DNA from: Micromonospora chersina
Lineage (GTDB): Bacteria > Actinomycetota > Actinomycetes > Mycobacteriales > Micromonosporaceae
Direction: 5' to 3'
NCBI RefSeq assembly: GCF_900091475.1
Contig: NZ_FMIB01000002.1
Coordinates: 1,302,001-1,366,000 of the forward strand
Length of the DNA stretch: 64,000 nucleotides
A model generated the notes under the pieces. The model was not told the DNA's origin. It saw only the letters and a program-made list of their open reading frames with translations, and did not search any database. The translations under genes were made by a program, and so were the position numbers. Positions 1 to 64,000 of this stretch are shown piece by piece. Positions within the stretch are counted from its first letter, which is position 1, and each line of letters begins with the position of its first letter.

Positions 1-2
1 CG

Positions 3-98
3 GTGCTGGAGTACATCGTCGAGAACGACACCCCCGACGTGACGCCGCAGCAGACGGCCGAGGTCGGCTACCGCTACCTGCGCAAGCTGCGGTACTGA
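3..98 (+). CDS. C-terminal end of an unidentified protein (partial)
   Basis: An open frame enters from the left edge and ends with TGA at 96-98, giving 31 residues (starts VLEYIVENDTPDV, ends YLRKLRY). The codons have the G/C-rich third positions of the rest of the window, and a strong terminator hairpin follows 22 bases later, so this is probably the true end of a gene. Too little is present to assign a family, and I do not recognise it. Confidence 0.6.
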   Translation: MLEYIVENDTPDVTPQQTAEVGYRYLRKLRY

Positions 99-119
99 GG
101 CATCACCCGCAGGAGTGCT

Positions 120-160
120 GACGGGCACCAGGGCCGGAACTGCCGGCCCTGGTGCCCGTC
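120..160. terminator. Perfect 18-bp hairpin between convergent genes
   Basis: Bases 120-137 and 143-160 are perfect reverse complements (18 bp) around a 5-base loop AACTG. It lies between the end of the left-edge gene on the plus strand and the end of the gamma-glutamyltransferase gene on the minus strand (stop at 170). It can therefore act as a bidirectional terminator. There is no U-tract, which is common for terminators in GC-rich actinomycetes. Confidence 0.85.
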
Positions 161-169
161 ACAGCGTCG

Positions 170-1972
170 TCAGTCGCGCGCCCAGCGGCCGACGACGGCC
201 GCCGCGCCGCCGCCCCGGCGTACGGGCTCGGCCGCCGCGACCAGCCGGCCGTCGGGCAGGAACTCGATACCGGTCGCCGCGCCGATCTCCGCGGTGGGCG
301 AGAGGGCGTGGCCCGGCGGGAGGCCGGTGGCGTACCCGGTGATGAAGGCCGGCTCCGCCTGGGTGCTGGCGCCGTTGCGCTGCGACGCGCGCGGCGCGGC
401 GAGGGCCTGCGGCAGCGTCATGCCCCGGTCGATCCGGTTCACCAGCGTCTGCAGGACGGTGGTGATGATCGTCGCGCCGCCGGGCGAGCCGACGGCCAGG
501 AACGGCCGTCCGTCGGCCAGCACGATCGTGGGTGACATGGAGCTGCGCGGGCGCTTGCCCGGCCCCGGGAGGTTCGGGTCGGGCGCGGTGCCCTGCGTCG
601 GCGCGAAGTTGAAGTCGGTCAGCTCGTTGTTGAGCAGGAAGCCCCGGCCGGGCACGACCATGCCGTTGCCGCCGGTCGCCTCGATGGTCAGCGTGTACTC
701 CACCACGTTGCCCCACCGGTCGGCCACGGTCAGGTTGGTGGTGCCGGTGCGGTCGTCGCGGACGTCGGCGACCGCCGCCGCCGAGCAGCCGCCGTAGGCG
801 CCATCGGGGACGCCGGGCGCGACCGGCTTGGGCAGCGCCGCCGACGGGTCGATCAGGCAGGCCCGCTCCTTGGCGTACGCGTCGCTGAGCAGCTCGCGGA
901 GCACGTTCTGCGGGGTGTGGTCGCCGACGTACCGGTTGCGGTCGGCGAACGACAGCGCGCTGGCCTCCAGGTAATGGTGCATCGCCTGGGTCGCGGTCAT
1001 GGAGCGCAGGTCGAACTGTTCGAGGATGTTGAGCGCCTCCCCCACGGCGGTGCCGCCGCTGGACGGGGTGGACATGCCGTACACCTCGAGGCCGCGGTAG
1101 TCCGACCGGGTCGGCTCGGGGAAGCGGGTGCGGTACGCGGCCAGGTCGGCGGCGGTCATGCCGGCGGGGCGGATGGGGTACGGCCACGAGCCGATCGGCT
1201 GCGCCGCCACCGGCGGGTGCTGCACGGTCGCGACCACGTCGCGGCCGACCTCGCCGCGGTAGAGGACGTCGGTGCCCCGCTTGGCGATCAGCCGGTACGT
1301 CTCGGCGAGGTCCGGGTTGCGGAAGGTGCTGCCGACCGCCGGCGGCTGCCCGCCGGGCAGGTACAGCGCGCTGGTCGAGCTGAACTGGCCGAACGCCGCC
1401 TGGTTCCCGGCGACCTGACCGGCGAAGGTCTCGTCGACGGGGAAGCCGTCCTCGGCGACGCGCGCGGCGGGCGTGAGCAGCTGCGCGAGCGACTGGGTGC
1501 CCCACCGGTCCAGCGCGTCCTGCCAGGTGAGCAGGGTGCCCGGGACGCCGACCGACAGGCCGCTGATCCGGGCCTCGTCGAACCGGTACGGCGCTCCGGT
1601 GGCCGGGTCGACGAAGGTGGTCTCGCTCATCGAGGCGGGTCCGGCCTCCCGGCCGTCGATGGTGTGCACCCGCCGGCTCGTCGCGTCGTAGTAGACGAAG
1701 AATCCCCCGCCGCCGATGCCGGCCGAGAAGGGTTCGGTGACGCCGAGCGTCGCGGCGGCGGCGACCGCCGCGTCGACCGCGTTGCCGCCGCGCCGCAGCA
1801 CCTGCAGGCCGACGGCCGTGGCGGTGGCGTCCACGGTGGAGACCGCTCCCCCGTAGCCGACGGCCACGGGCTCCTTCGGCGGTGCGGCAGGCTTGGCCTG
1901 GGCGGGAACCGTGTTCGCGGCCATGAGCGTGGCCAGGGTGATGGTCGCGGTGACGAGGGCCCGAAGTCTCAT
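170..1972 (-). CDS. ggt: Secreted gamma-glutamyltransferase (gamma-glutamyltranspeptidase)
   Basis: A 600-residue Ntn-hydrolase precursor that would cleave or transfer gamma-glutamyl groups from glutathione-like compounds outside the cell. Residues 1-26 form a signal peptide (MRLRALV... ending AQA). The family N-terminal signature GGNAVDAAVA lies near 62-71. The autoprocessing nucleophile is Thr411 in TTNLTVAD, followed by LLNNE (446-450), RSSMSPTIV (476-484) and GSPGG (496-500). The length matches the bacterial family. It is transcribed alone, divergent from the ArsR gene. Mycothiol-producing actinomycetes often keep GGT for peptide or glutathione scavenging; the actual substrate cannot be read from sequence. 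Confidence 0.95.
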   Translation of the reverse strand: MRLRALVTATITLATLMAANTVPAQAKPAAPPKEPVAVGYGGAVSTVDATATAVGLQVLRRGGNAVDAAVAAAATLGVTEPFSAGIGGGGFFVYYDATSRRVHTIDGREAGPASMSETTFVDPATGAPYRFDEARISGLSVGVPGTLLTWQDALDRWGTQSLAQLLTPAARVAEDGFPVDETFAGQVAGNQAAFGQFSSTSALYLPGGQPPAVGSTFRNPDLAETYRLIAKRGTDVLYRGEVGRDVVATVQHPPVAAQPIGSWPYPIRPAGMTAADLAAYRTRFPEPTRSDYRGLEVYGMSTPSSGGTAVGEALNILEQFDLRSMTATQAMHHYLEASALSFADRNRYVGDHTPQNVLRELLSDAYAKERACLIDPSAALPKPVAPGVPDGAYGGCSAAAVADVRDDRTGTTNLTVADRWGNVVEYTLTIEATGGNGMVVPGRGFLLNNELTDFNFAPTQGTAPDPNLPGPGKRPRSSMSPTIVLADGRPFLAVGSPGGATIITTVLQTLVNRIDRGMTLPQALAAPRASQRNGASTQAEPAFITGYATGLPPGHALSPTAEIGAATGIEFLPDGRLVAAAEPVRRGGGAAAVVGRWARD

Positions 1973-2053
1973 CTGGCCTCCCAGATCGACATGAGTGAAC
2001 CTCCTGCCTACTCCACCGATCGAGGGCGGGCAACCCGGGGACCGGGCGGGTTG

Positions 2054-2083
2054 TTGACGGCTGGTTCGTCCGGTGCCTACAGT
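2054..2083 (+). promoter_or_regulatory. Sigma-70-like promoter for the ArsR operon
   Basis: TTGACG at 2054-2059 and TACAGT at 2078-2083 are separated by 18 bases and lie 33 bases upstream of the ArsR start codon. The hexamers are close to the housekeeping consensus and unusually clear for this GC-rich DNA. Confidence 0.6.
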
Positions 2084-2084
2084 G

Positions 2085-2106
2085 CTTTAAACCATCTAGT
2101 TGAAAG
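2085..2106. promoter_or_regulatory. Imperfect palindrome, likely ArsR operator
   Basis: An A/T-rich imperfect inverted repeat, CTTTaAACcA followed by TaGTTgAAAG (lower case marks mismatches), sits right after the -10 box and just before the ribosome binding site. An ArsR dimer bound here would block transcription. It stands out against roughly 70% GC surroundings. The operator role is inferred from position and symmetry. Confidence 0.5.
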
Positions 2107-2116
2107 GGCGGAACGG

Positions 2117-2512
2117 ATGACCACGGATGCGCTGTCCCGGGCCTTCGCCGCCCTCGCGGACCCGACCCGACGCGACATGGTGGCCCGGCTCTCCGAGGCC
2201 GACGCGACCGTGAGCCAGTTGGCCGAGCCGTACCGGATGACGCTGCAGGCGGTCTACAAGCACCTGCGGGTGCTCGAGGACGCCGGGCTGGTCAGCCGGC
2301 CGAGCGGGCCGCAGCCCCGGCCGGTGCGCCTGGAGGCCCAGGCCCTCGACCTGATGGACACCTGGATCGAGCGCCACCGGCGCCGCGTCGAGCAGCGCTA
2401 TCGCCGCCTCGACGCCGTTCTGACGGAGATGAGAGGAGACGCGCATGGACAGGATCACGGAGGCCGTGATCGAAGCCGATCCGACGCTGCCGGTCATCCG
2501 GACGAGTCGTGA
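2117..2512 (+). CDS. ArsR-family winged-helix transcriptional regulator
   Basis: A 131-residue repressor with a winged helix across about 5-90: LADPTRRDMVARL, then SQLAEPYRMTLQAVYKHLRVLEDAGLV. No cysteine metal-binding motif is visible, so it belongs to the ArsR group that pairs with SRPBCC proteins (SdpR-like) and not to metal sensors. The ATG at 2117 is preceded by a GAACGG stretch and the operator at 2085-2106, so autoregulation is likely. Its 3' end overlaps the next gene by 68 bases, and the overlapped tail (GQDHGGRDRSRSD) looks like out-of-frame sequence. The working protein may effectively end near residue 110. Confidence 0.9.
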   Translation: MTTDALSRAFAALADPTRRDMVARLSEADATVSQLAEPYRMTLQAVYKHLRVLEDAGLVSRPSGPQPRPVRLEAQALDLMDTWIERHRRRVEQRYRRLDAVLTEMRGDAHGQDHGGRDRSRSDAAGHPDES

Positions 2513-2927
2513 CTTCGCGGCAACGCCCGAGCAACTGTTCCGCGCCCACACCGATCCCGAGTTGTTCGCCCGGTGGGTGGGTCCCGACACCACGGCCACC
2601 CGCATCGAGCACTGGGACGCGTCCACCGGCGGCAGCTGGCGCTACGCCTCGACGCACGACGGCACGGAGTACCGGTTCCGCGGCTGCTTCCACGACGTAC
2701 GGCCGGACCGCATCGTGCAGACCTTCACGTTCGAGGGCGACCCCGACGGAGTCGCGCTGGAGACGCTGTGGTTCGAGGACCTGGGCGACGGCCGTACCCG
2801 GCTGCGGACACAGTCCCTGGTCGACAGCTTCGAAAGCCGCGACGCGTGGCTGCGCAGCGGCATGGAGGTCGGCGTCAACGACGGCTACGCGAAGCTGGAG
2901 AGGATGATCATCGATGGTGCTGTCTGA
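2445..2927 (+). CDS. SRPBCC (AHSA1-like) ligand-binding protein
   Basis: A 160-residue START/Bet v1-like helix-grip protein of the activator-of-Hsp90 homologue 1 type. The pattern is typical: RDFAATPEQLFRAHTDPELFARW at 22-44, then GGSWRY and YRFRGCFHDVRPDRIVQTF. ArsR plus SRPBCC is a recurrent bacterial pair, with the regulator read through into this gene. The ATG at 2445 lies within the ArsR gene, and the gene overlaps the following one by 14 bases, suggesting translational coupling. Ligand and function are unknown. Confidence 0.88.
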   Translation: MDRITEAVIEADPTLPVIRTSRDFAATPEQLFRAHTDPELFARWVGPDTTATRIEHWDASTGGSWRYASTHDGTEYRFRGCFHDVRPDRIVQTFTFEGDPDGVALETLWFEDLGDGRTRLRTQSLVDSFESRDAWLRSGMEVGVNDGYAKLERMIIDGAV

Positions 2928-3486
2928 CTCGCCGGCCGAGCGGCACCGCCAGGTCGCCGGGCTGTTCACCGACCGGGTCCGCGGCACCCGGTCGTGGGAC
3001 GCGCCCGCCCCGGTCGCCGGCTGGACCGCCCGCGACGTCGTGCGTCACCTGACCGAATGGTTCCCCGGCTTCCTCGCCTCCGGCGCCGGCATCGACCTGC
3101 CGAAGGGCCCGTCGGTGGACGAGGACCCGGTCGCCGCGTGGCAGATCCACGCCGATGCCGTGCAGGCAGTGCTGGACGACCCGGAGACGGCGCACCGCCA
3201 CCTCACCAACCCGCACCTCGGCAGCCTGCCGCTGGCCGCCGCGATCGACCGGTTCTACACCAGCGACGTGTTCATGCACACCTGGGACCTCTCCAGGGCC
3301 ACCGGCCAGGACGACACACTGGACCCGGAGTTCTGCGCGGAACTCGTCGGTGGGATGGAGCAGATGGAAGAGGTCATCCGCTCCTCCGGCCAGTACGGCC
3401 CGCGGGTGGCGGTCCCGGAGGACGCGGACGCGCAGACCAGACTGCTGGGCTTCATCGGCCGGGACCCGTTCTGGTCGAGGCCCTGA
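2914..3486 (+). CDS. TIGR03086-type DinB-like/maleylpyruvate isomerase-family protein
   Basis: A 190-residue protein of the DinB-like four-helix bundle family typical of actinobacteria (TIGR03086, often mycothiol-dependent). Visible marks are WTARDVVRHLTEW at 33-45 (metal-site His) and FYTSDVFMHTWDLSRATG at about 112-129 (second His region). It starts inside the end of the SRPBCC gene, so the three genes form one operon. The family name reflects fold; the reaction is unknown. Confidence 0.8.
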   Translation: MVLSDSPAERHRQVAGLFTDRVRGTRSWDAPAPVAGWTARDVVRHLTEWFPGFLASGAGIDLPKGPSVDEDPVAAWQIHADAVQAVLDDPETAHRHLTNPHLGSLPLAAAIDRFYTSDVFMHTWDLSRATGQDDTLDPEFCAELVGGMEQMEEVIRSSGQYGPRVAVPEDADAQTRLLGFIGRDPFWSRP

Positions 3487-3495
3487 GCCCTTTCG

Positions 3496-4305
3496 TCAGG
3501 ACCGCCGCTCCGTCGTCCGGTCCTGCAACCAGTGCGCGAAGTCGGTGGCGACGATGCGCTCGTCATGCACGCCGGACGCGTCGTCGGACGCCAGCCAGAC
3601 CACGGGCGGGCCCATCACGGCGGGGTCCAGGAACGCATGTCCCTCGGGCACGGCGTCGAGGGGCAGCATCCCGGTGACGGTGGCGCCCCCGGGCAGCAGG
3701 AGGTTGACGGTGACGCCCGTGTCCCGCAGGTCGGCGGCCATGATGTGGGACAGCGCCTCGCTCCCGGCGCGTGACGGCCCGTAGGGCACGAAGCCGGCGC
3801 GGTGCATTGTCGACGTGCTCACGGCGATGTTCACGATGCGTCCCCCGCCGGCGGCAAGCATCCGCGGCGTGACCTCCTTTGCCACCAGGAAGTAGCCGGT
3901 CAGGTTGGTCTCCACCACGGCCCGGAAGCCGTCGACCGGCACCTCCCAGAAGCCGCGTGGGTCGGTCATGAAGCGGGGGTTGACGGTGCGCATGCCGATC
4001 CCGGCGTTGTTCACCAGCATGTCGATGCCGCCCAGCCGTGACCACGCCTCGTCAACGGCCCTGGTCACCGACGACTCGTCCCGTACGTCCAACTCGACGC
4101 CGATCGCCTGCGGCAGGTCGGCCGCGACGGCCTGTGCGCGGGGACCGGACCGACCGGTCAGCGCCACGGCGGCTCCCGCCTCGGCCAGCGCGGTGGCCAT
4201 GGCGAGTCCCAGTCCGCTCGTCCCGCCGGTCACCAGCACCCGCACGGGACCACCCTCGCCGGTGAGCGGACGGTCGCCGGTCTCCTGACGGAACGAAGCA
4301 CTCAT
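3496..4305 (-). CDS. Short-chain dehydrogenase/reductase with atypical YxxxR active site
   Basis: A 269-residue SDR with an N-terminal nucleotide site TGGTSGLG (27-34), the NNAG motif and a serine-rich VSTSTMH strand. The catalytic motif reads Y-G-P-S-R: codons TAC GGG CCG TCA CGC replace the usual lysine with arginine. The rest of the family pattern (NLLLPGGATVTGM, late substrate loop) is intact, so the gene is not decayed. Cofactor and substrate are unknown. It converges with the TIGR03086 gene and is separated by only 10 bases. Confidence 0.88.
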   Translation of the reverse strand: MSASFRQETGDRPLTGEGGPVRVLVTGGTSGLGLAMATALAEAGAAVALTGRSGPRAQAVAADLPQAIGVELDVRDESSVTRAVDEAWSRLGGIDMLVNNAGIGMRTVNPRFMTDPRGFWEVPVDGFRAVVETNLTGYFLVAKEVTPRMLAAGGGRIVNIAVSTSTMHRAGFVPYGPSRAGSEALSHIMAADLRDTGVTVNLLLPGGATVTGMLPLDAVPEGHAFLDPAVMGPPVVWLASDDASGVHDERIVATDFAHWLQDRTTERRS

Positions 4306-4356
4306 GGCGGGGACGCTATGGGTTGGAGCCCGCTCGAAGTCAAGGCGATGTGATGG

Positions 4357-5511
4357 CTACCGGGCCAGCACGTCCACGGCGAGTTCCCGCACCACCGACT
4401 CGTCGACCTCGACGCCGAGGCCCGGCCCTGTCGGCACCCGCGCGGTCCCGTCCTTCACCTCGACCGTCGCGCCGGTGGCGTAGGAGGAGGTGAGGAACTG
4501 CCGCCCGTTGAGGTCGACCGGGGTGTCGATCCCGTACGCGGCGAACAGGTGCAGCGAGGCAGCGAGGCCCAGGTCGGAGTCGGTGAGGCCGGACCCCATG
4601 AGCCGCACCCCGGCGTCCTCGGCCAGAGCGCAGAGCCGCCGGGACAGAGTCAGGCCGCCGCTGCGCTGCACCTTGGCGATCGCCACGTCCACGGCGTTCA
4701 GCTTCACGAACGTCGCCAGGTCGCTCGGGTGGCGCAGGCTCTCGTCGAGCGCGACCGGGATCGGTGAGGTCTCCCGCAGCCGGCGCTGCCCGGCGACGTC
4801 GTTGGCCGGCAGCGGCTGCTCGAACGCGGTGACGTCGAGGTCGGCGAGCCGGCGGGCCATCCGCAGCGCGCCGTCGACGGTGTACGCCTGGTTGGCGTCC
4901 ACCCACAGCGCGGCGTCGGGCGCGGCCTCGCGGACCGCCCGCACCACGGCGGCGTCCTCGGCCTCGCTGTGCAGGCCGACCTTCACCTTGAACGCCGCGT
5001 ACCCGAGGCTCCTGCCCTCGGCCACCGCGTCGGCCACCTCCGCGGCGGTCTGCCCGGAGACGATCCAGCCGAGCTGGATGGTCTCCCGGCGACGCTGGCC
5101 CCACAGCACGCCGACGGACACGCCCAGCGCGCGGCCGAGCAGGTCGTGCAGGGCGACGTCGACCGCGCACTTCGCGAGCGGGGCGCCGATGGTGAAGCCC
5201 CGGTTGATGGCGCGGTCGAACGCGGCGGTCACCCCGTCGAGGTCCCAGGCCGGGCGGCCGAGGATCGCCGGGGCGAGGTAGCGGTCGACGGTGGTGACGA
5301 TGGATTCGGCCGTCTCGTAGGTCCACGCCGGGATCGGGGTGGCCTCGCCCCAGCCGGTGACGCCGCCGGCGGTGACCTTGACGAGCACCCGGATGCTGGG
5401 CGTGCCGGCGACGGCGACCGAGCCGCCGGAGACGCCGAACGAGCGGATGGTGGGCAGCGCGACGGCGTACGTCTCGACCGCGTCGATCGTCAGGCCGGCG
5501 AGCGCGTTCAC
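4357..5511 (-). CDS. Enolase-superfamily enzyme (mandelate racemase/muconate lactonizing type)
   Basis: A 384-residue protein with the full MLE-subgroup catalytic set: KVK with Lys177, metal ligands Asp205 (WVDANQAY), Glu231 (FEQPL) and Asp256 (ALDES), and Lys280 (IAKVQRSGG). Members remove an alpha-proton from a carboxylate, then isomerise, dehydrate or cyclise it. The GTG start at 5511 is chosen because it overlaps the LacI stop as GTGA, giving the usual N-terminus (LTIDAVETYAVALP). Translation is coupled to the LacI gene. Substrate is unknown; context suggests a sugar acid or related carboxylate fed into the divergent catabolic operon. Confidence 0.92.
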   Translation of the reverse strand: MNALAGLTIDAVETYAVALPTIRSFGVSGGSVAVAGTPSIRVLVKVTAGGVTGWGEATPIPAWTYETAESIVTTVDRYLAPAILGRPAWDLDGVTAAFDRAINRGFTIGAPLAKCAVDVALHDLLGRALGVSVGVLWGQRRRETIQLGWIVSGQTAAEVADAVAEGRSLGYAAFKVKVGLHSEAEDAAVVRAVREAAPDAALWVDANQAYTVDGALRMARRLADLDVTAFEQPLPANDVAGQRRLRETSPIPVALDESLRHPSDLATFVKLNAVDVAIAKVQRSGGLTLSRRLCALAEDAGVRLMGSGLTDSDLGLAASLHLFAAYGIDTPVDLNGRQFLTSSYATGATVEVKDGTARVPTGPGLGVEVDESVVRELAVDVLAR

Positions 5512-6539
5512 GAGCCCACCTTGGCGGTGCTGCCGCGCAGGACGACTTCGCCGCCCATCCGCAGGAGCCGGCGCCGTCGTCCGTTGTTCTCGGTCAGCGC
5601 CAGCTCCATCGCCTTCTCCCCGAGGCGTTGCAGGGGCAGCGCCACCGTGGTCAGCGCCGGGGTGAGGTCGCGGACGATCGGGATGTCGTCGAAGCCGGCG
5701 ACGGAGATGTCGCCGGGGACGGAGAGGCCCCGGTCGCGTAGCGCCGCGCAGGCGCCGATGGCCATCACGTCGGTCAGCGCGAACACGCACGTGGCGGCGG
5801 ACCGGCGGTCCAGCAGCTCGGACATCGCGCCGTAGCCGCCGTCGCGGGTGAAGGGGCCTTCGACGACGTCAGCCGGGTCGAGCGCCACGCCGGCCTTGGC
5901 CAGCTCCTCGCGGAAGCCGCCGAGCCGGTCGGCGACGGTGGTGAGGGCCCGCGGCCCGGAGAGCACGGCGAACCGGCGGTGGCCGAGGTCGAGCAGGGCG
6001 CGGGCCATGGCCGCGGCGCCGGCGCGGTTCTCCGGCAGCACGCTGTCGACCTTCAGGCTGCGGTGCCGGCTGACCACCGCGACCCGGCCGCCACCGTCCA
6101 GGTAGGGCTTCAGCTCCGCCTCCAGGGCCCGCTCCCAGCGGGCGTCCTCGAAACCGGAGCCGATCAGCAGGATGGCCGGGGCCCGCTCGGCGCGCAGCAT
6201 CGACACGTACGCGATCTCCCGTTCGGGGTCGCGGAAGGTGCTGGCCAGCATGACGAGCAGGTCGTTGTCCCCGGCCACCCGCATGACGCCGCCGGCGATG
6301 GCGGCGAAGTAGGGGTCGGTGACGTCGTGGCAGATGACCCCGACGGTGCGGTGCGAGGCGCCGGCCAGGGCCCGGGCGTGCGCGTTGGGGGTGTAGGCCA
6401 GCTTCTCGGCGGCGGCGAGGACCCGGTCCCGTAGCTGCGGGGTGACGCGCATGCCGTTGAGCGCCCGGGAGGCCGTGGCCAGCGAGACGTCGGCGGCTCT
6501 GGCCACGTCTTCCAAGGTGACGTGCGCCCGTGGCTGCAT
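5508..6539 (-). CDS. LacI-family repressor of the adjacent catabolic block
   Basis: A 343-residue regulator: N-terminal helix-turn-helix (VTLEDVARAADVSLATASRALNG, 8-30), hinge, then a periplasmic-binding-protein-like effector domain (DVTDPYFAAIAGGVMRVA; VAGFDDIPIVRDLTPALTTVALP). It is divergent from the ABC importer operon and co-transcribed with the enolase-superfamily gene. A GAAAGCGC-type operator lies at 6600-6628, so it likely represses both directions until the imported substrate or a metabolite binds. Confidence 0.95.
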   Translation of the reverse strand: MQPRAHVTLEDVARAADVSLATASRALNGMRVTPQLRDRVLAAAEKLAYTPNAHARALAGASHRTVGVICHDVTDPYFAAIAGGVMRVAGDNDLLVMLASTFRDPEREIAYVSMLRAERAPAILLIGSGFEDARWERALEAELKPYLDGGGRVAVVSRHRSLKVDSVLPENRAGAAAMARALLDLGHRRFAVLSGPRALTTVADRLGGFREELAKAGVALDPADVVEGPFTRDGGYGAMSELLDRRSAATCVFALTDVMAIGACAALRDRGLSVPGDISVAGFDDIPIVRDLTPALTTVALPLQRLGEKAMELALTENNGRRRRLLRMGGEVVLRGSTAKVGS

Positions 6540-6599
6540 CGACTTTCCCCCTGCGGAAGTTCTTGACCGGATTATTTCGGCGTGGTTACCGTAGCACCC

Positions 6600-6628
6600 T
6601 GAAAGCGCTTACTGAAAGCGCATTCAGG
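6600..6628. promoter_or_regulatory. LacI-type operator (two GAAAGCGC half-sites)
   Basis: TGAAAGCGCTTACT is followed by GAAAGCGCATTCA, giving two half-sites and an AAGCGCTT core in the divergent region between the LacI gene and the permease. The same GAAAGCGCTTAC core recurs as a perfect palindrome at 22283-22314 beside the second LacI gene. Confidence 0.65.
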
Positions 6629-6662
6629 GCCGGTTCCCCGTCTTCACGGGGCCGTCCGGCCC
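6627..6662 (+). other. Nested hairpin in the importer operon leader
   Basis: GGGCCGG (6627-6633) pairs with CCGGCCC (6656-6662) around an inner CCCCGT/ACGGGG stem (6636-6641 with 6646-6651) and a CTTC loop. It lies 73 bases upstream of the permease start and right after the LacI operator, so it would be in the 5' leader RNA. No function is known; it could stabilise the message. Confidence 0.4.
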
Positions 6663-6734
6663 TGCCGACGGCACGCGCCTACCCCGCGGCTGAAGACCCG
6701 GAAAACGCCGGCCAGCCAGGGAGAACGGAGGGTC

Positions 6735-7613
6735 ATGGCCGCGCAGAGCACCATCGAGCAACCGGAGCGCACCGCTCCCGCCGGCGCCACCGCGTCGGCC
6801 GCCCGCCGCCCGGCCGCAGCGGGGGCCGGCCTGCTGCGGTTCGCCCGCAACACCTGGCGTCCCGCCGCGGTCCTCGCGGCCATCCTCGTCGTCTGGTGGC
6901 TCGTCACCGCCGCCGACCTGGTGAAGCCCTACCTGGTTCCCTCGCCCGGCACGACGCTGGACGTCGTCCTCGCCCAGCCGGGCTACTTCGCCCACCACAC
7001 CTGGATCACCACCTACGAGACGGTGCTGGGCTTCGTCATCGCCATCGTGGTCGGCGTGCTCTCCGCCGTGGTGATGGTCTACTCCCCCACCGTCGAGAAG
7101 AGCCTCTACCCGCTGTTGCTGTTCGCCCAGGTCATCCCGAAGATCGCGATCGCGCCGCTGTTCATCGTGTGGCTCGGCTTCGGGCTGTCACCCAAGGTCG
7201 TCGTCGCGGTCCTGATGGCCTTCTTCCCGATCGTCATCTCCACGGTCACCGGCATGAAGTCGATCGACCCGGAGATGCTGCAACTGTCGGCGACCATGGG
7301 CGCGGGCCCGGCACAGACCTTCCGCAAGATCCGGTTCCCCGCCGCCCTGCCGCACCTGTTCGCCGGCCTCAAGGTGGCCGCCACCATGGCCGTCACGGGC
7401 GCCGTCGTCGGTGAGTTCGTCGGCGCCAACGAGGGCCTCGGCTACGTGATCCTGCAGGCCAACGGCAACCTCGACACCCCGACCCTGTTCGCCGGGCTGA
7501 TCATCATGTCCCTGCTCGGCGTGCTCCTCTTCGTCGTCGTCGAACTGCTGGAGTACCTGGTCCTGCCCTGGCACGCCAGCCGCCGCACCGACGCCGCCAC
7601 CACAACGCTGTGA
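6735..7613 (+). CDS. ABC transporter permease (NMT1/SsuC-type)
   Basis: A 292-residue inner-membrane permease of the nitrate/taurine/thiamine-precursor class. About six hydrophobic segments are visible: AAVLAAILVVWWLVTAA near 45, VLGFVIAIVVGVLSAVVMV near 100, and ILQANG...LFAGLIIMSLLGVLLFVVVELL near 250. The cytoplasmic coupling loop reads EMLQLSATMGAGPAQTFRKIRFPAALPHLFAG. It is the first gene of a co-directional operon, followed 17 bases later by its binding protein. The N-terminus is long and Ala/Pro-rich. Confidence 0.92.
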   Translation: MAAQSTIEQPERTAPAGATASAARRPAAAGAGLLRFARNTWRPAAVLAAILVVWWLVTAADLVKPYLVPSPGTTLDVVLAQPGYFAHHTWITTYETVLGFVIAIVVGVLSAVVMVYSPTVEKSLYPLLLFAQVIPKIAIAPLFIVWLGFGLSPKVVVAVLMAFFPIVISTVTGMKSIDPEMLQLSATMGAGPAQTFRKIRFPAALPHLFAGLKVAATMAVTGAVVGEFVGANEGLGYVILQANGNLDTPTLFAGLIIMSLLGVLLFVVVELLEYLVLPWHASRRTDAATTTL

Positions 7614-7629
7614 ACAGGAGAACCTTCGG

Positions 7630-8646
7630 ATGAAGTTGCGTACTCTCGCCGCCGCGCTCGTGCCGGCACTCCTTCTGGCCACCACCGCCTGCGGCTCGTC
7701 CTCCGGCGAGCAGGAGAAGAACGCCCAGGGCCTGGACAAGGTCACCCTCACCCTCAACTGGTACCCGTACGGCGAGCACGCGCCGTTCTACTACGGCAAG
7801 AAGAAGGACATCTTCGCCAAGCACGGCATCGACCTGACCATCCAGGCCGGCCAGGGCTCGCAGAAGACGATCCAGGCCACCGCCGCCGGGCAGACCGACT
7901 TCGGCTGGGCCGACACCCCGGCGCTGCTCTCGGCCGTGGGCCAGGGGATGGACGTCAAGAGCGTCGGCGTCTTCCTCCAGACCACCCCGTCGTCGGTGCA
8001 GTTCTTCAGCGAGAAGAACATCAACTCCCCCGCCGACCTGAAGGGCAAGACCATCGCCTCCACGGCCGGTGACGCCCTGAGCAAGACCTTCCCGGCGTTC
8101 CTCAAGGCCAACGGTCTGGCCGCCACCGATGTGACCCTCCAGAACACCGACCCGGCCGGCAAGATGGCCGCCGTCATGTCGGGCAAGACCGACGCGCTGC
8201 TCGGCTTCGCCACCGACCAGGGCCCGACCATGCAGGAGAAGGCCGGCAAGCAGGTCTCCTACCTGAAGTTCGCCGAGCACGGCCTGACCTTCTTCAGCAA
8301 CGGCCTGCTCGCCTCCGGCGACACCATCAAGAACAAGCAGGACCTGGTCAAGCGGATGGTCGCGGCCAGCAGCGAGGCCTGGGCCGCCGCCGAGAAGGAC
8401 GCCGCCGGCGCCGTGGCGGCCATGCAGGGCGCATCCCAGCAGCTGCCGTCGGAGAAGGTGCTGACCGACCAGTTCAACGCCACGCTCCAGCTCCTGCACA
8501 CCGACGCCACCAAGGGGCAGGCCCCGGGCGTCAACGACGAGTCCGACTGGCAGAAGACCATCACCGTCTTCGCCGACGCCGGCGTGATCACCAAGGCGGA
8601 GTCGCCCTCGAAGTACTGGGACGCGAGCTTCTCCCCGAAGGGATGA
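7630..8646 (+). CDS. NMT1/THI5-like substrate-binding lipoprotein
   Basis: A 338-residue lipoprotein with signal peptide MKLRTLAAALVPALLLATTAC; the lipidated Cys is about residue 21. The body follows the NMT1/SsuA pattern: VTLTLNWYPYGEHAPFYYGKKKDIFAKHGI, then GSQKTIQATAAGQTDFGWADTPAL. This fold is usually linked to thiamine precursors, sulfonates or similar small organics, whereas the downstream enzymes look like sugar or sugar-acid catabolism. The ligand is therefore an open question. RBS GGAGAA precedes the ATG. Its stop overlaps the ATPase start. Confidence 0.92.
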   Translation: MKLRTLAAALVPALLLATTACGSSSGEQEKNAQGLDKVTLTLNWYPYGEHAPFYYGKKKDIFAKHGIDLTIQAGQGSQKTIQATAAGQTDFGWADTPALLSAVGQGMDVKSVGVFLQTTPSSVQFFSEKNINSPADLKGKTIASTAGDALSKTFPAFLKANGLAATDVTLQNTDPAGKMAAVMSGKTDALLGFATDQGPTMQEKAGKQVSYLKFAEHGLTFFSNGLLASGDTIKNKQDLVKRMVAASSEAWAAAEKDAAGAVAAMQGASQQLPSEKVLTDQFNATLQLLHTDATKGQAPGVNDESDWQKTITVFADAGVITKAESPSKYWDASFSPKG

Positions 8647-9473
8647 GACCGATGACGGTCGGCAACACCACCACGCAGCGCTCCGCGGACGCCACGGCGA
8701 CCGGTGCCGCGGTCGACATCGAGCAGGTCGCGGTCCGGTTCCGCACCAAGAAGAAGGACGTCACGGCGCTGCGCGACGTCTCGGTGCGGATCGAGCCGGG
8801 CGAGTTCGTGGCCATCGTCGGCGCCTCCGGCTGCGGCAAGTCCACGCTGCTCAAGCTGGTGTCCGGCCTGCTGCGGCCGTCGTCGGGCCAGGTCCGCCTG
8901 CACGGCGAGGACGTGCGGGGGCCGCGGCGCGACATCGGGTACGTCTTCCAGCGCGCCGCCCTGCTGGAGTGGCGCACGGCCCGGCGCAACATCCTGCTCC
9001 AGGCCGAGATGCGGGGCATGCCGAAGGCGCAGGCGCGCCAGCGCGTCGACGAGCTGATCGCCATGACCGGGCTGACCGGCTTCGAGGACGCGTACCCGAA
9101 CGAGCTCTCCGGTGGCATGCAGCAGCGCGTGGCCCTGTGCCGCGCGCTGCTGCACCGCCCCCCGGTGCTGCTCATGGACGAGCCGTTCGGGGCGCTCGAC
9201 GCCCTCACCCGCGAGCAGATGAACGTCGAGCTGCGGCGGATCTGGCGGGAGACCGGCACCACCGTCCTGCTGGTCACCCACTCCATCGCCGAGGCGGTCT
9301 ACCTGGCCAACCGGGTGATCGTCATGACCCCTCGACCCGGCACCGTCGCCGAGGTCATCGATGTCGACCTTCCCGTCGAACGGGACTACGGCCCGACCAT
9401 GTCGGCGCCGGAGTTCGCCCGTGCCACGGGACGCATCCGGGACCTGCTGGGTGCGACGACGACCGCCGAATAA
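8643..9473 (+). CDS. ABC transporter ATP-binding protein
   Basis: A 276-residue ATPase that powers the importer. Walker A is GASGCGKST (about 60-68), followed by the Q-loop region VFQRAALLEW, signature LSGGMQQRV, Walker B VLLMDEPFGALD and the switch His in LLVTHSIAEAV. The ATG at 8643 overlaps the preceding TGA as ATGA; a second ATG at 8652 is possible. It belongs to the SsuB/TauB-like group, matching its partners. Confidence 0.95.
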   Translation: MRPMTVGNTTTQRSADATATGAAVDIEQVAVRFRTKKKDVTALRDVSVRIEPGEFVAIVGASGCGKSTLLKLVSGLLRPSSGQVRLHGEDVRGPRRDIGYVFQRAALLEWRTARRNILLQAEMRGMPKAQARQRVDELIAMTGLTGFEDAYPNELSGGMQQRVALCRALLHRPPVLLMDEPFGALDALTREQMNVELRRIWRETGTTVLLVTHSIAEAVYLANRVIVMTPRPGTVAEVIDVDLPVERDYGPTMSAPEFARATGRIRDLLGATTTAE

Positions 9474-9492
9474 CCACTGGAAGGACACACAC

Positions 9493-10644
9493 GTGGAGCG
9501 CACGTCTATCGGGATCATCCTCAACGGGGTGACCGGACGGATGGGGTACCGGCAGCACCTGGTCCGTTCCCTGCTCGCCATCCGCGAGCAGGGCGGCCTG
9601 CCGGCCCGCGACGGCAGCCGGATCTGGCCGGAGCTGACCCTGGTCGGCCGCAACGAGGCCAAGCTCGCCGAGATCGCCGCCCGGCACGGGCTGACGTCGT
9701 ACACGACCGACCTGGACGCCGCGCTCGCCGACGACTCCCACCAGATCTACTTCGACGCGCAGGTGACCGCGCAGCGGGAGAAGGCCATCCGGGCGGCCAT
9801 CGAGGCCGGCAAGCACATCTACACGGAGAAGCCGCTCGCCGAGGGGCTGACCGGCTCGCTGGAGCTGGCCCGGCTCGCCGCCGCGCGGGGCGTCAAGAAC
9901 GGCGTCGTGCAGGACAAGCTGTTCCTGCCCGGCCTGCGCAAGCTCAAGCGGCTGGTCGACAGCGGTTTCTTCGGCCGGATCCTGTCGGTGCGCGGCGAGT
10001 TCGGCTACTGGGTGTTCGAGGGTGACTGGCAGGACGCCCAGCGGCCGAGCTGGAACTACCGCGCCGAGGACGGCGGCGGCATCACCGTGGACATGTTTCC
10101 GCACTGGCACTACGTGCTGGAGCAGATCTTCGCCCCGGTGACCGCGGTGACCGCGCACATCGCCACGCACATCCCCGAGCGGGTGGACGAGACCGGCCAG
10201 ACCTACCGGGCCACCGCCGACGACGCCGCGTACGGCATCTTCGAGCTGGCCGGCGGCATCACCGCGCAGATCAACTCCTCCTGGGCCGTCCGGGTGTACC
10301 GGGACGAGCTGGTGGAGTTCCAGGTCGACGGCACGCACGGCAGCGCCGTTGCCGGGCTGCGCGAGTGCCGCATCCAGCACCGCGGCGCCACCCCCATGCC
10401 GGTGTGGAACCCGGATCTGCCGGTCACCGAGCCCTTCCGCGCGCAGTGGCAGACCGTCCCCGACAACGAGGACTTCGACAACGGGTTCAAGGTGCAGTGG
10501 GAGGCGTTCCTGCGGCACGTCGTCGACGGGGAGGCGTTCCCGTGGGACTTCCTGGCCGGCGTCCGGGGCGTCCAGCTCGCCGAGGCGGGGCTCCGCTCGG
10601 CCCGGGAGGGGCGGCGGATCGAGATCGAGGAGATCCGGCTGTGA
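9493..10644 (+). CDS. Gfo/Idh/MocA-family oxidoreductase
   Basis: A 383-residue NAD(P)-dependent dehydrogenase. The N-terminal Rossmann region has NGVTGRMG (glycine-rich loop), and the conserved EKPLAEG lies near 113. The C-terminal Gfo/Idh domain includes GGGITVDMFPHWHYVLEQ. Starts further upstream would overlap the ATPase gene. I chose GTG at 9493 because GGAAGGA (9479-9485) sits seven bases before it. Members oxidise sugars, inositols or amino sugars. The next gene begins inside its stop codon (GTGA). Confidence 0.9.
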   Translation: MERTSIGIILNGVTGRMGYRQHLVRSLLAIREQGGLPARDGSRIWPELTLVGRNEAKLAEIAARHGLTSYTTDLDAALADDSHQIYFDAQVTAQREKAIRAAIEAGKHIYTEKPLAEGLTGSLELARLAAARGVKNGVVQDKLFLPGLRKLKRLVDSGFFGRILSVRGEFGYWVFEGDWQDAQRPSWNYRAEDGGGITVDMFPHWHYVLEQIFAPVTAVTAHIATHIPERVDETGQTYRATADDAAYGIFELAGGITAQINSSWAVRVYRDELVEFQVDGTHGSAVAGLRECRIQHRGATPMPVWNPDLPVTEPFRAQWQTVPDNEDFDNGFKVQWEAFLRHVVDGEAFPWDFLAGVRGVQLAEAGLRSAREGRRIEIEEIRL

Positions 10645-11804
10645 CCGCCCGGATCACCCTGCCCCGCCCGGACGGCGGCGCGGAGGAGCTGACCCTGCGC
10701 GAGCCGGCCGGCTGGCAGCGGCCGGCCACCGCGCCGGCCAGCCGGATCGCGTACGCGGCGGCGCACGTGGTCGCCGACCCGCACGCCGACAACGCTCCCG
10801 GCCGGCCCGCGCGGCTGGACTGGGACGCGACGCTGAGCGTGCGGCGCAACCTGTGGTCCTGGGGGCTGGGCGTGGCCGAGGCCATGGACACCGCCCAGCG
10901 CGGGATGGGGCTGGACTGGGCGGCCACCCGGGAGCTGATCCGGCGCAGCGCCGCCGAGGCCGCCGCCTGCGGCGGGCGCATCGTGGCCGGGGCGGCCACC
11001 GACCAGCTCACCGGCGTGCCGGACACCCTGGACGAGGTCGTCGGCGCGTACGTCGAGCAGGTCGCGTTCGTGCAGGAGTGCGGCGCGACCGCCGTGGTGA
11101 TGGCCAGCCGGCAGCTCGCCGCCCTGGCGACCGGCCCGGACGACTACCTGCGCGTCTACGAGCAGGTGCTGCGGGAGACGTCCACGCCGGTCGTGCTGCA
11201 CTGGCTCGGCGACATGTTCGACCCGGCCCTCGCGGGCTACTGGGGGTCGAGCGACCTCGACGAGGCCACCAAGACGTTCGTCGCCCTCATCCAGGCCCAC
11301 GCCGACGTCATCGACGGGGTGAAGGTGTCGCTGCTGGACGCCGAGCGGGAGGTGCGGCTGCGCGAGCTGCTGCCGCCCACCGTCAAGGTCTACACGGGCG
11401 ACGACTACCACTACCCGGAGCTGATCGCCGGCGACGGCCGGCGGTTCAGCCACGCGCTGCTCGGCGCGTTCGCGGCCGTCGCCCCGGCCGCGTCCGCGGC
11501 GTTGCAACGCCTCGACGCCGGCGACACGGCGGGCTTCCGGGCGATCCTGGACCCGACCGTGCCGCTGTCCCGGCACGTCTTCGCCCCGCCGACGCAGTAC
11601 TACAAGACCGGCATCGCGTTCCTGTCCTGGCTCAACGGCTTCCAGCCCGGCTTCACCATGGTGGGTGGGCTGCACAGCGGGCGCAGCGTGCCGCACCTCG
11701 TCCAGGTGTTCCGGCTGGCCGACGCCGCCGGGCTGCTGCTCGACCCGGACCTGGCGGTCGCCCGGATGCGCCGCTACCTGTCCGTGGCCGGGGTGACCGC
11801 GTGA
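10641..11804 (+). CDS. DUF993 family protein (aldolase/dihydrodipicolinate synthase-like barrel)
   Basis: A 387-residue protein matching DUF993, a family annotated as dihydrodipicolinate-synthase-like. Typical segments are the N-terminal IAYAAAHVVADPHAD, LDWDATLSVRRNLWSWGLGVAEAMDTAQRGMGLDW, and VIDGVKVSLLDAEREVRLRELLP, whose Lys in VKVS could be the barrel lysine. It starts at GTG 10641, coupled to the dehydrogenase stop. DUF993 genes are recurrently found next to Gfo/Idh dehydrogenases and TIM-barrel isomerases, as here. The reaction is uncharacterised; retro-aldol cleavage of an oxidised sugar is inference. Confidence 0.85.
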   Translation: MTARITLPRPDGGAEELTLREPAGWQRPATAPASRIAYAAAHVVADPHADNAPGRPARLDWDATLSVRRNLWSWGLGVAEAMDTAQRGMGLDWAATRELIRRSAAEAAACGGRIVAGAATDQLTGVPDTLDEVVGAYVEQVAFVQECGATAVVMASRQLAALATGPDDYLRVYEQVLRETSTPVVLHWLGDMFDPALAGYWGSSDLDEATKTFVALIQAHADVIDGVKVSLLDAEREVRLRELLPPTVKVYTGDDYHYPELIAGDGRRFSHALLGAFAAVAPAASAALQRLDAGDTAGFRAILDPTVPLSRHVFAPPTQYYKTGIAFLSWLNGFQPGFTMVGGLHSGRSVPHLVQVFRLADAAGLLLDPDLAVARMRRYLSVAGVTA

Positions 11805-11862
11805 GCGCGGGGAGTGCGCCGGTCCTGCGAGCCCCGCAGTCGCGAACGAACGGGAGCACGGC

Positions 11863-12699
11863 ATGAGCACCGATCCCCGCCTGGCCAAATTGTCGCTGAA
11901 CCAGCGCACCACCGAGTCCTGGTCGGTGCGGGAGGCCGTGGAGGGCTGCGTCCGCGCCGGAATACCGGCCATCGGCCTGTGGCGCGAGCCGGTGGCCGAG
12001 ATCGGGGTGGCCGCCGCCGCGAAGCTCGTCGCCGACGCGGGACTGCGGGTGTCGTCGCTGTGCCGGGGCGGCTTCCTCACCGCCGGCGGTGACGCCGGGC
12101 GGGCCGCGCTGGAGGACAACCGGCGCGCCATCGACGAGGCCGCCGGCCTGGGCACGGACTGCCTGGTCCTGGTCGTCGGTGGCCTGCCGCCCGGCTCCCG
12201 CGACCTGGTCGGCGCCCGGCAGCGGGTGGCCGACGCCCTCGCCGAACTGGCGCCGTACGCGGGCGAGCGGGGCGTCCGGCTGGCCCTGGAGCCGCTGCAC
12301 CCCATGTACTGCGCGGACCGGGCGGTGCTGTCGACCCTGGGGCAGGCGCTCGACCTGGCCGAACCGTTCCCGGTCGCGCAGGTGGGGGTCGTCGTCGACA
12401 CCTTCCACATCTGGTGGGACCCGGAGGTGTGGCGGCAGATCGCCCGGGCCGGCGACCGCATCGCCAGCTTCCAGGTCTGCGACTTCCTCACCCCGCTCCC
12501 GGCCGACGTGCTCCTCGGCCGGGGCATGATGGGCGACGGGCACATCGACTTCCCGCCGTTCCGGCGGGCGGTCGAGGAGGCCGGCTACACCGGCGACACC
12601 GAGGTGGAGATCTTCAACGCCGAGGTGTGGGCGACCGACCCCGACGAGGTCCTCGCCACGATGAAGGACCGGTACCTCCAGCTCGTGCTCGCCGACTGA
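11863..12699 (+). CDS. Sugar phosphate isomerase/epimerase-like TIM-barrel protein
   Basis: A 278-residue AP-endonuclease-2/xylose-isomerase-like barrel. Metal-ligand strands are visible: LEPLHPMYC (about 145-153), VGVVVDTFHIWWDPE (about 175-189), VCDF (205-208) and GDGHIDFPPFR (225-235), with the final Glu in TEVEIFN. These enzymes isomerise or epimerise sugars, ketoses or inosose-type compounds. It is separated from the DUF993 gene by 58 bases and overlaps the kinase start by one base (TGATG). Confidence 0.88.
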   Translation: MSTDPRLAKLSLNQRTTESWSVREAVEGCVRAGIPAIGLWREPVAEIGVAAAAKLVADAGLRVSSLCRGGFLTAGGDAGRAALEDNRRAIDEAAGLGTDCLVLVVGGLPPGSRDLVGARQRVADALAELAPYAGERGVRLALEPLHPMYCADRAVLSTLGQALDLAEPFPVAQVGVVVDTFHIWWDPEVWRQIARAGDRIASFQVCDFLTPLPADVLLGRGMMGDGHIDFPPFRRAVEEAGYTGDTEVEIFNAEVWATDPDEVLATMKDRYLQLVLAD

Positions 12700-13793
12700 T
12701 GCGGGTCGTCGTCGCCCCCGACTCGTTCAAGGGCTCGGTCACCGCCGACGATGCGGCCCGCGCCCTGGCCCGCGGCTGGCTGGCTTACCGGCCCGGCGAC
12801 GACGTACGGCTGCTTCCCCTGGCCGACGGCGGCGAAGGCACTGTCGACGCCTTCGCCGCCGCGCTGCCCGACGCCGAACGCCGGACCATGACCGTGCCGG
12901 GTCCGGACGGCCGGCCGGTGTCCGCGGCCTGGCTGCTGCTGCCCGACGGGACGGCGGTGCTGGAGCTGGCCCAGTCCAGCGGGCTGCCGCTGATGGGCCG
13001 GCCGGACCCGCTCGGCGCGCACACGTACGGGCTCGGCGTGGTGGCGCGCGCCGCCCTGGCCGCCGGGGCCACCCGTCTCGTGATCGGCCTGGGCGGCTCG
13101 GCCTCCACCGACGGCGGCGCCGGCGCGCTGCGAGCCCTCGGGCTGCGGCTGCAGGACGAGGGCGGCCGGGACCTCCCGCTGGGCGGCGCGGCGCTTGCCG
13201 ACCTGGCCCGTCTCGACGCCACCTACCTGCTGCCCGCGCCGCCAGGCGGGGTGCAGCTGCTGGTGGACGTGACCGCGCCGCTGACCGGGCCGGCCGGCGC
13301 GGCCGCCGTCTACGGGCCGCAGAAGGGCGCGGAGGCGGCGGACGTGAGGCTGCTGGACGGGGCCCTGCGCCGGCTCGCCGAACTGGCCGGCGGCGACCCC
13401 GACGAGCCGGGCGCCGGCGCGGCCGGCGGCACCGCGTACGGTCTGGCGGCGGTGTGGGGGGCCCGGATCGTGCCGGGCGCGACGAGGATCGCGGAGCTGG
13501 TCGGGCTGGCGGACGCGCTCGCCGGCGCGGACGTGGTACTCACCGGCGAGGGGCGGTTCGACGAGACCTCGCTGACCGGCAAGGTGGTCGGCACGCTCCT
13601 CCAGGCGGCCGGCTCCGCCGGCGCGTCGGTCGGCGTGGTCGCCGGCCAGATCGGCGGGCCCGTCCCGGGCTCGGTGTCCGCGGCGGTGCCCCTGGTGGAG
13701 CTCGCCGGGTCGGTCGAGGCGGCCCTGAGCGACCCGGCGAGGTGGCTCACCGAGGCCGGCGAGCTGCTGTCCCGGCGGCTGACCCGCGACTAG
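12699..13793 (+). CDS. glxK: Glycerate kinase (GlxK/GarK family)
   Basis: A 364-residue kinase of the GarK/GlxK class that phosphorylates D-glycerate to feed glycolysis. Motifs are VVAPDSFKGSVTA (4-16), LADGGEGTVDAF, GLGGSASTDGGAGAL (about 128-142) and LTGEGRFDETSLTGKVVG (about 282-299). Length and motif order fit the family. As the last gene of the operon, it points to glycerate (or glycerate from a three-carbon fragment) as the end product of this pathway. Confidence 0.93.
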   Translation: MRVVVAPDSFKGSVTADDAARALARGWLAYRPGDDVRLLPLADGGEGTVDAFAAALPDAERRTMTVPGPDGRPVSAAWLLLPDGTAVLELAQSSGLPLMGRPDPLGAHTYGLGVVARAALAAGATRLVIGLGGSASTDGGAGALRALGLRLQDEGGRDLPLGGAALADLARLDATYLLPAPPGGVQLLVDVTAPLTGPAGAAAVYGPQKGAEAADVRLLDGALRRLAELAGGDPDEPGAGAAGGTAYGLAAVWGARIVPGATRIAELVGLADALAGADVVLTGEGRFDETSLTGKVVGTLLQAAGSAGASVGVVAGQIGGPVPGSVSAAVPLVELAGSVEAALSDPARWLTEAGELLSRRLTRD

Positions 13794-13888
13794 GACGACG
13801 GTTCCGGCGGCCGGGATCGCGCACCCGTCCCAGCCTCCATCTCGACGGCATGATTCCCGCCGAGGAGGGGCGCCGTCGTGCGTCACCG

Positions 13889-14107
13889 TCAGCGTTTCGA
13901 TGCGTGGGCGGCGGCCCGTTCGGTGGAGCAGGTGAAGTCGCCGCCCAAGACAACTCGGTGCTCGGCGCGGATCCGGGCAGTGTGTTGGTAGCCGATCGCC
14001 AGCGCCGGGTGGGCATCCGTCCTGGACAGACAGCCGTCACGGTCGGTGAAGGCGTGGCGGAACCTCGAGTGGTGAGCAGCGATTCGCAGCGTGGCGGGCT
14101 GCGTCAA
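13889..14107 (-). CDS. Small hypothetical protein, TTG start coupled to upstream gene
   Basis: A 72-codon frame starting TTG at 14107, overlapping the stop of the upstream 101-residue gene as TTGA, the four-base coupling seen elsewhere in this window. The protein begins LTQPATLRIAAHHSRF and ends STERAAAHASKR; codons are mostly G/C-ending. I do not recognise a family. The case rests on coupling and codon use, so the gene could be spurious. Bases 13794-13888 to its left hold nothing I can assign. Confidence 0.4.
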   Translation of the reverse strand: MTQPATLRIAAHHSRFRHAFTDRDGCLSRTDAHPALAIGYQHTARIRAEHRVVLGGDFTCSTERAAAHASKR

Positions 14108-14409
14108 TCCAGGGAGCCAGGGTGACGCAGAGGTGCGAGCTGCACCGTCCAGGTCCGTGCTGTCCCGACGACCGCAATCGCCCGGCAGAGGAGGTCGCAG
14201 CCCAGCTGCGGACTTCCTTCTGCGAAGCCGCGGTTGATGAAGCTGATCGCTCTCGGGTGGTCGCCCGCTTCGAGAGCCTTCTCCAGCCCGGTCGCCAGGA
14301 CCGCGGCGAGCGCGGCGTGAAAGCTGTCTGCCCCTTTTTCGCGGAGGGTCTTGGTGGGCTCGCGCAATGGTGACGGAGAGACCGTGGGCGGGGCTAACAC
14401 GAAGGTCAT
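14104..14409 (-). CDS. Small hypothetical protein
   Basis: A 101-residue protein (starts MTFVLAPPTVSPSP) with a helical middle, EKGADSFHAALAAVLATGLEKALEAG, and a C-terminal half carrying two cysteines. The ATG at 14409 is preceded by GGAGAACGAC, a good ribosome site. No family is recognised. It is the first of a likely two-gene minus-strand unit. Upstream DNA (14410-14860) has no convincing gene; it contains a GTTGCCGCAAC palindrome near 14516 and four tandem GGTGCC-like hexamers at 14743-14766. Confidence 0.55.
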   Translation of the reverse strand: MTFVLAPPTVSPSPLREPTKTLREKGADSFHAALAAVLATGLEKALEAGDHPRAISFINRGFAEGSPQLGCDLLCRAIAVVGTARTWTVQLAPLRHPGSLD

Positions 14410-14860
14410 GTCGTTCTCCTGTGGTGTCGGTGCTGCTCGGTCGGGCCAGCTGGATCGGCGCCCACCTGCCGCAGCCGTGCCGCGTCGTACCGCGCAGGGC
14501 GGGATTGGCTGATTGTTGCCGCAACGTAGCGGCCGAAGACCCGGGCACGATTCCTGACGGGACGCCGTCAGCACACTGACGTGTCCGTGGCGATCGGATG
14601 GTCTGCCAACGCTCGGCCCTCGAACCTCGAAGTTGTCCTGGGGACACTGCCGAGACCTGGGGCAGCACGCCCGGTAGGCGCTGGCCCGTCAACGATGTTG
14701 ACGAACTGATCCGGTGCCCACTCTACGCGCGCTACATGCAGCGGTGCCGGTGCCGGTGCCGGTGCAGTGCTGTGACGGGGCGGCGTGCATCGGTGGCGGC
14801 GATCGACGGATTCTGTGTTACGGTTGCCCGGTTGCAGTTTTGATTTCCGAAGACGTTTCG

Positions 14861-14899
14861 GCGCCTGATGGGTCAACCAAAGCCCATCCAGGCGCTTTT
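14861..14899 (+). promoter_or_regulatory. Hairpin plus T-run in the cold-shock gene leader
   Basis: Bases 14861-14872 pair with 14883-14895 (one bulged base), followed by TTTT at 14896-14899. This looks like an intrinsic terminator, but no plus-strand gene lies upstream, and the cold-shock start is 91 bases downstream. It could be a leader RNA element that conditions read-through or mRNA stability of the cold-shock message, or a terminator of an unannotated short transcript. Confidence 0.55.
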
Positions 14900-14989
14900 C
14901 TCGTTTGTGTCGTTTCCGGCGCGGCTGATCAACGCGGCGATGCGCGAGTCCGCACAGTGCGGTCTTCAACAGCCTGCGAAGGAGCAGAC

Positions 14990-15193
14990 ATGGCTACAGG
15001 TACCGTGAAGTGGTTCAACGGCGACAAGGGCTTCGGCTTCATCAGCCAGGACGGCGGCGGCGCCGACGTCTTCGCCCACTTCTCGGCGATCTCCGCGAGC
15101 GGCTTCCGCAGCCTCGAGGAGAACCAGCGGGTGGAGTTCGACATCACCCAGGGCCCGAAGGGCCGGCAGGCGTCGGATATCCGCCCGCTCTGA
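14990..15193 (+). CDS. Cold-shock domain protein (CspA family)
   Basis: A 67-residue single OB-fold RNA chaperone: [17 protein letters not shown] carries RNP1 (KGFGFI), and DVFAHFSAI is RNP2, with Ala where Val is more usual. It melts RNA secondary structure and is typical for this family length. RBS AAGGAG lies six bases before the ATG. A terminator follows the stop by 9 bases, so the gene is monocistronic. Confidence 0.97.
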
Positions 15194-15202
15194 TCCACGT
15201 TC

Positions 15203-15246
15203 TGCCGAACGGCGGCCTGACTGGTTCAGCAGGCCGCCGTTCGGCA
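15203..15246 (+). terminator. Terminator of the cold-shock gene
   Basis: A perfect 17-bp stem (15203-15219 with 15230-15246) with a 10-base loop lies directly after the cold-shock stop codon. Confidence 0.9.
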
Positions 15247-15341
15247 TTCCACCCATCATCGTTATTCAGGTTCGTTCTGCGATTTCCCGTGGCCTGCGGC
15301 CCGTGCCTTCTCTGCGACGTGCCGTTCAAGGAAGGCATAGC

Positions 15342-15635
15342 ATGACCATGATCACCACGTCACCGCACGCACCGGCCGCCCACCCGCCGACGGTTCCCGG
15401 TGGGTTCAGCCGGGAACGGCACCCGGTTGCCGGCGTACCGGGTTTCCGCAGCCCGACCGCTGCGGCCGGCGGTTGCATGGCACCGTTTGTTTCACCGTCC
15501 ACCGCGGAGGCAGTGAAGCCCGCGCCTCGTGCATCCGACTGCGGTGAAGTGGCGATGCATCGGTTGCGCCATCCGTTCACCGTCACAGCCGGCACGACGC
15601 CACACCGAACGACAGTGAAGATGTCACCCAGGTAG
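15342..15635 (+). CDS. Doubtful small ORF
   Basis: A 97-codon frame starting MTMITTSPHAP after a weak AAGGCA site. Codon choice is mixed, no domain or signal is visible and the sequence is rich in Pro/Thr. The lacZ-like MTMIT opening looks coincidental. It is listed because bases 15247-15843 otherwise hold no supportable gene. I would not rely on it. Confidence 0.2.
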   Translation: MTMITTSPHAPAAHPPTVPGGFSRERHPVAGVPGFRSPTAAAGGCMAPFVSPSTAEAVKPAPRASDCGEVAMHRLRHPFTVTAGTTPHRTTVKMSPR

Positions 15636-15843
15636 CCGGAGCCCATACAGCCACTGCCGGCGATGGTCGCCATCGAGCTGGACAGGGAGCACTCCGGACC
15701 GCGCCGTTTACGCGGCACCGTTACCGGCTGCGGCGCACCGCGATCACGGTAGGCCGGTACGGCCCCGATGGTGTCGAACGAGCCGAAGCCAACCCGGCCG
15801 GTGCGGTCCTGGCCGGCTGGCTGTGCGCGGAGTGAGTCGCAGT

Positions 15844-16401
15844 TCAGGACGGCCGCCCGCCGAACGCCCAGTCGTGCACCTCGATCTCGGCGTACCGGTC
15901 GGGGGTCAGAACGGCGCGCGCCTCCTCCGGGTCCGAAGCCCGCACCAGCACCGCCGTGCCCAGCCAGGTGGCGCCGTCGTCGGAGAGCAGCGGCCCGTAC
16001 GCGATCAGGTCGTGCTGGTCGGGCGGTACGTCGAGGTCGGCGGTGTGTCCCGCGCCGAGGCCGAGCACCAGGTAGCGGTTGCCGCCGGTCCGTCCCCCGG
16101 GAAAGTCCCACATGGTGCGGCCCAGCGTGTTGCGCCACCGGCGCAGAAGCACGTCCCGGTACGCGCCGGCCTGGTAGTTCGGTTCGTCGAAGGCGAACGC
16201 CCGGGCGGCGGCGGGATCCGGCAGGTCGAGAATGTGCACGCTGCCGGTGGGCGTCTCACCGTCGGCGGCGAAGGTCGGGCCCCGGGCGACCATCTCGGCC
16301 GCGTACCGGTCCATGTAGGACCAGTGCGCTTCCAGCAGCTCCTTGCGCAACGCCAGAGAGCCGGGCCGGTCGCGGTGGTAACAGAAGAACTCCATAGCCA
16401 C
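15844..16401 (-). CDS. YciI-family protein with two YCII-like halves
   Basis: A 185-residue protein of the YCII/dimeric alpha-beta barrel superfamily. The first half (3-90) has MEFFCYHRDRPGS...LLEAHWSYMDRY and HILDLPDPAAARAFAFDEPNYQAG. The second half repeats the theme (YLVLGLGAGHTADLD...GPLLSDDGATWLGTAVLVRASDPEEARAVL...). The His-Asp pair typical of the YciI pocket seems present in the first half. Function is unknown. Bases 16402-16576 upstream hold no gene. Confidence 0.8.
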   Translation of the reverse strand: MAMEFFCYHRDRPGSLALRKELLEAHWSYMDRYAAEMVARGPTFAADGETPTGSVHILDLPDPAAARAFAFDEPNYQAGAYRDVLLRRWRNTLGRTMWDFPGGRTGGNRYLVLGLGAGHTADLDVPPDQHDLIAYGPLLSDDGATWLGTAVLVRASDPEEARAVLTPDRYAEIEVHDWAFGGRPS

Positions 16402-16576
16402 ATCCTCGCCCGCCTCCGGGATTGTCGACCCCTCGCCACGCGTCCGGCACCCGACCCGTCACCACGGCGGGCAGCCTGCCAGACGGGGTTCGGACCTGCG
16501 GGCCCCCTTCAGCGCGTGATCGAGGCCGGCACCCGTGCCGGCCGAGCGGCTGCAGGACGCCTGGACGTCCCCGCCT

Positions 16577-16613
16577 GCGTTGCCGCCGGCCCGCAGGGGG
16601 CCGGCGGCAACGC
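16577..16613 (-). terminator. Terminator of the ThuA-domain gene
   Basis: A perfect 16-bp stem (16577-16592 with 16598-16613) and 5-base loop lie six bases beyond the ThuA stop at 16619. Confidence 0.88.
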
Positions 16614-16618
16614 AAGGG

Positions 16619-18748
16619 TCAGGACGATTTCAACGACAACATCCAGTCCCGCAGCTGGCGGGCCTGGCGGTCGAGCTCGGCACGCGCCGCCTCGCTGCCG
16701 GCAGCGGGGTCACCGGCGATCGCGATGATCCGGTTGAGCGACGTGGTCGCGGCGTTGTGGTCCAGCGCGAGGTAGGCGGCCTGAGCGTCGTCGAGCAGCG
16801 CGGAGGCGGCCGCTGCCGACTTCGCGTCCAGGGCACCGGCGGCGGCGTCGCCGCTGATCAGCATGCGGGTCTGCCGGAAGGTCGAGCAGTTCGCCTCGGT
16901 CTGGTCGGCCGTCCAGTGAATACCGCTCAGGAGGATCCGGGTGAACGGGTCGCGGTAGTACTGCGCGCGATCATGGCCGAGGATGAGCGAGAACTCGCGT
17001 CCGCCGTCGTACTCCTGGCACCACGCGATCGGGTGGTCGCCGCCCATCAGGCGCAGCGGGTTGGTCGCGGCGTTGCCGCTGTTGAGGCTCCGCTGGTACG
17101 AGGACTCGTCGAGGCTCAGCAGAGTGTGCACCTCGGCGCGCGGGTTGTGGTCGAAGTTGTACAGCTCGTCGATGGTGAGCCAGGTCTTCGGCAGGTGTGC
17201 GACGGCCGGGTTGCCGGGGTCCTCGGTGTTGACCCGCACGTTGATGCAGCTACCGCAGGTTCCTTCGCCGTTCTGGCCGCCGGGGTGGTTGGTGAACCAC
17301 GCGCCGACCAGGTCGCGGTACCAGGGCACGTTGTGGATCGCGTCGGACGCGCCGTGCAGCCCGAGGTACCCGCCGCCGGCCCGGATGTATCCCTGGAAGG
17401 CGGCCAGCTCGCTGGCGTTGAGCGCGTCCGCGTCCGGCGCGCTGTTGGGATTCGTCCCGTCCACCGGTGAGGAGAAGATGATCGTCTTGTATTTCGCCAG
17501 GTCGGCGGCAGAGGTGAACGGCGTGCTCGGCAGCGACGCCGGGGCGAGCCTCGGGTCCCAGATGTCGACGTCGAAGCCGTACTGCTCGCCCAGCCGCCCG
17601 ATGAGCAGGGCGGTGTCGGGGATGTGGTCGTGCCGGAAGCCCTTGGTGGCCGAGAAGTACAGCACCCGGAAGCTGGCACCGGGGAAGTTCGTCGACGCCG
17701 CGAGCGGGGTGGCCGCGGGGATCGGGTTCGGTCCGGCGGTCGGCGTGACGGTCATGCCGGTGGTCGGTTCCTCCGGCAGCGTGTCGGTGACCTGCTGCTT
17801 CAGGTAGCGGGCGTCACCGACCAGCGTGTCCCGGGTGGCGCCGGGTTCCGTCGCGCGCTGTGCGGCGGCGACGAACTGGTTGAGGGCGCGCACCGCTTCG
17901 GAGGCGTCGCCCGCATCGGCCAGGCTCGCCGCCTCCGCCAACGTGGCGCGCAGGCTGTCCCCGGCGGCGGCGCTGATCGCGCCGCTGGTGACGGAGCCGG
18001 TAAGGAGGGTGTCGAGGTCGGCGAAGGACGTGGTCACCATGAAGGCCTGGTCGAAGCGGGCCGCATTGCCGGCCGCGTCGCTGGCCACGAGGCTGATCGT
18101 GTGCCCACCGGTGGCCAGGGTCGAGGTGGCGACCGGCAGTGGGGTGACCTCGGACCCGTCGATCCACATGCGGTGGACGAAGACGCCGCCGGAGCCGGGC
18201 GGGGGGTCGGTCCGGGTCGGAATCAGCGTGGCGGTGTGGCCGACGCGCCCGTTGACGATGCCCGGCCAGCTGACCACCGGCGCGACGGTGTCGATCCGGA
18301 TGGTGATGGTGCGGACAGCCTCGGCCGAGCCGTCGCCGCCGATGGCCCGGTATCCGACGGCGGTGGTGCCCTGCTGGGTGATCTGGACCGACCCGGTCAG
18401 GCTGGCGGGGTACGGGGCGGCCGCGGACGCCGCGGTCTGGAACGGTGCCGAGTTGCCGAGCCGGTACTCCAGGCGCTCGACACCGTTGGCCGCATCGGTG
18501 GCGGAGAGGTTCAGGGTGACCGGGCCGCGATACCAGCCGTTGGTGCCGGTGGGGGCGGTCGGGCTGAGTACGGCCGGCGCGCTGGTGGGCGCGGCCCAGG
18601 CCGGGGTGCCGACGGCGAGGGAGCCGGCGGACAGGGACGCCGCCGGCAGTAGGGCGGCGACGAGGCAGCGCAGCAGACGCCGTCGGGTCTCTCGACCCGC
18701 GCCGGGGTGTGATCTGAGGGTTCGTGCGACCGGAGGTTGGCTGGACAT
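16619..18748 (-). CDS. Secreted ThuA-domain (glutamine amidotransferase-like) protein
   Basis: A 709-residue exported protein. The N-terminus carries a Tat-like signal (RETRRRLLRCLVAALLPAASLSAG, cleavage near AWA-AP). Next is an Ig-like/bacterial repeat region (about 55-245; PTGTNGWYRGPVTLNLSATDAANGVERLEYR), then a helical segment. A ThuA domain (about 350-610) follows: FRVLYFSATKGFRHDHIPD, GGGYLGLHGASDAIHNVPWYRDLVGAWFTNHPGG, and HPIAWCQEYDGGREFSLILGHD. A short helical FIVAR-like tail ends it. ThuA proteins are tied to glycan and trehalose utilisation but poorly characterised. It is probably co-regulated with the next two secreted proteins. Confidence 0.9.
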   Translation of the reverse strand: MSSQPPVARTLRSHPGAGRETRRRLLRCLVAALLPAASLSAGSLAVGTPAWAAPTSAPAVLSPTAPTGTNGWYRGPVTLNLSATDAANGVERLEYRLGNSAPFQTAASAAAPYPASLTGSVQITQQGTTAVGYRAIGGDGSAEAVRTITIRIDTVAPVVSWPGIVNGRVGHTATLIPTRTDPPPGSGGVFVHRMWIDGSEVTPLPVATSTLATGGHTISLVASDAAGNAARFDQAFMVTTSFADLDTLLTGSVTSGAISAAAGDSLRATLAEAASLADAGDASEAVRALNQFVAAAQRATEPGATRDTLVGDARYLKQQVTDTLPEEPTTGMTVTPTAGPNPIPAATPLAASTNFPGASFRVLYFSATKGFRHDHIPDTALLIGRLGEQYGFDVDIWDPRLAPASLPSTPFTSAADLAKYKTIIFSSPVDGTNPNSAPDADALNASELAAFQGYIRAGGGYLGLHGASDAIHNVPWYRDLVGAWFTNHPGGQNGEGTCGSCINVRVNTEDPGNPAVAHLPKTWLTIDELYNFDHNPRAEVHTLLSLDESSYQRSLNSGNAATNPLRLMGGDHPIAWCQEYDGGREFSLILGHDRAQYYRDPFTRILLSGIHWTADQTEANCSTFRQTRMLISGDAAAGALDAKSAAAASALLDDAQAAYLALDHNAATTSLNRIIAIAGDPAAGSEAARAELDRQARQLRDWMLSLKSS

Positions 18749-18960
18749 GTAGTTCCTTTCCAGTTCCAGCGTGGGAAGTGGAGGCGGATCTCGACGAGCC
18801 AGGCGGGAGTGATGCTCCCGGCGAGAGGCTATCGCCGGGAAAAGCAGGAAGCTAGACGACTGACGCGCAAACTTTGCATCAGTTCGTCAAAAGTCACGGC
18901 CGCCCGAAGCTAAAGTCCACCGTGAAATCACTCGTTTCGGTAAGCAGCCCGGGACGCGAC

Positions 18961-18990
18961 GAGGGCGGCGGCATGCTCGCCGCCGCCCTC
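18961..18990 (-). terminator. Terminator of the sorbosone-dehydrogenase/DUF1080 gene
   Basis: A perfect 12-bp stem (18961-18972 with 18979-18990), loop ATGCTC, lies 15 bases past the stop at 19006. The neighbouring stretch 18860-18940 is comparatively A/T-rich and includes a GCAAACTTTGC palindrome (18867-18877). It probably holds the promoter and operator of the ThuA gene. Confidence 0.85.
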
Positions 18991-19005
18991 CACGTTGTCC
19001 GTAGG

Positions 19006-21111
19006 TCAGGCCGCTGGCGTACCGGTCGCCGTGAAGAGACGGGTACGGCCGATGTTGTCGAACGAGCCGAAGCCGACCCGACCGGAGGTGAAGGTGGTGT
19101 CCTTCGCGGTCAGCAGCGGATCCTTGTGTCCGTCGACGTAGACGGCGATCTCGCCGGTGGCGGGCAGGTGCACGACGCGCACCTTGTGCCAGTCGGCGTC
19201 GGTGATCGCCGGGTTGGCGCCGCGGGAGCGCCCGTTCCACTGGTGGTCGATCCGTTCCCGGTCGGCGTTGTTGACCTTGAAGATGCCGTTGTGCGGGTAG
19301 ATCGTGTTGTCGGTGGACAGGTGCGCGTAGTAGTACTGCGTGTCCGACTGCCAGCCGAAGACGATGATCATGTCCCGGTTGGTGACCTCCACGGGCGTGT
19401 CGAGGCGTACGCGGGCGTCGATCTGGACCGACGAGAAGGCCGGGCCCTTGTTGAGGATGGCGTACTCGAAGGGCCGGCGCGGCCCGGGGCGGCTCACGCC
19501 CGCCTCGGCGAGGATGACCTCGTCGCCGTCGAACTGCCACTTCGACGGGGTGACCGGGGTCCAGTTCTCCGCGCCCCCGGTGTGGACGACCTTCGTCTTG
19601 CCCACGTCGCCCTCCGCCACGTTCTTCGTGCCGACCACCTTCCAGATCTTCCCGTTCGCCTTGGCGAGGATGTAGAGCTCACCGGCGGCGTCGGTGCCGA
19701 AGCGCAGGTCGACCCGGTTCGGGTCGCCCGGCGCGCCCGGGCTGGACAGGTCCCGCATGCGCACCAGGTCGCCGGCGGTGGTGTACAGGGCGAACCGGTG
19801 GATCGGGGCGAGCCCCTCGCCGCGGCGCATCTCGTTGGCCTCGGTGTAGAGGATACGGCCGTCGACCAGGTCACCGAAGACGTACTTGCCGATCAGTGCG
19901 GGGACGGTGTGTCCGCGGTAGACGAACCCGCCGGCCACCGCGACGCCGACGTCGGAGGTGCAGTTCCAGCCGGCGGCCGGGTCGTGGTCGTACGCGGCCA
20001 CCGGGTACGTGTAGCCGTACTTCGCGTCGTCGGCCGGCAGCGGGTAGAGCTTGTCGCACGGGTTGGTGGCGGTCTTGTCGAAGACCCAGTTGCCCTCGCG
20101 CTCGCTCCAGCCGAAGTTGTCCCCGGCCTGGACCTCGTAGATCGACTCGACGGCGTGCTCGCCGATGTGGCCCAGGTACATCCGGCCGGTGGCCCGGTCC
20201 CAGCTGAACCGGTGGGGGTCGCGGAAGCCGACCGCGTAGATCTCACCGAGGGCCCCGTCGCGCCCGACGAACGGGTTGTCGGCCGGGATGCCGTACCGGC
20301 CGTTGGGCGCGTTGGTGCCGCGCGGGTCGATGCGCAGCAGCTTGCCGTGCGGCATGCCCATGTTCTGCGGGTCGCCGTTGCGGTAGCCCTGGCCGCCGTC
20401 GCCGACGGCGAGGTAGAGCATCCCGTAGTCGGGATCGTGCGGCTTCGCGGTCGGGTTGAAGTTGATTTCCTGTACGCCGTGGATCTGGCCGCCGAAGCCG
20501 ATCCGCAGCACCTCCCGGTGGCTGCCGGCGAAGGTGTCCGCGGCCGGGTCGGTGGCCGTCCACTCGGTGATCACGGCCTGGTAGATGGTGTTCGGCTGGG
20601 CGTAGTCCGGCGTGCGGGTGGCGAGGGACGCCTGCTCGGTGTGGATGGTGTAGAAGCGGCCGTTGCGCCCGAAGTCCGGGTGGAAGGCGACGTAGCCGAA
20701 GCCCTGGCCGAGACCGCGGCCGGAGAAGAACTGCGGCGCGAAGGTGGCCGCGACGTCCAGGTAGACGTGCGGCGTGCCGTTCTCCACGAGGTAGAGGTTG
20801 CCGTTGAGGTCCGGCACGGCCCGGCGGCCGGAGCCGTCGGGCAGCTCGGTGATGGTGTTGATCCGGGCCTTGCGGACCAGCCGCTGGTCGACCGGGGCCG
20901 GGTTCGGCGTGGACTGCGGGAAGCTCGCGTACTCCTCGAGCACCAGGCCCAGCCGCGACTGGATCGGCGACTCGGGGATCGGGTCGTAGACGGCACCGGC
21001 GGCCCGGGCGGGCCCGGCGACGAGTGTGGACAGGACGAGGGTGGCGGCAGTGACCCCGGCGGTGAGGACGGCTCTGCGGAGCCTGCCGGTGCTGCCAGCG
21101 CGAATGGACAC
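19006..21111 (-). CDS. Secreted PQQ-dependent sugar dehydrogenase fused to a DUF1080 glycan-binding/hydrolase domain
   Basis: A 701-residue exported protein. The GTG start at 21111 is supported by GAAGGAG upstream and yields a clear signal peptide (ending ARA). About 40-460 is a six-bladed beta-propeller of the glucose/sorbosone dehydrogenase type: GLGQGFGYVAFHPDFGRNGRFYTIHTE, FNPTAKPHDPDYGMLYLAVGDGGQGYRNGDPQNMGMPHGKLLRIDP, FRDPHRFSWDRATGRMYLGHIGEH. About 500-700 is a DUF1080/3-keto-disaccharide hydrolase-like jelly roll (WHKVRVVHLPATGEIAVYVDG). With the ThuA and LamG proteins it suggests extracellular processing of a disaccharide or glycan. Confidence 0.9.
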   Translation of the reverse strand: MSIRAGSTGRLRRAVLTAGVTAATLVLSTLVAGPARAAGAVYDPIPESPIQSRLGLVLEEYASFPQSTPNPAPVDQRLVRKARINTITELPDGSGRRAVPDLNGNLYLVENGTPHVYLDVAATFAPQFFSGRGLGQGFGYVAFHPDFGRNGRFYTIHTEQASLATRTPDYAQPNTIYQAVITEWTATDPAADTFAGSHREVLRIGFGGQIHGVQEINFNPTAKPHDPDYGMLYLAVGDGGQGYRNGDPQNMGMPHGKLLRIDPRGTNAPNGRYGIPADNPFVGRDGALGEIYAVGFRDPHRFSWDRATGRMYLGHIGEHAVESIYEVQAGDNFGWSEREGNWVFDKTATNPCDKLYPLPADDAKYGYTYPVAAYDHDPAAGWNCTSDVGVAVAGGFVYRGHTVPALIGKYVFGDLVDGRILYTEANEMRRGEGLAPIHRFALYTTAGDLVRMRDLSSPGAPGDPNRVDLRFGTDAAGELYILAKANGKIWKVVGTKNVAEGDVGKTKVVHTGGAENWTPVTPSKWQFDGDEVILAEAGVSRPGPRRPFEYAILNKGPAFSSVQIDARVRLDTPVEVTNRDMIIVFGWQSDTQYYYAHLSTDNTIYPHNGIFKVNNADRERIDHQWNGRSRGANPAITDADWHKVRVVHLPATGEIAVYVDGHKDPLLTAKDTTFTSGRVGFGSFDNIGRTRLFTATGTPAA

Positions 21112-21149
21112 GCGGGTTCTCCTTCTCGGTGGGACGGTCCGAGGAACGG

Positions 21150-22100
21150 TCAGCGGGCCATGTAGCGGTACTGCTTGGCGATGTCGCCGGCCGGGATCAC
21201 GCTGTCGAGGAACATGAGGCCGTCCATGCGGCAGTCGCACGGGTTGCGTTCCAGGTTGTTCTGCGGGAAGCTCCCGCCGATCTTGATGCCGCGCGGGTCG
21301 GTGGCGCTGGTGACGTGCGGGCCGGGCCCGTTGAGCTGCCACGGGTCGCCCGCGGTGGTGTAGAAGCCGTCGACCGGCTCGCCGTTGCGGTAGAGCGCCA
21401 TGGTGCCGCTGGTGAAGTCGTAGGTGGCGGCCAGGTGCACCCACTCCCCCTTCGGCAGCAGGGTCCGCCAGTCCTCGTTCGCCGCGAAGGTCTGCGAGGC
21501 GCCGCCGTCGACGCGGCGGCCGAGGGCGACCAGGCGCAGCTCGCCCTTGACGTCGATGAGTTCCAGCAGGGCGCGCACGCCGTGCCCGTCGGAGTCGCCG
21601 GTCAGCACGCCGGCCAGCCCTATCGCGTTGTAGCGGTCGGTGGGGTTGGCGGTGGTGGAGTTGAGCGCGGGGCCGTCCATCTCGCGCTTGAACCAGCCCA
21701 TCACCGTGGTGCCCTCGGCGCCGCTGAACGCGCGCAGCGTGCGTACGCCGTTGGAGGACCAGGTGCCGGCCTTCCAGTCGTCGTTGCCGGCGGCGTCCGG
21801 GTTGACCTGCCGCGTCTGCAGCGCGTCGCCGCTGCCCTTGTACGCCTGGTCGGGCACCCGCATGGCCTCGGCGCCGTTGACCAGCTCGATCTCGGTGCCG
21901 GAGCGGCCCAGGTCCCGTTCGAGCGCGGGGTCGCCGACCACCGGGTGGTCGAAGTCGTAGAAGGCGACAAGGTGTGACCAGAGGGCGGGGTGGACGTCGT
22001 GCGGTCCGGGCCGGTCGGCCTGGGCCGGGCTCGCCGCCGCGGTCAGCGCCAGCGCCAGCAGGGCGGTGGCGGCGACGGCGACGCGTCGAGGTCTTCTCAT
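21150..22100 (-). CDS. Secreted LamG/concanavalin-like jelly-roll protein
   Basis: A 316-residue exported protein: signal peptide 1-28 (ending AQA), then a LamG-like beta-sandwich (about 40-290): VAFYDFDHP, TTVMGWFKRE, GEWVHLAATYDFTSGTMALYRNGEPVDGF. The C-terminus carries a Cys pair (NPCDCRMDGL). It has no catalytic motif and likely binds carbohydrate. It is the first gene of the minus-strand set, 38 bases upstream of the sugar dehydrogenase. A LacI half-operator sits just above its start (22138-22157). Confidence 0.85.
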   Translation of the reverse strand: MRRPRRVAVAATALLALALTAAASPAQADRPGPHDVHPALWSHLVAFYDFDHPVVGDPALERDLGRSGTEIELVNGAEAMRVPDQAYKGSGDALQTRQVNPDAAGNDDWKAGTWSSNGVRTLRAFSGAEGTTVMGWFKREMDGPALNSTTANPTDRYNAIGLAGVLTGDSDGHGVRALLELIDVKGELRLVALGRRVDGGASQTFAANEDWRTLLPKGEWVHLAATYDFTSGTMALYRNGEPVDGFYTTAGDPWQLNGPGPHVTSATDPRGIKIGGSFPQNNLERNPCDCRMDGLMFLDSVIPAGDIAKQYRYMAR

Positions 22101-22137
22101 GGGGAGGAGCTCCCTTCGTCGGTGCGGTGGTGGCGGT

Positions 22138-22157
22138 GACGAAAGCGCTTACGTACC
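22138..22157. promoter_or_regulatory. Second LacI operator copy (one full half-site)
   Basis: ACGAAAGCGCTTACGTAC repeats the left half and centre of the 32-bp palindrome at 22283-22314. It is placed 38 bases above the LamG start codon, about 14 helical turns from the full site. Looping between the two sites by a LacI tetramer is possible but not shown. Confidence 0.7.
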
Positions 22158-22282
22158 GGGCGTGGTGGGGTGCCCGGAGGTGGAGTCGGAGGCACGTCGG
22201 GACAGGACGGAGGTCCGTCCGAGCGCCGCGCGGCCGAGGTGAGGCTCGCCGGGCGGCGGGTCGGACGGCGGCGTTGCCGTTC

Positions 22283-22314
22283 GTACGAAAGCGCTTACGT
22301 AAGCGCTTTCGTAC
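22283..22314. promoter_or_regulatory. Perfect 32-bp LacI operator palindrome
   Basis: Bases 22283-22314 are identical to their own reverse complement; each half reads GTACGAAAGCGCTTAC. The site lies in the divergent region between the LamG operon and the LacI gene at 22380, as expected for an autoregulated repressor. Confidence 0.9.
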
Positions 22315-22379
22315 CCTAAGCTGTGCCCTACGCCACGGGCAAGAGCACGGCGCGGATCAATCCCTCCCAGGAGTCACCC

Positions 22380-23420
22380 ATGCCCCGACCCGGACCACGG
22401 TTGCGTCTCGTCGACGTGGCGGAACGCGCCGGCGTCTCCCTGGCGACCGCCTCCCGCGCCCTCGCCGGGCGGGAGGGCGTCAGCGAGGAGGTGGCCCGGC
22501 ACGTCCGGCAGGTCTCCCGGGAACTCGGGTACGTCGCCAACCCGTACGCCCGCACCCTCGCCGGCGGCGCCAGCTCCACCGTCGGCCTGATCGTCCATCA
22601 GATCGACGACCCGTACTTCTCCGAGATCGCCAGCGGCGTGCTCCAGGTCGCCGCCGAGGAGGGCCTGCTGGTCCAGATCGCCCACTCCGGACGCGACCCG
22701 GAGAACGAGCTACGCCAGCTGCGACACCTCATCGCCCAGCAGGTCGGGATCATCCTCATCGCCGGGTCCGGCTACGACGACCCGAGGGTGGAGGCGGAGG
22801 CGCGCGCCGAACTCGCCGGCTTCCAGCGGTCCGGTGGGCGGGTCGCCGTCATCGGTCGGCACGCCCTGGGCGTCGACGCGGTGGTGCCGGACAACGAGGC
22901 CGGCGGCCGGGCCATCGGCGCCCACCTGCTGGCCCTCGGCCACCGGCGGATCGCCGTCGCCGCCGGCACACCGGGCCTGACCACGGTGGCCGACCGGCTC
23001 GCCGGGGTGACCGCCGCGCTCGCCGCGCACGGCCACTCCCCCGACGACCTGGCCGTCGTCCACTCCGACTTCACCCGCGACGGCGGCCGGGTGGCCACCG
23101 AGCGGATCCTGCACCACCACCCGGAGAGCACCGCGATCATCGCGCTCAACGACGCGATGGCGATCGGCGTGCTGTCCGTCCTGCGGTCCCGGCGCATCCC
23201 CGTGCCGGAGCGCGTGTCGGTGGTCGGCTTCGACGACGTGTCCGTCGCCGCCGACCTGGCGCCCAGCCTGACCACCGTCCGGCTGCCGATGACCGAGATG
23301 GGCCGGATGGCGCTCACTCTCGCGTTGAAGCCCAGGTCGACGCGGCCACGACGTCGCTCCACCGGCCACACGCTCATCGTCCGCGACTCCACCGGCCCGG
23401 TTCCCGCGCCCGGCGGCTGA
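22380..23420 (+). CDS. LacI-family repressor of the secreted glycan cluster
   Basis: A 346-residue LacI/GalR protein. The ATG at 22380 follows CAGGAG; an upstream GTG at 22323 would lie almost on the operator. Helix-turn-helix RLVDVAERAGVSLATASRALAG (9-30) is followed by an effector domain (HQIDDPYFSEIASGVLQVAAEEG; VSVVGFDDVSVAADLAPSLTTVRLP). The recognition helix SLATASRAL matches that of the LacI protein at 5508-6539, in line with their shared GAAAGCGCTT half-sites. Cross-talk between the two clusters is conceivable. Confidence 0.95.
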   Translation: MPRPGPRLRLVDVAERAGVSLATASRALAGREGVSEEVARHVRQVSRELGYVANPYARTLAGGASSTVGLIVHQIDDPYFSEIASGVLQVAAEEGLLVQIAHSGRDPENELRQLRHLIAQQVGIILIAGSGYDDPRVEAEARAELAGFQRSGGRVAVIGRHALGVDAVVPDNEAGGRAIGAHLLALGHRRIAVAAGTPGLTTVADRLAGVTAALAAHGHSPDDLAVVHSDFTRDGGRVATERILHHHPESTAIIALNDAMAIGVLSVLRSRRIPVPERVSVVGFDDVSVAADLAPSLTTVRLPMTEMGRMALTLALKPRSTRPRRRSTGHTLIVRDSTGPVPAPGG

Positions 23421-23437
23421 CCGTCACACTGAGGGCC

Positions 23438-23767
23438 ATGGGCAGAACCACGGTCGTCAACCTGAAGGGCCACCGGGACGACCCGGCGTACGCCGACGTG
23501 GTCTACGTCGGGCGGGCCATGTCGCGCGGCGGCTGGCGGCTGCCGCAGTCCCCGCTGTCCAGCCCGTACCGGCCCGGGCCGGACGGCACCCGGGACGAGG
23601 TGATCGAGAAGTACCGGGCGTACCTGCTCGGCCGGCCCGACCTGCTCGCGCTCCTGCCCGACCTGCGCGGACGCCGGCTCGGCTGCTGGTGCGTGCCGGA
23701 ACGCTGCCACGCCGAGGTGATCGCCGAGCTCGCCGACGCGCCGCCGGAGTCGGCGCCCCGGGCCTGA
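23438..23767 (+). CDS. DUF4326 domain protein
   Basis: A 109-residue protein with the DUF4326 pattern: TTVVNLKGHRDDPAYADVVYVGR, SPLSSPYRPGPDGTRDEVIEKYRAYL, and the cysteine motif RRLGCWCVPERCHAEVI near the C-terminus, which may bind metal. Function is unknown; the family occurs in phages and many actinobacteria. It follows the LacI gene by 17 bases and may be read with it. Confidence 0.85.
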   Translation: MGRTTVVNLKGHRDDPAYADVVYVGRAMSRGGWRLPQSPLSSPYRPGPDGTRDEVIEKYRAYLLGRPDLLALLPDLRGRRLGCWCVPERCHAEVIAELADAPPESAPRA

Positions 23768-23982
23768 CCCGGGAGGCTGGCCGTTCCGACCGCAGCCGCG
23801 GCGGTGCTCGTCCGCGACCAGCGGGAGCGACAATGTGGGCAGCGGGCTCCGGGTGCTGGCAACGGGCACGCCGACATGCTGCGACAAGCCATCGACGGAG
23901 CGAAGGGCGTCAGAGTTTCCCGAGCGCTGGCGGCTGATTCCGTGGGGCCCTGCGAGCGGTCCCGTGCAGTACTGTCCGTGGC

Positions 23983-24288
23983 GTGGCCATGTTCCTCGTC
24001 CTGCTTCGGCGATCGGGCCCCCGCTGGGACCCGGCACGGCCCATGGAAGAGCAGTCCGGCTGGCCCGCGCACTCGGCGTTCATGGACGAGCTGCTGAATG
24101 CGGGCTTCGTCGTCCTGGGCGGGCCGCTGGCAGACGAGCACAGGGTGGTGCTCGTCGTCGACGCCGAGTCTGAAGACCTCGTCCGCGCTGCCCTCGCCCG
24201 TGATCCGTGGAGCGAGACGCATCTACAGGTTGACGATGTGCAGCCGTGGACGATCCGGCTCGACGGACGGCGCGCCCAGCGGGCCTGA
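23983..24288 (+). CDS. YciI-family protein
   Basis: A 101-residue single YCII domain: FLVLLRRSGPRWDP, HSAFMDELLNAGFVVLGGPLADEHRVVLVVDAESEDLVRAAL, DPWSETHLQVDDVQPWTI. The conserved His in the first helix (SAFMDEL region) and the ARDPW motif fit YciI. GTG at 23983 or ATG at 23989 can start it. Function is unknown; the family is seen as small dehydratase-like or muconolactone-isomerase-like enzymes. Confidence 0.85.
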   Translation: MAMFLVLLRRSGPRWDPARPMEEQSGWPAHSAFMDELLNAGFVVLGGPLADEHRVVLVVDAESEDLVRAALARDPWSETHLQVDDVQPWTIRLDGRRAQRA

Positions 24289-24304
24289 CGTCGCGCCGCG
24301 TGGC

Positions 24305-24835
24305 TCAGCCGAGCTTTTTCCGCAGGGTCTCGAATGCCAGATCAGGCCGCAGCGGCACGCCGAACCGCTCGTCGCCGTAGGGAAACGGGCTCAGCTCGCC
24401 GGTCCGGACGTAGCCGCGCCGCTCGTACCAGGCGATCAGGTCCTCCCGCTGCGTGATCACGGTCATCCGCATCTCGCCGCTGTGCCACTGCTCCCGCGCG
24501 TGCCGCTCGGCCTCCGCCAACAGGTCCCGGCCCAGCCCACCGCCCTGCCGCCCCGGGGCCACCGCGAACATCCCGAAGTAGACGTGGTCGTCGCGGCGCT
24601 CCAGGTGGCAGCAGGCCACGATCTCCGTGCCGTCCTCCACCACCAGAATCGTCCCCGCCGGGCTCGACACGGCCTCGGCCACCATGTCCGGGTCGGTCCG
24701 CTGCCCGCCGAGCAGGTCGGCCTCGGTGGTCCAGCCGGCCCGACTGCGCTCCCCGCGATAGGCCGACTCGACCAGGTCGACGAGAGCGGCCACGTCGGCG
24801 GGACGGGCGGTGCGGACGGTGCGCGGGCTGGTCAT
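24305..24835 (-). CDS. GNAT acetyltransferase
   Basis: A 176-residue N-acetyltransferase. The fold is visible as VRTARPADVAALVDLVESAY (7-26), MFAVAPGRQGGGLGRDLLAEAERHA (acetyl-CoA loop RQGGGLG) and DLIAWYERRGYVRTGELSPFP at the C-terminus. ATG at 24835 is supported by GGAG upstream. The substrate is unknown. It converges with the YciI gene. Confidence 0.88.
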   Translation of the reverse strand: MTSPRTVRTARPADVAALVDLVESAYRGERSRAGWTTEADLLGGQRTDPDMVAEAVSSPAGTILVVEDGTEIVACCHLERRDDHVYFGMFAVAPGRQGGGLGRDLLAEAERHAREQWHSGEMRMTVITQREDLIAWYERRGYVRTGELSPFPYGDERFGVPLRPDLAFETLRKKLG

Positions 24836-24953
24836 CGGCGGTCTCCACGGTCGCGACGGTCTACCGCGCCAGCGTACGCAGCCCGACGGCCCGGGGAATG
24901 CCGGCCCGACGGCGGGGCGGCCGGGACCGCGCGCGACGTGGTTGACTGCGTGC

Positions 24954-25841
24954 ATGGAGCCGCGCGTCGGTGAGCTCGACCTGGCCGCCACCCTGGACCT
25001 GCCGGCCGGGCCGGCCCGCGGCGGCCTGGTGGTGCTGCACGGCTCGCACGCCGGCGAGCGGTCCCATTTCCTGTACGAGCACCTGGCCCGGCTGCTGCCG
25101 CCAGCGGGGATCGCGGTGCTGCGGTACGACCGGCGTCCCCGGGTGGACGGCCACGATGTGCCACTGGCCGCGCAGGCCGACGACGCGGCGGCGGCCCTGG
25201 ACCTGCTGCGCGCGCGGGTCGGGAACGTTCCGGTCGGGCTGTGGGGGTTCAGCCAGGGCGCCTGGGCGGCGGCCCTCACCGCCACCCGGCACCGGGTCGA
25301 CTTCCTCGTGCTGGTCGGGTGCAGCGGGGTCAGCCCCGCCGCGCAGATGCGCTACGGCACCGCGGAGCAGTTACGCCGGCACGGGTACGGCGGGGCCGAC
25401 CTCGCCGAGCTTCACCGGCTGCGCGGGATCGCCGAGGGGTTCCTGCGCGGCGACGTGCCCCGGGCCACCGCCCAGGCGGAGCTGGACGTCGCCGTGCGGC
25501 GGCCCTGGTTCCCGCTCGCGCACCTGCCCCGCGAGCTGCCCGACACTCCCGGCACCTGGGCCGACATGGACTTCGACCCGGAGCCCGTCTTCGCGAAGCT
25601 GTCCGACCCGGTGCTGCTCTGCTACGGCGAGACCGACGCGTGGACGCCGATCGAGCAGAGCCTGGTGGTGTGGCGGCGGGCCGCACGCGACGCGGCGCTG
25701 ACCGTGGCCCGACTGGCCGGCTGCGACCACGCGCCGACCCTGGACGGTCGCGACGACCTGGCCGGCGTCAGCCCGGACTACGAGCGGGTCCTGCTGGACT
25801 GGCTCGGACGCCTGCTGCCGGAGCGCCGGGCCGCGTGGTGA
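24954..25841 (+). CDS. Alpha/beta hydrolase
   Basis: A 295-residue serine hydrolase of the dienelactone/dipeptidyl-peptidase-like type. The oxyanion segment is VVLHGSHAGERS; the nucleophile elbow is WGFSQGAWAA (Ser about 106). The acid Asp lies in CYGETDAWTPIEQS and the His in AGCDHAPTLDG. The start at ATG 24954 is very close to the upstream divergent GNAT gene. No signal peptide is present, so it is cytoplasmic. The natural ester or peptide is unknown. Confidence 0.9.
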   Translation: MEPRVGELDLAATLDLPAGPARGGLVVLHGSHAGERSHFLYEHLARLLPPAGIAVLRYDRRPRVDGHDVPLAAQADDAAAALDLLRARVGNVPVGLWGFSQGAWAAALTATRHRVDFLVLVGCSGVSPAAQMRYGTAEQLRRHGYGGADLAELHRLRGIAEGFLRGDVPRATAQAELDVAVRRPWFPLAHLPRELPDTPGTWADMDFDPEPVFAKLSDPVLLCYGETDAWTPIEQSLVVWRRAARDAALTVARLAGCDHAPTLDGRDDLAGVSPDYERVLLDWLGRLLPERRAAW

Positions 25842-25860
25842 CGGCCCGGCGCCCGTCGGG

Positions 25861-26169
25861 TCAGCCGTGCTTCTGCTGGCAGGGCACGCAGAAGGTGGCG
25901 TGCGGCAGCGCCTCCAGCCGCTCCACCGGGATCGGCCCGGCGCACCGCTGGCAGCGGCCGTAGCCGCCGTCGGCCATGCGGCGCAGCGCGTCGCCGATCT
26001 GCCCGAGGCTCTGCCGGGTGGCGGCGATCAGCGCGGCCCGGGTGTGCGCCTCGCCCGGGTCGCCGGTGTCCGCGGTGAGCTCGGTCAGCCGGGCCGTCTG
26101 CGCCGCGAAGTCCTCGGTCAGCGTGGCGCGCAGCCGGGTGAGCCGGTCGTCGTGCAGGTCGGTGCCCAT
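25861..26169 (-). CDS. DksA/TraR-type zinc-finger protein
   Basis: A 102-residue protein with an N-terminal coiled coil (about 5-65) and a C-terminal C4 zinc finger: C-x2-C in GRCQRCAGPIPVERLEALPHATFCVPCQQ. The layout is that of short DksA/TraR proteins that enter the RNA polymerase secondary channel. Strong RBS GGAGGGG (26176-26182) lies six bases before the ATG. A terminator-like hairpin precedes the RBS (26186-26221), so expression may be attenuated. Confidence 0.9.
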   Translation of the reverse strand: MGTDLHDDRLTRLRATLTEDFAAQTARLTELTADTGDPGEAHTRAALIAATRQSLGQIGDALRRMADGGYGRCQRCAGPIPVERLEALPHATFCVPCQQKHG

Positions 26170-26185
26170 TCAGATCCCCTCCAGG

Positions 26186-26221
26186 AAAAAGAAAAAGGGC
26201 CGAAGCCGGTTGGCTTCGCCC
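26186..26221 (-). promoter_or_regulatory. Intrinsic terminator-like hairpin in the DksA leader (possible attenuator)
   Basis: On the minus strand GGGCGAAGCC (26221-26212) pairs with GGCTTCGGCCC (26207-26197, one bulge) around AACC and is followed by TTTTTCTTTTT (26196-26186). This is the strongest U-tract terminator in the window, yet it lies directly upstream of the DksA ribosome site and not behind a gene. Transcripts from the promoter at 26423-26451 must pass it. Confidence 0.7.
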
Positions 26222-26422
26222 TGGGTGGCCGTACGCGGATGAACGGGATCCGGGTGGGCCACGGTCGGTGGGGATCGGGCTCGGGAGGCCGTGGATGGGC
26301 GCGACGGAGCGGGTGCCCGCCGGTCGGGCGGGCACCGTCTCGGGACGCCGGCGCTGGGCAGCAGCGGGCGCCGCCGTGGTGACGGCGGTCGCGGACAGCA
26401 GCCCGGCCGGGTACATCGGCCC

Positions 26423-26451
26423 ACCATAGGCGACCCCGCGCGGTTCGCCAA
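26423..26451 (-). promoter_or_regulatory. Promoter for the DksA leader transcript
   Basis: On the minus strand TTGGCG (26451-26446) and TATGGT (26428-26423) are separated by 17 bases. The expected start point falls at or next to an ATG at 26416, which would be a leaderless upstream frame. About 200 bases of leader separate it from the attenuator-like hairpin. Bases 26230-26415 hold no recognisable gene. Confidence 0.5.
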
Positions 26452-26658
26452 CGACTTTGCCCCTTCGCCTCCATGCCGGCCGGCGCGTCCGCCGGGGCAG
26501 CCGTTCGGCCGGTCTCCGCCGTCGATCGGAACCGGCCGCCGGGCCACGTGGACGAACGGGATGTCCGGCCACCGACAGGCCCGTTCCCGGCGACCCGCCG
26601 GCTGCGGTATTCGAGAGATGACCCTCCGCCCACACCCCGAGCAGAGCGGAGCGCCGAC

Positions 26659-27414
26659 ATGTGGATCACGACGGAACCAGCAGCGGCAGGCGTACCCCCG
26701 CAACGGGTCGGCTGGCGGCTTCGGCTGCTTGGCGGTTTCGGGCTCGACCGGGACGGCGATCCGGTCGCCCTGCCCGCGACGGCGCAGCGGCTGGTGGCCT
26801 TCCTGGCGGTGCGTGGCGCCTCGGACCGGGCGCGCACCGCCTGGTCAATGTGGGCCGGCAAGCCGGAGGAACGGGCGTCGGCGGACCTGCGCACGGCGCT
26901 GTGGCGGCTGCGCAAGGCCGCGCCGGAGCTGCTCGCGGACTCCACCGGCGCGCTCGCGCTGGCCTCCGGGGTGGTCGTGGACACCCGCGCGCTCGCCGCC
27001 CGCGGTCCGGTCGACCCGGCGTTCCTGCGCCGGCACGCCGCCGCCGGCTGCCCCGACCTGCTGCCCGGCTGGTACGACGACTGGGTGCTCATGCACCGGG
27101 AACTGCTGCGGCACCGGGCCCTGCGGGCGCTGGAGGACGCCGCCGCGGCGGCGATCCGGGCCGGTGACCCGGCCGCCGGGCTGGGCTGGGCGCTGGAGGC
27201 CGTGGCCGCCGACGCGCTGCGGGAGAGCGGCCACCGGCTGGTGCTCACCGCGATGCTGGCGAACGGGAACGTCAGCGACGCGCTGCGCCACGCCGACCTG
27301 GTGGTCCGGCTGCTCGCCGAGCAGTTGGGGGTGCGGCCCTCGGCTCAGCTCATGGCGTTGATCGAGGAGGCGCGCGGCCGGTCGGCGGTGGCCGCCGGCC
27401 GGGCGCGCGGATAG
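26659..27414 (+). CDS. SARP-family transcriptional regulator 1
   Basis: A 251-residue AfsR/SARP regulator: N-terminal winged helix (about 18-100; RLLGGFGLDRDGDPVALPATAQRLVAFLAV, ASADLRTALWRLRK) and a bacterial transcriptional activator domain (about 110-245; LLPGWYDDWVLMHRELLRHRALRALED, ALRESGHRLVLTAML, EQLGVRPSAQLMALI). SARPs bind direct heptamer repeats at 11-bp spacing, and such repeats occur before the CIS operons here. Its last 70 bases overlap the end of SARP 2 on the other strand. ATG 26659 is my start; upstream in-frame codons lack family similarity. Confidence 0.88.
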   Translation: MWITTEPAAAGVPPQRVGWRLRLLGGFGLDRDGDPVALPATAQRLVAFLAVRGASDRARTAWSMWAGKPEERASADLRTALWRLRKAAPELLADSTGALALASGVVVDTRALAARGPVDPAFLRRHAAAGCPDLLPGWYDDWVLMHRELLRHRALRALEDAAAAAIRAGDPAAGLGWALEAVAADALRESGHRLVLTAMLANGNVSDALRHADLVVRLLAEQLGVRPSAQLMALIEEARGRSAVAAGRARG

Positions 27415-28148
27415 GCGTCGAGCAGTTCGGCCAGCCGTGGATCGGGTTCCATGTCCAGCTCGCGGGCCAGAAGCCGGCGGTAGGTGTCCAGGCCGCGCCG
27501 GCCCTCCACCCAGTTGCCCTCGGCCAGGTGGGCCTCCAGCAGCACCCGCTGGGCGCTCTCGCGCAGCGGCTCCGCCCCGGCGGCGGTCAGCGCCACCTCG
27601 ACGGCCTCCGCGCAGCGGCCCGTGGTGACGAGGTGCCGGCTCATCGCCTCCATACCGTGCAGCACCCGCTGGCGGACGCGCTCCCGTTCGGTGAGCACCC
27701 AGTCGTCGTACCAGCCGGGGAGCAGGTCGAACAGGATGCCGCCGGTGGGCAGCGCGGTCAGGTCGGCGCCGGCCGGGCGGCCCGCGATCAGCCGGCCCGC
27801 CCAGGCGGTGACCAGGTCGATGTCGACAAGCACGCCGGGCCGGAACGCCAGGTGGTGCCGGTCCACCCCGATCAGGCCGACGTGCGCCTGGTTGAGCCGC
27901 CACAGCGCCGAGCGCAGGTTGCCGGCGGCGCGCGAGTCCGGGGCGTCCGGCCAGAGGGTGGCGGCGGCGTGGCCCCGGTCGAGGCGGCGGCGGTGCAGTG
28001 CCACGTAGACGAGCAGCCGCTTGCTGCCCTCGGGCACGTCGTACCAGCGGGTGCCGTGGCTGACCCGGACGTCACCGAGCAGCCGCAGCACCGGGCCGGC
28101 CCCGGCCGGCTGGTCGGCGACGAGGGCGTCGACGAAGTCGGCGGTCAT
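27345..28148 (-). CDS. SARP-family transcriptional regulator 2
   Basis: A 267-residue SARP paralogue of the convergent gene: winged helix (about 22-110; LRLLGDVRVSHGTRWYDVPEGSKRLLVYVAL, SRAAGNLRSALWRLNQ) plus activator domain with the shared LLPGWYDDWVL and PLRESAQRVLLEAHLAEGNW. The 3' ends of the two genes overlap by 70 bases. GTGACGC direct repeats with 11-bp period lie 50 bases above its ATG (28199-28216), so it probably controls itself or is controlled by SARP 1. Confidence 0.88.
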   Translation of the reverse strand: MTADFVDALVADQPAGAGPVLRLLGDVRVSHGTRWYDVPEGSKRLLVYVALHRRRLDRGHAAATLWPDAPDSRAAGNLRSALWRLNQAHVGLIGVDRHHLAFRPGVLVDIDLVTAWAGRLIAGRPAGADLTALPTGGILFDLLPGWYDDWVLTERERVRQRVLHGMEAMSRHLVTTGRCAEAVEVALTAAGAEPLRESAQRVLLEAHLAEGNWVEGRRGLDTYRRLLARELDMEPDPRLAELLDAYPRARPAATADRPRASSINAMS

Positions 28149-28198
28149 CCGGGACCTCCCCTGCGGCGCGGGCCTGCCCCGGCAGGGTAGAACGCGCT

Positions 28199-28216
28199 GC
28201 GTCACCCCGGCGTCAC
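28199..28216 (-). promoter_or_regulatory. SARP box before SARP 2
   Basis: On the minus strand GTGACGC (28216-28210), four bases, then GTGACGC (28205-28199): two identical heptamers at 11-bp period. A TACCCT hexamer follows nine bases downstream as a possible -10. It is the same design as the boxes before the CIS operons. Confidence 0.7.
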
Positions 28217-28229
28217 ATCGCCGCGGCCC

Positions 28230-28604
28230 TCACGGGGTGACGTCCCGGCCGACCAGGATGTCCAGCCGGGCCGGTTCGGCCGTGTCGTTGGTGAAGGTCA
28301 GGCTCGCCGGGTCCGCGCCGAGCAGCCGGGCCGCCCCGGCGCCCAGGAAGGCGTGCGCGCCGTCGAGCGCGATCGCCGTGCCGTCGATCTCGTACGACAG
28401 GTCGGCGCTGGGCGTGGCCGGCACGATCAGCACCATGCCGACCCGCTCGGTGCCGGCGGGCACCAGATCCACCTGCTGGCTCTCCCCGGCCGCGATCTCG
28501 ACCGAGACCTTGTCGTACGCCTCGACGTCGACGACGCCGGTGGCCGCGATCTGCGGCCCGTGGGCCACGCGGACCTGGAGGCTCCAGTTGATCTTCTCGG
28601 TCAT
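28230..28604 (-). CDS. Hypothetical protein near the CIS locus
   Basis: A 124-residue beta-rich protein (starts MTEKINWSLQVRVAHG). Segments such as VVDVEAYDKVSVEIAAGESQQVDLVPAGTERVGMVLIVPATPSADLSYEIDG suggest a beta-sandwich or lectin-like fold. It has no signal peptide or cysteines. RBS GGGAAGG precedes the ATG. It lies between SARP 2 and the 71-residue gene, all on the minus strand, and would be read from the SARP box at 28904-28932. I do not recognise a family; a structural or accessory role in the CIS is inference. Confidence 0.75.
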   Translation of the reverse strand: MTEKINWSLQVRVAHGPQIAATGVVDVEAYDKVSVEIAAGESQQVDLVPAGTERVGMVLIVPATPSADLSYEIDGTAIALDGAHAFLGAGAARLLGADPASLTFTNDTAEPARLDILVGRDVTP

Positions 28605-28631
28605 GTGCCTTCCCTGGGTCGGGCGGTGGGG

Positions 28632-28847
28632 TCACCGCGGTTGGTGACCGGCGAGGATGTCCACCAGTCGGCTGCGCACCACCTCGACGACCGCGTCCGG
28701 CGAGGTCACCGCCCGGCTCTCCGACCGGCCGCCGGCCAGGTCGACGCAGCTCGTCACCAGGGCGCGGAAGCCCAGCTCGTCCGGCCGGTCCTCGAACCAC
28801 ACCCGGACGACCACCACCCCACCGCGGTCCGGGTCAGGGGTTGTCAC
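28632..28847 (-). CDS. Small hypothetical protein under a SARP box
   Basis: A 71-residue protein (starts VTTPDPDRGGVVVVRVW; ends VRSRLVDILAGHQPR). GTG at 28847 is chosen because GGAGG lies seven bases upstream. The middle, WFEDRPDELGFRALVTSCVD, and a C-terminal amphipathic helix suggest a compact alpha/beta protein. It has the best match to the sheath promoter block (17 identical bases), so it is likely co-expressed with the CIS. No family is recognised. Confidence 0.7.
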   Translation of the reverse strand: MTTPDPDRGGVVVVRVWFEDRPDELGFRALVTSCVDLAGGRSESRAVTSPDAVVEVVRSRLVDILAGHQPR

Positions 28848-28903
28848 GGGAGCGCCTCCGGGGCGGGAGTCTGGTGCGCGGGCCGACCCAGCCTGCCGCC
28901 CGC

Positions 28904-28932
28904 CCGTCACCGGCCCGTGCCCACCGCGTCAC
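28904..28932 (-). promoter_or_regulatory. SARP box before the 71-residue gene
   Basis: On the minus strand GTGACGC (28932-28926), GGCACGG (28921-28915) and GTGACGG (28910-28904) fall at exact 11-bp steps. The last heptamer begins a 17-base block, GTGACGGGCGGGCGGCA (28910-28894), identical to 29520-29536 before the sheath gene. Distance to the start codon is 56 bases, against 57 for the sheath. Confidence 0.8.
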
Positions 28933-28991
28933 CGAACCACCTGGCGCCCGCTCCCGGCCAGCCGCCCGCTCGGGGCAGTAGTTTGGCGATC

Positions 28992-29432
28992 ATGGCGGAC
29001 TGGAAGATTCGGCCGGCTTCACGGGACGACGTCGAAGTGGTGGCCGAGTTGCGGGCCGTGGTGCTGAGGGCGGATCTGGAGCGGCTCGGGCGGTACGACG
29101 AGCAGCGGGTCCGGCAGCGACTGCGGGACGGGTTCGCGCCCGCCCACACCTGGGTGATCGAGGTGGGCGGCGCGTTCGCCGGCTGCGTGTCGCTGCGGCC
29201 GGCCGAGGACGCCCACTGGCTGGAGCATTTCTACCTGGCACCGCACCTGCAGGGCAGCGGCATCGGTGCGGACGTGCTGCGTCGGCTGCTGGAGCGGTGC
29301 GACCGCGAGGGCAGCCTGGTTCGGCTGAACGTGCTGCAGGGCAGCCCGGCCCGACGGCTGTACGAGCGGCACGGATTCACAGCCGAGACCGAGGACCCGG
29401 TGGACGTGTTCATGGTGCGCGAGCCGAGGTAG
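28992..29432 (+). CDS. GNAT acetyltransferase
   Basis: A 146-residue N-acetyltransferase: IRPASRDDVEVVAELRAVVLRADL (6-29), FYLAPHLQGSGIGADVLRRLLERC with the acetyl-CoA loop QGSGIG, and LYERHGFTAETEDPVDVFM at the end. It lies between the divergent SARP boxes of the CIS region, but no CIS role is indicated; it may simply be carried along. The substrate is unknown. Confidence 0.88.
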   Translation: MADWKIRPASRDDVEVVAELRAVVLRADLERLGRYDEQRVRQRLRDGFAPAHTWVIEVGGAFAGCVSLRPAEDAHWLEHFYLAPHLQGSGIGADVLRRLLERCDREGSLVRLNVLQGSPARRLYERHGFTAETEDPVDVFMVREPR

Positions 29433-29497
29433 CGCCGGCCCGACCCTCCGGCCTCCCGCGACGCGGACCGTACCCACAGCCACCGAGATCCGGGGGC

Positions 29498-29526
29498 GAC
29501 ACGGCCGGGTGACGGCGCGGTGACGG
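29498..29526 (+). promoter_or_regulatory. SARP box before the sheath operon
   Basis: GACACGG (29498-29504), GTGACGG (29509-29515) and GTGACGG (29520-29526) are spaced by exactly four bases, giving 11-bp period. Eight bases further, CACAGT (29535-29540) can serve as the -10; that 8-base distance is the one described for SARP-activated promoters. The sheath start codon is 57 bases downstream. Confidence 0.82.
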
Positions 29527-29583
29527 GCGGGCGGCACAGTCGCGCCAGCGGCGTACGGCCGCCCGTGGAGTCGAGGAGTCGTC

Positions 29584-31143
29584 ATGGCGGCAACGCTCAG
29601 CCATCCCGGGGTGTACATCCAGGAGATACCCGGCGGCAGTCGCACCATCACCGGCGTCGCCACGGCCGTGGCCGCGTTCGTCGGGCGGGCGCTGCGCGGG
29701 CCGGTGGACGTGCCGGTGGCCATCTCCTCGTACGCGGAGTTCGAACGCACCTTCGGCGGCCTGTGGCGGGACAGCGGCCTCGGCTACGCCGTCCGCGACT
29801 TCTACCTCAACGGCGGCAACCAGGCCGTGATCGTGCGGCTGGCCCGCGACGCCACCAGCGCGCAGCTCGACCTGAACGGCGCGCTGACCCTCGACGCGGT
29901 GGGGCCGGGCGGCTGGGGCAACGGGCTGCACGCCGAGGTGACGCACGCGTCCGGCGAGGAGGCCACCACTGTCGCCGACCAGCAGGGCGTGGACGCCGAC
30001 GAGCTGTTCCACCTGACCGTGCGGGAGGGCCCGGCGGAGAACCCGGTGCTGGTCGAGACGTACCCGAACGTGACCCTGGTGGACGGGCCGCGCCGGGTGG
30101 ACACCGTGCTGGCCGCGTCCCGGCTGGTCCGGGTGGGCACGGCGCCCGCGCTGCCCGGCACGGGCCGTCCCGACGCGGGCGGCTACGACGTGGACACCGC
30201 CGACCCGGCGGCCACCGGCACCGACGGGACGCACCTGACCGCCGCCGAGTACACCGACGGGGGTGCCCTGGAGGGCACCAAGCAGGGCATCTACGCGCTG
30301 CGCGACGCCGAGCTGTTCACCCTGCTGTGCCTGCCGCCGTCGGTGCCCGACCAGGCCCTCGACGACACCGTGTGGGCCGACGCGCTGGACTTCTGCGTAC
30401 GCCAGCGGGCCTTCCTGCTTGTCGACCCGCCGCCCACCGAGACCGCCGACACGGTGCGGGCCTGGGTCGGCGCCCGGGGGCTCACGGCCAACGGCCGCAA
30501 CGGGGCGCTCTACTTCCCGCGGGTGCGCCGGCCCGACCCGCTGCGCGCCGGCGCGGTCCGCGAGTTCGCGCCGTGCGGCGCGGTCGCCGGGGTGATGGCC
30601 CGCACCGACGCGGCGCGCGGCGTGTGGAAGGCGCCCGCCGGCGTGGAGGCCGCCCTCGCCGGGGTGACCGGGCCGGCGCTCGCGCTCACCGACGGCGAGA
30701 ACGGAAGCCTCAACCCGTACGCGGTGAACTGCCTGCGCACCTTCCGGGCCACCGGGACGCTGGTCTGGGGCGCGCGGACGCTGCGCGGCGCGGACGTGCT
30801 CGCCGACGAGTACCGGTACGTGCCGGTGCGGCGGCTGGCGCTCTTCCTGGAGGAGACGCTGGTCCGGGCCACCCAGTGGGTGGTGTTCGAGCCCAACGAC
30901 GAGCCGCTGTGGGCGCAGATGCGCGCCTCCATCGGCGGGTTCCTCCAGGACCTGTTCCGGCAGGGCGCCTTCCAGGGCCGCACCCCGCGGGAGGCGTACT
31001 TCGTCAAGTGCGACAGCGAGACCACCACGCAGTACGACATCGACCGGGGGGTGTTGAACGTCCTGGTCGGCTTCGCGGCCGTCAAACCGGCCGAGTTCGT
31101 GGTGATCGGCATCCAGCAGCGGACCGCGGCCGCGGCGACCTAG
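29584..31143 (+). CDS. CIS tail sheath protein
   Basis: A 519-residue contractile sheath subunit. The N-terminal arm reads LSHPGVYIQEIPGGSRTITGVATAVAAFVG (5-34), as in phage and eCIS sheaths. The conserved C-terminal domain spans about 415-515 (RYVPVRRLALFLEETLVRATQWVVFEPNDEPLWAQMRASIGGFLQDLF, TTTQYDIDRGVLNVLVGFAAVKPAEFVVIGIQQ). Only one sheath gene is present, unlike the three in Afp/PVC clusters. It heads the rightward CIS operon; RBS GAGGAG lies before the ATG. Sheath contraction would drive the inner tube. Confidence 0.96.
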   Translation: MAATLSHPGVYIQEIPGGSRTITGVATAVAAFVGRALRGPVDVPVAISSYAEFERTFGGLWRDSGLGYAVRDFYLNGGNQAVIVRLARDATSAQLDLNGALTLDAVGPGGWGNGLHAEVTHASGEEATTVADQQGVDADELFHLTVREGPAENPVLVETYPNVTLVDGPRRVDTVLAASRLVRVGTAPALPGTGRPDAGGYDVDTADPAATGTDGTHLTAAEYTDGGALEGTKQGIYALRDAELFTLLCLPPSVPDQALDDTVWADALDFCVRQRAFLLVDPPPTETADTVRAWVGARGLTANGRNGALYFPRVRRPDPLRAGAVREFAPCGAVAGVMARTDAARGVWKAPAGVEAALAGVTGPALALTDGENGSLNPYAVNCLRTFRATGTLVWGARTLRGADVLADEYRYVPVRRLALFLEETLVRATQWVVFEPNDEPLWAQMRASIGGFLQDLFRQGAFQGRTPREAYFVKCDSETTTQYDIDRGVLNVLVGFAAVKPAEFVVIGIQQRTAAAAT

Positions 31144-31154
31144 GAGGGGCGGGC

Positions 31155-31676
31155 ATGGCCGAGTTCACGGTCAACGCGCAGCGCTTCGACCCGTACAAGA
31201 ACTTCAAGTTCCGGGCGAAGTGGGACGGGCGATACGTCGCCGGGATCAGCAAGATCGGCACGCTGAAGCGGAGCACGGAGGTGGTCACCCACCGGCACGG
31301 CGGCGATCCGAGCAGCAGCCGCAAGTCGCCGGGGCGCACCGAGTACGACGCGATCGTGCTGGAGCGCGGCGTCACCCACGACCCGGACTTCGAGCAGTGG
31401 GCCAACAAGGTGTGGAACTACGGCTCCGGGCTGGGCGCGGAGACCTCCCTGGCGGACTTCCGCAAGGACATCATCATCGAGATGTACAACGAGGCCGGGC
31501 AGCTGGTCATCGCGTACAAGGTCTACCGGTGCTGGGTGTCGGAGTGGGTCGCGCTGCCCGAACTGGACGCGAACGCCAACGCGGTGGCCATCCAGAGCAT
31601 CAAGCTGGAGAACGAGGGCTGGGAACGCGACTACACGGTGGCCGAGCCGGCCGAGCCGTCCTTCGTCGAACCCTGA
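31155..31676 (+). CDS. CIS inner tube protein (gp19-like)
   Basis: A 173-residue T4 gp19/TIGR02241-type tube subunit: FTVNAQRFDPYKNFKFRAKWDGRYVAGISKIGTLKRSTEVVTHRHGG, then RTEYDAIVLERGVTHDPDFEQWANKVWNYGS and the C-terminal VYRCWVSEWVALPELDANANAVAIQSIKLENEGWERD. It forms the rings inside the sheath. It lies 11 bases after the sheath stop with RBS GGAGGGG. A single tube gene suggests a simple, uniform tube. Confidence 0.95.
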   Translation: MAEFTVNAQRFDPYKNFKFRAKWDGRYVAGISKIGTLKRSTEVVTHRHGGDPSSSRKSPGRTEYDAIVLERGVTHDPDFEQWANKVWNYGSGLGAETSLADFRKDIIIEMYNEAGQLVIAYKVYRCWVSEWVALPELDANANAVAIQSIKLENEGWERDYTVAEPAEPSFVEP

Positions 31677-31681
31677 CCGCC

Positions 31682-32395
31682 ATGACCACGCTGGACGACC
31701 CCGGCCGGCTCCTCGCGGTCTGGGAGGCCGCCGCCACCGCCCCGCCGGCCGCCCGGGGCCCGGTGCTGCTGCACGCCGCCGGGCTCCTGCCCGACCTCGA
31801 CGCCGCCCTGGATCTCTCGGTCGGGACGGTCGCCGCGCTGGCCGCCCGGCTGCACGCCGACACCTTCGGCGACCCGGTCGACGCCGTGCTCACCTGCGCC
31901 TGTGGGGAGGTCCTCGACGTGGCGCTGCCCCTGGCGCCGGTCGCCGCGCTGCCGGCCGGCGACGCCGGGACGGTCGCCGACGGCACGCTGCGGGTCCGCG
32001 CCCCCACCGCCCGGGACCTGCTGGCCGCCGGGTGCTCCGAGGACCCGCTGGGCACGCTGCTGGCCCGCTGCGTCCGGGACGCCGCCGACCGGCCCGTCGC
32101 CCCCGGCGAGCTGACCGCCGAGCAGCGCGCGGCCGTCGACGCCGCCGCCGAGGAACTGGCCGGCGCGGCCGCCGTGGTGCTGCGGACCCGCTGCCCCGGC
32201 TGCGGGGAGACCGTCGTCGCCGCGCTGGACGTGGCGGAGCTGCTGTGGGAGCGGGTCGCCGGCCGCGCCCCGGCCGTGCTGGCCGAGGTGGCGACCCTGG
32301 CCGCCGCGTACGGCTGGGCCGAGGCCGACATCCTCGCCCTGCCGGCCGGGCGGCGGCGCGCGTACCTGGCCCTCACGGCGGGGCGGGCGGCGTGA
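31682..32395 (+). CDS. Putative T4-type baseplate hub assembly chaperone with zinc ribbon
   Basis: A 237-residue helical protein. Its position after the tube, and its layout, match proteins annotated as T4 family baseplate hub assembly chaperone in actinobacterial CIS loci. Two Cys pairs, C-x-C in LTCACGEVLD (about 75-77) and C-x2-C in RCPGCGETVV (about 171-174), look like a split zinc ribbon. The tail WAEADILALPAGRRRAYLALT resembles the gp26/51 type. It overlaps the next gene as GTGA. The assignment is moderate; the Cys motif is what I can see. Confidence 0.65.
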   Translation: MTTLDDPGRLLAVWEAAATAPPAARGPVLLHAAGLLPDLDAALDLSVGTVAALAARLHADTFGDPVDAVLTCACGEVLDVALPLAPVAALPAGDAGTVADGTLRVRAPTARDLLAAGCSEDPLGTLLARCVRDAADRPVAPGELTAEQRAAVDAAAEELAGAAAVVLRTRCPGCGETVVAALDVAELLWERVAGRAPAVLAEVATLAAAYGWAEADILALPAGRRRAYLALTAGRAA

Positions 32396-33270
32396 GCGGC
32401 GACGGCGGCTTCTTCGCCCGGCTGGCGCGGCAGGCCACCGGTCGGGAGCCGCTGGTCCGGCTCCGCGCCCCGCAACCCTTCGAGGTCGCGTGGCCCGACC
32501 CGCCGGCCGACCTGCCGGTCGAGGCGCCCGCGTCGTCGCCCGAGCCCGCCGCGCCGGCGTCGCGGGCGGTCCCGGACCGGCCGGCCGCGCGATCCGTCAC
32601 GGCGGCCGGCCGCACCGGGCCGGTGCCGGCCGCCCCGGACCAGCCGCGGTCGCACCGGTCGTGGTCGGACCGGTCGCGGGTGGACCCGACACCGCCGGCC
32701 ACGGCTTCCGAGACCGCCCCGGACCGGGCCGCCGCGCGGGCGGAGCCGGCCGGCCCGGCACGCCGCGAGCCGAACGGCCCGGCGGTCACGGACCCACCCG
32801 CCGCCACTCCCCCGGTGGCCGCCCCACCACCGGAGGTCGCCCGGCCGGCCGCCGTGGTCCCGGCCGCGCCGCCGGCCCCGGCGCCCGCCGCCCGCCGTCC
32901 CGCCCCCGGTCCGGTACGCGCCGCCGCGCCGGACCTGGCCCGGCTGCTGCGGGAACGCCTCGGCCCGGCGCTGGTCGCCCGGCGTGCCGTGGAGCCCGGG
33001 GAGCGCCTCGTCTTCGTAAACCGGCCGGCCCCGGCCGCCACGCCGCCCCGGCCCGGCACCGCCGAGGTGCGCACCGGCCCGATCCGTCCCGCGCCGGCCG
33101 TGCCACCCGGAGCGGCCGAGGACCCACCGCCGCCCGGCGACGTCCACCTGCACATCGACCGGGTCGTGGTGACCCGCGCGCCCAGCCCGCCGCCGCCCGC
33201 GCCGGCGCCACCGGCCCGCTCCACCGTGGACCACGCCGCGTACCTCGCCCGCCGCCGGGAGGGCCGATGA
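32392..33270 (+). CDS. Proline/alanine-rich hypothetical protein of the CIS operon
   Basis: A 292-residue protein: a short ordered head (SGDGGFFARLARQATGREPLVRLRAPQPFEVAWPD), a long disordered Pro/Ala/Arg-rich middle (about 40-180), and a small helical module (APDLARLLRERLGPALVARRAVEPGERLVFVNRP). Next is a second Pro-rich linker, then GDVHLHIDRVVVTR and a C-terminal YLARRREGR. The two short modules on flexible linkers suggest a scaffold or tether. It is coupled on both sides by four-base overlaps, so it is an integral operon member. No family is recognised. Confidence 0.75.
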   Translation: MSGDGGFFARLARQATGREPLVRLRAPQPFEVAWPDPPADLPVEAPASSPEPAAPASRAVPDRPAARSVTAAGRTGPVPAAPDQPRSHRSWSDRSRVDPTPPATASETAPDRAAARAEPAGPARREPNGPAVTDPPAATPPVAAPPPEVARPAAVVPAAPPAPAPAARRPAPGPVRAAAPDLARLLRERLGPALVARRAVEPGERLVFVNRPAPAATPPRPGTAEVRTGPIRPAPAVPPGAAEDPPPPGDVHLHIDRVVVTRAPSPPPPAPAPPARSTVDHAAYLARRREGR

Positions 33271-34517
33271 GCAACAGCCTCGCCATCGCCGCCGTCACCT
33301 CGACCCTGCGGTACGTCCTCGAACGGGCCCTCGACGCCACCCACCCCGGGCCGGTCGGCGGCGCCACCGTGACCACGCTGCGCCCCAACCAGCTCTCCGA
33401 CACCGCCCTGGTCACCGCGCCCGGCATCAACATCTACCTGTACGACGTGCGCCCCAACCACGCCTGGAACCTCAGCGACCTGCCCACCCGGGGCCGCGAC
33501 GGCGGCTTCACCCGCCGGCCGGTCGCCGCGCTCGACCTGTACTACCTGCTCACCTGCTACGGCGAGGCCGAGTCCCTCGACGCGCAGCGGCTGCTCGGCC
33601 GGGCCGTGCTCGCCCTCGCGGTCACCCCGACGCTGACCCGGGACGTGGTCACCGCCGCGATCGACCTGTACGCCGACGACGTGCCGACCGCCTTCCTCGC
33701 CGAGTCCGACCTGGCCGACCAGGTCGAGCGGGTCAAGGTCGCCCCGTACACGCTGTCGGTGGAGGAGATGTCGAAGCTGTGGGCCACCTTCGCCACCCCG
33801 CACCAGCTGTCCCAGACGTACGTGGCGACGGCCGCGCTCGTCGAAGCCGACGTCACCCCGCGCCGGGCGCTGCCGGTGCGGCAGCGCCCCGTCACCGTCC
33901 TGGCCGGCGGCCCCACCGTGCTGACCGCCCTGGTCACCGACCCGCCCGGCGGGACCGCCGCCACCGGCGACCGGGTCGAGCTGCGCGGCGCCGGGCTGCG
34001 CGGCCGCCCCGGGCAGACCACCCGAGTCCACGTCGGACCGGCCACCCTCACTCCTGACCCCGGCGGCACCGACAGCGCCCTCGCCGTCACCCTCGACGGC
34101 ACCGTGCCGGCCGGGCTGCACGGCGTACGGGTCGCGCACGTCACGCCGGCCGCCGGTGGCGCGCCCGCCCGGGTCACCGCAGGCTCCAACGCCCTGCCGC
34201 TGCTGGTCCGCCCGACCGCCTCGGTGGTGGACGGCCCGCCCGACATCGTGCTCGGGGTGGACCCGCCGCTGATGCCCCGGCAGCGGGCCACCGTCCTGCT
34301 CAGCCGGCTCACCCCCGGCCCGGCCGGCGAGCCGGACGCCCTCGCCATCCGGCTCGCCCCGCTCGCTCCCGACGCCGCCCCGCAGGACCGGCTCGCCCTC
34401 GCCACCGGCGACGTGCCCAGCGGCGACTGGCTCGTCCGGGTGCAGGTCGACGGGGTGGACAGCCTGCCCGACCTGGTCGGAGAGGTTTACGGCGCGCCCG
34501 CCCTGACCGTGCCGTGA
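33267..34517 (+). CDS. DUF4255 protein (Pvc16/Afp16-like tube-terminating cap)
   Basis: A 416-residue protein. The N-terminal DUF4255 domain spans about 1-190: SNSLAIAAVTSTLRYVLERAL, INIYLYDVRPNHAWNLSDLPTRGRDGG, RRPVAALDLYYLLTCYG, and VEEMSKLWATFATPHQLSQTYVATAALVE. Afp16/Pvc16 proteins with this domain stop tube and sheath growth and cap the particle. The C-terminal half (200-415) looks like two Ig/IPT-like beta domains, probably external decoration. It overlaps the ATPase start as GTGA. Confidence 0.9.
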   Translation: MSNSLAIAAVTSTLRYVLERALDATHPGPVGGATVTTLRPNQLSDTALVTAPGINIYLYDVRPNHAWNLSDLPTRGRDGGFTRRPVAALDLYYLLTCYGEAESLDAQRLLGRAVLALAVTPTLTRDVVTAAIDLYADDVPTAFLAESDLADQVERVKVAPYTLSVEEMSKLWATFATPHQLSQTYVATAALVEADVTPRRALPVRQRPVTVLAGGPTVLTALVTDPPGGTAATGDRVELRGAGLRGRPGQTTRVHVGPATLTPDPGGTDSALAVTLDGTVPAGLHGVRVAHVTPAAGGAPARVTAGSNALPLLVRPTASVVDGPPDIVLGVDPPLMPRQRATVLLSRLTPGPAGEPDALAIRLAPLAPDAAPQDRLALATGDVPSGDWLVRVQVDGVDSLPDLVGEVYGAPALTVP

Positions 34518-36424
34518 CCGCCGCCGACCGCCAGGCCCGCCCGGCCGACCCGCCCGGCGTGTCCTGGGACGAGGCGAACCGGCTCGCGCTCGTCGCCGAA
34601 CTGGACGTGCTGCGGGTGCGGCTCGTCGCGTACCCGGGGGAACCCGACCGGGCCGAACTCGCCGCGGCGGAGGGCCGGCTCGCGGCGGCCCGCGCGCTGC
34701 TCGACCGGCCCACGGCGCTCGACGCGCTCGCCGCCGCCCTGCGGCTCACCGGCTTCGAACGGGCGGTGCTGCTACTGGCCACCGGCCCCGAGCTGGCCGG
34801 CGAGGTCGCCGACGAACTCACCGCCGCGCACGGGCAGCCCCGCCCCACCTTCGGCCTCGCCCTGGCCGCGCTGCCCGGCGCGCACTGGAGCGCTCTCACG
34901 CCGGACGCCCCGCTGCGCCGCTGGAACCTGGTCCGCCTGCTCGACCCGGACACCCCCACCGGCAGCCCGCTGGTCATCGAGGAACGGGTGCTGCACCACC
35001 TCATGGGCGTGCGCTACCTCGAACCCGACCTCGCCGCCGTGGCCCGACCCGTCCCGCCGCCCGCCGCGCTGCCGCCCGCGTTCGCCGCCGTCGCCGCCAC
35101 CATCCGCACCGTCTGGGAACATGGCCGCCCCGCCGTGCTCCAGGGGCCGCAGCCGGCCAACCTGCCGGTCGTCGCGGCCGCCGCGGCAGACGCCGCCGGC
35201 TGCGAGCTGCGGCTGGTCGCGGTGGCCGACCTCCCCTCCGCGGTACGCGACCGGGACCGGCTGCTGCGCCTGATCGGGCGGGAGAGCCTGCTCGCGCCGG
35301 CCGCGTGGGCGTTCGACGCCGACGGGGCCCGCCCCGAGGACGCCCGCGCGCTGGTCCGCGCCCTCGGCACGCTGCCCGCCCCGGTCGCCGTGCTGGGCGC
35401 CGTGGACACCGTGCTGGCCGACGGCGTGCTGGTCGGCGTACCCCGGTTGCCCATCGCCGAACGCGCGACGGCGCTGGACGCCGCGCTCGACCGGCACCTG
35501 GCGGACCGGGCGGCGGGCGAGGCGGCCGCGGTGGCCGGGGTGTTCGACCTGGCCCTGCCCGACCTGGAACTGGCCGCCGGGGACGCGGCCGCCGGCACGC
35601 CGCTGTGGCAGGCGTGCCGGGCCCGCTCCCGCAGCCGCTACGGCGGGCAGGCCCGGGTGGTCCGGCCCCGCGCCCGCTGGGCCGACCTGGTGCTGCCGGA
35701 CACCCACGTGGCGCAGCTGCGGTCGCTGGTCGCCGCCGTGCACCACCGCACCCGGGTGCTGCACGAGTGGGGATTCGCCGACCGGAGCAGCCGCGGACTG
35801 GGCACCGCCGCGCTCTTCGCCGGGCCCAGCGGCACCGGCAAGACCCTCGCCGCCGAGGTGATCGCCCGGGAGCTGGGCCTGGACCTGGTGGTGGTCGACC
35901 TCAGCCAGGTGGTCAGCAAGTTCATCGGCGAGACGGAGAAGAACCTGAGCCGGGTCTTCGACGCCGCCGAGGACGGCGCGGCAGTGCTGCTGTTCGACGA
36001 GGCGGACACCCTGTTCGGCAAGCGCACCGAGGTACGCGACAGCCACGACCGGTACGCCAACCTGGAGGTCGGCTACATGCTCCAGCGGATGGAGTCGTTC
36101 ACCGGGCTGGCCATCCTCACCACCAACGCCCGGTCCGTGCTGGACCAGGCGTTCCTGCGCCGGCTGCGGCTCGTGGTGACGTTCCCGTACCCGGACCGGG
36201 CCGCCCGGGAGACCATGTGGCGGCGGGCGTTCCCGGCGGGTGTGCCGGCCGACATCGATCCGGAACGGCTGGCCGCCGTGGACCTGCCCGGGGGCGGGAT
36301 CGCCGCGGCGGCGCTGACCGCGGCGTACCTGGGTGCGGACGGGGAGCGGATCACCGGGGAGCAGGTGGCCACGGCGACCCGGTGGGAGCTGGCCAAGAAC
36401 GGCCGCTCCCTGGGCGGCCGCTGA
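34514..36424 (+). CDS. AAA+ ATPase of the CIS (Pvc15/Afp15-like)
   Basis: A 636-residue protein: a variable helical N-terminal half and a C-terminal AAA+ module. Walker A is GPSGTGKT (437-444), Walker B is VLLFDEAD (Asp495, Glu496), followed by FGKRTEVRDSHDRYANLE, sensor 1 LTTNARSVLDQAFLRRLRL, and the lid PDRAARETMWRRAFP. ClpV/Pvc15-like ATPases of this class are needed for particle assembly or recycling. It is the last gene of the rightward CIS operon; its stop nearly touches the convergent DUF2283 gene. Confidence 0.93.
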   Translation: MTAADRQARPADPPGVSWDEANRLALVAELDVLRVRLVAYPGEPDRAELAAAEGRLAAARALLDRPTALDALAAALRLTGFERAVLLLATGPELAGEVADELTAAHGQPRPTFGLALAALPGAHWSALTPDAPLRRWNLVRLLDPDTPTGSPLVIEERVLHHLMGVRYLEPDLAAVARPVPPPAALPPAFAAVAATIRTVWEHGRPAVLQGPQPANLPVVAAAAADAAGCELRLVAVADLPSAVRDRDRLLRLIGRESLLAPAAWAFDADGARPEDARALVRALGTLPAPVAVLGAVDTVLADGVLVGVPRLPIAERATALDAALDRHLADRAAGEAAAVAGVFDLALPDLELAAGDAAAGTPLWQACRARSRSRYGGQARVVRPRARWADLVLPDTHVAQLRSLVAAVHHRTRVLHEWGFADRSSRGLGTAALFAGPSGTGKTLAAEVIARELGLDLVVVDLSQVVSKFIGETEKNLSRVFDAAEDGAAVLLFDEADTLFGKRTEVRDSHDRYANLEVGYMLQRMESFTGLAILTTNARSVLDQAFLRRLRLVVTFPYPDRAARETMWRRAFPAGVPADIDPERLAAVDLPGGGIAAAALTAAYLGADGERITGEQVATATRWELAKNGRSLGGR

Positions 36425-36433
36425 CCCCTTCGG

Positions 36434-36709
36434 TCAGTGGCGTCGGCATTCGCTCTCTGCCTGCTCCTGGGTCGGGTTCGAGATCGCCCGCAGGAGCGTG
36501 GGCGGTAGCCGCTTGCCGGCGTTGAGGATTTCCAGGCCGACGACATGCCCCTGGGCGTTGACGTCGAGGTTGTACATGCCTTCATCAGTGTCGAAGGGCA
36601 CCACGCGCTGCACCCCACCCGCCGGCACAGGGCAATCGAGATAGATATAGGCCGCATCAGCGTCGCTGTCGTAGGTGCAGACCAGCGCGACCCGTGTCTC
36701 TGCGTACAT
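36434..36709 (-). CDS. DUF2283 family small protein
   Basis: A 91-residue protein with the DUF2283 pattern: VCTYDSDADAAYIYLDCP, then EGMYNLDVNAQGHVVGLEILNAGKRLPP. Function is unknown; the family is often linked to toxin-antitoxin-like or plasmid contexts, but nothing here supports that. ATG at 36709 fits the family N-terminus. It marks the left boundary of the non-CIS segment between the two CIS operons. Confidence 0.82.
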   Translation of the reverse strand: MYAETRVALVCTYDSDADAAYIYLDCPVPAGGVQRVVPFDTDEGMYNLDVNAQGHVVGLEILNAGKRLPPTLLRAISNPTQEQAESECRRH

Positions 36710-36907
36710 GGCCGTCAGGCTGGCACACGGTTGGCGACTCGCACCTCCGACGGTCGGCCGCCTGCCGGTTTGTCGGGCTCCACTAGTCGCGTGACGGATC
36801 AATCTCGGGTGACAGGTGACAGCTCGCCGTCCGACAGCGCCTACTCGTCACACCGTGTCACCGGATACCGGGTTGCCTGCTCGCCATGCCTGCGGAACCC
36901 TCTCCGC

Positions 36908-37402
36908 ATGATCGAAACACGCGTGCTCGGCGAGGGCGATTGGAAGTCGTGGCGGGAACTGCGGCTTGCTGCGCTGGCGGAGGCTGGGCATGCCTTCGGC
37001 GCCCAGCTGGCGGACTGGCAGGGCGACGGCGACCGAGAGGAACGCTGGCGTGGGCGGCTGTCCATCCCCGGCTCGTACAACATCTTGGCCATGCTCGACG
37101 GGCAACCCGTCGGAATGGCGAGCGGGGTGCCGACCGATCACGACGGGGTCGTCGAGCTGATCTCGATGTACGTGGCACCTGTGGGACGCGGCCAAGGCGT
37201 GGGCGACCACCTCGTGCAGGCGGTCGAGCAGTGGGCCCGGCTGGTGGGCGCGCGGACGCTGCGGCTGGGCGTGGTTGAGGGCAACACGAACGCCTGGGGG
37301 CTCTACCAGCGGAACGGTTTCCGTGACACCGATGAACTGGGCGACCTCATGCCCGACGGCGTGCGCCGCGAGCACATCATGGCCAAGAACCTCCTGGGTT
37401 AG
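36908..37402 (+). CDS. GNAT acetyltransferase
   Basis: A 164-residue N-acetyltransferase. Visible are WKSWRELRLAALAEAGHAFGAQLADWQ (12-38), ISMYVAPVGRGQGVGDHLVQAVEQWA (acetyl-CoA loop RGQGVG), and LGVVEGNTNAWGLYQRNGFRDTDE. The last resembles the motif of antibiotic or small-amine acetyltransferases; substrate unknown. Third-position GC is a little lower than in CIS genes. Confidence 0.88.
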   Translation: MIETRVLGEGDWKSWRELRLAALAEAGHAFGAQLADWQGDGDREERWRGRLSIPGSYNILAMLDGQPVGMASGVPTDHDGVVELISMYVAPVGRGQGVGDHLVQAVEQWARLVGARTLRLGVVEGNTNAWGLYQRNGFRDTDELGDLMPDGVRREHIMAKNLLG

Positions 37403-37530
37403 CGGCGGGCCCGGTCGACGGCCTCCGATCGGAGGTCGCACAGTCGGGTAACCACGAACCGGCCATCGCGTGGTGGGGCCTTGATGCGTCCCCGCCGAAG
37501 TCTCGGCGCGCCTGGTTAGGCTGCGCGGCT

Positions 37531-37956
37531 ATGGACATCGCTGAGTGCGTCACCCGCAGCTGCACGACCGGGTGGCTGGACTGGATCCATGGCGAGCTGT
37601 GGCTCACACCCACTGGACTGCTCCGACGGCGGCTCACCCTCGAGGAGTCCCGTTCGCATGGATTCGGGCCCACAGTGACGGAGCCGTTGGGACGAGCCGA
37701 CGTCGCCGAATTCGACCTGGAGCGCCTGCCGGCCGAGCACCCGACGAACAAGGTCATACTCTTTGCAGAGGTCTCGCACGCTCGATTGGTTCGGGGCGTC
37801 ACCGCTCACGGCCTGCGGCTGCGGATGCGCGACGGCGAGCGGCACAAACTGCTGTGGTTGACCCGGGACCCCGCATACCGAATCCTTGGTGAGGCATTGC
37901 AAGCCGCGCTCGGGGATCGGCTGCATCAGGCTGCGGGGCGGCTTCGGAAGGCGTGA
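37531..37956 (+). CDS. Hypothetical protein (PH-like beta protein)
   Basis: A 141-residue protein with no signal peptide: MDIAECVTRSCTTGWLDWIHGELWLTPTGLLRR suggests a beta-hairpin start. The segment VSHARLVRGVTAHGLRLRMRDGERHKLLWLTRDPAYRILGEAL looks like a PH-domain-like sheet ending in a helix. I do not recognise a named family. Stop codons of this gene and the convergent gene are adjacent (37956/37957). Confidence 0.7.
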   Translation: MDIAECVTRSCTTGWLDWIHGELWLTPTGLLRRRLTLEESRSHGFGPTVTEPLGRADVAEFDLERLPAEHPTNKVILFAEVSHARLVRGVTAHGLRLRMRDGERHKLLWLTRDPAYRILGEALQAALGDRLHQAAGRLRKA

Positions 37957-39036
37957 TCAGAGCGCGATTCGGGCCGCTGTCGGCAGGTGGTCGCTGCCGG
38001 TGGCCGGCAGCACCCACGAGCTCCCGGCCTTCACGCCTCTCACCAGGATCTGGTCGATCCGCACCACCGGGAACTTCGCCGGCCAGGTGAAGCCGAAGCC
38101 GTTCCCGGCCGCGTCCTGGGCCGACCGCAGCTGCGAGGTGATGCTGGCGAACGCGCGGTCGTCAATGGTGCCGTTCAGGTCGCCGAGCAGCACCACCCGC
38201 TCGTTCTGCTCGGCGGCGATGGCCTCGCCGAGCGCCTGGGCATTTCTGTCCCGGTGGGCCGTCCAGAAGCCCGCCCTGGGATTCACCCGCGCGGACCCCA
38301 GGTGGGCCACATACACCGCCAGGGGGCCCTGATGCGTGGCCACCGTGGTGCGCAGCGCCCGGTTGTAGGCCATCTTGATGTCGAGCGGCTTGGTGTCCCC
38401 CAGCGGCCCGGCGTCCATCTTGGTGTCGACTGGCTGGGTGTCCGACAGCGGCAGCTTGCTCCACAGCCCGACCGTGCCCTGCACCGTGTGGTAGGGGTAC
38501 GCCTTCGCCAACTCCGTCTCGTACGTGCCCCGGGCCTCCTCGGTCAGCTCCACCAGGGCCAGCACGTCCGCCCCGGAGGCGGCCAGGTCGCGCGCGGTGC
38601 CGGCCGGGTCGGGATTGCCGGCGCCGACGTTGTGCTCGGCCACGGTGAGGCCGCCGCCCGGGTGGGACCTGTCGCCGAGCAACCCGCCGAAGAGGTTCAG
38701 CCACACGATCACCGGCAGCAGCAGCGCGGCCACCGCGGAGGCGGATCGGCGCCACAGCGCCGCGATCAGCAGGACGGGGATGAACAGACCGAACCACGGC
38801 AGGAAGGTCTCCACCAAACTGCCCAGATTCCCGATCCGGTTCGGGATCCTGGCGTGCAGCAGCATGAGCAGCCCGAGCAGCAGCGCCAGCGCCGTGAGCA
38901 CCGGGCCGCGCTTCCAGGGGCCCGGCCGGGAGGCAGCGCGTATCGCCGGGCCGATGCGCGCGCGCCAGGTCCCGGCGCCGGTATCCCGGCGCCCGGCGCC
39001 GCCCTGCCCGCTTCCCGCCGTGTCCACCTGCGCCAT
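37957..39036 (-). CDS. Membrane-anchored endonuclease/exonuclease/phosphatase-family protein
   Basis: A 359-residue protein: three N-terminal membrane helices (about 38-58, 68-89, 94-113) followed by an EEP catalytic domain outside the membrane. Active-site motifs are VAEHNVGAGNPD, LALVELTEEARG (metal Glu), YVAHLGSARV, VLLGDLNGTIDDRAF (GDxN), IDQILVRG and the final SDHLP. Such membrane EEP proteins act on phosphodiester or lipid phosphate substrates; the exact one is unknown. The ATG at 39036 was chosen because upstream in-frame sequence lacks family features. Confidence 0.87.
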   Translation of the reverse strand: MAQVDTAGSGQGGAGRRDTGAGTWRARIGPAIRAASRPGPWKRGPVLTALALLLGLLMLLHARIPNRIGNLGSLVETFLPWFGLFIPVLLIAALWRRSASAVAALLLPVIVWLNLFGGLLGDRSHPGGGLTVAEHNVGAGNPDPAGTARDLAASGADVLALVELTEEARGTYETELAKAYPYHTVQGTVGLWSKLPLSDTQPVDTKMDAGPLGDTKPLDIKMAYNRALRTTVATHQGPLAVYVAHLGSARVNPRAGFWTAHRDRNAQALGEAIAAEQNERVVLLGDLNGTIDDRAFASITSQLRSAQDAAGNGFGFTWPAKFPVVRIDQILVRGVKAGSSWVLPATGSDHLPTAARIAL

Positions 39037-39235
39037 CGCCTGTCCTCGCTCACCGCCGGCCACTGCCGCATCCTCGGGTCCTGGATGCCGGGCTACATTC
39101 TCGGTCAGCAGACCTCGTCGATTGCCTCGGGCCGCAATTCGTCGTAGTGCCAGGCCTCGTTGCCGCCGACATCCGACGTGGCTGGGGAGGCGCGGTCCGT
39201 GCGATCTGATCCCATCCAAAGAACGCCAGAGGGGT

Positions 39236-39757
39236 TCAGCGTTCGAGTCCCTGGCGGCCGGCCTGGGCTGCGGCGCGCGGAGCCGGGCCGCCGGTGCGGG
39301 AGATGCCCGTAAGTCCAGCGGCGTCGGCCACCCGCTCGGCGATGGCCGTGAGGTGGGTCAGGTCGTGCTGGTCGAGCTGGTCGAACAGCACCCGGCGGAC
39401 CGTCTCGACGTGCCCCGGCGCGGCGGCGGTGATCGCCGTACGCCCGAGGTCGGTGAGGTGGACCAGCGTGCCACGCCGGTCCGTCGTGCTGCCGGACCGC
39501 GCGACGAGCCCGCGCTGTTCCATGCGCCGGAGCTGGTGGGCGATGCGGCTGCGGTCCCAGCCGATCTGCGCGGCCAGGTCCCGTACGCGCAGTGCTTCCC
39601 CGCTCTGGGAGAGCGGGGCCAGGACGTCGTATTCGGCGGGCGACAGGCCGGCCTCGGCGAGCTGACCGTCGATGGCGACGTCGATGGCGCGCCGCATGCG
39701 CAGGAAGGCCAGCCACAGGCGTTGTTCCTCGGGGTTCAGCCACCGCGGTTGGGTCAT
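39236..39757 (-). CDS. MarR-family regulator
   Basis: A 173-residue winged-helix regulator: AGLSPAEYDVLAPLSQSGEALRVRDLAAQIGWDRSRIAHQLRRMEQRGLVARSGSTTDRRGTLVHLTDLGRTAI covers the MarR DNA-binding core. It is divergent from the FMN reductase gene; two palindromes (39777-39827) lie between them. The likely scheme is repression of both genes until a quinone, electrophile or phenolic ligand binds. No cysteine in the core suggests ligand sensing and not thiol sensing. Confidence 0.92.
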   Translation of the reverse strand: MTQPRWLNPEEQRLWLAFLRMRRAIDVAIDGQLAEAGLSPAEYDVLAPLSQSGEALRVRDLAAQIGWDRSRIAHQLRRMEQRGLVARSGSTTDRRGTLVHLTDLGRTAITAAAPGHVETVRRVLFDQLDQHDLTHLTAIAERVADAAGLTGISRTGGPAPRAAAQAGRQGLER

Positions 39758-39776
39758 GCGTCACAGTCTACGCCGG

Positions 39777-39827
39777 ATTGCTGACACGTCAGCAATCCGG
39801 CGGTTAGGTTGCTGATACGTCAGCGAC
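39777..39827. promoter_or_regulatory. Two MarR operator palindromes
   Basis: ATTGCTGA-CACG-TCAGCAAT (39777-39796, perfect 8-bp arms) and GTTGCTGA-TACG-TCAGCGAC (39808-39827, one mismatch) are offset by 31 bp, about three helical turns. The two sites therefore lie on the same face of the DNA. They fill the gap between the MarR and FMN-reductase start codons. Confidence 0.88.
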
Positions 39828-39845
39828 TTCTCGAGGAAGCGGAAC

Positions 39846-40433
39846 ATGACCACCTTGCAGATCATCATTGCCAGCACCCGGCCGGGCCGGCTCGGCCTGC
39901 CGGTCGCCGAGTGGATCCACGCCGCGGCGGTCAAGCACGGCGGCTTCGACCAGGTGGAACTCGTCGACCTCGCCGAGTGGAACCTGCCGTTCATGGACGA
40001 GCCGCACCACCCGCGCCTGCGCCGCTACGAGCACCAGCACACCCGCGACTGGAGCGCCACGATCGACCGGGCCGACGCGTTCCTGATCGTCATGCCCGAG
40101 TACAACTACGGCTACACGGCCCCGCTGAAGAACGCCATCGACTACCTCGCGCACGAGTGGGCCTACAAGCCGGTCGGCCTGGTCAGCTACGGCGGTGTCA
40201 GTGCCGGCACCCGCGCCGCGCAAATGATCAAGCAGGTGCTGACCACGCTGAAGATGACGCCGATCCCCGAGGCCGTGCACATCCCGTTCGTCGCCCAGTT
40301 CGTCGACGAGGACGGCGCGCTGCGACCCAACGAGACCATGGACGCCAGCGCCGAGGCGATGCTCGACGAACTGGTGCACTGGACCGCGGCCCTGGCCCCG
40401 CTCCGTGCACGAGCACGGCAACAGGCGGCCTGA
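39846..40433 (+). CDS. NADPH-dependent FMN reductase (quinone/azo-reductase-like flavodoxin fold)
   Basis: A 195-residue flavoprotein: phosphate-binding ASTRPGRLGLPVAEWI (9-24), flavin motif MPEYNYGYTAPLKNAIDYL (about 83-101), and SYGGVSAGTRAAQMIKQVL. It likely reduces quinones or electrophiles using NADPH, in line with control by the divergent MarR protein. The ATG at 39846 follows GAGGAAGCGGAAC. Confidence 0.92.
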   Translation: MTTLQIIIASTRPGRLGLPVAEWIHAAAVKHGGFDQVELVDLAEWNLPFMDEPHHPRLRRYEHQHTRDWSATIDRADAFLIVMPEYNYGYTAPLKNAIDYLAHEWAYKPVGLVSYGGVSAGTRAAQMIKQVLTTLKMTPIPEAVHIPFVAQFVDEDGALRPNETMDASAEAMLDELVHWTAALAPLRARARQQAA

Positions 40434-40479
40434 TGATGGTGCTCGACGGCGACTGATCAGCCACCTCCGCGCCCCGGGC

Positions 40480-41076
40480 TCAGTCTGGGGCGAGGGAGCG
40501 CCAGATCCGGTCGGGCAGGACGCGGGCGGCCTGCCCGAGATCGATGCCGGGCACGCCGGCGAGCCACCGGCGTGCCGTCTCCGCCACCGGGCCGATCATC
40601 AGCATCTCGACCAGGGGCTCCGGCAGGGTGGCGATCTCGCCGGCCGCCATGCGCGGCCGCAGCCAGCCGGCGACGGCCGCCATGCGCGGCGCCTTGGCCG
40701 CGGCGACCTGTTCGGCGTGCGCGGCCAGGTAGCCGGTGTAGGCCGAGTCGTGGATGAACCGCGCCGCGGCCGGGTTGTCCTCGGTGAAGCGCAGGTAGGC
40801 CACCACGATGGCGCGGACGCCGGTGCGGGCCGTCCGGGCCCGGCCGAGCGCCGCGATCAGCTCGTCGAACAGCGCCGCCATGCACCGGCTGTACAGCGCC
40901 GCGGCCAGACCGTCGAAACTGCCGAAGTGGTGGTAGAGACTCCCGAGGCTCACGCCGCTGGCCGTGGTCACCGCGTTGACCGTGAAGCCGGGCTGGCCGG
41001 CGGCGTCGAACACGTCGAGCGCCGCGGCGAGCAGCCGCTCGGCGGTCGCCTCGCCCCGCTGCTGCTTAGGCGACAT
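40480..41076 (-). CDS. TetR-family regulator
   Basis: A 198-residue repressor: N-terminal helix-turn-helix AERLLAAALDVFDAAGQPGFTVNAVTTASGVSLGSLYHHFGSFDGL (about 11-56), then a ligand-binding helical domain. ATG at 41076 lies 11 bases inside the end of the upstream SDR gene, so the two are co-translated. The candidate operator is upstream of the SDR gene at 41905-41921. Confidence 0.92.
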   Translation of the reverse strand: MSPKQQRGEATAERLLAAALDVFDAAGQPGFTVNAVTTASGVSLGSLYHHFGSFDGLAAALYSRCMAALFDELIAALGRARTARTGVRAIVVAYLRFTEDNPAAARFIHDSAYTGYLAAHAEQVAAAKAPRMAAVAGWLRPRMAAGEIATLPEPLVEMLMIGPVAETARRWLAGVPGIDLGQAARVLPDRIWRSLAPD

Positions 41077-41884
41077 GCGCCATCCCCTGATCCCACAGTC
41101 GTCGCGCCAGAGCGGGATCGTCCGCCACCGGCGCGAGCGGTGCCGGACGGTCGCCGTCGAAGTAGCGACCGGAGCGCTCACCGGGCGCGAACGCCAGCCG
41201 CACCACCGGCGCCGCGCCGGCCTCCGGAGTGGCCCACCGGCGCTTGACCACCTTGAGCAGGAGGCCCAGCACTCCGCCGGAATCGCCCAGCCCGGTCCTG
41301 ATGACGCCGGGATGCACCGCGTCGATGGTCACGCCGGTGTTCGCCCAGTGCTGCGCGAACAGTGGCACGGTGAGCAGGTTCGCGAGCTTGGTGTCGCAGT
41401 AGGTGCGCATCCGGTGGAAGTCCGCACCCCAGGGCGTCCGGTCCGGATCCACCCTGCCCTTGACGTAGAGGCCGGCGCTGACCTGGACCACCCTGCGCAG
41501 CCGAGTCTCCAGCAGGTGGTTGAGCAGGAACGGCGCCAGGTGGTTCACCGCGAACGACTGCTCGTACCCGTCCTCGGTGCGTATCAGCCGGGTCGGCCAG
41601 ACACCGGCGTTGTGCACCAGCACGTCGATCCGCTCGCAGCGGTCGCTCAGCTCGGCCGCGACGGCCCGGACGGACGACACCACCGACAGGTCGCCCACCA
41701 CCAGCTCCGCCGAACCGGCCGCGCCGCCCGGGGACGCCCGCAGCGCCGCCAGGGCCTGCTCGCCCCGCGCCGGATCCCTGGTCACCAGCACCACGCGGCA
41801 GCCTCGTCGCATCAGTTCCCCGGCCACCGCGAACCCGATGCCGCGATTGGCCCCGGTCACGACCGCCGTCACCGTCTCCGCCAT
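41066..41884 (-). CDS. Short-chain dehydrogenase/reductase
   Basis: A 272-residue SDR of the retinol-dehydrogenase-like group: TGANRGIGFAVAGEL (10-24), VLVHNAGVW (88-96), catalytic YCDTKLANLL with intact Tyr-x3-Lys, and VTIDAVHPGVIRTGLG. The substrate is unknown. It is the first gene of a two-gene unit with the TetR regulator. Confidence 0.92.
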   Translation of the reverse strand: MAETVTAVVTGANRGIGFAVAGELMRRGCRVVLVTRDPARGEQALAALRASPGGAAGSAELVVGDLSVVSSVRAVAAELSDRCERIDVLVHNAGVWPTRLIRTEDGYEQSFAVNHLAPFLLNHLLETRLRRVVQVSAGLYVKGRVDPDRTPWGADFHRMRTYCDTKLANLLTVPLFAQHWANTGVTIDAVHPGVIRTGLGDSGGVLGLLLKVVKRRWATPEAGAAPVVRLAFAPGERSGRYFDGDRPAPLAPVADDPALARRLWDQGMAHVA

Positions 41885-41904
41885 GGCCGCAGCCTAGGCC
41901 CGAA

Positions 41905-41921
41905 CTAGAGCAGATTTCTAG
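41905..41921. promoter_or_regulatory. Candidate TetR operator
   Basis: CTAGA-N7-TCTAG (41905-41909 and 41917-41921) lies 20 bases upstream of the SDR start codon in an A/T-richer patch. The operator role is inferred from symmetry and the linked TetR gene. Confidence 0.5.
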
Positions 41922-41991
41922 AACCGATTTCGGCATCGCTGGGATCAACCTCCCCGGAGGACGTGATCCCGGAAAAGCAACGTGCCGTGGT

Positions 41992-42609
41992 TCAGCCTTG
42001 TGTGAGGGGAAGGCCGTCGTGACCGGAGCCCGCGGCGGCTGCCTTGGCGGCCCGCTCGATCCTCGCGCACCGCGCCGCCAGGAAGTCCTTGTCGGTCGGT
42101 TCCAGGTGCGCGTACTCGGCCATCGCCCCGGTGGAGCCGTCGAGTTGTTCGCGGAGGATGTCGGCGTGTCCGGCGTGCCGGCTGGTCTCGGTGAGCACGT
42201 GGACCAGGATGTTGAACAGCTTCACGTTCGGACGTGGCCACCAGGGCACATGACCGGGCGCGTCGATGGCGAGGGCGTCGATCGTCGCGTCCGAGTGCGC
42301 CCAGACCCGCCGATAGCGGTCGATGATCTCCTCGCGCGTCTCGTGCTCGCTCGCCCACATGTCGGTGTCGTCGTGGGCGGCGTCGTCCCACCTGGGCAGG
42401 GACTCGGGGAACGGCCGGCCGAAGACCTCGCCGAAATACCTGGCCTCGCAGGTCGACAGGTGCTTGACCAGGCCGAGCAGGTTGGTGCCGGTCACGGTCA
42501 GGGGTCGGCGCACGTCGTACTCGGACAGCCCGTCGAGCTTCCACAGCATCGTCTCGCGGATGTCGCGCAGATCGTGGTGCAGGTACTCTTTCGCGAACTC
42601 ATCGATCAT
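41992..42609 (-). CDS. DinB/DUF664-family protein
   Basis: A 205-residue DinB-like four-helix bundle of the DUF664 group. Metal-site histidines are placed as expected: LVKHLSTCEARYFGEVFGRP (His about 50) and HVLTETSRHAGHADILREQLDG (two His about 137-147). LRDIRETMLWKLDGLSEYDVRRP opens the first helix pair. These proteins are thiol-transferase-like; the substrate is not known. Confidence 0.9.
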   Translation of the reverse strand: MIDEFAKEYLHHDLRDIRETMLWKLDGLSEYDVRRPLTVTGTNLLGLVKHLSTCEARYFGEVFGRPFPESLPRWDDAAHDDTDMWASEHETREEIIDRYRRVWAHSDATIDALAIDAPGHVPWWPRPNVKLFNILVHVLTETSRHAGHADILREQLDGSTGAMAEYAHLEPTDKDFLAARCARIERAAKAAAAGSGHDGLPLTQG

Positions 42610-42787
42610 GGGTCACGACCCTGCCATGCGGTGTTTGTCGGCGCAGCCCCGTGTGCAGCACCCTTACGCATGGGAGGGCTGGCCGTGCCGATGGCGGCGA
42701 TCGCCTGAGGGCGCCCGGCTACGGCCTGCTGGCGTCGGCGCCTTCGGGGCGTTGACCGGCCGGTGGGTGAGGGCGGATCGTGGCCGC

Positions 42788-42991
42788 ATGGAGAGTGTGG
42801 ATCCGGGCGGGCCGCCGACTGACGCCGAGATCCGGCACGGCCAGCGGAGCTGGACGGTGTGGCGGCAGGACGACAACGGCAACCGCTATGTGGTCTCCCG
42901 ACACGACACCCGGGCGGAGGCGGACTCGGTGGCCGCCACGATGGAAGCACGAGGCCACAAGCAGACCTACTGGGTCGTCCGATCAGCCTGA
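42788..42991 (+). CDS. Small hypothetical protein (DUF2188/SPOR-like fragment)
   Basis: A 67-residue protein: RHGQRSWTVWRQDDNGNRYVVSRHDTRAEADSVAATMEARGHKQTYWVV. The alternating strand-helix-strand with a conserved Trp resembles small SPOR-like or DUF2188-like folds common in actinobacteria. No partner gene is evident. It closes the non-CIS segment; the stop is 25 bases from the convergent DUF4157 stop. Confidence 0.65.
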   Translation: MESVDPGGPPTDAEIRHGQRSWTVWRQDDNGNRYVVSRHDTRAEADSVAATMEARGHKQTYWVVRSA

Positions 42992-43016
42992 CCCGGCTGC
43001 GGCCCACGGGGGCATG

Positions 43017-46000
43017 TCAGAGAGCGCCGGTCACGTACCGGAAGCGGCCTCCCAGCTCCGTGACGAGCAGGTCGAGTTCGGCGCGGGCGGCGTCGTCGAG
43101 CGCGCCGGTGATACGCCACTCGACGCGGGCGTCGACGAACCTGGTGAGGAGTTCGATGTCCTTGTCGATCTGCGTCCGGTAACCCTCGGTGAGCCGGAAC
43201 ATCCGCACGTTCTTGCTCTCGCGCAGCACCACCGTCGAGCCGTCCACGAACATGTGGTCGATGTACCGGCCGCCGCCGCGACCGGTCGGCAGGAACACCT
43301 GGGCGGCGCCCTCCGGCGGGAACTGGCGCGCGAAGTCGACCAGGCTGCGTTCGCCGCTGAGGAGTTCGGCTCGCAGCTCTGCCTGCCGTGCCGGTGACAC
43401 GACGTCGCTGGCGCGTCTCGGTACGGTCGGGGCGACCTCCAGGGCGTGCCGGGCCTCGCCGACGGTGCCGCGGGCCCCGCTCTCGATCGGCGGCGCGCCG
43501 CGCGGGCGGTCCAACGGGGAAAGCCCTTCCGCGGCCGCCCGGGGGTCGACGCCGCGGCTCGGCATCTGCGCCTGGTCGAACAGGTCCGCCACGCCGCGTC
43601 CGCCGCGGTTGGTCAGTTCCTCCTCCAGGGCCGCCGCGGCCCGGGCCGCGCCCTCTGCGTCCGTCTGGGCCATCCGGGCGATCCGGCGGAACCGGGCCCG
43701 GACGGCAGGGTTGGCGTCCAGCACGTCCTGGAAGTTCTCGGTGATGCGCGACAGCGTGTCGCGGGTCGACCGGAATCCGGTGGTGTAGCCGCCGAGGTCG
43801 TGGTGGCTGGCGATCAACTCGATCCGGTAGGCGCCAGGTCCGGTCGGCACGGCCTCGAACGTGTCGATCCACCGGTAGCGGCGCTTGAGCAGCATCAGCT
43901 CGGCGAGCAGTGCGGGGACCGGCGTGTCCACCCGGTCGTTCGCCGCCTTGATGAAGCGGGCAGCTCCGATCGCCTCCGGAAGTTGGGCCAGCTTGGCGGC
44001 GTCGTCGGCGACTCTCGGCACGCCGGGCTCGTCGGCCGCGCGGACCACGCCCTCGCCCAGCTCGTCGGCCTCCCGGGTGGCGGCGCCCTCGGCGCCCTCG
44101 CGGCCGGCCCGGGCGCCACCGGCCTCGGTGGCCTCGCGGGCGGCGCGGGCCTCGGCCGCCTCCCGGCCGGTGCGGGACGCGCCGGTCGCCGCGCCCTCCC
44201 GAGCCACGCCGGCCTCGACGGCCTCCCGGGCGGTGCGGGACGCCCCGGTCTCGGCGCCCTCCCGGGCGGCCCGGCTCGCGGCGAGGGCCGCCTCGTCGCC
44301 CAGGCCGAGCATCCTCCCGGCCAGCCCCTCGACCCGTTCGAGGAGCCCGGCGGCGAAGCGGAACCGGCTGAGGAAGCCGCGCGCGGCGCCGATGCCCCGC
44401 ATGAGCGGCCCGCGCAGCGGGCGCAGCGCCCGGCCGAGCACGCCGAGCAGTTCGCCGCCGAGGTCGAGGAAGCGAAGCAGGTAGACCAGCAGGGTGCGCA
44501 GCCCCGGCTCGACGGCCTTGAGGGCGGCGTAGTTGCCGGCGCTGAAGTAGATGATGGCGGCCTGGAGCAGCAGGAACCCGGCCACGAAGCCGATCTTCCG
44601 GCCCAGCTCGAAGTCGGGCAGCATGATGAATTCGAGCAGCGCGTCGGCGGCCCGCGCGCCGAGCGACTGGGCGCCGGCCACCATGGCCGCCCAGGCGTCG
44701 CCGAGGAGCTGGGCCAGCCCGCCCACGGTGGCGCCCTCGCTCTGCACCTCGCCGCGCATCTCGGTCTCCAGCGTGACCGGGTCGAGGTCGGCCTCCACCC
44801 CGCCGGCCGCCGCCTGGGCCAGGGCGCCGGCCGGCAGCGCCGCGACGATCTGCGCGTCGGTGGGTTCGCCGGGCACGGCCGCCAGCTCCACCGCCGCGCC
44901 GGCCGCCCCGCCGCCGACCGCCGTCGGGCCTGCGGCGACGGCGGGGACGGCGGCGGCCGTCGGGCCGGTGCCGGCCGCCGGAGCGGCGGTGACCGTCGGA
45001 GCGGCGAGGGCAGCGGTCGTCGCGGTGGGGCCGGCACCGGCCGCCGCGAGCGCCGGGGCGGCCGTCGAGGCCGCCGCCGCGCCGACGCCGGGCGCCGTGG
45101 CGGCCACACCCGACGCCGGCGGGACGGAGCCGGCGGTGACGGGAACGGAGACCGCCGCGGTGGTGGCCGCGCTCGGCGAGGCCGCAGTGGGTGCCGGCCC
45201 GGCGGCGCCGGCCCGTCCGCCCACGGCCGGCGGGGCGCGGACCAGGGCCATGCCCGGGGCGTACGACTGGACCACCCGGGCCACGGCTCGGGCGGCGGCC
45301 ACCAGGAGCTGGGCCAGCATGAACAGGAGCCGGAACGGGTCGATGATGCCGTCGACGACGCCCTGCACGATGCCCCACGCCATGCCGGCCACGAAGGACA
45401 CGCCCCCGCCGGCGGCCAGGTTGGCGATCTTGTTGCTGGCGTCGATGCGCTGCTGGTCGCCGATCCGCTCGCCGTAGCGCAGCTGGGTGAGGAAGCCGAC
45501 GACGCCCTCGCGCAGCAGCGCGCCGAGCGGGCCCAGGCCGGTGAGCAGGGTGGGCAGCGCGCCGATCGCCACGATGAGCAGGTCGAGCACGAAGTTGATC
45601 ACGGGCGGTTTGAGGTCGTCCGGGCAGAGCAGCCAGATGACCGCGCCGATGACGATCGGCAGCATGAGTGGGTTGGCGACCACCACGGCCAGCCGGACCA
45701 GGAAGTCCAGGATGGGCTGGAAGATGGCGACCAGCGCGTCGAAGACGGCGTGCAGGGCCTCGGTGAGCCCGCTGAACCCGCCGCGTGCCCAGGCGGCCAT
45801 CCGGGTGAACTGGTTGGCCACGCCGGTGAGCAGGGTGGACACCGCGGTGAGGCAGGTGCTGGCGCCGAACGCGCCGAGCACACCGCCCATGGCGGTGCCG
45901 ACCTGGCCGGCCACGTCGGCGAGCCAGGCCGCCGCGGCCGCGAGGGTGCTGGCCGCGCCGGTGACCGCGCCGATCACGGTGGGCAGGATGCGGTCCTGGA

Positions 46001-47618
46001 GCACCTGCCGGGCGGCGACGAGGATCTCGCGGGTGTTCCAGTTCTCCCAGAGCCAGGTCAGCCCGTCCCACAGCGGCGGGAGCACCTGCGTCAGCACCAC
46101 CACGGGGCCGAGCGGGGAGAGCAGGACCAGGATGCCGCCGACCACCATGAGCGGCGTACGGATCGGTTCGATGGTGGCCCGCAGGGTCTCCCAGGCCGAG
46201 TTCGCGAGGTTGGCAAGCCAGCTGCGGGCGCCCTCGGTGCTGTCCCAGGCGAGACCGAACTGGGTGCAGAGCCAGTCCCAGGCGTACGACGCGCCGGCGC
46301 GGATGGGCGCCGTGAGGTCCCACAGCCAGCCACCCAGCCGGGTGAAGGACTCCCAGACGGCGCCGCCGGCCGCGCCGAGCAGGTCCAGCGCGGGGACCGC
46401 GAGGTGGTCCCAGAGCCCGGTGAAGACCTCGTTGACGGTGTCCGCGACGGTGCGCAGGTTCCGGATGATCGGGCCGTCCCACTCCTGGAGGGCGGCCACC
46501 ACCGGGCGCAGCAGGGCGCCGACGGCGGACCGGGCGGCGCCGCCGAGGCGGGCCTGGACGTCGCGGACGCCCTGGGCGAGCCCGGTGAAGGTGGACTCGA
46601 TGGCGGACATCGGGTCGAAGTCGGCGAGGCCGGCGAGCAGCCGGCCGAGCAGCGCGTTGACGCCGGTGCAGAGCAGCTCGCGCAGCCGGACCAGCGCGCC
46701 GCCGCGGAGGAACTCCAGCAGGCCGGGCGCGAGCCGGTCGACGACCGCGGAGGCCGCCTCCAGGGCGGTCCCGGCGATCTCCCCGCCCACGTCGAGGGCG
46801 GTGTCGAGCGCGCCACGGCCCAGGGCGGCGGCGTCGCTCGCGGTGTCGGAGACGAACCGGCCCACGGGGGTGTCGGCGAGCGCGAAGCACTGCACGCCGA
46901 GCGGCGCGGACCGGGCCGGGGTGGCCGGTGGGCCGCGACCGGGGTGCTCGGTGGCCCCGCCGGCCGGGGCGGGCACGGGACGGGCCTGCTGGCGGACGTG
47001 GGCCAACTCGTGGGCGAGCACCAGCTCCCGGCCGGGCGCGCCGCCCGGCCCGGCCCCGGCGCCGAGGACCACGTGGTTGCCGTACGTGAACGCGTGCGCC
47101 CGCCGTTCCTTGGCGGCCAGCTTCGCGGCGAGACCGTCGTGCAGGCGCACCCCGGTCAGATCCATGCCGAGCGCCGGCTCGTAGCGGGCGCGTTCGGCGC
47201 CGGTCAGCGGCCGGCCGCCGCCCAGCCGCGGGTCGGGCACGGTGGCGAGCCGGGCGACCGGCCGGGCGGCGGCGGCCGGCGACGCGGGCCGGGCGGCGGC
47301 GGCCTGGATGGGTCGGGCGGCGGTGGCGTGCGTGGGCCGGGCGGCGGTGGTGTCGGCGGGCCGGCCGGCGGTGGCAAGCGTGGGTCGGGCGGCGGTGCCG
47401 TGAGTGGGTCGGGCGGCGACGAGGCGGGCGGCGGTGGCGTGGGCGTCGTGTTCGGCGGCCGGGTCGGGCGGGGCGTGCACGGGGATGCGGGCCACGCTGT
47501 GGGTGCTGCGGGCCGGCCGGCTCGACCGCCGCTCCGGCCGTTCCGCCTCCGGGCGGGCGCGCTCGGGCTCGTCCCGGTCAGCCGACCGGGACGGCTGGGC
47601 CGCCTCCGCCACCCTCAC
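43017..47618 (-). CDS. DUF4157 protein with hydrophobic core and C-terminal putative nuclease: CIS cargo/tape-measure candidate
   Basis: A 1533-residue protein starting GTG 47618 (GTGA overlap with the gene before). Order: Arg/Pro-rich head with short repeats of the type ARPTHATA (about 60-112). Next is a DUF4157 eCIS-core domain (about 130-215) with metallopeptidase-like HELAH (203-207). A long helical stretch with several hydrophobic segments follows (about 250-780; VVGGILVLLSPLGPVVVLTQVL, LMLPIVIGAVIWLL), then Ala/Pro linker, further hydrophobic helices, an Ala/Glu/Arg repeat region, and a C-terminal domain (about 1390-1533) with Asp1454...Glu1467-Ser-Lys1469, a PD-(D/E)xK-like motif. DUF4157 is known at the N-termini of eCIS toxins. 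No other gene here looks like a tape measure. It may be either or both. Confidence 0.85.
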   Translation of the reverse strand: MRVAEAAQPSRSADRDEPERARPEAERPERRSSRPARSTHSVARIPVHAPPDPAAEHDAHATAARLVAARPTHGTAARPTLATAGRPADTTAARPTHATAARPIQAAAARPASPAAAARPVARLATVPDPRLGGGRPLTGAERARYEPALGMDLTGVRLHDGLAAKLAAKERRAHAFTYGNHVVLGAGAGPGGAPGRELVLAHELAHVRQQARPVPAPAGGATEHPGRGPPATPARSAPLGVQCFALADTPVGRFVSDTASDAAALGRGALDTALDVGGEIAGTALEAASAVVDRLAPGLLEFLRGGALVRLRELLCTGVNALLGRLLAGLADFDPMSAIESTFTGLAQGVRDVQARLGGAARSAVGALLRPVVAALQEWDGPIIRNLRTVADTVNEVFTGLWDHLAVPALDLLGAAGGAVWESFTRLGGWLWDLTAPIRAGASYAWDWLCTQFGLAWDSTEGARSWLANLANSAWETLRATIEPIRTPLMVVGGILVLLSPLGPVVVLTQVLPPLWDGLTWLWENWNTREILVAARQVLQDRILPTVIGAVTGAASTLAAAAAWLADVAGQVGTAMGGVLGAFGASTCLTAVSTLLTGVANQFTRMAAWARGGFSGLTEALHAVFDALVAIFQPILDFLVRLAVVVANPLMLPIVIGAVIWLLCPDDLKPPVINFVLDLLIVAIGALPTLLTGLGPLGALLREGVVGFLTQLRYGERIGDQQRIDASNKIANLAAGGGVSFVAGMAWGIVQGVVDGIIDPFRLLFMLAQLLVAAARAVARVVQSYAPGMALVRAPPAVGGRAGAAGPAPTAASPSAATTAAVSVPVTAGSVPPASGVAATAPGVGAAAASTAAPALAAAGAGPTATTAALAAPTVTAAPAAGTGPTAAAVPAVAAGPTAVGGGAAGAAVELAAVPGEPTDAQIVAALPAGALAQAAAGGVEADLDPVTLETEMRGEVQSEGATVGGLAQLLGDAWAAMVAGAQSLGARAADALLEFIMLPDFELGRKIGFVAGFLLLQAAIIYFSAGNYAALKAVEPGLRTLLVYLLRFLDLGGELLGVLGRALRPLRGPLMRGIGAARGFLSRFRFAAGLLERVEGLAGRMLGLGDEAALAASRAAREGAETGASRTAREAVEAGVAREGAATGASRTGREAAEARAAREATEAGGARAGREGAEGAATREADELGEGVVRAADEPGVPRVADDAAKLAQLPEAIGAARFIKAANDRVDTPVPALLAELMLLKRRYRWIDTFEAVPTGPGAYRIELIASHHDLGGYTTGFRSTRDTLSRITENFQDVLDANPAVRARFRRIARMAQTDAEGAARAAAALEEELTNRGGRGVADLFDQAQMPSRGVDPRAAAEGLSPLDRPRGAPPIESGARGTVGEARHALEVAPTVPRRASDVVSPARQAELRAELLSGERSLVDFARQFPPEGAAQVFLPTGRGGGRYIDHMFVDGSTVVLRESKNVRMFRLTEGYRTQIDKDIELLTRFVDARVEWRITGALDDAARAELDLLVTELGGRFRYVTGAL

Positions 47619-50600
47619 ACGCCCACGTTCCCCTCGTCGCGCCACGAGCCGGTGCCGTCGACAAGCACCGGACCGGTGGTGCAGACATTGTCCCGCGCCA
47701 CCCACAACGCGGGCGAGCCCGACGGGCCGGGTACCACGCGGATGCCGAGCACGGTGCCGTCGAAGGTGTTCGCGGCGGCGACCGCGTGCGGGCCGAGCCG
47801 GCCGGCGCAGAGCAGCCCCTGCACGGGGTACCCGGGCTTGGCGCCGGCCAGGTCGACGACGTTGGACGACACGTCGAGGCGGTGGCAGTCCCCGACGTAG
47901 ATCCCCTGGTGCAGGAAGGCGGTGGCGGCCTGCGCCGGCGGGGCGACGGTGTTGCCGGTGATCCACGTCCGGCGTACCGTCTCGCGCTCCTCGTCCGGGT
48001 CGCCCAGGGCGACGCTGATGCCGGTGAGCGCGCCCGTGACGGTGTTGTCGCGGACCCGGACGTCGGCGGCGGTGGTCCCCGCGATCGTGATGCCGGCGGT
48101 GGCCGTCGCCTCGGCGGCGAATTCCTCGGCGACGCGGCGCAGCCAGGCGGCGAACCGGGTCCGCTCGTCGAAGAACCGGGAGTCCGGGTTGTGCCGGACC
48201 AGGTCGTCGCGGACCACGTCCTGGAGCTCCTCGACGGTCCGGACCTGCTGGTCGCCGAGGTACGCGGTCCAGCCCTTGGAGTCGTCGATCTCCGAGCCGA
48301 AGCGCAGGTTGCGGGTCTCCACGAGCGACGACCAGCCCTTGCGCAGGCCGAGGGCATCCTCCCCGGCGAGCAGCGGGTGCACGGCGCGCCGGGCGATCCG
48401 CCGGGCGAAGCGGGGGTCGGCGAGCCATTCGAGGAACCGCTTCTCCGGGTCGGCGCCCGGGTCGGCGGTGGCCAGCACGTCGCAGCCGACCACGTCGGTA
48501 CGCCGGCTGTGCAGCACCAGCACGCCGGTCTGCGCGTGCCCCGCCTCGACGCGGCAGTCCCGGACCACGGTGCGCTCCACCGGCCGGCCGCCCTCGGTGT
48601 CGTCGCCGCGGACGGTGATCCCGCTGGCCACGGCGGCCGGGGCGTCGCCGATCTCGGCGTGGACCCGTTCGACGAGGACCAGGCCGGTGCGCTGGATGTC
48701 GAGGGCACCGTTGCGCTTGTCGCTCTCGACCGGCACGGCCGCCACGGACAGGTCGCGGACCTGCACCTCGCCGCAGTCGACGAAGCGCAGCGCCGACTCG
48801 GCGGCGGAGACGATCCGGGTGGCGGAGCCGACCCCGGTGATCAGCACGCAGGAGACCCCGGTCAGCACGGCGGGCTCGTCCAGCGTCCACTCCCCCGCGG
48901 TCAGGCAGAGCGCCAGCGCGGTGACCCCGGACAGGTCGGCGAGGAGTTGCACGAGGTCGGTCTCGGGGCGTACGACCAGGCAGACCGTGCCGCCCTCGTC
49001 GCGGCGGCCGGTGACACGGACCTCGGCGTCGACGGGGGCGTCGGCGTCGTCGAGCCGGACCGCGGTGAGGACCCGGGTGGCCGGGCCGGTGCCGGGCAGC
49101 AGCCAGCGTACGTCGATCTGCCCGCGCGGGTCGGTCTCCAGGACCACCTGGGCCGGGTCGGCGGCGGTGGGTACGCCGGTGGCCAGGTGCCCGTCGGCGG
49201 CGGTGAACCGGACCCGGGCGCGGTGCACCGGGCGGCCGCCGTTGCGGACCACCACCCGCACCGGCTCGGGCAGCGGCTGGCCGGGCGGGGCCTCCTGGCC
49301 GTCGCCGCCGAGCAGGTCGAGGGTGACCAGGTCGGTCAGCGGCGGGGTGAGCTTGCGGCAGTCGTCGTCGAGCGCCCAACGGCCGGCGCCGCCGACGGTG
49401 GTGCGGCGCAGCATGCCGAGCACCGCGACGTGGTGCACCGGGCCCAGCGGCGGCCGGGCGAGGGGGTTGCCGAGGCCGTCGGTGGGCCAGTCGATGGTGC
49501 CGGAGAGGGCGCTGACGCCGTAGACGAGGCGGACCGTGCGGGCGGGGATCAGCCAGTGGTCGCCGACCCGGAAGTCGCCGGCGCCGAACCGCACCTCGAT
49601 GCCGGCGTCGTCCAGTTCGTCGGGGCTGGCGTTCGCCACCTGGGCCGGGCCGTCCCAGCGCCGGACGATCGGGGTGCGGCCGAGGGCGGCGAGGCTGGCC
49701 GGCGCGCCGGCGGCCCACGTCACCGGCAGCGTGGTCCCGTCCGGGGCGCCCGCGGTGGCCAGGTGCCCGGGCCGCCCGTGCAGCTCCCGGTCGGGGCTGG
49801 TCACCTCGACGAGGTCACCCTCCCGGAAGGACAGTTCCTCGTCCCGGCCGACCCGGTCCAGGCTCAGCTCGGCGTCCATACCGGCCGCGGCGGCGGCCGC
49901 CGAGGGCGGGCCGATGGCGGTCAGCCCGGCCACCACGCTGCCGTTCTCCCGCGACCAGAGGTAGCGGGCCGTGCCGTCGGTGGCCACGTCGTGCACCTGC
50001 ACGCGGTAGAGCTGGTTCTCCAGCCGGCGGTAGCCGCCGGAGCCGCTGAGCCGGCACGGGTCGGCGGTCGGGTCCACCTCGCGCAGCGCGGCGGTCATGG
50101 TGGGTGCGGTCCGGCCGCCCCACACCGGGTCGACCACGGTCGCGCAGGCCGTGCCGGCGGCCACCTTGACCAACCGGACCTGCCAGACCGTGCGGGCCCG
50201 GGTGGTGGTGTCCGGGCCGCCGAGGGCGGACTCCCGCAGCCGGGGCGCCTGGTCGGCGGTGACGTGCTGGTCGGCGACGTCGAGCAGGACGGCGTACCGG
50301 CCGTCGGCGGTGGGCTCGGGCAGCCCGGGCAGGTCGCCGACCTTGGGCAGGTACGGCTGGTCGGCGAGCTTGTGCCCGGGCCCGCCGCCGGCCGGCGGGA
50401 GGGCGTCGACAAGCACCCCGTCCACGTAGTAGCGGCCGGGGGTGATCCGCAGGTCGGCCCAGGCGGTCGCCGTGGGGGTGGCGCCGGCGGTGTCCACCAC
50501 CGCGAAGCCGGCCCCGTCGAGCGGCCCGCCGGCCGCGCCGACGATGTCGCGGGTGCGTTCCTCGTCGTGCCAGGCGGTGATCTTCGTCTGCTCGTTCCAC

Positions 50601-50692
50601 TCGGCGTCGAGCAGCATCCGGCCCTGCTGCAACAGCACCTGGCGGTAGCCGTCGCGCGGGTCGAACGTCCAGCGGGTGAAGTCTCCCTGCAC
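47615..50692 (-). CDS. DUF6519-type protein with right-handed beta-helix
   Basis: A 1025-residue protein starting GTG 50692, one base after the previous stop. The N-terminal DUF6519-like region (about 1-350) opens VQGDFTRWTFDPRDGYRQVLLQQGRMLLDAEWNEQ, a recognisable eCIS-linked pattern. A short Ig-like segment (about 480-560) is followed by a parallel beta-helix (about 590-1015) with repeating turns such as VLIERVHAEIGDA, VVRDCRVEAG, VVGCDVLATA and VRDNTVTGALTGISVALG. Beta-helices in phage tails bind or cut surface glycans. The region about 720-830 (PRFARRIARRAVHPLLAG) breaks the helix and may be an insertion. A role as fibre or decoy is inference. Confidence 0.75.
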   Translation of the reverse strand: MQGDFTRWTFDPRDGYRQVLLQQGRMLLDAEWNEQTKITAWHDEERTRDIVGAAGGPLDGAGFAVVDTAGATPTATAWADLRITPGRYYVDGVLVDALPPAGGGPGHKLADQPYLPKVGDLPGLPEPTADGRYAVLLDVADQHVTADQAPRLRESALGGPDTTTRARTVWQVRLVKVAAGTACATVVDPVWGGRTAPTMTAALREVDPTADPCRLSGSGGYRRLENQLYRVQVHDVATDGTARYLWSRENGSVVAGLTAIGPPSAAAAAAGMDAELSLDRVGRDEELSFREGDLVEVTSPDRELHGRPGHLATAGAPDGTTLPVTWAAGAPASLAALGRTPIVRRWDGPAQVANASPDELDDAGIEVRFGAGDFRVGDHWLIPARTVRLVYGVSALSGTIDWPTDGLGNPLARPPLGPVHHVAVLGMLRRTTVGGAGRWALDDDCRKLTPPLTDLVTLDLLGGDGQEAPPGQPLPEPVRVVVRNGGRPVHRARVRFTAADGHLATGVPTAADPAQVVLETDPRGQIDVRWLLPGTGPATRVLTAVRLDDADAPVDAEVRVTGRRDEGGTVCLVVRPETDLVQLLADLSGVTALALCLTAGEWTLDEPAVLTGVSCVLITGVGSATRIVSAAESALRFVDCGEVQVRDLSVAAVPVESDKRNGALDIQRTGLVLVERVHAEIGDAPAAVASGITVRGDDTEGGRPVERTVVRDCRVEAGHAQTGVLVLHSRRTDVVGCDVLATADPGADPEKRFLEWLADPRFARRIARRAVHPLLAGEDALGLRKGWSSLVETRNLRFGSEIDDSKGWTAYLGDQQVRTVEELQDVVRDDLVRHNPDSRFFDERTRFAAWLRRVAEEFAAEATATAGITIAGTTAADVRVRDNTVTGALTGISVALGDPDEERETVRRTWITGNTVAPPAQAATAFLHQGIYVGDCHRLDVSSNVVDLAGAKPGYPVQGLLCAGRLGPHAVAAANTFDGTVLGIRVVPGPSGSPALWVARDNVCTTGPVLVDGTGSWRDEGNVGV

Positions 50693-50693
50693 G

Positions 50694-52871
50694 TCAACTC
50701 CCGAAGATCCCGAGCTCGATGCCGACCGGCCGGTACGGGTCGAGCTGCCGCTGCGCCGCCCGGAGCCGCAACGGTCGCCTGAGGTGGTGGTGCACGCCCG
50801 GCTCGGCCCGGTCCTCGCCGCCCTCGCGGATGGGCAGCGGGCAGGACCCCGCGAGGGCCGGGTACGCGGGCGAGGCCGGGTCGGTGGCCGCGTACACCGG
50901 GAGGGGGCCGGGTTCGTCGTCGGCAGGCACGCAGCGGTAGCGGCGCGGGGTGCGCGAGCCGGGGGCGACGTAGCTGAACCGCAGGCATCCGACCTGGCGG
51001 TGGGCCACCTCCACGGGCCCGTCCAGCACGCAGCTGCTGGCGTCGAGGCTGCGGACCCGGACCGCGCCCCGGACGGTGCTGCCCTCCAGGCAGGCATGCA
51101 CGCCCTCGCCCGTGAGGGCGGTCCCGCCGCCGGTGGTGGCGTCGAGGACGCTGGTGTCCACGGTGACCACCGGCACGGTGGCGGCGAGGGTGACCGCGCC
51201 GGCCACCACCCGGCTGAGCCGCAGTTGGAGGCGGCTGTTGGGCCGGCCGGCGGCGGACTCGACGCGTACCGCGCCGGTGACGGTGGCGTGCGCGATCGTG
51301 AGGTGGCCGAGCTGGCCGGGCGCGACGACCACGTCGCCCTCCACGAGCAGCCCGTCGACGACCACGCTGCTGCCGGGCTCGCCGGTGAGCCGCAGGCTGC
51401 CGCGCAGGTGCGGGCGCAGCCCGTCGGGGGCGTACCGGCCGGGGACCGGGGCCAGCACCTCGCCGTCGGGGCGGCGGCGGGTCGGCCAGGCGGCGGCCAC
51501 CAGCACCAGCCGGGTGCCGGCGGGCACGGTGACCGCGACGTCCCCCGGGTAGCTGGCGCTGTCGGCGACCGAGACGACGTAGGTGCCGCCCCGGGTGGTG
51601 CTGCCGGGGGCCGCCCAGGACGCCTCGGCCGCGGCCAGGCCGGCGGCGAGCGTAGGCACGCTGCCGACCGGGGCGGGCGTACCTGAGCAGACCTGGGTCT
51701 GGCCGGCGGCGGGCGGGGCGTCCGGAGCGTCGGCGGTGACCGGGGCGCCGGGGTCGGTGGCGAGCAGCGCCTCGTGGGCGGCGGTGCGGTCGTAGGTGCC
51801 GGCGCCGACGTCGGCGAGGCCGCCGTGGGTGTAGCGGACGAAGACCGCGTCGGGGGCGGCCGGCGCATAGACCTTCAGCCGGCCGGCCACCGGGTCGACC
51901 ATCACCTGCGGCGCCGGGCCGGGGGCCAGGTCCTCCAGGTGGCAGACCCGGATCCGGTCGGGGGTCAGGTCGGGCTGGTCGACACCGCCGACCCGCAGCC
52001 GTACGCCGAGCGGCAGCGCGGTGGCCGCCAGGGCGCCGGCCCGGGCCTGCCCGAGCAGGTCGAGCAGCCGGCGCGGGCGCAGCGGCACGGGCAGGTCCGC
52101 CTCGGTGGCCAGCCGCTCGACGGACTCCTCCCGGCGGGGCGGGGCGTACAGGGGCACGGCCCGGCCGAGCGGGTCGAAGGTCCAGTGGTCGGCGGCGGCG
52201 CGGGCGGCGGACCAGCCGCCGTTCGGGCCGGCCGGCGGATCGGCCTCGGGGGCGCCCACCTCGTACGCCTGGGTGGCGAACAGGTGCACGGCCACGTGGT
52301 CGATGCCGTAGCGGCCCCGGCGGGTGGGGATGCGGCGTACCTCGGCGGTGTGGGTGAGCGGGTCGAGGGCGCCGCGCGGCCCGGGCGGGCTGACCACGGC
52401 GGCGGCCTCGATACGGGCCGCGCCGCGCAGCGAGACGGTGGCCGGCCGGTCGGGGCGGACGTGGTTGACGTGGGTGGCGCCGACCAGCAGCGGGTGGTGC
52501 TCGACGGCGCGGGCCGGCCAGCCGGTGACGTCCCGGGCGACCTGTTCCAGCACGGCCACGGTGCCCTTGCGGCGGCGGTAGGCGACGGTGTTGGCGACCA
52601 GGGCGCGCCGGCTCACCGTGACCCCGAGGTCGGGGGGCAGCTCGGCGAGGCCGACCAGGTCGGCGAGGTACGGCACCAGCCACTCGGCGCAGGTTTCGAC
52701 GAAGAACCCGTCGTGCAGCCGGTCGAGGTCGGCCTCCAGCAGCTCCAGTTCACCGGCCACGGCGGCGAGCAGCGCGGTGAGCGGGCCGGTGCCGCCGTCG
52801 GCCTGCGCGTCGCGGGCGAGCAGGTGCACGGGGACGAGGTCGAGCAGGCGGCTCAGGGCGGGTTCGGTCAC
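50694..52871 (-). CDS. Tail protein I-like baseplate protein with C-terminal beta-helix
   Basis: A 725-residue protein starting GTG 52871, overlapping the previous stop. The N-terminal part (about 1-130) is phage-tail-I-like: LSRLLDLVPVHLLARDAQ, ELELLEADLDRLHDGFFVETCAEWLVPYLADLVGLAELPPDLG, VANTVAYRRRKGTVAVLEQVARDVTGWPARAVEH. The remainder has a beta-rich linker and, from about 450, beta-helix-like repeats (VVDGLLVEGDVVVAPGQLGHLTIAHATVTGAVRVE). It sits where P2 gene I homologues join baseplate wedge and fibre. The C-terminal extension may carry surface-binding function. Confidence 0.78.
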   Translation of the reverse strand: MTEPALSRLLDLVPVHLLARDAQADGGTGPLTALLAAVAGELELLEADLDRLHDGFFVETCAEWLVPYLADLVGLAELPPDLGVTVSRRALVANTVAYRRRKGTVAVLEQVARDVTGWPARAVEHHPLLVGATHVNHVRPDRPATVSLRGAARIEAAAVVSPPGPRGALDPLTHTAEVRRIPTRRGRYGIDHVAVHLFATQAYEVGAPEADPPAGPNGGWSAARAAADHWTFDPLGRAVPLYAPPRREESVERLATEADLPVPLRPRRLLDLLGQARAGALAATALPLGVRLRVGGVDQPDLTPDRIRVCHLEDLAPGPAPQVMVDPVAGRLKVYAPAAPDAVFVRYTHGGLADVGAGTYDRTAAHEALLATDPGAPVTADAPDAPPAAGQTQVCSGTPAPVGSVPTLAAGLAAAEASWAAPGSTTRGGTYVVSVADSASYPGDVAVTVPAGTRLVLVAAAWPTRRRPDGEVLAPVPGRYAPDGLRPHLRGSLRLTGEPGSSVVVDGLLVEGDVVVAPGQLGHLTIAHATVTGAVRVESAAGRPNSRLQLRLSRVVAGAVTLAATVPVVTVDTSVLDATTGGGTALTGEGVHACLEGSTVRGAVRVRSLDASSCVLDGPVEVAHRQVGCLRFSYVAPGSRTPRRYRCVPADDEPGPLPVYAATDPASPAYPALAGSCPLPIREGGEDRAEPGVHHHLRRPLRLRAAQRQLDPYRPVGIELGIFGS

Positions 52872-55432
52872 GACATCACCCCGATCGTCAGGTCGGTGAG
52901 GGTGAGCACCTGGGCGGGGCGCAGCGTCCCGGCGAACCGGCCGGGCAGCGCGGCCAGGAGGTCGACGGCGGCGGCGCCGGGCGGCGCGGCGAGCCGGGGC
53001 AGGGTGCAGGCGCGCACCCCGGGCACCGCGCGGACGGTGACGAGGGCCCGGGAGGCCACCACGCCGGTGGCGAAGCCCAGCGCCGGCGGCGTGTACGCGG
53101 CCGCGAGCGCGGCCCGGACGGCGGACTCCACGTCGGCGCGCGGGTACGCCGGGTCGTGCGCGAGGTCGACGTGCAGTCCGAACGGGACGGTCTCCCCCGC
53201 GAGCACGGCGAGCCGGGTGCCCGGGTCCCGGGCGGCCACCAGGGCGGCGCGCAGCGCGGCGACCAGCTCCGGCCCGGCCGGGGCGGCCCCGCCACCGGCC
53301 GCCGCGCCGAGCGCGGAGACGACGACCACCTGCTCCCGGCCGTCCCACACGTCGTCGGCGCGGGCCAGGGTGACCCCGGCGAATCCGGCCGCGAAGTCCT
53401 CGTGGTCGGCCACCGAGACCGCCCGGTCCAGGGTGCGGATCCGTAGCGGGGCGTGCGACCGGGCCGCGTCGAGCTGTTCCGGGTCGGCCCAGTCGCGGGC
53501 GGGGCCCGGGTTGGCGGCGGCCCGCACCCCGTAGGGGCGGCGGGGCAGGATGCTGAGCTGGCCGGCCCGGACCGCGCCGGCGGCGCCGACACCGACCCGG
53601 TAGGTGGCCACGACGTTCTCGACGCCGCCGGGCAGCCGGGCGCCGTGCCGGCCGTCGCCGGTGGTGACGGTGGCCAGGCCCTCGTCGTCGAGCCGTTCGG
53701 TGTGCACCCGGTCGTGCGGGCCGGCGGTGTCCAGCGCGGGCACCGGATCCCAGCGCACCCCGTCGACCCGGACCTCCAGGGTGCTGCGGGCGCCGGCGGG
53801 GCTGTCGTCGCGGACGTGGGTGAGCGGGCCGCGCCGGGTGCGCATCCGCTGGAAGGCGAGGGTGGGGTCGCCGCTGCCGAGCGGCTGGACGACGGTCTCG
53901 CCGTGGCTGGCCGGCGCGACGTTGCCGCGTACCCGCAGGCCGCGCGGGTCGTAGCTCAGGATGAGGTCGCGGTCCAGGTCGACGGTCATGGTCCGGCCGT
54001 CGGCGGCGACCGTGCAGGCCAGCACCACCGCGGTCTCGGCCAGCGGGGGCGCGGTGGCCGCCGCGACGAGCGGGTCGGCGGGCGGCCCGCCGGGCGGGAA
54101 CCCGGTCACCACGACCCGCCGGCCGGTGGGCAGTGGCGGGTCGGTGGCGGCCAGGGTGAGCCGCCGGCCGCCGACCGGCTCCACGAGGGGCCGCTCCGCC
54201 GCCGGCAGGGGCCGGGACTCGCCGCGTACGAGGGTGTCCCGCCGGCCGAAGGTGTCCAGGTTCTCGGTGATGTCGACGCGCAGCCGGGTGGTCCGGCCGC
54301 TGACCCCGAACCGGGAGCCGCCGGCCGGGTCGGCCGCCTCGACGGCGTACAGCTCGCGGTAGTCGGGGCGTTCCAGCAGCAGCCAGGAGCCGGGCACCAT
54401 CCGGGGGTGGTCGCCGTCGACCTCGACCACGTCGGCGGGGTGCGGGTTCCCGGGCGGGAACGGGTTGCCGATGTCGTCCCACTCGCCGTTGGTGATGCCG
54501 GGCGGCGGCGGGTCGTTGCCGGCGAGCAGGCCAGCCATCGGCGCGTTCCAGCCGAACAGGTTGGTGCGGGTGGCGAAGGCGTGCACCTGCACGCCCTCCT
54601 CGGCGGTCAGCGGCGTCGAGCGCCGCCAGCCGATCCGCTCGGCCAGTGCCAACCGGGTCCAGCCGGCCAGGCCGGGCGGGCCCTCCTCGACGGCCGTGAC
54701 GATGCGGAAGTCCCACCGCTCGTCGTCGCGCCGCCGGTCGGCGGCGGCCCGGCTGTGGACGGGGGTACGCCCGTAGCGGCGACGTTCGGCCCCCACCACC
54801 AGCACGCCGTCGCCGGCCCGCACGCCGAGGGCGGTGCCGCGCAGCCAGATCGCGTCGGTGGCGAAGTCGATCTCCTGCGGCCCGGCGGTGGCGCCGGGGA
54901 TCGCGTTCCACACCGCGTACGCGCGCAGGTCGGCGCCGGTCTCGAAGGTCTGCGGCAGCTCGCCCTGCCCGGGCACCGACTGCACCGGGGTACCGGCGGG
55001 CACGTCCACCTCCGGCGGTGCGCCGGGAGCGTCCTCGACGTCGAAGGCGATGTCCACGGCGGCGGCGACGCCGGGGCGGGGCTGGTAACCGATCATGCCG
55101 GCGAGGTGCCGCACCGAGGTCAGCTCGGTGGCGGTGCGCAGGTACGCCTCCTGCGCGATCCGCTCGGTGTAGAAGGAGACCACGTCGGTCATCACGGCGG
55201 CGGCGTCGAGCAGCGCCAGCATCGGATCGTCGGCGTCCTGCCCGGCCACGGCCCGCACGCCGGCCGGCAGGCCCGGGTCGGCGAGCGCGGCCCGCATCCG
55301 GGCCAGGGCGTGGCTGTGCGGGGCGACCCGCCACGCCAGGGCCGGCTGGCCGGGCGGGTTGGTCACGTCGGGCGCGGGCGGGCGCAGCGGGTCGCACCCG
55401 CATCCGCCGCCGCAGCCGCAGCCGCAGCTCAC
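52868..55432 (-). CDS. Putative baseplate assembly protein (J-like, Pvc12-type) with Cys-rich N-terminus
   Basis: An 854-residue wedge protein of the TIGR02243/gpJ class: MLALLDAAAVMTDVVSFYTERIAQEAYLRTATELTSVRHLAGMIGYQPRPGVAA (about 70-123). Typical late segments are LTHVRDDSPAGARSTLEVRVDGVRWDPVP and DRAVSVADHEDFAAGFAGVTLARADDVW. The first residues, SCGCGCGGGCGC, hold six cysteines in 12 positions, which is odd for a cytoplasmic baseplate protein. The GTG start at 55432 overlaps the preceding stop. Confidence 0.88.
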   Translation of the reverse strand: MSCGCGCGGGCGCDPLRPPAPDVTNPPGQPALAWRVAPHSHALARMRAALADPGLPAGVRAVAGQDADDPMLALLDAAAVMTDVVSFYTERIAQEAYLRTATELTSVRHLAGMIGYQPRPGVAAAVDIAFDVEDAPGAPPEVDVPAGTPVQSVPGQGELPQTFETGADLRAYAVWNAIPGATAGPQEIDFATDAIWLRGTALGVRAGDGVLVVGAERRRYGRTPVHSRAAADRRRDDERWDFRIVTAVEEGPPGLAGWTRLALAERIGWRRSTPLTAEEGVQVHAFATRTNLFGWNAPMAGLLAGNDPPPPGITNGEWDDIGNPFPPGNPHPADVVEVDGDHPRMVPGSWLLLERPDYRELYAVEAADPAGGSRFGVSGRTTRLRVDITENLDTFGRRDTLVRGESRPLPAAERPLVEPVGGRRLTLAATDPPLPTGRRVVVTGFPPGGPPADPLVAAATAPPLAETAVVLACTVAADGRTMTVDLDRDLILSYDPRGLRVRGNVAPASHGETVVQPLGSGDPTLAFQRMRTRRGPLTHVRDDSPAGARSTLEVRVDGVRWDPVPALDTAGPHDRVHTERLDDEGLATVTTGDGRHGARLPGGVENVVATYRVGVGAAGAVRAGQLSILPRRPYGVRAAANPGPARDWADPEQLDAARSHAPLRIRTLDRAVSVADHEDFAAGFAGVTLARADDVWDGREQVVVVSALGAAAGGGAAPAGPELVAALRAALVAARDPGTRLAVLAGETVPFGLHVDLAHDPAYPRADVESAVRAALAAAYTPPALGFATGVVASRALVTVRAVPGVRACTLPRLAAPPGAAAVDLLAALPGRFAGTLRPAQVLTLTDLTIGVMS

Positions 55433-57933
55433 GCGCCACCGCGCAGGTGGAAGGCGACCCGGCCGTACTCAGGGTTGCTCGGGTCGCTGTCGGCGCGCAG
55501 CACCTCGCGGGCGGCGGCGTCGATCCGGCCGCGGGCCACCTCCCCGGCGGGCGGCCGGCCGAGCCGGCGGAACCGCAGGCCGGTGGCGTCGTCGTCGGCC
55601 ACCTCGACGTAGCCGACGCCGGGCACCGCCATGACGGCGGCGACCAGGTCGGAGACGTACAGGGACTGGCCGAAGGTGAGCCGGTCGGGGTGGAAGAAGC
55701 CGAGCCGGCCGTCGGGCAGCACCCGGGTGGACAGTTCGGCGCGCAGGCGGCGTTCCACGTCGGCGGCGAGGTGGCCGTCGGCCACGCAGATCCCGAGGAC
55801 GATCTCCAGCGGCACGTGCGCGGGCGGGGCCAGCTCCACGTCGGTGCCGGCCAGCCGGCGTACGTCGAGCAGGGCGGCCACCTCGTCGGCGAGCCCGGGG
55901 TCGCCGGCCCGGCGGGCCACCGGGTCGAGGGTGACCTCCTGGGCGTACCAGGAGCCGGTCCAGCGGCGCCGGGCCACGGCGCGCTGCACGCCCGGGTTCT
56001 CCTCGGCGGCGGCGGCGTGGTCGGCGCTGGTGACCGCGCGCAGCTGGGTCCGGAACGCGTACGGGGCCAGCTCCTTCACCTCGTCGACCGACTCGGCGTC
56101 GACGCCGCCGGTGGCCGGGAGCGGGTTGCTGACGCTCACCCCGGCCGGCACCGCCCACGCCGCGGTGGGCAGCGGCAGGGTGAGCACGTCCGCGCCGACG
56201 TTGCCGGCGGTGCCGCCGCCCACCCGGGGCCACGCCGTGAGGGTGACGCCGGGCGCGGGGCGCCGACCGTTGATCCCGTCGCCGGGGCGCAGCCGCAGCA
56301 CGCCTGTGGTCTCCGGTTCGGCCACCACGTGCGGGTCCAGCCGGCCGCTGGCCAGCAGGTCCGGCACGGGCGTCCAGGTGCGGCTGCCGTCGTCGAGCAG
56401 CACGGCGGGCAGCGCGCGGCGCGGGTCGGGACGCAGCGCGGCGGCGGCGCTGCGCGCGTCCACCGCCGCGTCGGTCCAGGCGACCGGGTGCCGCCCGGTG
56501 GGCAGCCGCGGCCGGTACGCGCCGTCGTCGGGGGCCTGCGGCGGTAGCAGCCCGCGCGGGGGCAGCCCCCCGGCGTGCTCGGCGAGCGCGACGTTCGCGA
56601 GGGCCACGGCGGCCGGGGCGGCGGTGCCGTCGGCGGCACGGCGGGCCACCGGCAGCGGCACGGCCAGGGCGTCCTCGGCCGCCCAGTGCAGCTCGCGGAC
56701 AACCGTGCCGGCGGGGGCGAGCGGGTCGGCCCGGGTGACCGGGTCGCGGTCGAGCCGGACGGCGTGCCGGCGGGCCTCGTCGCCCACCACGGTCCCGGTC
56801 TCGTCGACCGGCGCCAGGACGAGCACGTCGCCGGCGCGCAGCTGCGGGTCGGCGGCGGCCGGGTGGCGCAGCCAGCCGCTGGTGGCGCCGGCCGGCAGGC
56901 AGGCGTCCGGGTCGCCCCAGGCGTGCAGGTCGAGCTGGTTGCGAGCCGGGCGCAGCGCCAGCGGGGCGAGGGTCTCGAAGACGGTGGCGCCGGCGTCCAC
57001 CGCGACCTCGACCCCGGCGTCGGGCGGCAGCGGGTCCTCGACCCCGGCGACCGGGGTACGCGCCGGCAGGGTCAGCGGCGCGGCGGTGTGCCACGCCAGC
57101 CAGGTCCGGGCCGCGCAGCCGTCGTGCATCCGGTAGTCCAGCAGCCGGGCGTGCCGGCGTACCGAGGAGCGCAGCCGGGCGGTGGCCAGGTGCGCCTCGG
57201 CGGCGATCGCGTCCTGCCGGTAGGTGAGCCGGTCCCCCACGTACGCGAACAGCTCGGCGAGGGTGACCAGCGGGTCGGCCGGGTTGCTGTCGGTCCAGCC
57301 GGGCAGCAGCACGGCGAGCCGGTCGAGCAGCCGGGTGCGCAGTCCGGCGTAGTCGCGGGCCAGGTAGTCCAGGGCGGGCGTGGTGGCGGGCACCGGAGGG
57401 CACCCGTCGTCGGGCCGGCAGTCCAGTTCGTCGGGGCAGTCGACGGCGAAGGCGAACGGGCAGGTGGACAGCGGCTCGTCGAAGCCGGCCGGGAAGCCGT
57501 CGCCGCCCGCGCCGGTGAGGGTGAGCAGGTAACTGGACCAGTCCCCGCTGGAGGAGGTGCGCACCACGAGCACCCGGGCTCGCGCGGGCGCCGGCACCGC
57601 ACCGGTCACCAGCGTCCGGTCGGCCGCGGTCACCCCCGGCGGCGGCCCGGCCGCCACCACGTTCGCCGGGTACGCCCAGAGCACCCGCACCGGGTTGACC
57701 CGCGGGTCGACGCGCACCCCGCCGAGGACGCGGACCCGGCCGGCGTCGAGGTCGGCGGGGACCGGGCCGCGCAGCAGGTGCACGAGGAGGGTGCGCTGGC
57801 GGGGCGCGCCGGGCACGTGGCCGGGGGTGCCGGGCCGGTTCGACAGCACCTCGACGTGGTCGATGCCGTCGAGGGCGCTCTCCCCCTCGACGAGCGCCCG
57901 GCGGGCCTCCCGGTCGAGCAGCGCCCCGGTCAC
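55429..57933 (-). CDS. Putative baseplate assembly protein (J-like, Pvc11-type)
   Basis: An 834-residue TIGR02243-like wedge protein. Marks are ALDYLARDYAGLRTRLLDRLAVLLPGWTDSNPADPLVTLAELFAYVGDRLTYRQDAIAAEAHLATARLRSSVRRHARLLDYRMHDGCAARTWLAW (about 185-280), LKELAPYAFRTQLRAVTSADHAAAAE-type region (about 625-650) and ADVERRLRAELSTRVLPDGRLGFFHPDRLTFGQSLYVSDLVAAVMAVPGVGYVEV near the end. GTG start 57933. With the next gene it forms the heterodimeric baseplate wedge. Confidence 0.9.
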   Translation of the reverse strand: MTGALLDREARRALVEGESALDGIDHVEVLSNRPGTPGHVPGAPRQRTLLVHLLRGPVPADLDAGRVRVLGGVRVDPRVNPVRVLWAYPANVVAAGPPPGVTAADRTLVTGAVPAPARARVLVVRTSSSGDWSSYLLTLTGAGGDGFPAGFDEPLSTCPFAFAVDCPDELDCRPDDGCPPVPATTPALDYLARDYAGLRTRLLDRLAVLLPGWTDSNPADPLVTLAELFAYVGDRLTYRQDAIAAEAHLATARLRSSVRRHARLLDYRMHDGCAARTWLAWHTAAPLTLPARTPVAGVEDPLPPDAGVEVAVDAGATVFETLAPLALRPARNQLDLHAWGDPDACLPAGATSGWLRHPAAADPQLRAGDVLVLAPVDETGTVVGDEARRHAVRLDRDPVTRADPLAPAGTVVRELHWAAEDALAVPLPVARRAADGTAAPAAVALANVALAEHAGGLPPRGLLPPQAPDDGAYRPRLPTGRHPVAWTDAAVDARSAAAALRPDPRRALPAVLLDDGSRTWTPVPDLLASGRLDPHVVAEPETTGVLRLRPGDGINGRRPAPGVTLTAWPRVGGGTAGNVGADVLTLPLPTAAWAVPAGVSVSNPLPATGGVDAESVDEVKELAPYAFRTQLRAVTSADHAAAAEENPGVQRAVARRRWTGSWYAQEVTLDPVARRAGDPGLADEVAALLDVRRLAGTDVELAPPAHVPLEIVLGICVADGHLAADVERRLRAELSTRVLPDGRLGFFHPDRLTFGQSLYVSDLVAAVMAVPGVGYVEVADDDATGLRFRRLGRPPAGEVARGRIDAAAREVLRADSDPSNPEYGRVAFHLRGGA

Positions 57934-58313
57934 GGGGTGCCGCCCACGACGGTGAGGCTGCGGCGCTCGCCGACGGTGGCCCCGGCGACCAGCGGCACGT
58001 AGCTGACGGTGACCCGCAGTTGGGCGTCGACCGCCTCGACCCGCACGTCGTCGATCTGCACGAGGTCGCCGAGCCAGCGTTGCAGGGCGCCGTGCACCAG
58101 CGCCCGGGTGGCGTGCGCCATCTCGTCGCCGGCCGGGGCGAAGACCAGCCGGTCGACGCCGCTGCCGAAGTCGGGCCGGTTGACCCGTTCCCCGGGCCGG
58201 GTGAACAGCACCGCCTCGACCAGGCCGCGCAGGTACTCCTCGTCGCCGACCAGGGCGGTGCGGCCGCGGCCGCCGACGCGCAGCGGGAAGCCGACGTGCC
58301 GGCCGGCGCTCAC
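57930..58313 (-). CDS. GPW/gp25-family baseplate protein
   Basis: A 127-residue gp25/gpW wedge protein with lysozyme-like fold but no lysozyme activity in the family. VGFPLRVGGRGRTALVGDEEYLRGLVEAVLFTRPGERVNRPDFGSGVDRLVFAPAGDEMAHATRALVHGALQRWLGDLVQIDDV covers the conserved core, including the EEPR-like PGERV...PDFG motif. GTG 58313 is the start, overlapping the previous stop. It nucleates sheath attachment to the baseplate. Confidence 0.92.
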   Translation of the reverse strand: MSAGRHVGFPLRVGGRGRTALVGDEEYLRGLVEAVLFTRPGERVNRPDFGSGVDRLVFAPAGDEMAHATRALVHGALQRWLGDLVQIDDVRVEAVDAQLRVTVSYVPLVAGATVGERRSLTVVGGTP

Positions 58314-58627
58314 GTCGCCACCGCCCGGAACTGGCTGGCGGTGACGGCGAGCGGCACCCCGGTCGGCGCGCAGGTGGCCAGGCCGGAGGCCAGCACGAGG
58401 GGCTGCCCCATCGAGCGCACCCGGACGCTGCCGACGCTCCACACGCTGGTCACGCACGGACCGCCGGAGACCGGCGGGAACGGGCACGCCGCCACCGTCC
58501 ACGGCGCGGCGAGCAGCACGGTGGACTGCCCGCCGACGCGTACCCGGGGGTTGGGCACGGTGGGCATCGCCTGGCCGCCGTGCGCGCAGATCACCACGGC
58601 GCCCTGGTGCACGAGGGGCCCGGGCAT
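58310..58627 (-). CDS. PAAR-like spike tip protein
   Basis: A 105-residue protein: PGPLVHQGAVVICAHGGQAMPTVPNPRVRVGGQSTVLLAAP, then ACPFPPVSGGPCVTSVWSVGSVRVRSMGQPLVLASG. The repeated short beta segments, the CxHGG start and a Cys/His set resemble PAAR/DUF4280 proteins that sharpen spikes. ATG 58627 overlaps the upstream stop by one base. Its neighbour is the gpV spike, as expected for a tip protein. Confidence 0.72.
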   Translation of the reverse strand: MPGPLVHQGAVVICAHGGQAMPTVPNPRVRVGGQSTVLLAAPWTVAACPFPPVSGGPCVTSVWSVGSVRVRSMGQPLVLASGLATCAPTGVPLAVTASQFRAVAT

Positions 58628-59124
58628 CACATCACCTCCAGCGCGCCGTCGTTGACCGAGACCCGCACGCCGTCGAGGACCACCTTGGTGGCGCCCGTGG
58701 ACAGCTCGATCCCGCCCGGGCCCAGCACCACCTTGAGCGGGATCAGCACGGCCGGCGGCCCCACCTCGATGGTCAGGCCGCCCATCATGGGCAGGTCGCT
58801 GACCGTGACGCTCACCGAGTCGGACTGGAACACCCGCTGCTGCGGCAGCCCGGGCGCGGGCGACTCGCCGATCTGCCAGTAGCAGCCCAGTAGGACGGGG
58901 TAGTCGGGGTTGCCGCCCTCGAACGCCACCCAGGCGGCGGCGCCCACCGGCGGCAGGTTGAACCCGCCGACGCCGTTGCCGGCGTAGGGCACGCACGGCT
59001 CGGCCCAGGCCAGCCGGCCGTCGCCGAGCACCTTCGGGACGGAGACCTGCACCCGCCCGCGCAGCATCGGGTCCAGGTTCTGCTCCACCTTTCCCCGGTA
59101 GACGCCGAAGAACTGCCGGGTCAT
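58627..59124 (-). CDS. Baseplate spike protein (gpV/VgrG OB-fold-type, Pvc8-like)
   Basis: A 165-residue spike: RQFFGVYRGKVEQNLDPMLRGRVQVSVPKVLGDGRLAWAEPCVPYAGNGVGGFNLPPVGAAAWVAFEGGNPDYPVLLGCYW is the OB-fold signature of phage baseplate assembly protein V/VgrG. It is followed by a short beta-rich stalk. It sits between the hub (gpD-like) gene and the tip gene, matching the order in known CIS clusters. Confidence 0.9.
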   Translation of the reverse strand: MTRQFFGVYRGKVEQNLDPMLRGRVQVSVPKVLGDGRLAWAEPCVPYAGNGVGGFNLPPVGAAAWVAFEGGNPDYPVLLGCYWQIGESPAPGLPQQRVFQSDSVSVTVSDLPMMGGLTIEVGPPAVLIPLKVVLGPGGIELSTGATKVVLDGVRVSVNDGALEVM

Positions 59125-59143
59125 CGCCGCTCCTCCCGGGTGG

Positions 59144-60295
59144 TCACAGTGGGCTCCGGGGCAGCGCGGGGGTGACCGAGCCGTGGCCGTCCCGGGACAG
59201 GGTGAAGCCGAACCGGTAGCCGCCGTAGGCGAGGTCGTGCTCGACCTGGCGGACGTACCAGAGCCCGTCGTGGCTCCAGCCAGCGCCGCGCATGCCGACC
59301 AGGCCGCGCGGGCGCAGCACCGCCCCGTACCGGGCGCCGTCGGCGCTGCCCTCGGCGACCAGCGCGTCGGCGCTGCGGTCCACCTCGCCCTGCGCGCGGG
59401 CGAAGGCGGAGACCGCGTCGCTGCTGCCCTCGCGCAGCCGGCGCCGCCGCACGTCCCCGGCGTTGGCCAGGGCGAACGGCACGGCGGCCAGCGGCGGCCG
59501 GGTGCTCACCACCGCGGCGACCGGCAGCGTGACTCCGGTACGCCGGTCGTGCACCGCCCCGGTGACGGTGGCCGGCCGGGTCGCCTCGGTGCGGAAGGAC
59601 ACCTCCCGCACGTTGCTGTCCGAGCCCAGGTCGACGGCCAGCGCGGGCTGCGGCAGGCCGAGGCGCACCGGCGGTCCCCAGTAGAACGAGCTGATCCCGG
59701 GCACCGGGCCGGGGTCGACGTAGGTGACGTAGCCGTGCCGCTCGGCCAGTTCGGCCAGGTGTTCCAGGTCGGTGCCGTGCTGGGTGGGGATCCGGTCGAT
59801 CGGCAGCGGCGGGTCGGTGACCGGCGCGGGCAGCGCCTTGGGCAGGATGCCGCGCGCCGCGTACGGGGCGAGGATCTTCAGCACGGTCAGGTAGTCGTCG
59901 AGGGCGGGGTGCTCGACGTCGCGGTCCTCGCGGTCGAGCAGGTTGCCCACGTCCTCGCCGGTGACCGTGAAGGTGGCCCGCCCGGCGCCGGTGCCCGGGT
60001 CGAGCCGGGTCTCGGTGACGATGCCGTCGAAGAGCACCTTCGGCACCACGCCGAAGGTGAGCACCAGCACGACCCGGGCGAACGGCACCAGTGGGCCGGT
60101 CGGCCCGAACGGGCTGTCCACGGCGGCCAGCGGGCCGGCCCGGCCGGCGTCGAAGACCAGGGAGAAGACGCTGCGCTCGGCGTCGCTCTCGGTGACCCGG
60201 GTGGACCGCCAGCGCTGGGCCAGGTCGACCGACAGCGGCAGCGGCACGGTCCGTCCCGCCAGGACAGTGAGCCGCAGCCCGGACCCGAGCAGCAC
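59144..60295 (-). CDS. Hub protein (gpD/late control-like)
   Basis: A 383-residue tail hub protein: a beta-rich N-terminus (VSLVFDAGRAG-type), VVLVLTFGVVPKVLFDGIVTETRLDPGTGAGRATFTVTGEDVGNLLDRED (about 78-127), and TDLEHLAELAERHGYVTYVDPGPVPGISSFYWGPPVRLG, as in P2 gpD/VgrG N-terminal modules. The C-terminus GLWYVRQVEHDLAYGGYRFGFTLSRDGHG closes the typical barrel. GTG 60295 start. It links the tube to the spike. Confidence 0.85.
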   Translation of the reverse strand: MLLGSGLRLTVLAGRTVPLPLSVDLAQRWRSTRVTESDAERSVFSLVFDAGRAGPLAAVDSPFGPTGPLVPFARVVLVLTFGVVPKVLFDGIVTETRLDPGTGAGRATFTVTGEDVGNLLDREDRDVEHPALDDYLTVLKILAPYAARGILPKALPAPVTDPPLPIDRIPTQHGTDLEHLAELAERHGYVTYVDPGPVPGISSFYWGPPVRLGLPQPALAVDLGSDSNVREVSFRTEATRPATVTGAVHDRRTGVTLPVAAVVSTRPPLAAVPFALANAGDVRRRRLREGSSDAVSAFARAQGEVDRSADALVAEGSADGARYGAVLRPRGLVGMRGAGWSHDGLWYVRQVEHDLAYGGYRFGFTLSRDGHGSVTPALPRSPL

Positions 60296-60296
60296 G

Positions 60297-60596
60297 TCAC
60301 ACCCCCGGCAGTGGGATGACGATCAGCTCGCCCTCGGCGTCCGGGCCGGTCAGCGCCTCCGGGTCGAGCGCCCCGTTGGCGTCGGCGATCCGCCACCACG
60401 CGGTGGCGTCGCCCAGGTACCGGTGGCTGACCAGGTCGATCCGGTCCCCGGCGCTCACCCGGTGGGTGGCGGCGGCCCGCACGTCGCGCAGGTCCGGCAG
60501 GGGACGCCGGCGCAGGTAGCGCACCTCCCGCAGGCCGCCGGCGCCGTCGGGCACGGTCGTTCCGGCCACGGGTACGGAGTCGTAGCGCCCGGTCAT
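60297..60596 (-). CDS. LysM-like tail protein X
   Basis: A 99-residue gpX/LysM-type adaptor: YLRRRPLPDLRDVRAAATHRVSAGDRIDLVSHRYLGDATAWWRIADANGALDPEALTGPDAEGELIVIP matches the LysM pattern (THRVSAGDRIDLVSHRYLGDATAWWRIADANG). In phages this subunit joins tube and hub. It is only one base away from each neighbour, so it is tightly co-translated. Confidence 0.82.
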   Translation of the reverse strand: MTGRYDSVPVAGTTVPDGAGGLREVRYLRRRPLPDLRDVRAAATHRVSAGDRIDLVSHRYLGDATAWWRIADANGALDPEALTGPDAEGELIVIPLPGV

Positions 60597-60597
60597 G

Positions 60598-61251
60598 TCA
60601 CGCTCCGGCCAGGTCGGTGACGGCGTCGACGGCGCCGCTGACCGCGCCCACCATGGCGAGGACCTCCTTGGCGACCAGGTGCGCGAGGTAGAGCCCGTAG
60701 CCGACGTCGGTCAGCGACAGGTCGTCGTAGGTGAGCACCTGGGCGGAGACGTCCACGGTCGCCCGGATCGGGCTGAGCGCCGGGTTGAACGCCTGCTCGG
60801 TGACGCCGAGCTGGGTGATCCGCACCGGCACCACCCGCGCCGGCCCCCAGACCAGCACCGCCATGGGCAGCTCCACCGGGAGGATCTCGATGGTCCCGGC
60901 GGCCAGCAGCACCGAGTTGGCGATCACCCGCACGCTGCCCGGGTGCAGCAGCATCTCCAGCACGGACAACTGGGGCAGGACGCCGACGGTGGCGGCCACC
61001 GGATCGCCGGTCTCCAACTGGTCGGCCGCGTCGACATCGACCGTCATGGTGATCGTCTCGGTGGGCGCGCCCCAGGCGCGGTGCGCGTCGGCGGCGCGCT
61101 GCCCGGACTCCCCGCCCGAGCGGGGCGCGATCGTGCGCTGCACCTGGTCCGGGTTGTACTGGAACACCACCACCCGGGACAGCGGCCCCAACGGGTCCAC
61201 CGCGATGATGGCGCCGCGCAGGGTGCGCGGACTGCCCGGGAAGCTGCTCAC
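60598..61251 (-). CDS. CIS tube-domain protein (Pvc7-like hub adaptor)
   Basis: A 217-residue protein: LRGAIIAVDPLGPLSRVVVFQYNPDQVQRTIAPR (the FxYNPxxxxR mark of CIS tube proteins), TETITMTVDVDAADQLETGDPVAATVGVLPQLSVLEMLLHPGS, and VWGPARVVPVRITQLGVTEQAFNPALSPIRATVDVSAQVLTYDDL. The GTG at 61251 is my start; one further upstream (GTG 61290) cannot be excluded and would place the SARP box inside the gene. It is the first gene of the leftward 18-kb operon. Confidence 0.85.
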   Translation of the reverse strand: MSSFPGSPRTLRGAIIAVDPLGPLSRVVVFQYNPDQVQRTIAPRSGGESGQRAADAHRAWGAPTETITMTVDVDAADQLETGDPVAATVGVLPQLSVLEMLLHPGSVRVIANSVLLAAGTIEILPVELPMAVLVWGPARVVPVRITQLGVTEQAFNPALSPIRATVDVSAQVLTYDDLSLTDVGYGLYLAHLVAKEVLAMVGAVSGAVDAVTDLAGA

Positions 61252-61283
61252 GCCGCCGAGGGTCCCGCGGAGCCGTCGCCCCG

Positions 61284-61301
61284 CCGTCACGCCCGCGTCA
61301 C
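61284..61301 (-). promoter_or_regulatory. SARP box before the leftward CIS operon
   Basis: On the minus strand GTGACGC (61301-61295), four bases, GTGACGG (61290-61284): two heptamers at 11-bp period. A possible distal element, CCGTGTC, lies at 61312-61306, one further 11-bp step. The sequence after the last heptamer is similar to the sheath block, with one base fewer. The box lies 32 bases above the chosen start codon. Confidence 0.75.
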
Positions 61302-61313
61302 GCCGGACACGGT

Positions 61314-61349
61314 CGGGCGCGATCCCACCGCTGTTGCGTTTCGCGCCCG
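61314..61349. promoter_or_regulatory. Inverted repeat in the divergent CIS/protease promoter region
   Basis: CGGGCGCGA (61314-61322) and TCGCGCCCG (61341-61349) form 9-bp arms around 18 bases, between the SARP box and the protease gene. It could be an operator for a second regulator, an insulator hairpin or a chance GC repeat. Confidence 0.4.
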
Positions 61350-61396
61350 ATCTCCGATCCATAGATGACAGTGCTGCCCGTGGGAGGAGAGATCAG

Positions 61397-62455
61397 ATGT
61401 CGTTCACCCGGTTACTCGCCGGCACCGCGGTGGTCACCGCACTGGTGGCGGCCGCGGCAACGCCCGCCCAGGCGGCCGTCAACGATGCGTTGTACGACAA
61501 GCAGTGGGGCCTGCGGCAGATCCACGCCGAGCAGGCCTGGGCGACCAGCACGGGAGCGGGCGTGGTCATCGCGGTGGTGGACACCGGCGTCGACCTCGGC
61601 CACCCGGATCTGGCCGCCAAGCTCGTCCCCGGCGCGACCTTCGTCGACTGCGGCCCGGCCTCGTGCGGCAACGGCGACTGGCGCGGCCCCAACGGCGTGC
61701 CCGACACCGGTGACGAGCACGGCACCCACGTGGCCGGTATCGCCGCCGCGGCGACGGGCAACGGTGTCGGTGTCGCCGGCGTCGCCCGCGACGCGAAGAT
61801 CATGCCGATCAAGGTGCTGGAGGCGGGAAGCGGCAGCTTCGCCGACATCGCCGCCGGCATCCGTTACGCGGCCGACCACGGCGCCAAGGTGGTCAACCTC
61901 AGCCTCGGCGCACTGCCCGGCAGCCAGGCCCTCACCCTCACCGGCCTGGAGTCCGCGGCGACCGAGGCGATCGCGTACGCGCAGGCGAAGGGCGTTGCCG
62001 TCATCGCGGCCGCCGGCAACGAGACCGCCCCGCTGTGCGACACCCCGGCCTGGGAGGCCGGGGCGCTCTGCGTCACCGCCACCGACCGCAACGAGGTCAA
62101 GGCGTGGTACTCGAACCTGGGTGTCAAGGCCGACCTGAAGGCCGTCGCCGCGCCCGGCGGTGCCGGCCTCGTCAACTGCGACGACGACATCTGGTCCAGC
62201 GTCCCGGTGGGCGCCGGCGCGGCCACCTGCGGCCAGGGCGACTACGACGCCTACGCCGGCACGTCGATGGCCACGCCGTACGTGTCCGGGGTGGCGGCGC
62301 TGCTCGCCGCCCAGGGGCGCAGCGTGGCCAACATGTACGCGGTGCTGATGTCGACCGCCCGGACCCCGGTCGCGGGTCTGCGTGGCGTCTACACGCCGCT
62401 CTACGGCTGGGGCATCGTCGACGCCCAGGCCGCCGTGGCCGCGCCACGCACCTGA
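61397..62455 (+). CDS. Secreted subtilisin-family serine protease (S8)
   Basis: A 352-residue exported protease. Signal peptide 1-27 (ending AQA). Catalytic triad: Asp62 (IAVVDTGVDLGHPD), His108 (DEHGTHVAGI), Ser290 (GTSMATPYVSG), with oxyanion Asn208 (AAAGNET). There is no obvious prodomain between the signal and catalytic parts, so it is short for the family. RBS GGAGGAG precedes ATG 61397. It is divergent from the CIS operon; any link to the CIS is unproven. Confidence 0.95.
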   Translation: MSFTRLLAGTAVVTALVAAAATPAQAAVNDALYDKQWGLRQIHAEQAWATSTGAGVVIAVVDTGVDLGHPDLAAKLVPGATFVDCGPASCGNGDWRGPNGVPDTGDEHGTHVAGIAAAATGNGVGVAGVARDAKIMPIKVLEAGSGSFADIAAGIRYAADHGAKVVNLSLGALPGSQALTLTGLESAATEAIAYAQAKGVAVIAAAGNETAPLCDTPAWEAGALCVTATDRNEVKAWYSNLGVKADLKAVAAPGGAGLVNCDDDIWSSVPVGAGAATCGQGDYDAYAGTSMATPYVSGVAALLAAQGRSVANMYAVLMSTARTPVAGLRGVYTPLYGWGIVDAQAAVAAPRT

Positions 62456-62509
62456 GGCGGCCGGCGCCCCCGGCCTGAGGAGTCCCACACAGCCAAGCAT
62501 CCTGCCCAT

Positions 62510-62962
62510 ATGCTCGGGGACATGGCGCTCCAGCGGATGGACCACGTCGGCATCGTCGTCGGCGACCTCGAGGCCGCGGTGGCGTTCTTCGTCGAGCTCG
62601 GCATGGAGCTGGAGGGCGAGGCGGCGGTCGAGGGACGGTGGGTGGACCGGGTCAACGGGCTCGACGACGTCCGGGTCGACATGGCCATGTTGCGGACCCC
62701 GGACGGCCACAACAAGGTGGAGCTGACGAGGTTCCGCTCGCCGGCGGCGGTCAGCGCCGAGCCGGCCGTGGCACCGCCGAACACGCTGGGCATCCGCAAC
62801 GTCATGTTCGCCGTCGACGACATCGACGACGTCATCGCCCGCCTGCGCGCCCACGGCGCCGAACTCGTCGGCGAGGTGGAGCGGTACGAGGACATCTACC
62901 GCCTCTGTTACGTCCGCGGCCCCGAGGGCATCATCGTCGCCCTGGCCGAGCAGTTGGGCTGA
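62510..62962 (+). CDS. VOC-superfamily (glyoxalase/dioxygenase-like) protein
   Basis: A 150-residue vicinal oxygen chelate protein: MDHVGIVVGDLEAAVAFFVELGMELEGE, VDMAMLRTPDGHNKVELTRF, IRNVMFAVDDIDDVIARLRAHGAELVGEVERYED, RLCYVRGPEGIIVALAEQLG. The His and Glu metal ligands are in place (His in MDHVG; Glu in KVELT and at the end). ATG 62510 or 62522 can start it; a TATGCT hexamer at 62509-62514 fits leaderless start at 62522. The substrate is unknown. Confidence 0.9.
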   Translation: MLGDMALQRMDHVGIVVGDLEAAVAFFVELGMELEGEAAVEGRWVDRVNGLDDVRVDMAMLRTPDGHNKVELTRFRSPAAVSAEPAVAPPNTLGIRNVMFAVDDIDDVIARLRAHGAELVGEVERYEDIYRLCYVRGPEGIIVALAEQLG

Positions 62963-63011
62963 CGGCTGTCGGAGGGCAGTCCTCACCGGACCTCGTGGGT
63001 ATCGTGCTCGA

Positions 63012-63677
63012 ATGATCTTCGAGCGGGGGCAGACGATCGTCCGCCGGCACCTGTACCCGGACGGCCGGGTCGGCTCGGTGCTGTGCGGGCGGGTGGTCAG
63101 CGATGACGAGCGCGGGCTGGCGCTGTGGGTCGACGTGGGCTCACAGGCCATGCGCCGGGTCGACGCCGCCGGCCGGCCGACCCGGCAACTGTCACTGCTC
63201 ACCGAGCTGCGGATGACCACGATGCACAGCCTGAGCACGTGGCAGCCCTTCCGGACGTTGATGCTGATGCCGCCCGGTGCGGCCCATTCGATCTGGTGGA
63301 GCTGGCGGACCGACGGCGACTTCGACGGCTGGTATGTCAACCTGGAGCGCCCGATCACCCGGTGGGCCGGCGGGGTCGACGTCTACGACCAGGAGCTCGA
63401 CCTGCTCGTCTACCCGGACGGCAGGTGGTCGTGGAAGGACGAGGACGCGTTCGCCGAGTACACCGGCCACCCGGCGTTCTGGGATGAGGCCGAGGCCGCC
63501 GGAGTCCGGGCCGAGGGCGAACGACTGCTTGCCCTGGCCCGTGCGGGGGCCGCACCCTTCGACGGCCGGTGGATGGACTTCCAGCCGGATCCGGCATGGC
63601 GGCCGACGGTGATGCCGCACTGGTGGGAGTTGCCGGCGGACGCCACCTGCTGGGGTCCGGACTACTTCCAGCCCTGA
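63012..63677 (+). CDS. DUF402 family protein
   Basis: A 221-residue protein of the DUF402/FomD-like group: SIWWSWRTDGDFDGWYVNLERPITRWAGGVDVYDQELDLLVYPDGRWSWKDEDAFAEY contains the acidic motif typical for these small metal-dependent nucleotide hydrolases. The C-terminus is WRPTVMPHWWELPADATCWGPDYFQP. Members hydrolyse nucleoside diphosphates or cytidylyl adducts; the natural substrate is not known here. Confidence 0.88.
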   Translation: MIFERGQTIVRRHLYPDGRVGSVLCGRVVSDDERGLALWVDVGSQAMRRVDAAGRPTRQLSLLTELRMTTMHSLSTWQPFRTLMLMPPGAAHSIWWSWRTDGDFDGWYVNLERPITRWAGGVDVYDQELDLLVYPDGRWSWKDEDAFAEYTGHPAFWDEAEAAGVRAEGERLLALARAGAAPFDGRWMDFQPDPAWRPTVMPHWWELPADATCWGPDYFQP

Positions 63678-63686
63678 CAGCGGGCC

Positions 63687-64000
63687 TCAGTGGTCGGCGC
63701 TGGTCGGTCCGGAGTCGGCCACCCAGGTCGGGTGGGCCGCCACGAACGCCGCGACCGTGTCGTCGCGTACCGCGCGCAGCAGTTGCAGGCTGGTGGGGCT
63801 GAGGATCTCGGCGCTGCCGACGCCCGGGACGGTACGGCTGTTGAAGGTGCCGCCGTTGGTCTTGATCGTGGTGATCGCGTCGGGCTTCACGCCGTGCATG
63901 GCGAAGGCCCAGTCGGCGAGGGGGATGCCGCCGTCGTCCACGGTCATCGTGCGGCCGACGGCCGACAGCAGGCCGGGCAGCTTCGTCGGTGAGTCCAGCC
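63687..64000 (-). CDS. LytR-CpsA-Psr (LCP) family protein, C-terminal part (partial)
   Basis: A minus-strand frame runs from the right edge to the stop at 63687, leaving about 104 residues. The segment DSPTKLPGLLSAVGRTMTVDDGGIPLADWAFAMHGVKPDAITTIKTNGG, with DWAFAM and TIKTNGG, matches the end of LCP proteins that transfer glycopolymers to peptidoglycan. The catalytic domain and N-terminal membrane anchor lie beyond the window. Confidence 0.8.
   Translation of the reverse strand, partial: LDSPTKLPGLLSAVGRTMTVDDGGIPLADWAFAMHGVKPDAITTIKTNGGTFNSRTVPGVGSAEILSPTSLQLLRAVRDDTVAAFVAAHPTWVADSGPTSADH

Follow-up and report, generated by a model that had tools for sequence, protein, structure and literature searches.

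We describe four promoters in the contractile injection locus of Micromonospora chersina that carry direct heptamer repeats and that are, very probably, SARP-dependent promoters of one regulon, driven most likely by the locus-encoded regulator SARP 2. The locus lies in a stretch of 64,000 nucleotides that was analysed whole and is called the window here; coordinates refer to it. From the sequence, we infer binding, activation, autoregulation, the identity of the reader and the transcription start sites. A first-pass annotation had read the repeats as a SARP operator that ties the locus into one regulon. Both readings were upheld by conservation and by association with SARP genes in congeners, as well as by the spacing to -10 elements, recurrence in other genera and a controlled class-wide census.

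Operator architecture

Repeats had been reported at four positions, and all four sites are there. Each is best read as three heptamers with an 11-bp period (one box being poor in S4); the period originally described therefore stood, but the description of the repeat mainly as heptamer pairs gave way to three boxes. S1 (29498..29526, plus strand; GACACGG CCGG GTGACGG CGCG GTGACGG) precedes the sheath operon and is followed, 8 bp past the last box, by the -10-like hexamer CACAGT (29535..29540, plus). S2 (61273..61301, minus) precedes the leftward spike/baseplate operon. It had been read as 61284-61301 only (GTGACGC GGGC GTGACGG), and a third box, GCGACGG at 61273-61279, had been missed; GACCCT (61259..61264, minus) lies 8 bp past this last box. 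S3 (28904..28932, minus; GTGACGC GGTG GGCACGG GCCG GTGACGG), which serves the 71-aa gene, is separated by 8 bp from CAGGCT (28890..28895, minus). In the SARP 2 promoter, S4 (28199..28227, minus) consists of two strong boxes (GTGACGC CGGG GTGACGC, 28199-28216) and a weak, poorly matching third box upstream that extends to 28227, with TACCCT (28184..28189, minus) 9 bp past the last box.

An xAxxxT -10 element is found after the last box at every site, and the 8-base gap noted at first pass holds for S1-S3, but not for S4, where it is 9 bp. A 17-base block common to two sites had been reported correctly, as had start codons 56-57 bases downstream (57 for S1 and 56 for S3). As read from the sequence, the geometry of S1-S4 is that of published SARP promoters. 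Among 18 promoters of our own selection, the last box lies 8 bp from the -10 in 15 and 9 bp in three. Within the genus, the -10 was tested on the first match of each of 29 genomes, with the near-SARP group assigned by us. The GTG at 61251 begins 7 bp beyond the S2 -10, suggesting that S2 adjoins a probable leaderless start and that the mRNA would lack a leader.

Genes of the locus and its regulators

The presence of a sheath, spike, gp25, baseplate J proteins, an AAA ATPase and an eCIS core domain identifies the locus as a contractile injection system. On the plus strand, S1 is followed by the tail sheath (29584..31143; Pfam Phage_sheath), a small gene in the tube position (31155..31676) and a second small gene (31682..32395), the putative roles of both being assigned from gene order. 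A Pfam scan of the longer frame holding 31682..32395, the only frame scanned for a tail tube, gave no match. Domain matches place a Pvc16_N protein (32490..34517, plus) and an AAA ATPase with a WHD domain (34514..36424, plus) further along. The first gene of the leftward operon (60598..61251, minus), which we label LysM-like, has no Pfam match and has homologues in Actinopolymorpha rutila and Streptomyces tibetensis (62% identical). Also on the minus strand are the spike (58627..59124; Phage_base_V) and, by domain match, baseplate gp25 (57930..58502), Baseplate_J proteins 1 (55429..57933) and 2 (52868..55432), and an eCIS_core domain in an open frame at 43017..49718, which is the extent of the frame rather than of a gene. 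Downstream of S3, the 71-aa gene (28632..28847, minus) has no assigned role and shares 45% identity across 62 aa with a small gene of the Streptomyces clavuligerus plasmid injection locus. A 124-aa gene without a Pfam match (28230..28604, minus) lies between S3 and S4 and is probably co-transcribed with it.

Two SARP genes had been claimed inside the locus, and both encode a BTAD domain, preceded by an N-terminal OmpR-type winged helix as in SARP regulators. SARP 2 (27345..28148, minus; 267 aa, BTAD E 4.8e-13) is convergent with SARP 1 (26659..27414, plus; 251 aa, BTAD E 2.8e-12), which overlaps its 3' end. The predicted fold of SARP 2, the only SARP modelled, matches the AfsR SARP domain and EmbR, at low sequence identity to AfsR (phmmer E 0.0035), and SARP 2 is the likeliest candidate reader of the operator. 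No two-box site at ≤1 mismatch occurs upstream of SARP 1; a single GTGACGG lies ~275 bp upstream, inside a two-mismatch match at 26368-26385.

Rarity, conservation and distribution of the operator

The genome search proposed at first pass, for GTGACG[GC]-N4-GTGACG[GC], returned three matches in 6,683,691 bp, all three inside the 64-kb window, and its reversed-pattern control returned none genome-wide; in its strict form, the repeat is confined to this locus rather than frequent in random intergenic DNA. At ≤2 mismatches, the three-box pattern likewise has three genome matches, every one in the window. Exactly three mismatches yield nine, of which seven lie outside the window and two within it, namely S4 and S1 read in a shifted register; the control total at ≤3 mismatches is six. 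When two boxes were combined with a -10, S1 was the sole genome match without mismatches, and there were 22 matches overall (control, 3), five of them in the window. The other 17 lie outside it, and our own simple GC-frame gene finder, which also supplied gene starts, places seven of these between genes. A wider regulon drawn from these 22 was set aside, none of the 17 having been established as a target. The two-box pattern has 519 genome matches at ≤2 mismatches (control, 303), and at ≤3 mismatches the window is not enriched (75 found vs. 104 ± 11 expected). Because loose matches are common, the motif alone was dropped as proof.

Five or six Micromonospora genomes retain the operator blocks, in flanking sequence that differs among them. 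Counting this genome, S1 is identical in 6/6 aligned genomes and S2 in 5/5, and the S3 spacing is 12+11 in four relatives. Counted against the listed SARP genes, 97 of the 135 exact genus matches outside the clade are without a nearby SARP, and 31 genus matches are divergent from one, at 272-390 bp. Before the sheath, 20 of the 24 genus loci fetched from outside the clade have no same-strand two-box match (≤1 mismatch); the remaining four belong to class C, whose boxes conform to NNNACGN only. Genome G137 has boxes before its SARP pair only and none before the sheath. Seven other Micromonosporaceae have a close SARP 2 homologue; of these, G204 has boxes with no tail gene within 60 kb, and in G301 tail genes are present without a two-box match. 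The class B operon of Micromonospora G016 matches PHROG tail sheath (6.3e-8) and baseplate wedge (4.7e-33), the other class B loci being judged from gene sizes and promoter only.

A search of related injection loci, also suggested at first pass, found the operator in other genera. Like promoters, with 2-3 boxes and 8-9 bp to the -10, occur in the injection loci of A. rutila and S. tibetensis, and a weaker one in the plasmid-borne injection locus of S. clavuligerus. In a controlled census that covered 394 genomes across the class, the present one included, six strict matches were obtained, and four of these fall within an injection locus that encodes a SARP as well. Of the other two, G379:C35 precedes a DUF346 gene and G747:C3 lies ~2 kb from a SARP, with no injection genes within 38 kb. 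Such switches on other actinobacterial injection loci suggest that the machines bearing them are probably turned on by a SARP-type activator. The SARP operator is not universal among actinobacterial injection systems, since 10 of 16 actinobacterial sheath promoters are without it, including those of Rhizocola, Catellatospora and S. hiroshimensis. No operator was found in 64 non-actinobacterial sheath loci, and in two further plasmid SARP regions the inspected stretch was free of annotated tail genes.

Regulatory model, alternatives and known systems

In the model that we favor, a small SARP, most likely SARP 2, would sit side by side on three GTGACGS heptamers 11 bp apart, the last 8-9 bp ahead of an xAxxxT -10, and once bound would recruit RNA polymerase in an AfsR-like manner, replacing the -35 contact. 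It would switch on the sheath operon and the spike/baseplate operon, together with the 71-aa gene and its neighbor, and SARP 2 would activate its own gene via S4 in a positive feedback. Binding by SARP 1 and SARP 2 as a mixed complex seems doubtful to us. Paired SARPs do recur in the tail-gene injection loci of G137, G351 and A. rutila and beside the AAA homologue in G199, G229 and G230, but only one SARP was identified in each of the examined class B and class C loci and on the S. clavuligerus plasmid stretch.

Injection systems are not the sole users of the operator, because type II polyketide SARPs of Micromonospora use the same type of GTGACGS repeat. In this genome, the polyketide SARP locus (G000:C2:271.3-272.3 kb) has GTGACGCTGCGTTGACGC and GTGACGGCCACGTGACAG before its SARP and cyclase genes. 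At the Micromonospora type II polyketide loci L105, L106 and L107, GTGACGS-type repeats accompany a SARP 41-46% identical to SARP 2, which adjoins cyclase, acetyl-CoA carboxylase and ketosynthase genes, unlike the tail genes here. Exclusivity to injection systems is ruled out by the 31 SARP-divergent matches, three loci of which were read and are type II polyketide, and is also contradicted by a match at G000:C2:139.6 kb that precedes a monooxygenase gene. By eye, sequences resembling this last match were seen in G009 and G028. A polyketide-cluster paralogue might then be the main reader, placing the injection system in the polyketide regulon with the local SARPs secondary; besides the repeats at its own locus, congeners show the exact pattern divergent from a polyketide SARP, and its recognition-helix region is similar to that of SARP 2. 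We nevertheless regard this as improbable, given that injection loci of A. rutila, S. tibetensis and other genera have SARPs of their own along with the operator, and that the best matches in this genome are at the injection locus rather than the polyketide locus.

The PHO-box heptamer, GTTCACC, is unlike GTGACGS, and from genome to genome the motif accompanies SARP genes. Both points make it very improbable that another OmpR-type regulator such as PhoP binds these sites, even though PhoP also reads 11-bp direct repeats and, in the part of the source available, recognizes repeats overlapping those of AfsR at afsS (PMC10972967). Chance or codon-driven repetition in GC-rich DNA is scarcely credible: degenerate versions are common and unenriched in the window, but the strict ones are locus-unique in the genome, intergenic, conserved and rightly spaced from a -10, and the strict search, congener conservation and class-wide census already speak against it.

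It is conceivable, and we suggest it tentatively, that across actinobacteria one SARP operator code is common to polyketide clusters and several unrelated injection-system classes, wiring phage-tail weapons into the antibiotic and development cascade. Chains of SARP monomers would then read operators of two boxes up to runs of eight at 11 bp, with real polyketide/injection cross-talk in a single cell. For a set of actinobacteria, SARP control would provide a testable sequence-level rule for how contractile injection systems are switched on. It would predict the precise promoters as well as one start that is probably leaderless, and would extend the reach of SARPs beyond antibiotic genes to a nanomachine. 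Expressing the cluster SARP in a laboratory strain could be a simple route to the form and function of silent particles, and because type II polyketide SARPs have this box in common, whether the antibiotic and injection programs are coupled can be tested directly.

SARP control of an injection system had been thought undescribed at first pass. This holds for the operator, as neither operator nor binding data for such control were found in the open-licence PMC literature, but not for the regulator; the portions of earlier reports available propose BTAD/SARP regulators of such loci on gene neighborhood, including a BTAD regulator for eCIS loci (PMC8213781), and the sequence-level rule goes beyond that neighborhood evidence. 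A further limit comes from Geobacter, where, in the portion available, deletion of the SARP-family GSU1771 alters a phage-tail gene cluster, a likeness to our model; however, GSU1771 is a receiver-SARP fusion from a different phylum, and the cluster is up in the mutant, with no direct binding mentioned in that portion (PMC10599522). The injection clusters of S. lividans and S. coelicolor also have a cluster-situated regulator, SlpR/SCO4263, described in the available text as LuxR-type rather than SARP (PMC8505568).

Parallels also come from antibiotic regulation, again from the sections available. At the afsS promoter, the AfsR SARP domain, whose two-domain fold SARP 2 is predicted to share, meets 11-bp direct repeats, the last of them 8 bp from a -10, CACTGT, resembling CACAGT of S1; in contrast to the system here, AfsR is a large SARP with a two-repeat 22-bp box of other sequence, and its targets are antibiotic regulators rather than injection genes (PMC10936776). 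DnrI, ActII-ORF4 and PimR are cluster-situated SARPs with three-heptamer operators like ours, although their targets are secondary-metabolite genes; the PimR operator differs in its heptamer, CGGCAAG, and has the same 4-bp spacers as S1-S4 (PMC10972967, PMC5930380).

Four candidate operators and their rarity in the genome

The window spans bases 1302001-1366000 of contig C2 in a 6.68-Mb genome. The first-pass annotation had reported heptamer repeats at four positions in the window, and all four are present there, which confirms the observation. Site S1 (29498-29526, plus strand) reads GACACGG-GTGACGG-GTGACGG, followed after 8 bp by CACAGT, and lies 5' of the genes for the sheath, two small proteins, a Pvc16_N protein and an AAA ATPase. 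S2 (61273-61301, minus strand; GTGACGC-GTGACGG-GCGACGG, 8 bp, GACCCT) precedes the leftward operon for the spike, gp25 and two baseplate J proteins; divergent from this operon is a frame (60731-62455, plus strand) that encodes a subtilase domain (Peptidase_S8). S3 (28904-28932, minus strand; GTGACGC-GGCACGG-GTGACGG, 8 bp, CAGGCT) precedes genes of 71 and 124 aa, and S4 (28199-28227, minus strand; GCCGCGG-GTGACGC-GTGACGC, 9 bp, TACCCT) lies 5' of the regulator gene SARP 2. The 3' ends of SARP 2 and the convergent SARP 1 overlap by 70 bases (27345-27414).

A genome search for the two-box pattern GTGACG[GC]-N4-GTGACG[GC], as had been proposed, gave three exact matches, all within the window, and none in the reversed control. 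Searches with loosely matched boxes were uninformative. When the genome was scanned with three boxes, the top three matches (1-2 mismatches) were S2, S3 and S1. S4 appeared among nine matches with three mismatches, of which seven lie outside the window (control total, 6).

Conservation and probable start of the S2 message

The same locus is carried by Micromonospora fulviviridis, M. chaiyaphumensis and Micromonospora sp. MA102. In the databases, the protein closest to SARP 2 comes from M. chersina (99%). In an alignment of six genomes including that of the window (five for S2, without G146), the boxes and -10 of S1 (n = 6) and S2 (n = 5) showed no variation. Sequence 5' of these boxes had little common to all, with some similarity retained in subsets, which for S2 comprised the window genome, G038 and G014. 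Both strong boxes of S4 were retained except for one last base in G038, as was the -10. The first period of S3 was 12 bp in four relatives, and the last base was altered in three. A SARP of Nonomuraea sp. B5E05 is 81% identical to SARP 2, far above other genera seen, and possibly reflects recent transfer of the locus.

The S2 operon is likely transcribed as a leaderless message, because a GTG codon lies 7 bp past the -10, at the expected transcription start, and third-codon-position changes set in at this codon in five genomes (by eye). The counterparts of this operon in Actinopolymorpha rutila and Streptomyces tibetensis have ATG or GTG 7-8 bp past the -10 (by eye).

Association with SARP and injection genes

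Among 160 Micromonospora genomes, a SARP 2 homologue occurred in 156 (E 1e-25 or better), a sheath homologue in 43 (1e-60) and at least one exact two-box match in 135. Distances to listed SARP rows were taken for the 150 matches of 78 genomes (G000 to G091) with fully listed matches, of which 135 fell outside the clade sharing the window locus. Within 1.5 kb of a SARP row lay 31 of these, all at 272-390 bp; of the remaining 104, seven were at 1.5-40 kb and 97 were not near one. Six of the seven belong to a second injection-system class, class B, where GTGACGG-N5-GTGACGS-N4-GTGACGG was found in 14 of 15 loci examined and a weaker copy in the fifteenth (G121). The tail nature of class B was established in G016 (locus L110, 5582-20000). 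In the loci of G079, G016 and G052, the three that were read, the class B operon ends with a SARP 44.5-46.9% identical to SARP 2. Class B is divergent, and its 389-aa sheath is found by PHROGs and missed by Pfam; 13 further loci have a promoter like that of L110.

Class C (genomes G095, G147, G114 and G027; loci L064, L067, L068 and L070) carries six to eight NNNACGN boxes at 11-bp spacing around positions 420-530 in sheath orientation. An 8-bp gap separates them from GAGAAT (CAGAAT in G095), with the sheath ATG 6 bp on. These boxes fail the strict GTGACGS pattern, and a SARP lies directly 5' in both loci read (G114, G147). The run would represent an unusually long SARP-like operator. Of the 24 fetched genus sheath loci outside the window's own clade, 20 had no two-box match (one mismatch or fewer) before the sheath on the same strand, the other four being class C; the sheath loci read in the genus were the 30 fetched. 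In G137, where tail genes occur together with two SARPs, a triple repeat stands only before the SARP pair.

In the three loci read among those with a match 272-390 bp from a SARP (G006, G000, G003), genes for polyketide cyclase, acetyl-CoA carboxylase and ketosynthase adjoin the SARP. Near copies of the operator were seen at a type II polyketide SARP locus (L106, 4823-6433) and an FAD monooxygenase gene (window genome, contig C2 at 139.6 kb; L270), so cross-talk between such sites and the injection regulon is possible.

Beyond Micromonospora itself, seven Micromonosporaceae genomes encode homologues of SARP 2 (E 1e-52 or better). By tblastn, tail genes were found in G301 and G351, only an AAA homologue in G199, G229 and G230, and neither in G204 (60 kb) and G214 (9.6-kb contig). 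Boxes with a well-placed -10 (TATAGT, TAGCTT, TACCTT and others) occurred in G351, G199, G204 and G230, and not in G301, G229 and G214. The association of operator and injection genes across the family is mixed.

In 37 fetched loci, mostly injection loci (654,962 bases), 35 two-box matches with at most one mismatch were found, overlapping registers being counted separately, vs. 3 in the reversed control. A -10 at the correct distance from the pair, or from one box beyond it, accompanied 22 of 27 intergenic vs. 2 of 8 genic matches; the 18 promoters compared for their gap to the -10 were hand-picked and are not a sample. A scripted scoring of 80 named sheath loci (300 shuffles each; significance at p 0.01 or less) found the operator significant in 6 of the 16 loci from actinobacteria and in none of 64 non-actinobacterial loci. 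Of the six, three are from close Micromonospora, and L191 is borderline at 0.01.

A class census of 394 genomes including the window genome, with three boxes plus -10 and one mismatch allowed, yielded six matches in five genomes (control, one). Four were taken as injection loci: S2 itself; a site in G411 directly 5' of the sheath with a SARP just upstream; one in G626, flanked by a SARP and a Pvc16 gene, where the injection locus is full and another triple repeat lies ahead of the sheath; and one in G379 (contig C85, 3.9 kb) with a SARP on one side and an AAA-WHD ATPase on the other. The match in G747 has a SARP nearby and no tail genes seen. At the sixth (G379 contig C35; L293; L301, 83-1633), a strict triple operator precedes a DUF346 gene; no SARP was seen nearby, and the fetched contig yielded no tail genes. 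This DUF346 gene is perhaps a distant regulon member.

Other genera and known SARP systems

In A. rutila, SARPs 58% and 55% identical lie 25-27 kb from the sheath gene and adjoin baseplate genes; triple repeats with 8 bp to the -10 lie ahead of the sheath gene and of the baseplate operon. A two-box site, again with an 8-bp gap, precedes a SARP. In S. tibetensis, the sheath, a divergent gene and the baseplate operon are each preceded by a triple repeat (1-2 mismatches), and this contig ends with a SARP-like gene (36% identity). A Streptomyces clavuligerus plasmid carries a tail operon from which a SARP and a 66-aa gene are divergent; weaker multi-box repeats precede this operon (gap of 9 bp) and the 66-aa gene (gap of 8 bp), and boxes upstream of the SARP are without a well-placed -10. 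The window's 71-aa gene is homologous to this 66-aa gene, and repeats precede both. Small genes of 66-71 aa recur beside SARPs and tail genes (window, 28632-28847; L287, 19672-19869; L168, 2296-2463).

Comparison (conservation, SARP association, -10 placement, other genera and the census) supports well the earlier proposal that a shared operator, predicted to be bound by a SARP, joins the injection locus into one regulon. In the open-licence PMC literature searched, no operator, binding or regulon description was found for SARP-controlled injection systems. The injection clusters of Streptomyces lividans and S. coelicolor are reported to have a LuxR-type regulator (PMC8505568), and a Geobacter GSU1771 mutant was the only SARP-family mutant found to alter such genes (PMC10599522). 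BTAD was listed as an eCIS shell domain and named a possible regulator by Geller et al. (2021; PMC8213781, repeated in PMC12961389). SARP sites consist of 11- or 22-bp repeats, the last one 8 bp from the -10 (PMC10936776), and sites of three heptamers are already known (PMC10972967, PMC5930380). The mechanism would be a known one, with a new class of target.
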